NCBI GenBank assembly: GCA_024693545.1 | Contig: JAILKT010000163.1 | Span: 1 to 33,543 of the forward strand | Direction: 5' to 3' | Length of the DNA: 33,543 bases | DNA from: Lachnospiraceae bacterium | Lineage (GTDB): Bacteria > Bacillota > Clostridia > Lachnospirales > Lachnospiraceae | Notes under the pieces: model-generated | What the model was told of the DNA's origin: nothing | Database searches by the model: none | What the model saw: only the letters and a program-made list of their open reading frames with translations | Position numbers and translations under genes: made by a program | Shown here: positions 1 through 33,543 of the stretch, in pieces | Layout of the letters: every line of letters begins with the position of its first letter | Position numbering within the stretch: the first letter of the stretch is position 1

Positions 1-2
1 TA

Positions 3-176
3 GCAAGAGATATAGTCCCGGAGACTGAGTTTTATCTGCGTGTGAACAAAGATAATCCCGCGTCACTTCGTGTTATGCAGAAAAACGGAGGAAAGATCGT
101 GGGCGAAGATGAGGGGCACTTTTTCGTCAGGATAGCAAATCCCGGAAAAATCGCAGGATCCATTTGGAAGAAGTAG
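3..176 (+). CDS. GNAT family N-acetyltransferase, C-terminal part (cut by window edge)
   Basis: Reading from base 3 gives an uninterrupted 57-residue C-terminus ending at a TAG. It contains the pattern LRVNKDNPASLRVMQKNGGK, typical of the last part of the acetyl-CoA fold in GNAT enzymes, where an Asn/Asp followed by S/A..V...G forms the final helix (N..SL.V..K.GF-like). The start lies outside the window, so substrate and completeness cannot be judged. The stop overlaps the next open frame, which is itself a GNAT fragment, so two acetyltransferase genes once lay head to tail here. The assignment to the superfamily is fairly secure; the specific function is unknown. Confidence 0.72.
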   Translation, partial: ARDIVPETEFYLRVNKDNPASLRVMQKNGGKIVGEDEGHFFVRIANPGKIAGSIWKK

Positions 177-364
177 ATCCCGGCAATTGGCGTATCCCGT
201 TCTATCTTTTGGAAGAGCAGAAACACTATGTGGCAAATTCTGCCGTATTATTGGCAAGAGCATTTGCCTACCGTACACTGCAAAGAAAGAAGGGTGACTT
301 AAAAGCGGAAGGTAGAATTATACGAAAGAGCGGAAAGCGCTTCGGATATTGGAAAATAAAATAG
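164..364 (+). pseudogene. 5' remnant of a GNAT acetyltransferase gene
   Basis: A TTG-initiated frame overlaps the preceding gene by a few bases. Its first 37 or so residues (LEEVDPGNWR, then EEQKHYVANSAVLLARAFAYR) match the N-terminal layout of diamine/spermidine-type GNAT enzymes, in which an NWR motif is followed by a Q..YVA.......A.A.AYR helix. After that the similarity stops, the sequence becomes Lys/Arg-rich without recognisable motifs, and it ends at 364. The acetyl-CoA-binding segment is missing, so the product cannot be an active acetyltransferase. I read it as a decayed gene. The alternative, a genuine short protein of about 66 residues, is less likely. Confidence 0.55.
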
Positions 365-441
365 TACGAAAACTTTCTTGAGTAGATGAAAGAACAATTT
401 TTCAGAGAGTATGGTCAAATACAATTGTGGAGGATCTTTGA

Positions 442-561
442 GTGTCAGGTATTACCAAAATCATTTTTGTACGTCATGCTCAATCGCTATACGGAGAGGA
501 TGACAGAATCAGACCTCTTACAGAGTCAGGGCTTAAGAACAGGGAAGTTGTTTTAGGATAA
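442..561 (+). pseudogene. 5' remnant of a histidine phosphatase (phosphoglycerate mutase-like) gene
   Basis: A GTG-initiated frame preceded by GGAGG (428-432) encodes 39 residues and stops at a TAA. The sequence ITKIIFVRHAQSLYGEDDRI followed by PLTESGLKN is the N-terminal signature of the histidine phosphatase superfamily: beta strand, RH(G/A) catalytic motif, and L(T/S)..G. The rest of the fold, including the second catalytic histidine, is absent. Bases 562-762 contain stops in all useful frames. An intact start with a lost remainder indicates a gene truncated by deletion or mutation. Confidence 0.6.
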
Positions 562-762
562 CAAGCGGGAATCATCGGTAATTCAATTGCCGAGTAGTTC
601 ACCAAGCCTCCACTATCCGTTGAGTTATATTGCGTATTCCGAAAAGGCTTCTGGAATGTCTTACAGAGGCAAAGTTGTTTCAGCCTTCCGAAGAATCGGA
701 TGCCATCGGGTCGCTTCGGAGTTAAACTGTTGAAAAAATGAACGGGGACAAAAGGAGAAAAA
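562..762. other. Stretch without an identifiable gene
   Basis: No frame on either strand gives a recognisable protein. Short readable pieces (for example one ending in DAIGSLRS) could be further decay products of the upstream phosphatase gene or of another lost gene, but I cannot assign them. The ribosome binding site of the next gene (AAAGGAG) sits at the very end. Confidence 0.4.
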
Positions 763-1290
763 ATGCGTGTCAGACATATAATAATATTTTCGGTACTTTT
801 GGTATCGGAAATCATAATAGGAATCCGTACGGCATTCAACTCTTACAGTAACCGTTGGTATCCGCTCAGAGTTTTTATCCACTGGACATGGGGATTTTAT
901 CAGACATGCGCCGGTTTATTTGTATATTTAAAATACATGCGCTATCCTCATAGATATTATCACGGTGTTGTCAGAACTGTATGGGATAAGAATGGCGGGC
1001 TCTCTTTGGGAATGTTTATATTCACTCCGTATGAAGCAACAGGCGACGATGAAAGACAGGAATACTGCGAAAAGGTTGCCGTACATGAATTTGGTCATAC
1101 GCTCCAGGCACTGCTGCTGGGGCCTCTGTATCCGGTCATTATAGGTATTCCTTCCATGTGCTGGGGGAATATACCTTATTTTCGAAAGATCAGGCGAGAA
1201 AAGAAAATCCCATATACATGGCTCTTCTGTGAAAAGTGGGCTTCCTATTGGGGCGAAAAGGCCACAAAAGAGAAAGCGATCAGGGATTAA
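763..1290 (+). CDS. HExxH-motif membrane-associated protein, putative metalloprotease-like
   Basis: This is a 175-residue protein with an AAAGGAG ribosome site just before the ATG. Residues about 4-21 are hydrophobic and could be a membrane anchor or signal segment. A second hydrophobic stretch (LLLGPLYPVIIGIPSMCW) directly follows the motif VHEFGHTLQ (H108, E109, H112), which is a zinc-type HExxH signature. A downstream CEKWASYWGE segment (E157, W159) resembles the conserved TE.WA element found after HExxH in small uncharacterised bacterial proteins of this kind and could supply the third zinc ligand. I do not recognise a named family, and protease activity is inference only. The gene stands between decayed genes and a GNAT gene, which gives no functional hint. 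Confidence 0.6.
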   Translation: MRVRHIIIFSVLLVSEIIIGIRTAFNSYSNRWYPLRVFIHWTWGFYQTCAGLFVYLKYMRYPHRYYHGVVRTVWDKNGGLSLGMFIFTPYEATGDDERQEYCEKVAVHEFGHTLQALLLGPLYPVIIGIPSMCWGNIPYFRKIRREKKIPYTWLFCEKWASYWGEKATKEKAIRD

Positions 1291-1326
1291 TGTCGGAATT
1301 ACGCATATCAGATATTGAGGGACAAC

Positions 1327-1818
1327 ATGGAACAGAAATATGAAATAATGCTCGCGACGGAGGCGGACCGTAGTGAGATCAGAGAACTTTACGAGGCACA
1401 AAAGGGCCGGGAACACTGCTCTTGGAATGAGAATTATCCGTCAGATGAAACGATTGACTTCGATCTTAAGAGGAACGCGCTGTATGTCCTCAAGGATGGT
1501 GGTAAGCTTAAGGCGGCAATCTCTCTTGAAGAAGATGATGATGTTGACAGGCTTACATGCTGGGATGACTCTTTAAGACCCGAAGGTGAACTCGCACGTG
1601 TGGCTGTTCGACCCGAAGAACAGGGCAAGGGACTCGGAAGGATCATATTCGGATTTGCAATGGAAGAACTTAAGAAACGTGGCTTTAAGGGATTACATAT
1701 ATTAGTAAACAAGAATAACATGAAGGCCATCCGCTGCTATGCAGTGTTTGGTTTCCGAAATGTCGGCGAGTGTCATATGTATGACCAGGATTTTTTGTGC
1801 TACGAGAGGAAACTGTAG
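1327..1818 (+). CDS. GNAT family N-acetyltransferase
   Basis: The 163-residue protein has the full GNAT architecture. After an N-terminal strand-helix (ATEADRSEIRELYEAQKG) comes the strand ELARVAVRPE, then the acetyl-CoA pyrophosphate loop QGKGLG (residues 99-104), and a C-terminal N..A...Y..FGF segment (NNMKAIRCYAVFGF). I chose the ATG at 1327 over the in-frame TTG at 1315 because GAGGGA lies 4-5 bases upstream of the ATG and would be inside the longer version. The substrate cannot be predicted. It lies 36 bases after the HExxH gene and may be cotranscribed with it. A weak hairpin follows at about 1838-1855. Confidence 0.85.
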   Translation: MEQKYEIMLATEADRSEIRELYEAQKGREHCSWNENYPSDETIDFDLKRNALYVLKDGGKLKAAISLEEDDDVDRLTCWDDSLRPEGELARVAVRPEEQGKGLGRIIFGFAMEELKKRGFKGLHILVNKNNMKAIRCYAVFGFRNVGECHMYDQDFLCYERKL

Positions 1819-1940
1819 TTCACCACAGAAAGGCTTATATCTTAGAGATAAGATATTGTGTTATTTAGAAAGCTAATTGTAAAAAAGAAAAAAAGCCTGT
1901 ACGATAACAAAATATGAGAGGCACAGAACACAAAAAGCAA

Positions 1941-1969
1941 TTGACTAAACGCTTAAATTATGACATAAT
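1941..1969 (+). promoter_or_regulatory. Promoter of the chemoreceptor gene
   Basis: TTGACT at 1941-1946 and CATAAT at 1964-1969 are separated by 17 bases, a sigma-A-like arrangement in an AT-rich setting. A start about seven bases downstream would give a 5' leader of roughly 125 bases before the chemoreceptor. Confidence 0.6.
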
Positions 1970-1974
1970 TTATC

Positions 1975-2090
1975 TGCATTAGGAAATGTGAGTCCGGCGA
2001 CGGTGAGGATGCGCAGGATTCGGTTCGGAAGATGTCAGCTGACGCTGATTGGAATCCGGAACTAAGTCTCGCAAGCGATACTTGAACAAT
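1975..2090 (+). promoter_or_regulatory. Structured 5' leader of the chemoreceptor gene (candidate riboregulator, class unknown)
   Basis: The leader is rich in self-complementary segments and clearly less AT-rich than its surroundings. GGATTC (2016-2021) can pair with GAATCC (2052-2057) around an inner hairpin TCAGC/GCTGA (2035-2039 with 2044-2048). Alternatively, AGTCCGG (1991-1997) can pair with CCGG-A-ACT (2056-2063), sharing bases with the first pairing, so the two folds compete. A third hairpin with arms AAGT..TCGC and GCGA..ACTT (2064-2083) ends eight bases before the AAGGAG ribosome site. I looked for the conserved core of c-di-GMP-I (GEMM) RNAs, often found upstream of chemoreceptors, and did not find it. 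Confidence 0.45.
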
Positions 2091-2104
2091 AAGGAGATTT
2101 ACAT

Positions 2105-3859
2105 ATGAAGGGAAAATTAAGTCTTAAAGGTTCCATTATCTCAATTGTTGCAGCTATGGGAATTTCTTTGATCAGTTCTATCCTGTTCTTTGCATTTCAG
2201 GTCAACACTACGTCAAAACAAGCGAAAGATATGTACTATGACAAATTATATTCAATAAGTGAAAAACTGTTGAATGCGGACAGAGACCTTTATCAGGCCA
2301 TGCTTGGGGCTTTCCATTACCGTGAACTTTGTGAAGGATGGGCACCTGTTGATACTTCAACGATATCAATAGATGAATTAAAGGGAATCTATCTCGGTAA
2401 CTGGACCGAAAACATAGATCAATTCGTCGAAAGAGTAGAGAATGCAGTCGAGATCGCGAAGACAAATGATCTGTTATATAATGTCGAAAAAGATGAAAAC
2501 GGGAAATCTTTTGCCGAAAATTACAAAGCTTACCAGGATGCGTACAATCTTTGGAGAAGCGATTTTGATGTTGTTGAACAGTCCGGAAGCTGGGCAATGT
2601 TCTGCATTGATTATGAAACCGTAAGAGAAGGAATCTCTTACATGACGGATATAACTGAGGCATGGGCGATCAAGGAAGCGGAAATTCTTACCGAAGAAGC
2701 CAATCAAAGAATAATGAAGCTTCTTATCATATTTGTGTTCATTCTGATCGTCATTACGATCCTTGCCGTCTTTGTAATCCTTAAAATGAGAGCAAGTCTG
2801 AAGAATTTTGAAAAGGCTACGCTGAAGCTCGCCGAAGGAGATTTCGCGACAGTAATAGATGTTAAGAGTCCGTTTAAGGAATTTGTCAATCTCAGCAACG
2901 AAAATGAAGACATGCGTCAGAAGCTTAAGAGTGCTGTCTCATCAGTTATAGATAATGCAGGCAAGGTTGCTGAGGGAGCATCACATACCAAAGACAGTGT
3001 TGCCGAGTCTCAGACGATAACCAGGGATATTTCAATGGCTGTTGAAAATCTTGCTCTGGGTGCCGGATCGATGGCAGATGATGTTCAGACAACATCAAGC
3101 ATTACGATAGAGATCGGTGGAGCGATCGATAACGTTTATAAATCCGTTCAGGAAACACTTAAAAAAGTCAAAATGCTCGCCGATAGTTCAAAAGAAATCC
3201 AAAGTGGTTTATATGATATAAGAAAAGCCGATGAAGAAACAGATGAAAAGGCCGGTGAAGTTGCCGATTCGGTAAATGAGACGGCCGCTCTTGTCAATAA
3301 GATATCAAGTGCTGCCGACGGTATCATAAATATTGCCGGACAGACTAACCTGCTTGCACTTAATGCATCGATCGAGGCTGCAAGAGCAGGTGAGGCGGGA
3401 CGCGGATTTGCGGTTGTTGCCGAAAATATCAAGGATCTTGCTACCGAAACAAACAGACTTGCGGGTGAGATCACGGCAATGCTTAAAGATATCAGCAATT
3501 ATTCCGAAAGGAATATAGGTCTTACCTCGAGCATCAAGGAAGCGACGACAAGTGAAAATATCGCTCTTTCAAAAATGGTCGAAAGCTTTGATGCAATGCT
3601 TGAGGTCCTTGATGAAGCAAAGAGTGAGAATGAGGACACCGCTCATCAGACGGAATTCATGAATTCAAAGAAGGACGGAATCGTGGATGCGGTGAGCTCA
3701 CTTTCAAGTATTTCGGAAGAGAACGCAGCTTCAACGGAAGAGACGAGCGCTTCGCTCGATCAGCTTAATAACAACATGGTTACTATCGTTGAGAAAGCGG
3801 TTGAGCTTGCTGATATAGCTAACACACTTAAAGAAAGCGTTGCATTCTTTAAAATCTGA
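2105..3859 (+). CDS. Methyl-accepting chemotaxis protein
   Basis: This 584-residue transmembrane chemoreceptor would relay ligand binding to CheA/CheW. A first membrane helix lies at about residues 11-33. An extracellular mostly helical sensor of about 165 residues follows, with acidic and aromatic patches and no recognised Cache motif. The second membrane helix is at about 203-228, then a HAMP-like linker ([16 protein letters not shown]) and a long helical signalling domain. The hairpin tip is diagnostic: [20 protein letters not shown] starting at residue 412, followed by [15 protein letters not shown]. The C-terminus KESVAFFKI lacks a CheR-tethering pentapeptide. It is preceded by AAGGAG and a structured leader and followed by a strong terminator, so it is a single-gene unit. 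The ligand is unknown. Confidence 0.93.
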
Positions 3860-3875
3860 TCAAAACGACATTTGC

Positions 3876-3909
3876 ACGGGGCAGGATCATTCCTGCTCCG
3901 TTTTTTTTT
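3876..3909 (+). terminator. Intrinsic terminator after the chemoreceptor gene
   Basis: A GC-rich stem formed by CGGGGCAGGA and TCCTGCTCCG around the loop TCAT is followed by nine T residues. Confidence 0.9.
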
Positions 3910-3994
3910 GGATATCCGTTTGTGGATCGGTTTGATGTATGTGCTTAAAATCAGGTCACTGAGGGTGCGGAGGTGATCCCGTAAAACTTATACT

Positions 3995-4023
3995 ATGACA
4001 ATTCGGTGAAAAAAATGTATAGT
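3995..4023 (+). promoter_or_regulatory. Promoter of the kinase-NfeD-FloA-regulator operon
   Basis: ATGACA (3995-4000) and TATAGT (4018-4023) are 17 bases apart. The remaining sequence between the previous terminator and the kinase gene (3910-4145) shows no gene; a three-codon ATG AAG TGA overlaps the kinase start region at 4141. Confidence 0.5.
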
Positions 4024-4145
4024 TTAGAGAGTAGTAGTTGTTAATATGGGAAATAATGATAATCTGATATCACAATCCTGATCCTTCGGTTTACTTGTTG
4101 AGAAAAACGGAATTGGGAAGTCGATATTGAGGAAGGAGGTATGAA

Positions 4146-4880
4146 GTGACCGATAATGTCTTATACCTTTATATCTGTGCCATGACGGCATCAGTCCTCC
4201 TGATATGCGTTGTTGTGCTCGCCGGGAGATGTTTTAAACTTATCAGGAGAAATGAAGTGCTTCGCGAAAGTATTGAGAATCTCGGTCAGTTTAACGACAG
4301 GCTCAGAGCCGACAGACACGACTATCTCAATCATCTGCAGGTTGTATACGGATTGATGGAACTCGGTGAATATGACGAGATGGAGACTTATCTGAAGAAA
4401 GTCTATAAGGAACTGCTCAAAACAGGTAAGGCGATAAAAACATCAAAGCCCGCGATAAATGCGCTGCTTGCGGCAAAATCGGCAGAGGCGGAGTCATGCG
4501 GCATCGACTTTGTGATAGAGGTCAAATCAGATCTGGCAAATCTTGGGATTGAGGACTGGGAACTATGCAAAGTCCTCTCAAATCTTATAGATAATGCTCT
4601 CAAGGCTTTGGAGGATTCGGATAAGAAAGAAAAAAGGATAGGAATTGATATTACAGAGACGGTTGAGGAGTATTGCTTTGAAGTTACAAATAACGGTCCG
4701 CTCATCCCGATGGAGATAAGAGACAGTATTTTCAAAAGAGGTTTTACCACTAAAAAGGAAAAGGGGCATGGGCTTGGACTAGCAATAGTTTCCGACATTT
4801 TGGCCAAAAACAAAGGAAAGATCGATTTGAGATCGGATGCGGACGAAACAACGTTCACTGTATTGTTTGAGAAGGAGTAA
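4146..4880 (+). CDS. Sensor histidine kinase (Spo0B-like dimerisation domain)
   Basis: This 244-residue kinase uses GTG as start, five bases after a perfect AAGGAGGT. The upstream ATG at 4141 meets a stop after two codons. Residues 6-27 form one membrane helix. The phosphoacceptor box RADRHDYLNHLQ (H58) is of the Spo0B/CitA-AgrC type, in which HD is followed by N.L. The ATP-binding domain is complete: N box NLIDNALKAL, a G1-like NNGPLIP segment, and the G2 box KGHGLGLAIV. There is no separate extracellular sensor, so the input must come through the membrane or a partner. It is transcribed with NfeD, FloA and a LytTR response regulator, its likely phosphorylation target. Confidence 0.88.
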   Translation: MTDNVLYLYICAMTASVLLICVVVLAGRCFKLIRRNEVLRESIENLGQFNDRLRADRHDYLNHLQVVYGLMELGEYDEMETYLKKVYKELLKTGKAIKTSKPAINALLAAKSAEAESCGIDFVIEVKSDLANLGIEDWELCKVLSNLIDNALKALEDSDKKEKRIGIDITETVEEYCFEVTNNGPLIPMEIRDSIFKRGFTTKKEKGHGLGLAIVSDILAKNKGKIDLRSDADETTFTVLFEKE

Positions 4881-4882
4881 GC

Positions 4883-5365
4883 ATGGAAATTATCAATATT
4901 TTGGGTATAATTGTACTTCTTGTCGGAATTGTTTTGATCGGGGTGGAATTCTTTATGCCCGGTTTCGGACTTCCGGGCATATCGGGGATCATATGCGTCG
5001 CAGCCGGAATATATCTGACGGGAAGGAATGCTACAGAACGTTTGACTGTCGGAGTGATCGCAATCGTGGTGATTGCTGTTTTGCTCGTGATCAGTATAAT
5101 AGTATTTAAATCAAAGAAAGTTAAGTCACCGATAAAACTGGAGACGGATCTCCCGGGCAAAAATCTTTTTATAGATGAGAGCGACATGAATTACCTCGTC
5201 GGGAAAAAGGGAACTGCGCTTACGGATCTGAGGCCTTCCGGAAAGGGTGAATTTGAAGGGGTAAAGCTTGATGTCCTTTCGGCAGGTGAATTTATAGAAA
5301 AGGATAAAAAGCTGATTATCATAGAGATTAAAAACAACAAAATATTTGTAAGAAAAGGAGAATAA
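4883..5365 (+). CDS. NfeD-like membrane protein
   Basis: The 160-residue protein starts two bases after the kinase stop, with AAGGAG just upstream. An N-terminal hydrophobic hairpin (residues about 4-27 and 30-48) contains the Gly/Pro turn [12 protein letters not shown] characteristic of NfeD proteins. Another hydrophobic helix lies at about 52-76. The C-terminal 60 residues ([16 protein letters not shown], then [13 protein letters not shown] and [12 protein letters not shown]) form the OB-fold NfeD domain. NfeD proteins work with flotillin/stomatin partners in membrane organisation, and here the flotillin follows directly. This is the short type without the serine protease domain. Confidence 0.88.
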
Positions 5366-5367
5366 TT

Positions 5368-6324
5368 ATGGATACGGTAATCATTGCAGCAATAGTGATA
5401 GTGTTGGTTTTGGTATTTTTTGCGATAGTACCTGTGGGAATGTGGATATCGGCAGTTGCCAGCGGAGTTAAGATAGGAATCTTCTCGCTGGTCGGAATGA
5501 AGATCCGTCGCGTAAGACCTGCCAAGATCGTCGGACCCATGATAAAGGCGACAAAAGCAGGTTTGAGCGTTAAGTCAAATCAGCTTGAAGCTCATTACCT
5601 TGCAGGCGGAAATGTTGACGATGTGGTAAATGCCCTCATAGCGGCAGAGAGAGCGGGAATGAACCTTACTCTTGAGCAGGCATCGGCTATCGATCTTGCG
5701 GGCAGAAATGTATTTGAAGCAGTTAAGATGAGCGTTACGCCCAAGGTTATCGAGACTCCTCAGATCTCGGCGGTTGCAAAAGACGGAATCGAGCTTCTTG
5801 TTAAGGCCCGCGTTACCGTAAGAACAAACATTAACCAGCTTATCGGCGGTGCCGGTGAGGCAACCGTTCTTGCGAGGGTCGGTGAAGGTATCGTTACAAC
5901 TGTCGGTTCGGCACTTACACACAGTGCGGTGCTTGAGAATCCGGATGACATATCGAAGGTGGTCCTTGAGAAAGGTCTTGATTCGGGTACAGCATATGAG
6001 ATCATTTCAATCGATATCGCCGACATCGATATCGGAAGAAATATTGGTGCCAATCTCCAGAGCCTTCAGGCAGAGGCAAACACAAAGATCGCTCAGGCTA
6101 AGGCTGAGGAGAGAAGGGCGATGGCAGTTGCTCTTGAACAGGAGATGAGAGCAGAGGTTGTTAAGGCTGAAGCGGAAGTTCCGAAGGCAATGGCTGAGGC
6201 ACTTCGAAGCGGTAATATAGGCGTTCTCGATTACTACAAACTTCAGAATGTACAGGCAGACACCAAGATGAAGAATGATATCGGAAACGGCGTGACAGAC
6301 TATGTAGAGACCAAGAAGAACTAA
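5368..6324 (+). CDS. floA: Flotillin-like protein FloA
   Basis: This 318-residue protein matches the FloA (YqfA) family throughout. It has an N-terminal hydrophobic membrane segment (residues about 4-30), the motif [19 protein letters not shown], an SPFH core with [16 protein letters not shown] and [20 protein letters not shown], and an Ala/Glu-rich coiled-coil tail ([20 protein letters not shown]). The end is slightly shorter than in Bacillus proteins. FloA scaffolds assemble signalling and secretion proteins in membrane microdomains. The start is two bases after nfeD, preceded by AAAAGGAG. Unusually, it lies between the two halves of a two-component system rather than only with nfeD. Confidence 0.94.
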
Positions 6325-6343
6325 CTTTACACGGGGCGAAGAT

Positions 6344-7057
6344 ATGATAAAAGTTATGGTAGTGGAAGATGAAGAACAGATCCGGATCATTTTGGGAAAA
6401 ATGATCGAGAAAAACGAAGGTTTTAAGGTTGTCTCTTCATGCGCAAATTTTGCATCCGCGATCAGCAGCTTTGTCAGTCTTCGCCCCGAAATTGTTTTTA
6501 TGGATATAGACCTCGGGGGCGAAAGCGGGCTTGAGTGCGCCAGAGCTATTTGCGAAGTGGATCCGAAGGTTAAGATCATATTCGCGACCGCCCATAGCGA
6601 ATATATGGCAAGCGCTTTTGAGATATATGCGTTTGATTATATCGTGAAGCCTTTTGATATGGAGAGGATCAGAAAAACGCTTGAAAAGATAAGATCTGTT
6701 TCGGGTGAAGCGGAAACTGAAGAAAAAACCGACAACGGTTGCGGAGAAAAGCTGATAATCAAAGGGAAAGAAGAGATCAATTTTGTTGATGTCAAAGATA
6801 TTATAATGATCGAGCGAACCGACGGTGTAACAAGGATCGTTACAGACTGTGATGTGTTTCTTACTTCACAGTCATTGTCTGCTCTTGAGGAGAAGCTTGA
6901 TCCCGAGAAGTTTATGAGATGTCACAAATCTTACATTATCAGGAAAGATGCGATCAAAAAACTTGAGGTGTACGGAAGGTGGACCTATGTGGTGAAACTG
7001 AAGGGCAGCGAAGAGACCGCGTTGATGACGAGTGAGAAATATAAAGAGCTCGTGTGA
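6344..7057 (+). CDS. LytTR-family response regulator
   Basis: A 237-residue regulator. The receiver domain (residues 1-122) keeps the acidic pair E8/D9, the phosphoacceptor D54 in FMDIDLGG, the switch Thr in FATAHS, and the Lys in DYIVKPFD. After an acidic linker comes the LytTR DNA-binding domain (residues about 137-237) with the usual core IIMIERTDGVTRIVT, then the segment KFMRCHKSYIIRKDAIKKLE. It is the last gene of the operon with the histidine kinase, NfeD and FloA. The promoter it controls cannot be told from the sequence; LytTR sites are paired 9-10-bp boxes and I did not find a convincing pair upstream of the operon. Confidence 0.92.
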   Translation: MIKVMVVEDEEQIRIILGKMIEKNEGFKVVSSCANFASAISSFVSLRPEIVFMDIDLGGESGLECARAICEVDPKVKIIFATAHSEYMASAFEIYAFDYIVKPFDMERIRKTLEKIRSVSGEAETEEKTDNGCGEKLIIKGKEEINFVDVKDIIMIERTDGVTRIVTDCDVFLTSQSLSALEEKLDPEKFMRCHKSYIIRKDAIKKLEVYGRWTYVVKLKGSEETALMTSEKYKELV

Positions 7058-7222
7058 GCTTCGCCTTCATCATCGGTAATTATGAGTGTTGCAATAGCTA
7101 TTTCACCGTCATTGTAAACTTTTACGGTAATAGGATCTTCTCCGAGAACAGTTGTAGGTTTCTTCCGGCAGAGCCCTTTTTCACAATTTTTAACAGAATA
7201 ATGCGTTTTTATAATTTCTTTC
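7058..7222. other. Intergenic stretch with a possible minus-strand coding remnant
   Basis: No plus-strand gene is supported here. On the minus strand an open frame runs from about 7225 down into the 3' end of the LytTR gene (stop near 6990). It reads plausibly protein-like in the middle (TVLGEDPITVKVYNDGEI, then IATLIITDDEGEA). No start with a ribosome site is evident and part of it is antisense to the regulator. It may be a trace of a lost gene or chance. Confidence 0.25.
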
Positions 7223-7251
7223 TTGACATTATCTTAAACAGGCATTATATT
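7223..7251 (+). promoter_or_regulatory. Promoter of thiT
   Basis: TTGACA (7223-7228) and TATATT (7246-7251) with a 17-base spacer. The TPP aptamer starts about 25 bases downstream. Confidence 0.8.
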
Positions 7252-7275
7252 TTATCTCGTTGTTAAAACAAAATA

Positions 7276-7362
7276 CCGCTAGGGGAGCACATCGCTGAGA
7301 CAGAGGCTTTTGCCTCGGACCCTTAATACTTGAACCGGATAATACCGGCGTAAGGAAGCTTG
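7276..7362 (+). promoter_or_regulatory. TPP (thiamine pyrophosphate) riboswitch aptamer
   Basis: The conserved parts of the THI element are present in order: the GGGG-AGC opening (7282-7288), GCTGAGA (7294-7300), a variable hairpin AGAGGC-TTTT-GCCTC, GACCCTT (7318-7324), TTGAACCGGATAATACCGGC (7330-7349), and GTAAGGAAGC (7350-7359). It lies between a good promoter and a thiamine transporter gene, which fits the ligand. The usual AACCTG is AACCGG here, with the pairing partner retained. Confidence 0.95.
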
Positions 7363-7394
7363 AACAAATGATAGTTCAGACGAACACGCGATGC

Positions 7395-7429
7395 TGTCCC
7401 TCCGGTGAATAATTAGGAGGGCATTTTTT
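7395..7429 (+). promoter_or_regulatory. Expression platform of the TPP riboswitch: SD-sequestering hairpin with T-run
   Basis: CCCTCC (7398-7403) pairs with GGAGGG (7416-7421). GGAGGG is the ribosome binding site of thiT, and six T residues follow immediately before its ATG at 7430. The hairpin can therefore block initiation and also looks like an intrinsic terminator. A small hairpin TGAAC/GTTCA (7361-7378) separates it from the aptamer. Confidence 0.75.
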
Positions 7430-8014
7430 ATGCAAAGTAAAAAAACAAGAATTCTGGTTGAGGGAGCAGTTATGCTTGCCCTTGCCACAGCACTTAGTTT
7501 CATTCAGATCTACAAACTGCCTTGGGGCGGATCGATCACCCTGTTTTCCATGCTTCCGATACTTCTTTTCTCGATCAGACGCGGTGTGAAGATGGGACTC
7601 GCTGTTTCTTTCCTGTATTCCCTGATCCAGTTCTTCCAGGGAATAACTGATGGCCTTTTCGGATGGGGACTTACCCCGGGTATGTTGATCGCGTGCATAC
7701 TTTTGGATTATATCATCGCATTTACGGTACTCGGCCTTGGCGGAATTTTCCGCAAAAAGAAGACTGCCGGCTGGATCGGCGGAATAGCACTGGCTATAAC
7801 ACTTCGTTTTGTGATGCATTTCCTGAGCGGAGTGATCATTTGGAAGAGTTTCGGAGAACTTTGGGATGGTTTCTCTACGGACAGCTCGGTACTTTACAGC
7901 TTGCTCTATAACGGCTCGTATATGCTTCCGGAACTAGTGATCACGACCGTTATCGCAGTTATCCTGCTTCATATTCCCCATGTTGAGAAGCTTTTCAGAC
8001 CCGATGAAGTGTAA
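7430..8014 (+). CDS. thiT: Thiamine transporter, ECF S component (ThiT)
   Basis: This 194-residue hydrophobic protein has about six membrane helices. It carries ThiT landmarks: a first helix with EGAVMLALATALSFI, then the loop KLPWGGSITLFSMLPILLFS, the segment LLDYIIAFTVLGLGG, and near the end LYNGSYMLPELVIT, which contributes to the thiamine pocket in this family. It binds thiamine and uses the shared energising module (EcfT plus two ATPases) encoded elsewhere. Control by a TPP riboswitch directly upstream supports the substrate. It appears to be a single-gene transcript ended by the terminator near 8149. Confidence 0.94.
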   Translation: MQSKKTRILVEGAVMLALATALSFIQIYKLPWGGSITLFSMLPILLFSIRRGVKMGLAVSFLYSLIQFFQGITDGLFGWGLTPGMLIACILLDYIIAFTVLGLGGIFRKKKTAGWIGGIALAITLRFVMHFLSGVIIWKSFGELWDGFSTDSSVLYSLLYNGSYMLPELVITTVIAVILLHIPHVEKLFRPDEV

Positions 8015-8027
8015 AAGATCCCGGGCA

Positions 8028-8123
8028 GATGTGGACCCCTGGGGACGGGGGTTGTGGTCCAACTTCAATTTTTTTGATGTGGACCCTTGGGGACGGGGGT
8101 TGTGGTCCAACTTCAATTTTTTT
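8028..8123 (+). repeat. Tandem pair of 48-bp repeats with GGGGACGGGGG core
   Basis: Two copies (8028-8075 and 8076-8123) differ by one base. Each carries inverted arm words TGGACC and GGTCCA around the core TGGGGACGGGGGTTGT, followed by AACTTCAA and seven T residues. The core is the same as in the three other clusters in this window, but the arm words differ. Each copy could fold into a hairpin followed by a T-run and might act as an extra terminator after thiT. Confidence 0.85.
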
Positions 8124-8148
8124 AAGTAAATTTTTCTCTTCGGAGTGA

Positions 8149-8173
8149 GGCGGTAGTTTTCTACCGCCTTTTT
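8149..8173 (+). terminator. Intrinsic terminator downstream of thiT
   Basis: Perfect 8-bp stem GGCGGTAG/CTACCGCC (8149-8156 and 8161-8168) with a TTTT loop, followed by TTTTTAATTGTTTT. Confidence 0.88.
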
Positions 8174-8395
8174 AATTGTTTTATCGGAAATAAGTCAATT
8201 GTCAATGCCGCAAAGAAGGTCTTTGCGGTTCTTTGAATACTTTCGGCAGTAGCCGAGGACCGGTTTGACCCGAAAGCCGCGGTATTTTTTCGTGGACACG
8301 TTTTTCAATCTGAAGTACTATATTACAAAACGGAAGATATAACCCGCCTCTAAGTGAGCAGGTGGACCTTGACAAGAAGACCGGGAGAATCATAG
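8174..8395. other. Gene-free stretch with several small hairpins
   Basis: No protein is supported. Hairpins seen are CCGCAAAG/CTTTGCGG (near 8209-8230), and CTTTCGG/CCGAAAG (near 8240-8276). An imperfect stem ACCGGTTT/AAAGCCGCGGT (near 8260-8283) is followed by ATTTTTT, which may be a second terminator. The last 15 bases include GGGAG, a ribosome-site-like sequence for the pseudogene at 8396. Confidence 0.4.
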
Positions 8396-8570
8396 ATGAA
8401 AATAGTTGTATTAAGCAGTGTACTTAAAAAAGGAACAGTCAGACAAGATCAAAGAAACGACGGCAAAAATCGGTGCCGGGGTGTGTTTTGTGCGGGCCGA
8501 AAGCGAGATCCCCGGGGATTTCAGGGATACTGAGTGGGATGGTCTCCAAGGGACCGTGTCTTGCAAGTGA
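8396..8570 (+). pseudogene. Frameshifted 5' remnant of a D-2-hydroxyacid dehydrogenase gene
   Basis: An ATG preceded by GGGAG opens with MKIVVLSSVLKK, then the frame shifts at the run of six A residues (8425-8431). In the neighbouring frame it continues KEQSDKIKETTAKIGAGVCF followed by VRAESEIPGDF. This matches the first 45-50 residues of NAD-dependent D-2-hydroxyacid/phosphoglycerate dehydrogenases (substrate-binding domain start). The NAD-binding domain and catalytic residues are gone and the frame stops at 8570. I am fairly confident it is a dead fragment. Confidence 0.6.
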
Positions 8571-8589
8571 TCGGTGTAAACGATAAAAT
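8561..8589 (+). promoter_or_regulatory. Candidate promoter of the peptide-export operon
   Basis: TTGCAA (8561-8566) and TAAAAT (8584-8589) are 17 bases apart, about 40 bases before the first gene of the operon. The -35 match is only partial, so this is tentative. Confidence 0.4.
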
Positions 8590-8630
8590 GTATAGAGGTA
8601 TATCGGATTTAAATAGGAGGATGGGGACAT

Positions 8631-8867
8631 ATGTCTGATGATCAAAAACAAAATCTTTTCAGGGACAAAGTCGTAGAACGGGCTTCGAGTCCGGAATCTC
8701 TCAATGATTATATTCACGTTACCACGACTCCGCTCTGGATCGTTCTTATCGCTCTTTTGGTGCTGCTTCTGGGGATCATCGCCTGGGGTATATTCGGCAA
8801 GGTTGACAGGCACAGTGAAAACGGTGGGATCGAAGAGGTTCACCCGATCGAATATGTGATCAACTGA
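8631..8867 (+). CDS. Short HlyD-like (NHLM secretion protein) membrane anchor, periplasmic part missing
   Basis: This 78-residue protein starts ten bases after AGGAGG. Residues 8-32 (NLFRDKVVERASSPESLND, then YIHVTT) match the conserved cytoplasmic head of HlyD-type NHLM bacteriocin secretion proteins, where FR...LERLSSPEQLD...VT precedes the membrane helix. The helix follows at about 35-55 (WIVLIALLVLLLGIIAWGIF). Full-length relatives then continue with a long extracytoplasmic lipoyl/beta-barrel part. Here only about 20 residues follow, ending HPIEYVIN. The end could be the original C-terminus joined by an in-frame deletion; that is inference. It leads the operon of two NHLP-type ABC exporters. 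Confidence 0.7.
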   Translation: MSDDQKQNLFRDKVVERASSPESLNDYIHVTTTPLWIVLIALLVLLLGIIAWGIFGKVDRHSENGGIEEVHPIEYVIN

Positions 8868-8940
8868 CATAACGGATAATTGTTACAACAGCGGATGGGA
8901 AACAGAAGTGACGTGAGAGCACTTCCGGACGGAGTAGAAA

Positions 8941-11142
8941 ATGGCAGGAAAGAAGATTAAGCAACCGGTACAAAAGGGAGTAGCCAAGGTCCCTGTAGTC
9001 ATGCAGCTTGAAGCACTTGAATGCGGGGCGGCATGTCTTTGTATGGTTATGGCTTATTATGATAAATGGATCCCTCTCGAACAGGTACGTAAAGATTGCG
9101 GCGTCAGCCGTGACGGCAGCAAGGCGAGCAATATCCTGAAGGCCGCCAGAAATTATGGGTTCGAGGCAAAGGGGTTCAGGTGTGAACCCGAGCAGCTGCG
9201 CAAAGGTGGTACTTTTCCATGTATTGTACACTGGGAATTTGACCATTTTGTGGTCTGTGACGGTTTCAAGGGTGACAAGGTCTATCTTAATGACCCGGCC
9301 CGCGGTGATTATATCGTTTCGTTTGAAGAGTTTGATGCGGCATTTACGGGTATATGTCTCGTGATCAAGCCCACCGAGGGCTTTGAGCCGAGCGGAAAGC
9401 CGAGAAGCATCATCGAATTTGCAAAGAAGAGGCTCAGGGGCGCCGAAAGCGCCATGGCCTTTGTCATGATCACGACTGCGATCGCGTCGCTCATAGGAAT
9501 TCTTAATGCGGGCTTTTCCAGGGTGTTTATGGACGAACTGATGACCGGAGATGAACCGGGATGGTATGTGCCGTTTTTGATCGGGATATCCGTGATCACG
9601 CTCATACATCTGATAGCCGCATGGATCAGGGCGGTGTACTCACTCAGGCTTAGCGGCAAGATGGCGGTCGTGGGGAACAGTACGTATATGTGGAAAGCCC
9701 TCAGGCTTCCGCTGGAGTTCTATTCCCAGCGGTGGGCGGGTGATATCCAGCAGCGTAAACTGGCCAACGGTATGCTTTCCGGGCAGATCGTCGATATACT
9801 CGCACCTATGGTGATAGAGACGCTTATGGCTGTCTTTTATCTTGCTGTCATGTCCAGGTATTCACTCCTTCTTTCGTTTGTGGGGATACTGTCTGTCCTT
9901 TCTCAGCTTATCCTTTCAATGTATATTTCCAAAAAACGAATCAATATCACCCGTGTTATGATGCGCGACAGCGGAAAATTGGCGGGAGCAACGGTAAACG
10001 GTGTTGAGATGATCGAAACCATCAAAGCAAGCGGTGCCGAAAACGGTTTCTTTGAAATGTGGGCAGGCTATCAGGCATCGGTTAATTCGCAGAATGTCCG
10101 TTTCGAACGCATAAACCAGTTCCTCGGAATGGTGCCGGGAATAATAGCAGGGGTAATGAATGTTGTTGTTCTTGTACTCGGAGTGTGGATGACGATCCGG
10201 GGCGAGTTTACAACGGGTATGATCCTGGCATTCCAGGGATTCCTCGTATCGTTTACGGCTCCCATACAGCAGCTCATCGATTCGGGACAACAGCTTCAGG
10301 AAATGCGTACATCGATGGAACGTATTGAAGATGTTATGGAATATCCCGATGATGAGATACTCAGTAAGTCGGTAACTACCGATGTTGAAGCACTTGAGGA
10401 AGAAACGGAGGATTTCAATAAGCTTTCGGGCGGATTTGTGATGAAAGACGTGACATTCGGATATTCGCGTCTTGCACCGCCGCTGATCGAGAATTTTAAT
10501 CTTGAGCTTAAACAGGGAGAAAGGGTTGCTTTGGTCGGTGCATCGGGATGCGGAAAGTCAACACTTTCGAAGCTGATCTCCGGACTTTATCAGCCGTGGA
10601 GCGGCGAGATACTCTTTGACGGCAAGAAGATCACGCAGATAGACAGAAACGTCTTTACGGGATCTGTTGCGGTCGTCGATCAGGATATCATTCTCTTTGA
10701 GGATACTATCGCAAATAATATTAAAATGTGGGATAACTCGATCGAGGATTTCGAGATGATCCTTGCAGCCCGTGACGCACAGCTTCACGAAGACATTATG
10801 CGAAGGAACGGGGGCTATCAATACAAGCTTACCGAGGGCGGAAAGAACTTCTCGGGCGGACAGCGTCAGCGACTTGAGATCGCCAGAGTCCTTGCACAGG
10901 ATCCCACGCTGATAATAATGGATGAAGCAACGAGCGCGCTTGATGCCAAGACGGAATATGAAGTTGTCAAATCGATAAAAGACAGAGGAATATCGTGTGT
11001 TGTTATCGCACACCGGCTTTCGACTGTGCGCGATTGTGACGAGATCATAGTCATGGATCACGGAAAGGTGGTCGAGCGGGGTACTCATGATCAGTTAATG
11101 GCGCAGGACGGCGTATATAAAACGCTTGTAACATCAGAGTAG
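8941..11142 (+). CDS. NHLM/NHLP-type peptide ABC exporter with N-terminal C39 peptidase
   Basis: This 733-residue exporter cleaves a double-glycine leader while pumping the peptide out. The C39 peptidase domain (residues 16-135) has Q22, the nucleophile C28 in LECGAACL, H102 in DHFVV, and D118 in LNDPARG, so the triad is complete. A six-helix transmembrane domain follows (about 160-440). The ATPase has Walker A GASGCGKST (533-541), signature NFSGGQRQR (from 636), Walker B LIIMDEATSALD and the H-loop IAHRLST. The DEATSALDAKTEYEV context is typical of NHLP bacteriocin exporters. It is followed 13 bases later by the second ABC gene. The likely substrate is the leader peptide encoded at 13360. 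Confidence 0.94.
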   Translation: MAGKKIKQPVQKGVAKVPVVMQLEALECGAACLCMVMAYYDKWIPLEQVRKDCGVSRDGSKASNILKAARNYGFEAKGFRCEPEQLRKGGTFPCIVHWEFDHFVVCDGFKGDKVYLNDPARGDYIVSFEEFDAAFTGICLVIKPTEGFEPSGKPRSIIEFAKKRLRGAESAMAFVMITTAIASLIGILNAGFSRVFMDELMTGDEPGWYVPFLIGISVITLIHLIAAWIRAVYSLRLSGKMAVVGNSTYMWKALRLPLEFYSQRWAGDIQQRKLANGMLSGQIVDILAPMVIETLMAVFYLAVMSRYSLLLSFVGILSVLSQLILSMYISKKRINITRVMMRDSGKLAGATVNGVEMIETIKASGAENGFFEMWAGYQASVNSQNVRFERINQFLGMVPGIIAGVMNVVVLVLGVWMTIRGEFTTGMILAFQGFLVSFTAPIQQLIDSGQQLQEMRTSMERIEDVMEYPDDEILSKSVTTDVEALEEETEDFNKLSGGFVMKDVTFGYSRLAPPLIENFNLELKQGERVALVGASGCGKSTLSKLISGLYQPWSGEILFDGKKITQIDRNVFTGSVAVVDQDIILFEDTIANNIKMWDNSIEDFEMILAARDAQLHEDIMRRNGGYQYKLTEGGKNFSGGQRQRLEIARVLAQDPTLIIMDEATSALDAKTEYEVVKSIKDRGISCVVIAHRLSTVRDCDEIIVMDHGKVVERGTHDQLMAQDGVYKTLVTSE

Positions 11143-11155
11143 GAGGAGCTTCGAT

Positions 11156-13345
11156 ATGGGCTGGTTTGAAGAACAGATACTCGCCAGAGAAAAGGCGGAT
11201 CAGGCAGTTTTTGAAGACTCCTTCCGACAGATGGCGGGTGCGGTAATGGGCAAACGCATTGCCGAAGCGTTTAGTGACGATCGCCGTATCGCAACCGACG
11301 CGATCGGTGAGATCCTTAAATATTATCATATCAAGCCACAGGAAATACCGGAAACGATCGTTGATCTGAACGAGGTACTTGAATATCTTTTAAGACCCAG
11401 CGGGATCATGAGGCGTCACGTGATACTCAGGAAGAACTGGTATCGTGACTGCATGGGCGCAATGCTCGGCATAAGGAAGGATGACGGAAGTGTTGTGGCT
11501 CTCATACCGGGCAGATTTTCGGGATACAGCTTTTTTGACAGAAAGACCGGAAAGATGGTAAGGCTCAGCAGGAAAACACAAGATATGATCGAGCCGGAAG
11601 CCATTGCATTTTATAAACCGTTTCCTCTTGAGAAGATGACCGTAAGATCATTTGTGAGGTATATCGCCGGGCAGGTTGAAGGAGCCGATATCATATTACT
11701 TCTGATCTCAATGGGGATCATTACCGGAACGGGTATGATCCTTCCTGTAATGAATGAAGTCCTCTTCTCCGACGTGATCGGATCGGGCAGCAATTCAATG
11801 CTTCTCGGCGCCGCGATCTTTATGATCTGTGTTACTGTGGGCGGACTGCTGTTTACATCGATCAGGGGACTGCTCACGGCGAAGATCGGATTGAAACTCG
11901 ATTTGCAGGTAGAGGCGGCGACAATGATGCGCATCCTGTCGCTGCCGGCATCGTTCTTTAAGAATTACAGCGCGGGCGAGCTCAGCAGCAGGGCGGCAAA
12001 CGTTACGGGACTTTGCGGAAATATCGTTACCATGATATTTACTACAGGGTTGACGGCGCTCTTGTCACTCGTATATATATTACAGATATTTGCTTATGCA
12101 CCGTCGCTGGTGTGGCCGGCATTTACAGTTATGTTCATAACGCTTATGGTCACGATGATTCAGGTCGTAATGAGAGTCAGAGTAAACCGCGAACGAATGG
12201 ATATAGCCGGCAAGGAAAGCGGTATGAGTTTTCAGATGATATCCGGAGTGCAAAAAATCAGGCTTTCGGGTGCCGAAAGAAGAGCTTTTGCGAGATGGGG
12301 ATCTTTATATGCGAAGGAGGCAGTCCTTGAGTACGATCCGCCGCTCTTTCTGAAAATCGGAAAAGTGATAACACTTGCGGTGTCGCTTATCGGAACTATC
12401 GTAATTTATTCGGCAGCGGTCCGAAGCGGAGTGTCGGTCGCCGAATACTATGCGTTCAGTGCGGCTTACGGAATTGTAAGCACGGCATTTACGGCGCTTT
12501 CCGATATCGCCGATACTGTTGCGGAGATCAGGCCGATGATCGAAATGGCAAGCCCTATATTTGAAGCAGTTCCCGAGATAGCTGTAGATAAACCGATAGT
12601 AACGCGTCTGTCGGGAGGAATAGAACTTAACAATATTACGTTCAGGTACGTGGAGGATATGCCCCCTGTTCTTGATGATCTGACGCTCAAGATCCGTTCG
12701 GGGCAGTATGTCGCTATAGTCGGCGGAACGGGATGCGGAAAATCAACGCTTATGCGTATAATGCTCGGCTTTGAAACGCCTCAGAAGGGAGCGGTATATT
12801 TTGACGGGCGTGACCTTAAGCGCCTTGATCTTAAGTCGCTTCGCAGAAGGATCGGTACCGTGCTTCAGGGTGGAAAACTTCTTGTCGGAAGCATTTTTGA
12901 GAATATAGTAGTTTCGGATCCCGGGCTGACGATGGATGATGCATGGGAGGCTGCCGAGATATCGGGACTGGCGGATGATATACGGAACATGCCGATGGGA
13001 ATGTACACGATGATATCCGAGGGTCAGGGAGGAATATCCGGAGGACAGCGGCAGCGCCTCCTTATAGCGCGTGCAATAGCGCCCAAACCTAAAATTTTGA
13101 TGCTTGACGAGGCAACAAGTGCGCTGGATAATATTACTCAAAAGCAGGTTTCGGATGCACTCGGAAAAATGAATTGCACGAGGATAGTTATAGCACATCG
13201 ACTGTCTACCATTATGCAGTGCGATCGTATTGTCATGCTTGACGGTGGTAAAATTGTTGAGGACGGAACTTATGATGAGCTTATTGCTGCAAACGGTAAG
13301 TTTGCGGAGCTGGTTGCAAGACAGAGACTTGATGATCAAAACTGA
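11156..13345 (+). CDS. NHLM/NHLP-type ABC exporter, ATP-binding/permease without peptidase
   Basis: A 729-residue partner transporter. The first 150 residues are an accessory domain typical of the second NHLM exporter (VILRKNWYRDCMGAMLGIRK, then VALIPGRFSGYSFFD); it replaces the C39 peptidase and has no cysteine triad. The membrane domain spans about 170-450. The ATPase domain has Walker A GTGCGKST (524-531), signature ISGGQRQRLL (S628 onward), Walker B ILMLDEATSALD and the H-loop VIAHRLST, all intact. AGGAGGAG precedes the start. Together with the C39 exporter it probably forms a heterodimer dedicated to the peptide encoded 14 bases downstream. Confidence 0.93.
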   Translation: MGWFEEQILAREKADQAVFEDSFRQMAGAVMGKRIAEAFSDDRRIATDAIGEILKYYHIKPQEIPETIVDLNEVLEYLLRPSGIMRRHVILRKNWYRDCMGAMLGIRKDDGSVVALIPGRFSGYSFFDRKTGKMVRLSRKTQDMIEPEAIAFYKPFPLEKMTVRSFVRYIAGQVEGADIILLLISMGIITGTGMILPVMNEVLFSDVIGSGSNSMLLGAAIFMICVTVGGLLFTSIRGLLTAKIGLKLDLQVEAATMMRILSLPASFFKNYSAGELSSRAANVTGLCGNIVTMIFTTGLTALLSLVYILQIFAYAPSLVWPAFTVMFITLMVTMIQVVMRVRVNRERMDIAGKESGMSFQMISGVQKIRLSGAERRAFARWGSLYAKEAVLEYDPPLFLKIGKVITLAVSLIGTIVIYSAAVRSGVSVAEYYAFSAAYGIVSTAFTALSDIADTVAEIRPMIEMASPIFEAVPEIAVDKPIVTRLSGGIELNNITFRYVEDMPPVLDDLTLKIRSGQYVAIVGGTGCGKSTLMRIMLGFETPQKGAVYFDGRDLKRLDLKSLRRRIGTVLQGGKLLVGSIFENIVVSDPGLTMDDAWEAAEISGLADDIRNMPMGMYTMISEGQGGISGGQRQRLLIARAIAPKPKILMLDEATSALDNITQKQVSDALGKMNCTRIVIAHRLSTIMQCDRIVMLDGGKIVEDGTYDELIAANGKFAELVARQRLDDQN

Positions 13346-13359
13346 AGGAGGTATTTGAC

Positions 13360-13572
13360 ATGAGTACAAGCGAAAAGTACAACAATAATTCAGACAAAAA
13401 GGCTGAGGATGAGAAGAAAAAGGCTTTGGAAGGTGAAGGTATCGAGGCCGTTTCCGATGATGCACTTGACGAAGTCGCAGGCGGAGCGAGAGGCGGAAGA
13501 GGAGGAATCGGCCAGCTTGGAAGGGCAAAACCCGGAAGCTTTAATCTCCCCGGAAACATTGAACGTCTGTGA
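13360..13572 (+). CDS. Double-glycine leader peptide, probable substrate of the exporter (bacteriocin or signal precursor)
   Basis: A 70-residue precursor with a strong AAGGAGG site. Residues 1-42 look like a leader: charged, Lys/Glu-rich, ending IEAVSDDALDEVAGG, which is the common (L/V)SD..L..V.GG processing motif of NHLP/Nif11-like precursors. Cleavage after G42 would release a 28-residue core beginning ARGGRGGIGQLG and ending FNLPGNIERL. The core has no Cys or Thr and one Ser, so lanthionine, thioether or azole chemistry is unlikely. Two further GG pairs (45-46, 48-49) directly follow the cleavage site. Position immediately after both exporters makes it their most likely cargo. Whether it is an antimicrobial or a signal cannot be told. 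Confidence 0.82.
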   Translation: MSTSEKYNNNSDKKAEDEKKKALEGEGIEAVSDDALDEVAGGARGGRGGIGQLGRAKPGSFNLPGNIERL

Positions 13573-13592
13573 TAAAGGGATAATACAGTATT

Positions 13593-14528
13593 TTGCAGAA
13601 AACGAATGAATGGCATGATATGGTAACCGTTAATGACTATCTGAAAAGCAAATATGGTTGCAAAGTGTATAAACTTGCATTATCGGCCAAAGTCACGTGT
13701 CCGAACAGGGACGGAACGCTTGGGACACGTGGCTGTATTTTCTGCTCTGAAGGAGGATCGGGTGAGTTTGCGGCAGGAGCCGAAAAAAGTGTAAACGACC
13801 AGATCCTTGAAGCAAAAGCCCGTGTGGCTGCAAAGGCGGGACCGGGAGCCGGGTATATAGCCTATTTTCAGAGTTTCACCAACACGTACGGAGATTTTGA
13901 TTATCTGAGCAGGATGTTCCGTGAGGCCATAGGCGTCAGCGATGTAGTGATCCTTTCGATCGCCACGAGACCGGACTGTATCAGTGATGAGATGTACGGG
14001 CTTCTCGAGGAACTCAATAAGATAAAGCCGGTCTGGGTTGAGCTCGGACTTCAGACAGCAAATGAACAAACAGCTCGGTACATCAGGAGATGTTATGAGC
14101 TGCCCGTTTACGACGAATGTGTTGCACGGCTCAGATCGATCGGGATCGAGGTTATCACACATGTGATACTCGGACTGCCGGGAGAGACGAGGGAGGACAT
14201 GGCGGCAACCGTCAGGCACGTTGTGGAAGTCGGATCGAACGGGATAAAGCTTCAGCTGCTGCATGTCCTACGGGGCACAGACCTTGAGCGGGAGTACAGA
14301 CTCGGAAAAGTGCCTGTTATGGAACTTGACGAATATGTGGACCTATTAATGTATCTCTTAACATTGATACCGGATAACGTAGTGGTACACAGGCTGACCG
14401 GGGACGGTCCGAAAAAGGGACTTTTGGCACCTCTCTGGACGGGAGACAAAAAGAAGGTGCTTAATACAATAAATGCTGCTTTAAAGGAAAGGAAGACAAA
14501 TGGACATTATTTCAATGATCGCCGATGA
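13593..14528 (+). CDS. Radical SAM protein, YhcC/TIGR01212 family
   Basis: This 311-residue protein has the family's cluster motif CPNRDGTLGTRGCIFC (C36, C48, C51; a C-x11-C-x2-C spacing unlike the classical CxxxCxxC), then GYIAYFQSFTNTYGDFDYL, the glycine-rich SAM segment VWVELGLQTANEQTARYIRR, and ITHVILGLPGETREDM. I keep the TTG at 13593 (AAAGGGA 12 bases upstream) because family members begin with a Trp/Tyr-containing N-terminus before the YLK..(F/Y)G segment; ATG at 13620 is the alternative. Members occur widely outside peptide operons, and their reaction is not known to me. It starts 20 bases after the leader peptide gene and overlaps tex. Confidence 0.88.
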   Translation: MQKTNEWHDMVTVNDYLKSKYGCKVYKLALSAKVTCPNRDGTLGTRGCIFCSEGGSGEFAAGAEKSVNDQILEAKARVAAKAGPGAGYIAYFQSFTNTYGDFDYLSRMFREAIGVSDVVILSIATRPDCISDEMYGLLEELNKIKPVWVELGLQTANEQTARYIRRCYELPVYDECVARLRSIGIEVITHVILGLPGETREDMAATVRHVVEVGSNGIKLQLLHVLRGTDLEREYRLGKVPVMELDEYVDLLMYLLTLIPDNVVVHRLTGDGPKKGLLAPLWTGDKKKVLNTINAALKERKTNGHYFNDRR

Positions 14529-16890
14529 GATCGGAGCGGGAAGAGGACAGGTTGAGGCTGCGGTTAAGCTGATAGACGAGGGAAACACGATCCCGTTCAT
14601 CGCCAGATACAGAAAGGAAGCCACGGGGAGCCTTGACGACGAAAAGCTCAGACTTCTTTTTGCTAAACTGACTTACCTGCGCAACCTGGAAGCACGAAAG
14701 CAGGAAGTGATCGCGCTCATTGACGAGCAGGGAAAACTCACCGATGAACTAAAAAAAGCCATACTTGCGGCAGAAAAGCTCGTTACGGTTGAGGACCTCT
14801 ACAGGCCTTATAAGCAGAAGAAAAAGACAAGGGCCGAGATGGCGAGAAAACGCGGTCTTGCACCTCTTGCCGAATTTATCATGCTCCAAAATACAGACAG
14901 GCCCGTGGAAGAGGAAGCAGCAAAATACGTAACGGGCAAGATAGAGCCCGAATCGTCTTCAAAGGAAGATGCCGTGAAGGCAGCGGAAAAAGAAGTCATC
15001 GATGTAGCGGCTGCCATTGCAGGAGCATCGGATATCATCGCCGAGGATATCTCGGACAATGCGCAGTTCCGCGACTATATAAGGCGCGTCACGGAGGACG
15101 AAGGGAAGCTCAGGTCTGAGGCAAAGGACGCTGAGGCCGAGTCCGTTTATCAGAATTATTATGCGTTTGAGGAAGAGGTCAGAAAGATCGCGGGTCACCG
15201 CGTTCTTGCCATAAACAGAGGAGAAGCCGAGAAGATACTCACGGTTTCTGTTGTTGCGCCCGAAGACAAGATACTCGGGTATCTTGAAAAGCAGCTGATC
15301 ACAAATGAAAATATATATACAACACCCGTGATAAAGGCAGCCGTCGCCGATTCATATAAGCGTCTTATAAGCCCTTCAATCGAGCGAGAGATCAGAAATT
15401 CACTCACGGATATGGCTCAGAGCGGTGCTATAGACGTGTTCGGAAAGAACCTCAGGCAGCTCCTTATGCAGCCGCCGATAGCAGGACAGACGGTCCTCGG
15501 CTGGGATCCCGCGTTCCGTACGGGATGTAAGCTTGCGATCGTCGATCCCACGGGAAAAGTACTCGACACAAAGGTAATATACCCTACGGCTCCGCATAAC
15601 AAAATCGAGGAGTCAAAAAAGATCCTCAGAGCGCTCATATCAAAATATAAAGTTACTCTTATCTCGATCGGAAACGGTACCGCTTCGAGAGAGTCCGAAC
15701 AGGTTGTTTCGGAGCTCCTCAGAGAGATCCCGGAAAAGGTTTCGTACATAATCACGAACGAAGCAGGCGCGAGTGTTTACTCTGCAAGCCCGCTCGGAAC
15801 CGAGGAATTTCCGAATTTTGATGTCGGACAGAGAAGTGCGGCTTCGATCGCGAGACGTGTGCAGGATCCTCTTTCGGAGCTTGTAAAGATAGAGCCGAAG
15901 GCCATAGGCGTTGGACAGTACCAGCATGATATGGACCAGAAAAAGCTCGCGGAAACGCTGACGGGCGTGGTTGAAGACGCCGTTAACTCCGTCGGGGTCG
16001 ATCTGAATACAGCGTCGTTCTCGCTTCTTTCTTACATATCCGGAATAAACGGGACGATCGCGAAGAACATCGTTGCATACAGAGAAAAGAACGGAAAATT
16101 CCATTCGAGAGCCGAGCTCTTGAAGGTTGCCAAGCTCGGACCCAAAGCGTTTGAGCAATGCGCGGGATTCTGCAGGATTAACGGAGGAGACGAGCCGCTT
16201 GACGCAACGGCTGTGCATCCCGAGTCATACAAGCAGGCAAGGGCACTCCTCGAAAAAATGAATTGCGGTATAAATGATGAAGAGGCGATCAAGACGTTCA
16301 GAAAGTCAGTCGGCAGTCTTGCTTCGCTGGCAGCGGAGCTTGGCTGCGGGGAGATAACACTCAGTGACATTCTTTCCGAGATTGAAAAGCCGGCTCGTGA
16401 CCCCAGAGAAGAAATGCCCAGACCCGTGCTTCGCAGTGATGTACTCGAAATGAAGGACTTAAAGCCCGGAATGAAGCTTAAAGGTACGGTCAGAAACGTT
16501 ATCGATTTCGGCGCGTTTGTCGATATCGGAGTACACGAGGACGGACTCGTTCATATTTCGCGAATGTCGGACAGATTTATAAAACATCCTCTCGAGGTCG
16601 TATCTGTCGGAGATATTGTCGAAGTGACCGTTCTTGAAGTGGATGAGAAAAAAGGCAGGATAAGCCTTACGATGATAGATGAGACAAAGCCGAAACAGGC
16701 ACCCGGTGCAACCGGAGGCAGGAATGACCGCGTGAACGCCTCGGGCGGAGACAGACGCGGGAATGGAGCGGGAAACAATCGTGGGAACGGTTCCGGAAAC
16801 GACCGTGGGAACGGTAACCGTGACCGGAGAAATGATAGGCCCGCACCTCGCGGTACAATGGCGGACCTTTTGTCAAAACTCAAGTTATGA
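14500..16890 (+). CDS. tex: Tex family RNA-binding transcription accessory protein
   Basis: A 796-residue protein overlapping the 3' end of the radical SAM gene by 29 bases, with AGGAAAGGAAG upstream. The Tex order is complete: N-terminal helix-turn-helix part (GNTIPFIARYRKEATGSLDD), YqgF-like RNase H fold (GWDPAFRTGCKLAIVDPTGK), a helix-hairpin-helix region (GVDLNTASFSLLSYISGING), and an S1 RNA-binding domain near residues 645-715 (GTVRNVIDFGAFVDIGVHED). After S1 is an extra tail of about 60 residues made of Gly, Asn, Arg and Asp repeats (RGNG units), then TMADLLSKLKL. That tail makes it longer than most Tex proteins and should increase nucleic-acid affinity. It ends overlapping the convergent ANTAR gene by six bases. 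Confidence 0.94.
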   Translation: MDIISMIADEIGAGRGQVEAAVKLIDEGNTIPFIARYRKEATGSLDDEKLRLLFAKLTYLRNLEARKQEVIALIDEQGKLTDELKKAILAAEKLVTVEDLYRPYKQKKKTRAEMARKRGLAPLAEFIMLQNTDRPVEEEAAKYVTGKIEPESSSKEDAVKAAEKEVIDVAAAIAGASDIIAEDISDNAQFRDYIRRVTEDEGKLRSEAKDAEAESVYQNYYAFEEEVRKIAGHRVLAINRGEAEKILTVSVVAPEDKILGYLEKQLITNENIYTTPVIKAAVADSYKRLISPSIEREIRNSLTDMAQSGAIDVFGKNLRQLLMQPPIAGQTVLGWDPAFRTGCKLAIVDPTGKVLDTKVIYPTAPHNKIEESKKILRALISKYKVTLISIGNGTASRESEQVVSELLREIPEKVSYIITNEAGASVYSASPLGTEEFPNFDVGQRSAASIARRVQDPLSELVKIEPKAIGVGQYQHDMDQKKLAETLTGVVEDAVNSVGVDLNTASFSLLSYISGINGTIAKNIVAYREKNGKFHSRAELLKVAKLGPKAFEQCAGFCRINGGDEPLDATAVHPESYKQARALLEKMNCGINDEEAIKTFRKSVGSLASLAAELGCGEITLSDILSEIEKPARDPREEMPRPVLRSDVLEMKDLKPGMKLKGTVRNVIDFGAFVDIGVHEDGLVHISRMSDRFIKHPLEVVSVGDIVEVTVLEVDEKKGRISLTMIDETKPKQAPGATGGRNDRVNASGGDRRGNGAGNNRGNGSGNDRGNGNRDRRNDRPAPRGTMADLLSKLKL

Positions 16891-17472
16891 ATACGTCTTT
16901 ATGATCTCGTTGGCTACCTCAAGCCTTGTCACGCAGCGGTCCATCGCCTGTTTCTCAATGTAGCGGTGGGCTGCGGGCTCATCCATGCTGAGCTCACGGA
17001 TGAGGAGCCATTTCGCACGGTTGACGGCGCGGATCTCTTCCATTTTCTCTTCAACAGAGAGGGTCTTCTTTTCCATACGGCGCATTCGTTCGCGCATACT
17101 TGCCATCCAGTCGAGTGCCATGACAAGCATAGGTCTTCCTATGGGCTTTGCGAGAACAAAAACACCGTGGGGAGCCGCTTTTTCGAATATATCGTTATAA
17201 ATCTCGTTACGTACGAGCAGAAGTGTGACGGTTCCTTTTGAGGCAAGGGTATCGATGGCAAATCTTACACCGGCATCATCGGGCAGCGGAGAATTGACGA
17301 TGACGTAGTCAAAGTTTTGCTCGGCAAAAAGTCTTCCTGCCGCACTTATGCTCGAAACGGTCCTCACGGGAGCGTATCTTACTTCAGGCAACAGAGAGTT
17401 AAGAGCCGTATTTATTTTTTCAGTGGCCGATACGATCAGCACGCTGTATATGCGTTCTTGCAAACTGCTCAT
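16885..17472 (-). CDS. ANTAR-domain RNA-binding antiterminator with degenerate receiver domain
   Basis: A 195-residue protein with AAGGAG upstream. The N-terminal 120 residues have a receiver-like fold, but the phosphoacceptor position is N60 (DYVIVNSPLPDD) and the usual acidic pair is replaced by S15-A16 in LIVSATEK. The switch Lys region (VLAKPIGRP) remains. A coiled-coil linker leads to the ANTAR domain (residues about 128-190: EEKMEEIRAVNRAKWLLIRE, then DEPAAHRYIEKQAMDR). ANTAR proteins bind hexaloop hairpins and stop transcription termination. It is the last gene of the glutamate synthase-glnA operon, and matching hairpins precede glt, glnN, glmS and guaA. The missing Asp argues for a non-phosphorylation signal. 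Confidence 0.9.
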   Translation of the reverse strand: MSSLQERIYSVLIVSATEKINTALNSLLPEVRYAPVRTVSSISAAGRLFAEQNFDYVIVNSPLPDDAGVRFAIDTLASKGTVTLLLVRNEIYNDIFEKAAPHGVFVLAKPIGRPMLVMALDWMASMRERMRRMEKKTLSVEEKMEEIRAVNRAKWLLIRELSMDEPAAHRYIEKQAMDRCVTRLEVANEIIKTYS

Positions 17473-17557
17473 AACAATCTCCTTAATAGAAGCGTTTTTA
17501 ATCGCTTCTGATTTCCGGGCAGGTACTCAGATGAAGTACCGGACTGAACATCCTTTT
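17473..17557. other. Spacer between glnA and the ANTAR gene
   Basis: Eighty-five bases on the minus-strand transcript, without a T-run terminator. It holds a hairpin AGAAGCG/CGCTTCT just before the ANTAR ribosome site and an imperfect one around CCGGTACTTC, so the two genes are probably cotranscribed, perhaps with altered stability or translation of the last gene. Confidence 0.45.
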
Positions 17558-18763
17558 TCAACCGCAGTAAATCGACAGGATTTTGTTCGGAATGTGATCC
17601 TGAACAAATTTGCTTGCGGATGCAACTTTGCATGCTTCCTCAAATGAGGAGGGGAGTTTGTCGTAGCGCGAGAGCATAACGTGGTCTGATTTATAAAGAT
17701 TAAAGTCGGCAGGCTCGGGCAGAACGATGTTGTTTTCAATCCCGTCGAGAGCTGCGTATATCATAAGCGTAAAGGCAAGGTAAGGATTTGCGAGAGGATC
17801 GGGGGAACGAAGTTCCGCTCTCTTGTATTCGCCCACTGCGGCAGGGATCCTGACGAGAGGTGAGCGGTTTTCTTTTGACCAGGTGATATATTCGGGTGCT
17901 TTGTTTGATCCGAGTCTCTGATACGAACCACGTGAAGGATTAAGGAATGCCGTCATTGGTTTAACATTCTTTAAAATACCGCCGATCATGCCGTCGAATG
18001 CCTTTTGATCTGTGGGTCTGACGGACATGTTGATATGGAAACCGTTTCCGGGCTCATGCTCAAGAGGCTTCGGGGAAAAATCCGCAAAGAAACCGTTACG
18101 AAAGGCAACGGTCTTGACAACACGCTGGAACATCATGACATGGTCCGCAGCCGTGAGAGGTGCGGAATAACGGAAATCAATCTCGTTTTGTCCGGGACCC
18201 TGCTCATGGTGAGAACTTTCGGGACGTATACCCATCTGTTCAAGAGTGAGGCAGATCTCACGCCTTACATTTTCTCCGTGATCTTCGGGAGCAATGTCCA
18301 TATAGCTTGCTTTGTCGCAGGGAATATTGGTGGGATTGCCGTCTTCGTCAAGGCGGAAAAGATAAAATTCCTGTTCCGCACCGAAAGTGAATTCGTATCC
18401 GGCCTTTGCGGCCTTATCAACAGCATCTTTTAAAAGCTGTCTTGTATCGCATTCAAAAGGAGTTCCGTCGGGACGCGTGATCTTTGAGAACATTTGAATA
18501 ACCCTGCCGTGCTCAGGCCTCCAGGGGAGAGGCATGAGCGTTTCGGGTTCGGGGTGCAAAAGAAGGTCACTCTTTGCTTCGTCACCAAAGCCTGCGACCG
18601 CAGATGCGTCGAATGCGATCCCGTACTCAAATGCGCGGGGGAGTTCATCGGGCATGATCGAGATGTTCTTCTGCTTTCCGAAGACATCACAAAATGCAAG
18701 ACGGATGAACTTAACATCTTCCTCCTGAACGTACTGTAAAACTTCTTCTTTGGAATACTTCAT
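17558..18763 (-). CDS. glnA: Glutamine synthetase I family protein (short form)
   Basis: The 401-residue protein begins seven bases after AGGAG. Catalytic elements of GSI are present: GAEQEFYLF (metal-binding Glu pair), HHEQGPGQNEIDF, GNGFHINMSV (His), and the arginine segment RLGSNKAPEYITWSKENRSP followed by VRIPA and AELRSPDPLANPYLA. It is shorter than typical GSI (about 440-470 residues), because the C-terminal helical part after LPSSFEEA is reduced. The flap position, usually GYEAP or HEAP, reads SNKAP, so the flap Glu is apparently Lys. The enzyme would make glutamine from glutamate, ammonia and ATP. Its place between glt genes and the ANTAR gene also suits a sensor role; catalytic activity is likely but not certain. 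Confidence 0.85.
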   Translation of the reverse strand: MKYSKEEVLQYVQEEDVKFIRLAFCDVFGKQKNISIMPDELPRAFEYGIAFDASAVAGFGDEAKSDLLLHPEPETLMPLPWRPEHGRVIQMFSKITRPDGTPFECDTRQLLKDAVDKAAKAGYEFTFGAEQEFYLFRLDEDGNPTNIPCDKASYMDIAPEDHGENVRREICLTLEQMGIRPESSHHEQGPGQNEIDFRYSAPLTAADHVMMFQRVVKTVAFRNGFFADFSPKPLEHEPGNGFHINMSVRPTDQKAFDGMIGGILKNVKPMTAFLNPSRGSYQRLGSNKAPEYITWSKENRSPLVRIPAAVGEYKRAELRSPDPLANPYLAFTLMIYAALDGIENNIVLPEPADFNLYKSDHVMLSRYDKLPSSFEEACKVASASKFVQDHIPNKILSIYCG

Positions 18764-18894
18764 TTCTTGACTCCTTTTTTCAGCTTTTACTGTTTAAATA
18801 TGTCGATAATCTGCCGGAAATTCAGATATGATTCTAGTGTATTATACTACATCTTCAGTCATATACAAAAACTTTGTTTTCCCGTAAGATACCC

Positions 18895-19047
18895 ATGGTA
18901 CCTTGGGGACGGGGGTTAGGTGTCATCCGTGGTACCTTGGGGACGGGGGTTAGGTGTCATCCGTGGTACCCAACCCCCGTCCCTCAGGTGTCATCCGTGG
19001 TACCCAACGAGGAAGTGCTTGCACTTCCCCCGTCCCTCAGGTACCAT
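18895..19047. repeat. Array of four modular repeats (34 bp x3 plus a 51-bp version)
   Basis: Units at 18895-18928, 18929-18962, 18963-18996 and 18997-19047. The first three have fixed ends GTGGTACC (ATGGTACC in the first) and AGGTGTCATCC. The core between them is TTGGGGACGGGGGTT in the first two and the reverse orientation (CAACCCCCGTCCCTC) in the third. The fourth has an 18-base palindrome GGAAGTGCTTGCACTTCC (19011-19028) inside the core and ends in GGTACC. The array ends two bases before the stop codon of the minus-strand GXGXG gene, between it and glnA. No spacers, so not CRISPR. Confidence 0.88.
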
Positions 19048-19048
19048 T

Positions 19049-19768
19049 TTAGTTTGCCACGTACATCTGTCTGTACGGATTTCCCGAGTCGGGGGAAACG
19101 ACTGTGAAGGGGGCGTCAAGGACTTCATCGAGGTTAAGGTCGAATTTTTCGCAGTAATCGGGGAGGAGGCTGCGAAGCTCTTCGAGGTCCCTGGTATCGG
19201 CCTGCTTTACGTTGACCTGTGCGGGGAAGGTAACATCCTCGCATTTTGAGCGGAGGAACATCTTTCCACCGTGCATTCCCGTGCAGGGGAAGAATCCGAC
19301 AGCTTTTCCTTCGGGATCTTTAAGGTTGAGGACAACGATCCTGCCGCCGGCCTGGTACTCGCCGAGGAAGCTTCCGGCCTTGCCGCCTATGATCATCACG
19401 GGAACCTTTTCCTTATAAGCCTTCATGTGTATGCCGGCGCGATATCCGGCATTTCCTTCTATGTAGATCCTGCCGCCGCGCATTGCATAGCCTGCTGCGT
19501 CGCCGATATTGCCGTGAACGACGATGGTGCCTTCGTTCATGGTATCACCGACTGCGTCTTGTGCATTCCCAAGGACATTCACGGTGCCGCCGTTAAGGTA
19601 TGCGCCGAGCGCATTGCCGGGAATTCCCTCTATCGTGATGTCTTTACCGGACATTCCTGCGGCAATGAAACGCTGGCCGCAGCACTCTTCAACGGTAAGT
19701 GTGTCGCCGCCTTCTCTTATCGATTCATTAAGAGCTTTATGATCGAGATCTTTTGCATTTATATTCAT
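19049..19768 (-). CDS. Glutamate synthase GXGXG-domain subunit (GltB3-like)
   Basis: A 239-residue protein equal to the C-terminal right-handed beta-helix domain of the glutamate synthase large subunit, encoded separately as in archaeal-type enzymes. The Gly-rich helix turns are clear: GNALGAYLNGGTVNVLGNAQ, DAVGDTMNEGTIVVHGNIGD, AAGYAMRGGRIYIEGNAGYR. I chose the ATG at 19768 because GAGAGG lies about eight bases upstream; a GTG three codons earlier overlaps that site. The domain holds glutaminase and FMN domains together and shapes the ammonia path. It is separated from the other two glutamate synthase genes by the ferredoxin and flavoprotein genes. C-terminal 60 residues are an extra, non-helix tail. 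Confidence 0.9.
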   Translation of the reverse strand: MNINAKDLDHKALNESIREGGDTLTVEECCGQRFIAAGMSGKDITIEGIPGNALGAYLNGGTVNVLGNAQDAVGDTMNEGTIVVHGNIGDAAGYAMRGGRIYIEGNAGYRAGIHMKAYKEKVPVMIIGGKAGSFLGEYQAGGRIVVLNLKDPEGKAVGFFPCTGMHGGKMFLRSKCEDVTFPAQVNVKQADTRDLEELRSLLPDYCEKFDLNLDEVLDAPFTVVSPDSGNPYRQMYVAN

Positions 19769-19830
19769 TATTCGCACCTCTCGTAATATGCGCGTTATTA
19801 ACGCCTATGTTGTATTATGTCAGCCACCGC

Positions 19831-21141
19831 TCAAACCCGGCTCGCAAATTTCTTCTTTCGCGCGGCTGCGTCGAATCCGACAGTTGTTGCGGCCTTTTTG
19901 AGGATATCGAAATTTACGGAAGATAACGGAGTCTTTTCGCGTATCATCGATGTGTATATTCCGGCTCGTTCGTTTCGTCCGATCAGGATGTAACCTTTGA
20001 GTACATCATCCTTTGTAAAGAGACGTTTGATCGAATCTTCGGTCTTTTCTTCATATAGTTCGCCTTCATATGAGCCTGCAGTCATGGCATGGAGCCCGAA
20101 GAAACCGATCGAGTTCATGGGAATCGCGTTCTTCAGGGAAGCATCCCCACCGGCCATGTTGACACCTGCCGTGTGACCTTGCATATATGCGTTCGGGAGG
20201 ATCGCAAGGACACGCCTGGCGCCGATCGAAAGGTCGGGACCCTGTGCGCAGTCGCCCGCTGCGTAGATTTCGGGAAGAGAGGTGCTCATGTCATCGTCGA
20301 CAACGATACCGCGGTCCGTTTCGCCGCCGGCGTCTTTAACGAGACCGATGTTGGCGCGAACGCCGACCGCAAGAACGAGAACATCGAAATCAACTTCTTT
20401 GCCGCTCTTCATGAACGCTTTATTCGTTTCGAAACGCGACACGCTGTCTCCGAGAAGGAAGTTCATGCCGTTCTTTTCAAGATGACGCTGCATGAGGGCA
20501 GCACATTCGGTGTCGAGGATGCTTGAAAGAACACGGTCCGCAAGGTCGCATATCGTGACGCTCGCAACTCTGTCTATGATACCTTCCGCACACTTTAGGC
20601 CTATGAGACCGGCACCGACGATGAGAACCTTTGCTTCCGGGAAAAGGGCCTTTTCGAGAGCGAGCGAATCGTCAAGAGTCATGAAGGTATATTTCTCTTT
20701 CACGCTTTCGAGGTTTTCGAAGGGAGGAACAAAAGGCGATGAACCGGTTGCCACGCAGAGTTTTGTGTAGGGAAGTTCGGTGCCGTCGCCGAGAGTCACG
20801 GTTCCGGCTGTTGCGGAGGTACTTCCCTGCGGCGTGCCCCCGATTGCAGCGCAGCCGGCTTCAGAAGTCTTCCCTGCCGAATGTTCCGAAGGGCTGACAG
20901 ACACTGCCTTCTTACCGAGCAGGAGTGTTACACCGTTTTTGTCGTAAAAATCATCCGGGCGGTATTTCATCTTCTCGAGATCTGTCCTGCCTTCGAGATA
21001 GTAGGAGATAAGAGGCCTGCCGTAAACTTTGTGGTTTTCGCCCGAAATTACTGTGATGGGGCTTTCCTTGTCAACCGAGCGGATACCTTCGATACATCCG
21101 ACGGTCGCAACGCCGTTACCGATAATAATGTACTGTTCCAT
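19831..21141 (-). CDS. FAD/NAD(P)-dependent oxidoreductase of the glutamate synthase operon
   Basis: A 436-residue flavoprotein of the pyridine nucleotide-disulfide/NirB-like family. It has the FAD-binding start YIIIGNGVATVGCIEGIRSV, the NAD(P)-binding motif VLIVGAGLIGLKCAEG in the middle, and the second FAD motif EIYAAGDCAQGPD. It lacks a redox-active CxxC pair. Between the first FAD strands and ELPYTKLCVATGSS is a low-complexity Ala/Gly/Ser/Thr insertion (residues about 84-112) not expected in this family. It lies between the ferredoxin-like gene and the GXGXG gene, and probably passes electrons from NAD(P)H to the iron-sulfur and FMN parts of glutamate synthase in place of GltD. Confidence 0.88.
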   Translation of the reverse strand: MEQYIIIGNGVATVGCIEGIRSVDKESPITVISGENHKVYGRPLISYYLEGRTDLEKMKYRPDDFYDKNGVTLLLGKKAVSVSPSEHSAGKTSEAGCAAIGGTPQGSTSATAGTVTLGDGTELPYTKLCVATGSSPFVPPFENLESVKEKYTFMTLDDSLALEKALFPEAKVLIVGAGLIGLKCAEGIIDRVASVTICDLADRVLSSILDTECAALMQRHLEKNGMNFLLGDSVSRFETNKAFMKSGKEVDFDVLVLAVGVRANIGLVKDAGGETDRGIVVDDDMSTSLPEIYAAGDCAQGPDLSIGARRVLAILPNAYMQGHTAGVNMAGGDASLKNAIPMNSIGFFGLHAMTAGSYEGELYEEKTEDSIKRLFTKDDVLKGYILIGRNERAGIYTSMIREKTPLSSVNFDILKKAATTVGFDAAARKKKFASRV

Positions 21142-21251
21142 ATGTTCTCCCCTTTTACGAAGTATTAGGCACGTAATATGTGCCCGCGATACGTTTTCAT
21201 ATCATGACACGGAATGAGAATGTATCCGTTTTAGACACTTTTATACACTGT

Positions 21252-21728
21252 TCAGAAACAAGCGGGACTTGCCTCATCATCTGGCGCGGCCGATTTCGGA
21301 CCGCGATCCTCGTAAACAATTGCATTGTTGGGGCAGCCCGCCGCACATGCGGGAGCACCGCATGAATTTTCGAGGCAGAGCTCACATTTCTGCATCGCGC
21401 CCGACTCACCGGGAGCAAGAGCGCCGTAAGGGCAGACAAGAATGCAGGTGTAGCAGTCGACGCATTTGTTGCTGTCGATACGGACAACTCCGTCTTCTTT
21501 TGTGATCGCGCCTGCGATACAGCTCTTTACGCATATGGGGTCCTCGCAGTGTCTGCAGGAAACCGCATATGTGATCTTGTCGCCTTCTTCCACATGGATC
21601 CTCGGGTATATGGGCTTGCCCTTCAGAGCGAGGACCATATCCGAAAGACCGGAATTTGCATATGCGCAGTTAAATTCGCACAGATGGCACCCGAGGCACC
21701 ATTCTTCATTTACATAGACTCGTTTCAT
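21252..21728 (-). CDS. 4Fe-4S ferredoxin-type electron transfer protein
   Basis: A 158-residue protein with four cysteine groups: CLGCHLCEFNCAYA near the start, then CRHCEDPICVKSC, CVDCYTCILVCPYG, and CELCLENSCGAPACAAGCP. This is the HycB/DmsB-like layout able to hold up to four [4Fe-4S] clusters. It has no signal peptide, so it works in the cytoplasm. It follows the FMN subunit gene by 17 bases and precedes the flavoprotein, so it most likely wires electrons between the flavoprotein (or ferredoxin pool) and the glutamate synthase core. The last 15 residues (PKSAAPDDEASPACF) are a disordered tail. Confidence 0.9.
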   Translation of the reverse strand: MKRVYVNEEWCLGCHLCEFNCAYANSGLSDMVLALKGKPIYPRIHVEEGDKITYAVSCRHCEDPICVKSCIAGAITKEDGVVRIDSNKCVDCYTCILVCPYGALAPGESGAMQKCELCLENSCGAPACAAGCPNNAIVYEDRGPKSAAPDDEASPACF

Positions 21729-21745
21729 AATTTCGGTACCTCCTC

Positions 21746-23251
21746 TTATTCACCTGCGTGCGAGATCCCGAGGATCTCGAGTTCTTTGTCTGTCATTCCG
21801 ACACCTCTGAGCATCAGCCTGTTACCGCGCAGTGCCTCTATGGAGTTAATGCCCATGCCGCCCATGAGCTCCTTGATCTCATGTCTCCATGCAGTCATGA
21901 GGTTTACAAGCCGCTGACTTCCGATATCGGGATTAAGTCTCTTTACAAGGTCGGGGCGCTGAGTGGCGATACCCCAGTTACATTTGCCGGTCTGGCATGT
22001 CCTGCAGAGGTGACAACCGAGAGCAAGCACCGCAGCCGTCGCGATGTAGCAGGCATCGGCACCGAGCGCCACCGCCTTTACAACGTCTGCCGCGCTTCTA
22101 ATGGAGCCGCCACAGACAAGCGAAACGTTGTTTCTTATACCTTCGTCACGCAGTCTCCTGTCAACACATGCGAGCGCAAGCTCGATCGGGATACCGACAT
22201 TGTCGCGGATCCTTGTGGGAGCTGCACCTGTGCCGCCGCGGAAACCGTCGATGGCGATTATGTCGGCACCGCTTCTCGCTATACCGCTTGCGATGGCCGC
22301 AATATTATGAACAGCGGCAACTTTGACTATAACGGGCTTTTTATATTCAGTCGCTTCTTTAAGTGAGAAGACGAGCTGCCTGAGGTCTTCGATCGAATAA
22401 ATATCGTGATGGGGAGCGGGAGAGATGGCGTCCGAACCCTCGGGGATCATACGTGTTCTTGATACGTCTCCGACGATCTTTGCTCCCGGGAGATGACCGC
22501 CGATACCGGGCTTTGCACCCTGCCCCATCTTGATCTCGATGGCGGCACCGGCTTCAAGATAGTCTTCGTGAACGCCGAAACGACCGCTCGCTACCTGCAC
22601 GATCGTGTTGGGACCGTATTTGTAGAAGTCTTCATGAAGACCGCCTTCACCCGTATTGTAGAGAATGCCGATCTCGGAGGCGGCACGTGCGAGTGATGCA
22701 TGAGCGTTATAGCTGATCGAGCCGTAGCTCATGGCCGAGAACATAACGGGCATCGAAAGCGTGATCTGGGGCGGAAGCTTGGTGATGAGCTTGCCGTCCT
22801 TGTCACGCTCGATCTTATCGGGCTTCTTGCCGAGCGAAACATGTGTTTCCATTGGCTCGCGAAGTGGATCTATGGGAGGGTTTGTTACCTGTGAAGCGTT
22901 TATGAGGATCTTGTCCCAGTAAACGGGAAGGGGCCTCGGGTTACCCATCGACGAAAGAAGGACTCCGCCGCTGCCCGCCTGTTTATAGATCTCTTTGATC
23001 GTATCATCCTGCCAGTTGGCATTTTCGCGCAGGCGGCAGTCGCTTTTCACTATCTTTAATGCCCGCGTGGGGCAGAGAGAAACGCAGCGCTGGCAGTTTA
23101 CGCATTTGCTTTCGTCGCTTATCATCATGCCGCGTTCGGGACTGTAGGAGTGAACCTCGTTGGCACATTGGCGTTCGCATACCCGGCACGCTATGCATCG
23201 GTTTTCATTTCTGACTACTTCGAATTCGGGATATATGTAATTTACAGCCAT
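21746..23251 (-). CDS. Glutamate synthase, FMN-binding catalytic subunit with N-terminal 2[4Fe-4S] domain (GltB2-like)
   Basis: A 501-residue subunit. The first 75 residues are a ferredoxin domain with CIACRVCERQC and CVNCQRCVSLCP. The rest is the (beta/alpha)8 glutamate synthase domain: MFSAMSYGSISYNAHASLAR, NTGEGGLHEDFYKYG, EIKMGQGAKPGIGGHLPG, the FMN phosphate segment IIAIDGFRGGTGAAPTRI, and the 3Fe-4S loop CHLCRTCQTGKCNWGIATQ. It makes glutamate from 2-oxoglutarate using ammonia supplied by the glutaminase subunit. Its ATG overlaps the stop of the upstream glutaminase gene (ATGA), indicating translational coupling. The fusion of ferredoxin and FMN domains is the archaeal/clostridial type. 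Confidence 0.95.
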   Translation of the reverse strand: MAVNYIYPEFEVVRNENRCIACRVCERQCANEVHSYSPERGMMISDESKCVNCQRCVSLCPTRALKIVKSDCRLRENANWQDDTIKEIYKQAGSGGVLLSSMGNPRPLPVYWDKILINASQVTNPPIDPLREPMETHVSLGKKPDKIERDKDGKLITKLPPQITLSMPVMFSAMSYGSISYNAHASLARAASEIGILYNTGEGGLHEDFYKYGPNTIVQVASGRFGVHEDYLEAGAAIEIKMGQGAKPGIGGHLPGAKIVGDVSRTRMIPEGSDAISPAPHHDIYSIEDLRQLVFSLKEATEYKKPVIVKVAAVHNIAAIASGIARSGADIIAIDGFRGGTGAAPTRIRDNVGIPIELALACVDRRLRDEGIRNNVSLVCGGSIRSAADVVKAVALGADACYIATAAVLALGCHLCRTCQTGKCNWGIATQRPDLVKRLNPDIGSQRLVNLMTAWRHEIKELMGGMGINSIEALRGNRLMLRGVGMTDKELEILGISHAGE

Positions 23252-24345
23252 CAGAATTCACCTTCTTTCACCTTTACTATCACAGGTTCTCCGCCCACGG
23301 GAGCCCATATGTTTTCCGCATTCGGTTCCATCGTACGGATGGCGGCTTCCTCGCTTGCGATATAGACCTTGTCGTCTTTTTCTCCGACAACCATCGAGCG
23401 GAGTTTGAGTCTGTCGTTGAGAGCCATCAGTCCGCCGGTAAATCCGAAAACAATAGAGAAAGGACCGGTAATAAGGAGACTCGGGAAAACGGTGCGCAGG
23501 TATGCGAGCTTTTCCCTCTTCTCCGCATCCTTCTCGTTTTCGATCGTACTCCAGAAGGGTGCGGCGATGACGCTTGCAGCCTCGGAAAGTGTAAGACCCT
23601 GAACACGTATCAGGTAGTCCATTATATAGGTGATGACTTCAGTATCCGTCTGAAGTGTGCATTTGTAGCCAAACATCTCGATGAATCGGCGGTTTGCATC
23701 ATAGGAAGAGATCTCTCCGTTGTGAACGATCGAATAATCGAGAAGAGTGAAGGGATGAGCGCCGCCCCACCAGCCGGGAGTGTTTGTCGGGTATCTGCCG
23801 TGAGCCGTCCAGCTGTAGCCCTCGTATTCTTCGAGTTTGTAGAAATGCCCGACATCCTCCGGGAAGCCTACAGCCTTGAAGGTTCCCATGTTCTTACCGC
23901 TCGAGAAGACGTAGGCACCTTTCATTTCGGTGTTGATCTTCATAACAAAGCGTGCAACGAATTCCTTCTCATCGAGCTGAAGACTTGCGAGCATTGATTT
24001 GAGGGGCGCAACAAAATAACGCCAGATTATCGGCTCATCCGTGATCTGCGGGATCTTCCTTGTGGGAATGATCTCGGAGCGGACGATCTCGAAGTACTCT
24101 TTAAGGAACGCTTCGCATCCTTTACGGGTGTCACGGGAATCGAAGAACAGGTGTAGGGCATAGAAATTCTTATATTCAGGATATATTCCGTAGCCTGCGA
24201 AACCACCGCCCAGACCGTTGCTTCGGTCGTGCATGGGCTTCATTGCTTCCGTGATCATCTCTCCGGTCATTTTCTTTCCTTCTTTTGATATGACCGCTGC
24301 GATCGCGCATCCGGAGGGAATGCGCACCTGACCTTCTTTCATCAT
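23251..24345 (-). CDS. Glutamate synthase glutaminase subunit, class II amidotransferase (GltB1-like)
   Basis: About 364 residues. The class II glutaminase features are GYSWTAHGRYPTNTPGW, HPFTLLDYSIVHNGEIS, and LQTDTEVITYIMDYL (the TDTE motif). The likely nucleophile Cys is in RIPSGCAIAAV near the N-terminus, so a short propeptide would have to be removed for an N-terminal Cys. I chose the start at 24345 because AAGGAAGGA (minus strand, 24357-24365) lies 11 bases upstream; an in-frame ATG at 24369 would put this ribosome site inside the gene and has no good site of its own. First gene of the glt operon, behind a hairpin leader. Confidence 0.88.
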   Translation of the reverse strand: MMKEGQVRIPSGCAIAAVISKEGKKMTGEMITEAMKPMHDRSNGLGGGFAGYGIYPEYKNFYALHLFFDSRDTRKGCEAFLKEYFEIVRSEIIPTRKIPQITDEPIIWRYFVAPLKSMLASLQLDEKEFVARFVMKINTEMKGAYVFSSGKNMGTFKAVGFPEDVGHFYKLEEYEGYSWTAHGRYPTNTPGWWGGAHPFTLLDYSIVHNGEISSYDANRRFIEMFGYKCTLQTDTEVITYIMDYLIRVQGLTLSEAASVIAAPFWSTIENEKDAEKREKLAYLRTVFPSLLITGPFSIVFGFTGGLMALNDRLKLRSMVVGEKDDKVYIASEEAAIRTMEPNAENIWAPVGGEPVIVKVKEGEF

Positions 24346-24446
24346 AACTATACCCGTCCTTCCTTGCATTCTTCGGTTTATTCAGAAAAAGATTTTTGAC
24401 ATTCCGCGGAGCGTTTATCTCAGCGGAAGTTTTCTCTCATTGGTAT

Positions 24447-24487
24447 AAAAAAAACGCCCATCCCGTGCATAATGCACGGAACGAACG
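24447..24487 (-). terminator. Leader terminator of the glt operon
   Basis: On the minus strand a 15-bp stem (CGTTCGTTCCGTGCA with TGCACGGGATGGGCG, some G-U pairs) and a three-base loop are followed by eight T. Its 5' arm contains the 3' arm of the AAAGGC-loop hairpin, so the two structures exclude each other. Confidence 0.88.
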
Positions 24488-24500
24488 CCTTTGCTCATTC
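24479..24500 (-). promoter_or_regulatory. ANTAR-type antiterminator hairpin of the glt operon
   Basis: Minus strand: GAATGAGC and GTTCGTTC form a continuous 8-bp stem (with G-U pairs) closing the six-base loop AAAGGC. A at loop position 1 and G at position 4 are the recognition features of ANTAR target hairpins. It begins a few bases after the predicted transcription start. Confidence 0.75.
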
Positions 24501-24507
24501 GCGTGAG

Positions 24508-24536
24508 ATTATATTCTTATCATTTCGGCTTGTCAA
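24508..24536 (-). promoter_or_regulatory. Promoter of the glt operon
   Basis: On the minus strand TTGACA (24536-24531) and TATAAT (24513-24508) with a 17-base spacer; a perfect consensus pair, preceded by GGGGTA and an A/T-tract. Confidence 0.9.
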
Positions 24537-24628
24537 TACCCCGAAAAAAAATTTTCGGAAGGCATGTGTTCCGAACGTGAACGAAAATGCTTTTTTGCGG
24601 CACGGGCGAAAAAAAATTTTTTTGGGTA

Positions 24629-24657
24629 TTGACATCCGTACGGGCGAGGTGTATAAC
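24629..24657 (+). promoter_or_regulatory. Promoter of glnN
   Basis: TTGACA (24629-24634) and TATAAC (24652-24657) with a 17-base spacer, preceded by GGGTA and a long A/T tract. It diverges from the glt promoter about 90 bases away. Confidence 0.88.
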
Positions 24658-24667
24658 CATAAACCAT

Positions 24668-24685
24668 AAAGGCAACGGCGTCCTT
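24668..24685 (+). promoter_or_regulatory. ANTAR-type antiterminator hairpin 1 of glnN
   Basis: AAAGGC (24668-24673) pairs with GTCCTT (24680-24685; one A-C mismatch, one G-U) around loop AACGGC, with A1 and G4. It sits at the extreme 5' end of the predicted transcript. Confidence 0.65.
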
Positions 24686-24712
24686 GAGTGATGAACTCAG
24701 AGGCGCCTTTTT
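24677..24712 (+). terminator. Leader terminator 1 of glnN
   Basis: Stem GGCGTCCTTGAGT/ACTCAGAGGCGCC with one mismatch, loop GATGA, then TTTTT. Its 5' arm overlaps the 3' arm of the preceding hexaloop hairpin. Confidence 0.78.
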
Positions 24713-24781
24713 CATATTCCGAATCCGGATTTCAGTTAGGTTATGAGAGTACGGGAACGGAAAAATATCATACAGTATCTT

Positions 24782-24799
24782 AAAGGCAATGAAGTCTTT
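24782..24799 (+). promoter_or_regulatory. ANTAR-type antiterminator hairpin 2 of glnN
   Basis: AAAGGC (24782-24787) and GTCTTT (24794-24799) form a six-pair stem with one G-U around loop AATGAA (A1, G4). Confidence 0.68.
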
Positions 24800-24836
24800 T
24801 GTGTCTGAAACAAAAGACTGCGTTGCCTGTTTTTTT
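24785..24836 (+). terminator. Leader terminator 2 of glnN
   Basis: Long stem: GGCAATG pairs with CGTTGCC and GTCTTTTGT with ACAAAAGAC around a seven-base loop, followed by T G and seven T. The whole second hexaloop hairpin lies in its 5' arm, so forming one disrupts the other. Confidence 0.88.
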
Positions 24837-24889
24837 GGGTGAATGCCCATAAAAATCAAAACGAAAAATAATGTAAAGGAGCGAAATCT

Positions 24890-26986
24890 ATGAGTACAGT
24901 AACAGACATTTTCGGAAGTATGGTCTTTGATGACCGCGTTATGAGAGCAACTCTTTCATCTGACGTATATGCGTCGCTGCGTAAGACAATTGATGAAGGA
25001 AGCGAACTTGACATCAAAGTTGCAAATGCGGTTGCGGAAGCAATGAAGGAATGGGCGGTATCGAAGGGCGCAACCCATTATACACATTGGTTCCAGCCCC
25101 TTACGGGAATAACGGCGGAGAAGCATGACAGTTTCATAGCCCCCTCACCCGACGGGTCGGTTCTTATGGAATTTTCGGGTAAAGAACTCATTAAGGGTGA
25201 GCCTGACGCATCTTCGTTCCCGAGCGGAGGACTTCGCGCAACATTCGAGGCAAGAGGCTATACAGCATGGGATCCCACATCCTATGCATTTATTAAAGGA
25301 AAAACGCTTTGCATTCCTACGGCATTCTGTTCTTACGGCGGTCCCGCTCTTGATAAGAAGACCCCTCTTCTTCGCTCGATGGAAGTCCTCAGCAAGCAGG
25401 CAGTCAGGGTGTTAAAGCTTTTTGGAAACAAAGACGTTAAAAGAGTGTTTTCGTCGGTCGGACCGGAGCAGGAATATTTCCTTGTGACAAGGGAAATGTA
25501 TGAGAAGCGTATGGATCTCAGGTTCTCGGGAAGAACGCTCTTCGGTGCGAAGCCCCCCAAAGGACAGGAGCTTGACGATCACTACTTCGGCGTTATCAAG
25601 CCCGGCGTTGAGGCATATATGAAAGATCTTAATGAGGAACTTTGGAAACTCGGTATCCTCGCAAAGACGGAGCATAACGAGGTCGCACCCGCTCAGCACG
25701 AGCTTGCGCCCATATATTCAACCACCAATGTGGCGACCGATCACAACCAGCTTACAATGGAGATCATGCAGAAGGTTGCCGCCAGACACGGACTTGTATG
25801 CCTTCTTCACGAGAAGCCTTTCGCAGGGGTAAACGGAAGCGGCAAGCATAACAACTGGTCGATCTCCACCGATCAGGGAAAGAACCTTCTTTCACCCGGA
25901 GATACACCCGCACAGAACGCACAGTTCCTTCTTTTCCTTTGTGCGGTCATTAAGGCTGTCGATGATTATCAGGATCTTCTCCGCCTTTCGGTAGCTACGG
26001 CGGGCAACGACCACAGACTCGGAGCAAATGAGGCGCCGCCCGCTGTTATTTCGATATTCCTCGGGGATGAACTCGGTGCGATCCTTGAGGCGATCGAGAA
26101 GGATGAGCCATACAAGGGAACGGAGAAAACGGTCATGAAACTCGGCGTTGATTTCCTGCCCAAGTTCAACAGGGATACGACAGACCGTAACAGAACTTCA
26201 CCGTTTGCATTTACGGGTAACAAGTTTGAATTCAGGATGCTTGGATCGAGCAACAGCATTGCCTGCGCAAATATGATGCTTAACGCAGCGGTAGCCGAGT
26301 CTCTGAGAATTTACGCCGATAAGCTCGACGATGCAAAAGATTTTGAAGGCGCACTTCACGAGCTCATCAAAAATGAGGTAAAGGATCATAAGCGTATCAT
26401 ATTTAACGGCAACGGTTATGATGATGCCTGGATCCGCGAAGCAACCGAAAAACGCGGACTCCTCAACTACAAGACAACGGCCGATTGCATGCCTCATCTT
26501 CTTGACAAGAAAAATGTTACGATGCTTACGGGTCTCGGAGTCTTTACGAAGGAAGAGCTTGAATCTAGATGTGAGATCATGCTTGAAAATTATTGCAAGT
26601 CTATCATGATCGAGGCCGGCACAATGGTTGACATGGCACGTACCCAGATAGCACCCGCGATCGAAAATTATGCCGGAGACGTTGCAAAGAAGGCATCTCT
26701 TAAGAGAGACCTTGTTCCTTCGCTTAAGTGCGGATACGAATCCGAACTCGTGAAGAATCTCAGCACACTTCTTGACGAGATAGAAAAAGGCGTAAACGAA
26801 CTTGAAGATGCAATGGTAACGGTCGGAAATGCGGCTGATATCGTTGAGGAATCGGCAATGATCAGGGATACGATCCTTCCGAAGATGAGTGAACTCAGGC
26901 TCCCGTGTGATAAGGCGGAAACATTGACGGCGAAGAGCTACTGGCCGTTCCCGACCTATGAAGACTTATTGTTCGGTGTAAAATGA
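24890..26986 (+). CDS. glnN: Glutamine synthetase type III
   Basis: A 698-residue enzyme that makes glutamine from glutamate, ammonia and ATP, of the long GSIII type found in Bacteroidetes, cyanobacteria and Clostridia. Recognised segments include [18 protein letters not shown], the GSIII signature [31 protein letters not shown] (metal-binding Glu), [30 protein letters not shown] (His loop), and [17 protein letters not shown]. The C-terminal third is the helical GSIII extension. It has AAAGGAG before the ATG. Two successive conditional terminators lie in its leader, giving tighter control than on the other genes of the group. It is divergent from the glt operon. Confidence 0.96.
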
Positions 26987-27054
26987 TCGGGGAAAAAGGT
27001 AATTTTGTTGCGAAAATATAATGAGTAAATATCTGTTAATAAGATATCAAATAT

Positions 27055-27099
27055 GTTATAATATGAGGGGCGTTAATATACACCCCTCATTGTTATAAC
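27055..27099. repeat. Long inverted repeat upstream of the GGDEF gene
   Basis: Left arm GTTATAATATGAGGGG (27055-27070) and right arm CCCCTCATTGTTATAAC (27083-27099) are complementary with one extra base, around a 12-base loop. No T-run follows. The left arm includes TATAAT, a possible -10 box without a good -35. It could be an operator or the end of the glnN transcript. The rest of 26987-27174 shows only a CCGG hairpin near the ribosome site. Confidence 0.6.
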
Positions 27100-27174
27100 T
27101 GTAAATGAGATGATCCGTTAGATCATGGGAGTTAATAGGGCCGGTTAAAAGCTCTTCCGGACAGGAGAAAGCTT

Positions 27175-29085
27175 ATGAGAAATAAACGTATAGCGGTTTT
27201 TGGAAACGGGTGGTCAAACGAATTCTATAAATACACTCTTAATGGTATAAAAGCAGAAGCTGAAAAAGACAATGTCGATGTTTTTGCTTTTGTTTCGTAC
27301 GTCTTGTGGGATAAGTCGCCACAGAGCATGCTCCAGCTCAATATCGTTGATATTGTTCAGCCGGAAGATTATGACGGTGTTATTTTGCTTACCAATACAA
27401 TGAACGATTCCGCCGAACATGAACGTATTATCGCGAGGTTTGAGGGCTCGGGAATTCCCCTACTGAGTATTGAGGGTAAGCTTGATGGCCTGCCCTGCAT
27501 TCTTACGGAGAATTATAAGGGAATGCATACGCTCATGGAGCATTTTGCGAAGGAACATCATCTTAAAAAATTTATATATGTGCGGGGAATTGAAGGCAAC
27601 AAGGAAGATGCGGTAAGATTCCGCGCTTTCAGTGATGCAGCCAAAGAGTACGGACTTGAGATAATCAGCGTTTTGGAGGGTGAATTCGGATACAGTCGTG
27701 CCTTCGATGAAACTCAGAAGTGGATTGACGAAGGCAAAGAACTCCCCGATGTATTTGTGTGTGCCAATGACCACATGGCCATAGGCGTTATGACAGCGCT
27801 TTATCAGAACGGGATCAAGGTCCCTGACAGAGTTAAGGTTACCGGTTTTGACAATATAGACGAGGGCAAGAAGACATTTCCGATGCTGGCTACCGTTTCA
27901 AGAGGCTGGGATAAGATCGGAAATGAGGCCTATAAGGAGCTTAAGAGGCAGATCGAGAAGCCCGATCCCGGGTACGAAAAGATATATGACTCGGTGTTTG
28001 TGCCGTCCGAAAGCTGCGGATGCAAGGCCTCCGAAGAGGATATCGTGACCAGAATGGAACAGGTGAGAGGCGGTTATGCCGAGAAAATTTCAAGAGCGAT
28101 ATTTGATGATTTCTTCAGAAATATGAATCTTGCCGCGATCAAAACAGGAAGTCAGGAAGAATTTCCGGATACGATGGGAAAGGTATTTACCGAATATAAT
28201 TTCCTCGGAAAGAATTTTTGGCTTTGTACCGAACCTGAGATCTTTGAATTGGAAGATAAAGTTTATACGCATTGTGTCAAGGGATATTCGGACCTGCTTG
28301 ATGTACTTTACTGGAAAAAAGACGGCAAGAGTATGGAGGGATTCAGGTTTGAAACCCGTAGTCTCGTGCCGGGATATGTCAAAGAAGAGGATTCATCAAA
28401 TCTGTTTATCATCTGTCCGCTGAATTATCAGGATTTCCTCATAGGATACGCGGTAATTAAGAATGATGCGGTCATGCTGTATTCCCAGGAACAGCGCAGA
28501 TGGGTCTACTATATGGAAAACGCGTTTATGTCCCTCAGACAGAATATTTTTACGCTGAGGGCGAACAAAAAACTGAAGGAAATTGCCATGACGGATTTCC
28601 TTACGGGCCTGTATAACAGAACCGGTGTTGAAGAAGTGATCTTTGCGCATATAGAAAAGCAGAAAAAGAAAGGTCAAAGCACCATACTTCTCTTTGCGGA
28701 TATAGACCGCATGAAGATGATAAATGATAATTACGGGCATCTTGAGGGCGATGTAGCTATCAGGGCGACAGCATCGGCGCTTATAGCCGGATGTCCGAAG
28801 GGTTTTATCATGGGCAGGTACGGAGGAGATGAGTTTGTTGCCGTCGGCGACTATGATGAGACGACCACTGCAGAGGAGTTTTGTCTCGGACTCACGGAAA
28901 GCATCAGGAATTATATAGAAATGCTTCATCTCAGATTCCCGCTGTCGGTCAGCGTGGGCGGTCAGGTTATCGAGCCTGATTCGGAGGGCGGTATAGCCGA
29001 ATACATAGAGGCTGCGGACAGATCGATGTATGAACGCAAGGAAGAAGCTCACAGAAGGATTGACGCAACGTTCACGAAACGGTAA
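27175..29085 (+). CDS. Diguanylate cyclase (GGDEF) with N-terminal LacI-type periplasmic-binding-like sensor domain
   Basis: A 636-residue protein with AGGAG upstream. Residues 1-280 resemble the sugar-binding core of LacI/GalR regulators (KRIAVFGNGWSNEFYKYTLN, then DVFVCANDHMAIGVMTALYQ, VKVTGFDNIDEGKK) but have no helix-turn-helix and no signal peptide, so sensing is cytosolic. A middle region (about 295-455) has GAF-like features (CTEPEIFELE, FIICPLNYQDFLIGYAVI). The GGDEF domain has LTGLYNRTGVEEV, FADIDRMKMINDNYGHLEGD and the intact active site GGDEF (550-554). No RxxD inhibitory site precedes it. It should make c-di-GMP in response to a small molecule, possibly a sugar. Confidence 0.9.
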   Translation: MRNKRIAVFGNGWSNEFYKYTLNGIKAEAEKDNVDVFAFVSYVLWDKSPQSMLQLNIVDIVQPEDYDGVILLTNTMNDSAEHERIIARFEGSGIPLLSIEGKLDGLPCILTENYKGMHTLMEHFAKEHHLKKFIYVRGIEGNKEDAVRFRAFSDAAKEYGLEIISVLEGEFGYSRAFDETQKWIDEGKELPDVFVCANDHMAIGVMTALYQNGIKVPDRVKVTGFDNIDEGKKTFPMLATVSRGWDKIGNEAYKELKRQIEKPDPGYEKIYDSVFVPSESCGCKASEEDIVTRMEQVRGGYAEKISRAIFDDFFRNMNLAAIKTGSQEEFPDTMGKVFTEYNFLGKNFWLCTEPEIFELEDKVYTHCVKGYSDLLDVLYWKKDGKSMEGFRFETRSLVPGYVKEEDSSNLFIICPLNYQDFLIGYAVIKNDAVMLYSQEQRRWVYYMENAFMSLRQNIFTLRANKKLKEIAMTDFLTGLYNRTGVEEVIFAHIEKQKKKGQSTILLFADIDRMKMINDNYGHLEGDVAIRATASALIAGCPKGFIMGRYGGDEFVAVGDYDETTTAEEFCLGLTESIRNYIEMLHLRFPLSVSVGGQVIEPDSEGGIAEYIEAADRSMYERKEEAHRRIDATFTKR

Positions 29086-29089
29086 AGGA

Positions 29090-29118
29090 TTGACAACAGG
29101 ATATCGAAGGAGTAGAAT
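29090..29118 (+). promoter_or_regulatory. Promoter of glmS
   Basis: TTGACA (29090-29095) and TAGAAT (29113-29118), 17-base spacer. It starts five bases after the stop codon of the GGDEF gene. Confidence 0.85.
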
Positions 29119-29128
29119 TTCGAATGTG

Positions 29129-29146
29129 AAAGGCAAAGGAGTCTTT
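29129..29146 (+). promoter_or_regulatory. ANTAR-type antiterminator hairpin of glmS
   Basis: AAAGGC (29129-29134) pairs with GTCTTT (29141-29146) around loop AAAGGA (A1, G4). Confidence 0.72.
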
Positions 29147-29176
29147 GAGCGTTACGCTCGAAGACTCTTTTTTTTT
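29139..29176 (+). terminator. Leader terminator of glmS
   Basis: A 13-bp stem (GAGTCTTTGAGCG with CGCTCGAAGACTC), loop TTA, and nine T. The 5' arm overlaps the 3' arm of the hexaloop hairpin. No glmS ribozyme was seen between this terminator and the gene. Confidence 0.92.
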
Positions 29177-29270
29177 CGATAAATCAATGCGGCAGATCGC
29201 AGGACAGCGATCGGGGACAATATCCGTTTGAGGGAGAAAACATGGCACCTCAAGCGAAAGGAGAGACAAA

Positions 29271-31094
29271 ATGTGCGGGATAGTAGGTTTTACGGGAACC
29301 GGTGAAGCAGCGCCTGTTCTTCTTGAAGGACTTAAAAAGCTTGAGTACAGAGGATATGATTCTGCGGGAATAGCGGTAATGAACGATTCGGGGATCAATG
29401 TAAGTAAGGTTAGGGGAAGAATAGCGGGTCTGTGTGAAAAAACGGATAACGGAGCGAAAATACCGGGATCGGCAGGTATAGGACATACGAGATGGGCTAC
29501 TCACGGTGCGCCGACAGAGGAAAATGCGCATCCGCATCTCAGTAATGACGGAAAGTTTGCGATCGTTCACAACGGTATTATCGAGAATTTCAGCGCGCTG
29601 AGAGAAGAACTGCAGGAAAAGGGATATAAGTTCGAAAGCGAGACCGACACTGAAGTGATAGTGCACCTTCTTGAGATGTACTACAAGGGAAATGTGAGGG
29701 AGGCTCTCGTGAAGACGACCAACAGACTTCGCGGATCATATGCGCTTGGGGTGATATGCACGGATGAACCGGGTAAGATCTTTGCGGTACGTGAATCAAG
29801 CCCGCTTATTCTGGGGATCGGAGCACATGACAATTATTTCGCATCCGATGTTACGGCACTTGTGGCATATACGCGTAATGCCGTATATATGGAGGACGGT
29901 GAGTATGCCGAACTTTCCAACGATTCCGTAAAAGTATTTGATTGTACGGGACAGGAACTTGACAAGGAGGTCTCGCGGATCACGTGGGATGTTCAGGCGG
30001 CCGAAAAAGGCGGTTATGAGCATTTCATGCTTAAGGAGATCATGGAACAGCCCGCAGCTCTGAAGGCAACGATCGAGCCGCGGGTACGAGACGGGAAGGT
30101 TGTATTTGATGAGCTTGAGGGTCTTCCCGAAATCCTCGGCGAAATCAGGAAGATAGTGATCACGGCATGCGGGTCGGCGTATTATGCCGGATGTGCGGGA
30201 AAGTACGCACTTGAGTCACTCGGACGTATTCCGGTTGAAACAGAGCTTGCAAGCGAGCTGCGATATAACAACCCGCTTATCGATTCGCATACGCTTCTTA
30301 TCGTGATATCACAGTCCGGTGAAACGGCCGATACGATCGCGGCTATGAAAGAGAGCAAAGCACGGGGAGCACATATCCTTGCAATCGTCAATGTGGTGGG
30401 AAGTACGATCGCAAAGCTTGCCGATCATACTATATATACATGGGCCGGTCCGGAGATCGCTGTTGCAACTACAAAGGGGTATACGACACAGCTGAGTGTC
30501 CTTTACATGCTCAGTATCTGGTTCGCTGAAACGCTTATGAAGGATAAGGTCGATGTAAGGCCTTATGTCGAGATGCTCAAAAGCCTTCCGCGACTTATCC
30601 AGCAGTCGATCGATATGAATCCCAACGTCTCGCAGCTTGCCAAGAAATATCATAAGAACAGATCGCTGTTTTTTATAGGACGTAATACAGACTACGCAGT
30701 GGCCCTCGAAGGGGCTCTTAAAATGAAGGAAATCTCGTACCTTCACGCAGAAAGCTATGCGGCGGGAGAACTCAAGCACGGAACGATCGCGCTGATAGAG
30801 GAGCATCAGCCCGTTATCGCAGCTTGCTGCAATGAGAGGCTTATGGAAAAAACACTCAGCAACATCATCGAGGTTAAGGCCAGGGGCGCACGAGTCCTGG
30901 CTATTACGATCGCCGGAAACAAGAATATAGTTTCGGTTGCGGATGACCTTCTCTTCATACCGCCGATAGATGAACTTTTCAGCGCTGCAGTCGAGATCGT
31001 ACCGCTCCAGCTTCTTGCATATTACGTTGCAAAAGAAAACGGCTGCGATATCGATAAACCGAAGAATCTTGCAAAATCCGTAACGGTTGAGTGA
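29271..31094 (+). CDS. glmS: Glutamine--fructose-6-phosphate aminotransferase (isomerizing)
   Basis: A complete 607-residue GlmS making glucosamine-6-phosphate for cell-wall synthesis with glutamine as nitrogen donor. The glutaminase domain has nucleophile C2 (MCGIVGFTG), LEYRGYDSAGIAV, HTRWATHGAPTEENAHPH, HNGIIENF and ETDTEVIVHLL. Two SIS sugar-phosphate isomerase domains follow, with TACGSAYYAG, VISQSGETADTIAAM and, near the end, the family terminus PKNLAKSVTVE. AAAGGAGAG precedes the ATG. Its leader carries the same conditional terminator as the nitrogen genes, so its expression probably follows glutamine status. Confidence 0.97.
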   Translation: MCGIVGFTGTGEAAPVLLEGLKKLEYRGYDSAGIAVMNDSGINVSKVRGRIAGLCEKTDNGAKIPGSAGIGHTRWATHGAPTEENAHPHLSNDGKFAIVHNGIIENFSALREELQEKGYKFESETDTEVIVHLLEMYYKGNVREALVKTTNRLRGSYALGVICTDEPGKIFAVRESSPLILGIGAHDNYFASDVTALVAYTRNAVYMEDGEYAELSNDSVKVFDCTGQELDKEVSRITWDVQAAEKGGYEHFMLKEIMEQPAALKATIEPRVRDGKVVFDELEGLPEILGEIRKIVITACGSAYYAGCAGKYALESLGRIPVETELASELRYNNPLIDSHTLLIVISQSGETADTIAAMKESKARGAHILAIVNVVGSTIAKLADHTIYTWAGPEIAVATTKGYTTQLSVLYMLSIWFAETLMKDKVDVRPYVEMLKSLPRLIQQSIDMNPNVSQLAKKYHKNRSLFFIGRNTDYAVALEGALKMKEISYLHAESYAAGELKHGTIALIEEHQPVIAACCNERLMEKTLSNIIEVKARGARVLAITIAGNKNIVSVADDLLFIPPIDELFSAAVEIVPLQLLAYYVAKENGCDIDKPKNLAKSVTVE

Positions 31095-31104
31095 GTAGAA
31101 ACCC

Positions 31105-31227
31105 GGGTGACACCTTGGGGACGGGGGAAGTGCAAGCACTTCCTCGTTGGGTGTCACCCATGGTACTTTAGGGACGGGGGTTGGGTGTCATTCATGGTAC
31201 TTTAGGGACGGGGGTTGGGTGTCATAT
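31105..31227. repeat. Modular GGGACGGGGG repeats after glmS (left cluster)
   Basis: Three units. The first (31105-31158) has arms GGTGACACC and GGTGTCACC, with the palindrome GGAAGTGCAAGCACTTCC (31126-31143) inside the core. The second and third (31160-31193, 31194-31227) are 34 bp each, reading ATGGTACTTTAGGGACGGGG on to GTTGGGTGTCAT. The core-plus-palindrome of the first is the reverse complement of that in the unit at 18997. Confidence 0.88.
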
Positions 31228-31229
31228 TA

Positions 31230-31364
31230 GTCTCCGCGCCCGAAGTGTTTTCCGAAAGCTCTGTCGAACGTCGGCACTTAGCGCCCGTTATTTGGGCGCT
31301 TATGTACCGCTACGCGAGACCGAGAACGAGAGTGCCTTTCGGAAAATATTTCGTGGCAGGAGAC
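31230..31364. repeat. Long imperfect inverted repeat / structured element between repeat clusters
   Basis: GTCTCC (31230-31235) pairs with GGAGAC (31359-31364) and GTGTTTTCCGAAAG (31245-31258) with CTTTCGGAAAATAT (31336-31349, with G-U pairs). Shorter pairings link them, so about 30 positions per side can pair. The apex has a clean hairpin AGCGCCC/GGGCGCT (31280-31300). It has no open frame worth reporting. It lies between two repeat clusters whose cores point in opposite orientations, like a small non-autonomous mobile element or a structured RNA. Confidence 0.65.
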
Positions 31365-31371
31365 GTAAAAT

Positions 31372-31439
31372 ATGGACCCCAACCCCCGTCCCTCAGGGTT
31401 CACCAATGACACCCAACCCCCGTCCCCAAGGTGTCATAC
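31372..31439. repeat. Modular GGGACGGGGG repeats before guaA (right cluster, inverted)
   Basis: Two adjacent 34-bp units (31372-31405 and 31406-31439). Both carry the core in reverse orientation (CAACCCCCGTCCC). The first has arm words TGGACCC and GGGTTCA, the second the perfect pair TGACACC and GGTGTCA. Confidence 0.87.
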
Positions 31440-31452
31440 CGCATTTCGGGTA

Positions 31453-31481
31453 TTGACAAGCGCAAATCGAAAGAGTAGTAT
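31453..31481 (+). promoter_or_regulatory. Promoter of guaA-pyrG
   Basis: TTGACA (31453-31458) and TAGTAT (31476-31481), 17-base spacer, preceded by CGGGTA as at the glt promoter. Confidence 0.87.
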
Positions 31482-31492
31482 TTGTTACGTGA

Positions 31493-31510
31493 AAAGGCAA
31501 AGGAGTCTTT
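31493..31510 (+). promoter_or_regulatory. ANTAR-type antiterminator hairpin of guaA
   Basis: AAAGGC (31493-31498) pairs with GTCTTT (31505-31510) around loop AAAGGA (A1, G4); identical to the glmS hairpin. Confidence 0.72.
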
Positions 31511-31539
31511 GGACGTGGGTCCGGAGACTCTTTTTTTTT
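31503..31539 (+). terminator. Leader terminator of guaA
   Basis: GAGTCTTTGGAC and GTCCGGAGACTC form a 12-bp stem with a four-base loop, then nine T. Overlaps the 3' arm of the hexaloop hairpin. Confidence 0.92.
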
Positions 31540-31579
31540 GAACAAAAAGTTATTTTACATACGTATGAGGATTGTTTAC

Positions 31580-33112
31580 ATGGACAAGATTTTGGTACTT
31601 GATTTCGGAGGGCAATACGACCAGCTCATTGCGCGGAGAGTTAGGGATATGGGCGTTTTTGCACAGATCGAGCCTTATAACAGGATATCACCCGAAGAGA
31701 TCGAAAAGGAAGGGTATAAGGGAATCATTTTTACGGGAGGACCCAACAGCGTATATGATGAAAAGTCCCCCCACTACGATCCTGCGGTTTTGAACCTCGG
31801 GCTTCCGGTGCTCGGTATCTGCTACGGGGACCAGCTTATGGCGTATATGGCAGGCGGCACGGTTTCCTCGGCAGAGAACAGCAGCGAGTACGGGAAAACA
31901 AAGCTTTATGTCGGTGAGAGCATTCTTTTTGAAGGCGTACCCGCAGAGAGCAGCTGTTTTATGAGTCACAACGATTTTATAGGGAAGATCCCCGGGGGAT
32001 TTCGGATCATCGCACATACGGACAAATGCCCTGCGGCAGCAATGGCGGATGACTCAAAGAAGCTTTACGGAGTGCAGTTTCATCCTGAAGTGACACATAC
32101 CGAATACGGCGGAAAGATTCTTGAGAACTTCCTTATGAAAATATGTCGATGCAGCCGTGACTGGGATGTACTTGGCGAAGCGCGCAAGCAGATTGAGGGA
32201 TATAAAGAAAAACTCAGGGGGAAGAAGGTCCTCCTTGCACTTTCGGGCGGAGTTGATTCGTCGGTAGCCGCAATGATACTCGGAAAAGCAGTCCGTGAGA
32301 ACCTGACCTGTGTTTTTGTGGATCACGGCCTTTTGCGTAAGGACGAGGGAGATCTTGTAGAGAGAACTTTCAGCGGAAAATTCGGGATCAATCTTGTGAG
32401 AGTAAATGCAAAGGAAAGGTTCCTCACAAAGCTCAAGGGTGTTGTTGAACCCGAGAAAAAGAGAAAGATAATCGGTGAAGAATTTGTAAGGGTATTTGAA
32501 GAGGAAGCAAAAAAACTCGGTAACATAGACATTCTCGCACAGGGAACCATCTATCCCGATGTAGTCGAAAGCGGAAAGGGCGATGCGGCCGTTATCAAGA
32601 GTCACCACAATGTCGGCGGCCTTCCGGACGTTATATCGTTTGATGAGATAGTTGAGCCCCTTCGCGGATACTTTAAAGATGAAGTCAGAAGGATAGGAAC
32701 AGACCTTGGGCTTCCGAAGGAACTTGTATGGAGACAGCCATTCCCGGGACCGGGACTTGCGGTCAGGATAATTGGCGAAGTAACGGAAGAAAAGCTGAAT
32801 GTCCTTCGCGAGGCTGATGCGATCTTCCGCGAGGAAGTCGCCCTGGGACTTGAGGGCAAAGAGCCAAACCAGTTTTTTGCGGTTCTTACAAACACCAGAA
32901 GCGTCGGAGTAATGGGAGATGCAAGAACTTACGGCTATGTGGTCGCGCTGCGCGCCGTAACAACAGATGACTTTATGACGGCAGAGTGGACACGTATTCC
33001 TTTTGAGGTGCTCGAAAGAGCAAGCGGAAGGATCACAAATGAGGTACGGGAGGTTTCAAGAGTAGTCTACGACATTTCCTCGAAACCGCCGGCAACCGTC
33101 GAGTGGGAATGA
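31580..33112 (+). CDS. guaA: GMP synthase (glutamine-hydrolysing)
   Basis: A 510-residue enzyme converting XMP to GMP with glutamine. I start at the ATG of [20 protein letters not shown] (31580, GAGG 10 bases upstream); a longer frame begins inside the terminator T-run. The class I glutaminase triad is C81 (LGICYGDQL), H168 and E170 (QFHPEV). The usual CYGMQ reads CYGDQ. The ATP pyrophosphatase domain has the P-loop SGGVDS (222-227). The dimerisation domain ends with the typical KPPATVEWE. It is preceded by a conditional terminator and followed by pyrG, another glutamine user, after 69 bases without a terminator. Confidence 0.96.

Positions 33113-33543
<431 letters not shown>

What the first reader, a model, noticed from the sequence alone, without database searches (positions are those of the whole stretch)
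16885..31539. A glutamine regulon read from RNA: the same AnnGnn hexaloop hairpin before glt, glnN, glmS and guaA-pyrG, with its ANTAR reader encoded in the same window
Seen: five hairpins with a six-base loop having A at position 1 and G at position 4 (AAAGGC, AACGGC, AATGAA, AAAGGA, AAAGGA). Four of the stems share the AAAGGC/GTCTTT pattern. Each lies within about 10-25 bases of a -10 box or in the same leader, and overlaps the 5' arm of an intrinsic terminator. Known: ANTAR proteins (EutV, NasR, AmiR type) bind such hexaloops and prevent termination. Inference: the ANTAR protein at 16885-17472 lets transcription through when glutamine is scarce. The controlled set joins glutamine makers (GS, GOGAT) with users (GlmS, GuaA, PyrG). 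Extension to users is what makes this notable.
Basis: partly seen in the sequence, partly recalled or inferred. Interest (0 to 1): 0.75.

Follow-up and report, generated by a model that had tools for sequence, protein, structure and literature searches.

The report
Glutamine regulon with single-hexaloop RNA leaders
In this Lachnospiraceae genome, genes that make glutamine and genes that spend it begin with the same tiny RNA hairpin next to a transcription stop signal, probably read by one RNA-binding protein encoded beside a glutamine-synthetase look-alike that may be the sensor.

Summary
The five hairpins are real: A1/G4 hexaloops that follow a promoter, or sit in the same leader, and overlap an intrinsic terminator. 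In 80 loci around orthologues of the window's ANTAR protein plus the window, 74 of 131 hexaloop-terminator composites are A/G; each other letter pair gives 2-8. A promoter lies just upstream in 54 of these 74 and 0 of the 57 others. A covariance model finds the element across genus and family: 91 of 91 genus hits and 61 of 67 family hits (E<=1e-3) precede glutamine/ammonium genes (glnN, glnA, glt, gdhA, amtB-glnK, gltBD) or glutamine amidotransferases (glmS, guaA, pyrG, carA, purF, asnB). Hits occur in 54 of 175 ANTAR-bearing genomes and 0 of 25 without. "Makers and users" holds and is wider than claimed. Two departures from known ANTAR systems: one hexaloop at the transcript's predicted 5' end, not two; and an Asp-less pseudo-receiver (Asn in 81 of 81), encoded directly after a glutamine-synthetase-like protein whose flap Glu is Lys in 82 of 85. 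RNA binding, the signal and the direction of control are inferred, not shown.

The parts
16885..17472 (-). ANTAR protein with Asp-less pseudo-receiver (proposed reader of the hexaloops)
   Evidence: PF03861 2.5e-14; Response_reg 4.4e-5, below its cut-off; Asn60 in 81 of 81 orthologues
17558..18763 (-). short glutamine-synthetase-like protein (401 aa), flap Glu replaced by Lys; proposed sensor partner
   Evidence: Gln-synt_C 5.9e-84; 334.5 bits vs TIGR00653 cut-off 429.15; Lys in 82 of 85; directly upstream of ANTAR in 72 of 72 loci with room
19049..19777 (-). GXGXG-domain subunit of split glutamate synthase
   Evidence: PF01493 4.6e-29
19831..21141 (-). pyridine nucleotide-disulphide oxidoreductase of the glt gene set
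   Evidence: PF07992 1.7e-52
21252..21728 (-). 4Fe-4S ferredoxin-like subunit of the glt gene set
   Evidence: PF13247 2.9e-13
21746..23251 (-). glutamate synthase FMN-domain subunit
   Evidence: PF01645 3.9e-139
23251..24369 (-). glutamate synthase class II glutamine amidotransferase subunit
   Evidence: PF00310 1.8e-11
24479..24500 (-). hexaloop hairpin GAATGAGC-AAAGGC-GTTCGTTC of the glt leader
   Evidence: window, minus, rc position 9052; R1 59.4 bits, 6.9e-9
24445..24498 (-). intrinsic terminator overlapping the glt hexaloop
   Evidence: MFE -29.5 kcal/mol
24508..24536 (-). glt promoter: -35 TTGACA (24531-24536), -10 TATAAT (24508-24513)
   Evidence: sequence; inside R1 hit 24479-24538
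24668..24685 (+). first glnN hexaloop AAAGGC-AACGGC-GTCCTT (one A.C mismatch)
   Evidence: R1 hit 24627-24687, 9.5e-5
24677..24707 (+). first glnN terminator
   Evidence: MFE -18.7 kcal/mol
24782..24799 (+). second glnN hexaloop AAAGGC-AATGAA-GTCTTT
24784..24828 (+). second glnN terminator
   Evidence: MFE -25.3 kcal/mol
24890..26986 (+). glnN, glutamine synthetase type III
   Evidence: PF12437 3.2e-80
29129..29146 (+). glmS hexaloop AAAGGC-AAAGGA-GTCTTT
   Evidence: R1 57.7 bits, 1.5e-8
29135..29171 (+). glmS leader terminator
   Evidence: MFE -24.3 kcal/mol
29271..31094 (+). glmS
   Evidence: TIGR01135 4.2e-239
31493..31510 (+). guaA hexaloop AAAGGC-AAAGGA-GTCTTT
   Evidence: R1 53.8 bits, 9.5e-8
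31499..31538 (+). guaA leader terminator
   Evidence: MFE -24.6 kcal/mol
31580..33112 (+). guaA
   Evidence: NF000848 6.5e-222
33181..33543 (+). pyrG start, cut by window end
   Evidence: reading frame; a full-length homologue elsewhere matches TIGR00337

Best explanation
A transcription-attenuation regulon for the glutamine economy. Transcripts start at or just before a short A1/G4 hexaloop hairpin whose 3' arm is also part of the 5' arm of an intrinsic terminator. By default the terminator forms and transcription stops in the leader. When active, the ANTAR protein (last gene of the glt-glnA gene set) holds the hexaloop, the terminator cannot form, and transcription enters glnN, the glt genes, gdhA and amtB-glnK, and also the glutamine-spending enzymes GlmS and GuaA here (PyrG, CarA, PurF, AsnB in relatives). 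Shown here: the anatomy, variation of the stem around a fixed loop, the single hexaloop, regulon membership, co-occurrence with the ANTAR gene, conserved synteny. Inferred: RNA binding, antitermination, read-through at low glutamine, self-control of the ANTAR gene, and signal input through a partner protein (most likely the adjacent GS-like protein) rather than phosphorylation.
For: Loop letters: 74 A/G of 131 hexaloop-terminator composites near ANTAR orthologues and in the window, others 2-8 each; position 2, not selected there, is A in 73 of the 74. A promoter (>=10 of 12 consensus bases, -10 end 12-19 nt before the loop) lies upstream of 54 of these 74 and of 0 of the 57 composites with other loops. 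Stem: 38 two-sided changes vs 12.2 shuffled and 0-3 in slid controls. Terminator and hexaloop are mutually exclusive folds in the window leaders. Regulon: 91 of 91 genus hits and 61 of 67 family hits at E<=1e-3 precede glutamine/ammonium or glutamine-amidotransferase genes; asnB, carA, purF, gltD and large-subunit gltB (12, 4, 4, 8 and 4 hits = 32 of 158) were not found before any site that fed the model. Representative gene names checked. Co-occurrence: 54/175 vs 0/25; 11 of 11 genomes with ANTAR >=50% identical. GS-like gene directly upstream of ANTAR in 72 of 72. Precedent: NitR reported to induce GS/GOGAT genes on N limitation (PMC6316151, passage).
Against: No binding or expression data. 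121 of 175 ANTAR-bearing family genomes have no hit at E<=1e-3, including 11 of 31 with a near-full-length orthologue. 30 other ANTAR loci (L217-L246, +/-1.5 kb) hold no A/G composite. Three of 25 ANTAR-less genomes have weaker hits (E 0.0012-0.0054); the one fetched (G146) shows no A1/G4 site. The sites aligned had mostly been chosen for a stem of >=4 pairs, so high pairing is partly by selection, and two of its five measures do not exceed shuffles (pairs with a change on both sides 58/500, pair types 282/500). The model was trained mostly on leaders near ANTAR orthologues of >=60% identity, which favours hits in such genomes. EutV needs both hexaloops for antitermination (PMC3369931, PMC8934654). 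The exact AAAGGC/GTCTTT stem is not enriched family-wide. Six of 67 family hits do not fit: 2 before purC-purA, 1 AbrB-like, 3 unassigned. An A1/G4 hexaloop with stem >=4 was recognised in 138 of 158 hits and a terminator called in 107. In the window a 285-bp gap with repeats and a promoter-like sequence lies before glnA (by eye), so the ANTAR gene may not depend on the glt leader.
Confidence: 0.8

Rival explanations
1. The hairpin is a DNA operator for a repressor or roadblock protein placed just after the promoter, and the terminator is incidental.
For: It sits close behind the -10 box and is nearly palindromic in some leaders.
Against: The second pair is G.U in 71 of 72 sites, pairs 3-5 exchange A-U, G-C and U-A, and the conserved loop is asymmetric, which fits RNA rather than a DNA dyad; the 3' arm doubles as a terminator arm; second copies sit inside leaders with their own terminators.
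Confidence: 0.06
2. A ligand-binding RNA (glutamine or nucleotide riboswitch) or leader-peptide attenuator needing no protein.
For: Attenuation architecture; AAAGGAG in the glmS and guaA hairpins looks like a ribosome-binding site.
Against: The conserved part is an 18-22 nt hairpin; no Rfam match in the window except a TPP riboswitch elsewhere; loop position 6 is C in 51 of 72 sites, which breaks the Shine-Dalgarno look; presence tracks the ANTAR gene.
Confidence: 0.06
3. ANTAR-type leaders, but the reader is controlled by PII/GlnK, by a kinase or by something unknown rather than by the adjacent GS-like protein.
For: amtB-glnK fusions are themselves targets; ANTAR regulators have diverse inputs (PMC3369936, passages).
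Against: The Asp-less receiver argues against a kinase; the GS-like gene adjoins ANTAR in 72 of 72 loci.
Confidence: 0.35

Closest known systems
ANTAR dual-hexaloop antiterminators (EutV, NasR, AmiR targets; Ramesh 2012, PMC3369931)
   Same: Hexaloop with A1 and G4, overlap of the loop stem with an intrinsic terminator, multi-operon nitrogen regulons including glutamate and glutamine synthases
   Different: One hexaloop at the predicted transcript 5' end instead of P1 plus P2; targets include glutamine amidotransferases of several pathways
NitR of Clostridium saccharobutylicum (Stutz 2007, not read; described in a passage of PMC6316151)
   Same: ANTAR protein reported to induce GS/GOGAT genes on nitrogen limitation by antitermination
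   Different: Extension to glmS, guaA, pyrG, carA, purF, asnB; GS-like neighbour with altered flap; whether NitR targets have one or two hexaloops was not checked
AmiR-AmiC of Pseudomonas aeruginosa (passages of PMC3369936 and PMC8934654)
   Same: ANTAR protein with a pseudo-receiver, controlled by a partner protein
   Different: The partner there is amide-binding AmiC; here the neighbour is a GS homologue and control is not shown
B. subtilis GS-TnrA control (passage of PMC6316151; the similar GlnR case is recalled)
   Same: Glutamine synthetase holds a nitrogen regulator when nitrogen is plentiful
   Different: There a working GS and a DNA-binding regulator; here a probable non-catalytic GS homologue and an RNA-binding regulator (inference)

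Membership tests
ANTAR dual-hexaloop target RNA | hexaloop with A at position 1 and G at position 4 | tested here: met
   74 A/G of 131 composites, other letter pairs 2-8 each
ANTAR dual-hexaloop target RNA | hexaloop stem overlaps an intrinsic terminator | tested here: met
   five window leaders; terminator called in 107 of 158 model hits
ANTAR dual-hexaloop target RNA | second hexaloop (P1) a short linker upstream | tested here: not met
   C-G-closed A/G hexaloop upstream in 1 of 144 promoter sites and 0 of 42 others, controls mean 1.3 and 0.2; with any closing pair 15 of 144 and 1 of 42, controls mean 14.7 and 4.1; downstream 3 of 186, controls mean 1.9
ANTAR dual-hexaloop target RNA | bound by an ANTAR protein with read-through | not testable with these tools
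   needs gel shift and transcription assays; only co-occurrence tested
ANTAR regulator proteins | C-terminal ANTAR domain | tested here: met
   PF03861 2.5e-14; Rv1626 1s8n 1.5e-11, AmiR 1qo0 7.3e-6, EutV 6wsh 0.001 (protein names of entries partly recalled)
ANTAR response regulators of EutV type | phosphorylatable Asp in the receiver | tested here: not met
   Asn in 81 of 81; in 30 loci spanning 29-100% identity, Asn in 27, Asp, Tyr and Leu in one each
AmiR-type pseudo-receiver ANTAR proteins | receiver without acceptor Asp, controlled by a partner | tested here: inconclusive
   Asp-less receiver found; partner control not testable here
Type I glutamine synthetase (adjacent gene) | metal-ligand Glu and His residues | tested here: met
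   Glu in 85, 85, 85 and 82 of 85, His in 83, last Glu in 81 with Gln in 4; residue roles and numbering recalled
Type I glutamine synthetase (adjacent gene) | catalytic flap Glu (PGYEAP motif) | tested here: not met
   Lys in 82 of 85 short-type proteins; aligned to the Glu of a solved GS; role of the residue recalled
Type I glutamine synthetase (adjacent gene) | curated score of TIGR00653 | tested here: not met
   334.5 vs cut-off 429.15

The most novel reading that the evidence does not exclude
A glutamine-synthetase pseudoenzyme is the cell's glutamine sensor: it binds glutamine but cannot make it, and holds or releases an Asp-less ANTAR protein that controls, through single hexaloops at the very start of transcripts, nearly every gene that makes or spends glutamine. 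This would be a one-protein, RNA-level control of the whole glutamine budget.
Probability: 0.35. Interest if true: 0.82.

Novelty: new variant of a known kind. Interest (0 to 1): 0.66.

Why it matters
Walshe 2022 (PMC8934654) redefined the minimal ANTAR binding motif as one hexaloop, although EutV needs two for antitermination, and asked how far single-hexaloop sites exist in genomes. Here are well over a hundred natural terminator-coupled single-hexaloop sites (186 non-redundant, a few of them chance), so the question becomes directly testable. The regulon also shows a logic that I did not find in the papers searched: amidotransferases of amino-sugar, purine, pyrimidine and asparagine synthesis under the same switch as glutamine synthesis. 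It offers a concrete sensor candidate for nitrogen control in a major gut and rumen family.

Tried and rejected
Shine-Dalgarno or leader-peptide reading: rejected, most loops lack AGGAG. Rfam: only the TPP riboswitch. P1 search upstream and downstream: no excess. ANTAR-profile top loci L217-L246: no A/G composites, so much of the family uses something else or sites outside the stretch. Literature: the listings show no paper whose title or abstract start names an ANTAR regulon of glutamine amidotransferases or a GS pseudoenzyme partner; most listed papers were not opened, 'pseudoenzyme' itself was not a search term, the library is partial, and the supplementary tables of Ramesh 2012 could not be read, so prior listing is possible. 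No structure prediction was run.

Rows dropped before counts: L125 (chance site) and near-duplicates (98 rows to 74), then L153 and the L076+ site (72); 16 of the 55 promoter-bearing sequences were left out of alignment A1 to reduce redundancy. Not fetched: family hits above E 1e-3 (except G146 and any inside fetched stretches) and genus hits above about 0.005 (except two). The downstream-gene tally uses only hits at E<=1e-3 and the first gene starting within 600 nt at >=35% identity to a reference. The promoter search looks only at -10 boxes ending 12-19 nt before the loop, and loci fetched by R1 are enriched for promoters because R1 contains one; one search gives the figure free of that selection.
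Full report
What is there. The window (contig C145 of G000, 33,543 bases; the nearest named ANTAR relatives are Lachnospiraceae) holds on the minus strand a split glutamate synthase gene set (GATase, FMN domain, ferredoxin-like, oxidoreductase, GXGXG), a short glutamine-synthetase-like gene and the ANTAR gene, and on the plus strand glnN, a LacI-GGDEF gene, glmS, guaA and the start of pyrG. Each lies just after a TTGACA-17-TATAAT-like promoter, or in the same leader, and shares bases with an intrinsic terminator. Folding gives the terminator as the minimum for each of the five window leaders and the hexaloop as the first structure in the nascent RNA for the four with an unbroken stem.

More than chance. 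Of 131 composites, 74 had A1 and G4; every other letter pair had 2 to 8. Loop position 2, which was not selected, is A in 73 of the 74. A promoter of at least 10 of 12 consensus bases lies close upstream of 54 of the 74 and of 0 of the 57 other composites. In 72 non-redundant sites (these with genus sites found by pattern) the second pair is G.U in 71, and pairs 3-5 exchange A-U, G-C and U-A. On 39 aligned sequences 97.9% of cells pair, with 38 two-sided changes against 12.2 in shuffles and 0 to 3 in slid controls; two of five measures do not exceed shuffles, and most sites had been chosen for a stem, so the pairing itself is partly by selection. What selection does not explain is that one loop goes with many stems, for instance GAATGAGC, AAAGGC, TGAAGC and ATTTCGC on the 5' side.

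One hexaloop, not two. The described ANTAR target is a pair of hexaloops, in E. faecalis eut leaders with a linker of 5-12 nt, both needed by EutV (PMC3369931, passages, section 7 and part 1 of section 10 read). In the set found without using promoters, 45 of 60 non-redundant sites have one at 14-17 nt before the loop. A normal start would leave about 0-7 nt of RNA before the stem. A C-G-closed second A/G hexaloop upstream occurs in 1 of 144 and, in sites without an adjacent promoter, 0 of 42; with any closing pair it is 15 and 1, no more than for other loop letters; downstream it is 3 of 186. Several leaders carry two complete hexaloop-terminator units in series, which is a different arrangement. 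Walshe 2022 (PMC8934654; abstract, sections 24 and 26 read) concluded that a EutV dimer binds one hexaloop at a time, redefined the minimal motif as a single hexaloop and called for searches for such sites.

The regulon. A covariance model of promoter plus hairpin (R1) gave, at E<=1e-3, 91 hits in 23 of 24 genus genomes and 67 hits in 52 family genomes besides G000 and G121 (200 genomes searched). First downstream genes in the genus: gdhA 14, glnN 13, amtB-glnK 13, gltD 8, glmS 7, asnB 7, guaA 6, glnA 6, glt GATase 5, pyrG 5, purF 3, carA 3, gltB 1: 91 of 91. In the family: glnN 24, amtB-glnK 8, glnA 8, glt GATase 7, asnB 5, gltB 3, pyrG 3, gdhA 1, purF 1, carA 1: 61 of 67; the rest are purC followed by purA (2), an AbrB-like gene (1) and three unassigned. 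One representative each of glmS, amt, asnB, pyrG, gltD, carA, purF and purC was checked against NCBIfam, and of gdhA, amtB-glnK and gltB against Pfam; members were assigned by BLAST similarity. The 39 model sequences came from leaders of glt, glnN, gdhA, glmS, guaA, one amtB, one pyrG and one unassigned gene; asnB, carA, purF, gltD and large-subunit gltB were new classes (32 of 158 hits). GlmS, GuaA, PyrG, CarA, PurF, AsnB and GltB are glutamine amidotransferases (established knowledge). In G000 itself the sites are glt, glnN (two), glmS, guaA, gdhA and amtB-glnK (two); in a genome 84% complete others may be missing.

Link to the ANTAR protein. PF03861 is present in 175 of 200 family genomes, mostly once. 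R1 hits at E<=1e-3 occur in 54 of these and 0 of 25 without (Fisher p=4e-4). At E<=0.01 it is 84 of 175 and 3 of 25. Hits are commoner where the ANTAR protein is a near-full-length orthologue (20 of 31 vs 34 of 144, p=2e-5) and present in all 11 genomes with >=50% identity, own genus included. Shared ancestry is not removed from these numbers, and the model was trained mostly on leaders near such orthologues. Against: 121 of 175 ANTAR-bearing genomes, and 11 of the 31, show no hit at E<=1e-3, and 30 other ANTAR loci have no such composite within 1.5 kb.

The receiver domain has lost the phosphorylation site: Asn60 in 81 of 81, and Ser15 in 81 of 81 where a solved receiver has Asp. In 30 loci spanning 29-100% identity Asn60 holds in 27. 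His169 and Met177, which the alignment places at the EutV Tyr164 and Met172 described in PMC8934654, are invariant (81 of 81 and 30 of 30). So the input is probably a partner, as for AmiR. In 72 of 72 ANTAR loci with room upstream the neighbour is a GS-like gene, most often of 403 codons (68 within 400 bp, 4 with overlapping called starts). In 85 proteins of this type (>=48% identical, from the fetched loci) the metal ligands are kept, but the flap Glu of PGYEAP is Lys in 82 and the flap is one residue shorter; the window's protein scores under the GlnA cut-off. Sixteen more distant GS-like proteins, most from loci around other ANTAR genes and cut by the locus end, have Glu in 11 and N, D or H in the rest. 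The cell has another GS, GlnN. I infer that the GS-like protein senses rather than makes glutamine.

Mechanism. Default: termination. Low glutamine (inferred from NitR of C. saccharobutylicum, reported in PMC6316151, and from GS, GDH and Amt being targets): active ANTAR protein holds the hexaloop, terminator excluded, transcription proceeds. The ANTAR gene lies at the end of a controlled gene set, so the circuit may feed on itself; in the window a 285-bp gap with repeats and a promoter-like sequence before glnA leaves that open, while several genus members have the element directly before glnA-ANTAR. Raising amidotransferases together with glutamine supply would keep flux up when their common substrate is low; this reason is inference.

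Novelty. ANTAR-type leaders before glutamate and glutamine synthase, ammonium transporter and PII genes are known (PMC3369931 and PMC3369936, passages). As far as the listings of nine searches of a partial library show, new here are a large set of terminator-coupled single-hexaloop leaders, the amidotransferase part of the regulon, and the GS-like neighbour with a changed flap. I file it as a new variant of a known kind: the dual-hexaloop feature was tested and not met, yet it very likely works like an ANTAR system.

Noticed in passing
18906-18983, 31171-31224, 31407-31426: A GGGACGGGGGTTNGGTGTCA repeat, often in clusters and inverted pairs, lies between the GXGXG gene and glnA and between glmS and guaA; 69 matches in the genome at up to 2 mismatches, 0 for the backward control.
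   Followed up: partly
8941-13572: NHLP-type bacteriocin export ABC transporter pair (the second just under its family cut-off) followed by a 70-aa peptide with a ...DEVAGG leader-like end; no NCBIfam match for the peptide.
   Followed up: partly
7271-7373: TPP riboswitch, 62.4 bits, the only Rfam match in the window at gathering thresholds.
   Followed up: no
L073 1095, L074 1095, L075 1095, L097 1093: A hexaloop-terminator with another stem type (TGAAGC/GTTTCA) stands before an unassigned gene, a few kb upstream of the glt GATase.
   Followed up: no
L219, L227, L228: GS-like proteins next to other ANTAR genes in the family show further changes at catalytic positions (for example HHE to YHS, QHE to QHQ), as if GS pseudoenzymes arose more than once.
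   Followed up: no
L310 10147, L317 212, L094 minus 17027: The element also stands before purC followed by purA-like genes, which by general knowledge use aspartate, not glutamine.
   Followed up: partly
18764-18890 minus strand: The window's glnA-ANTAR pair has a promoter-like sequence of its own without an evident hexaloop (by eye), while several genus members (for example G107 and G121) have the element before glnA.
   Followed up: no
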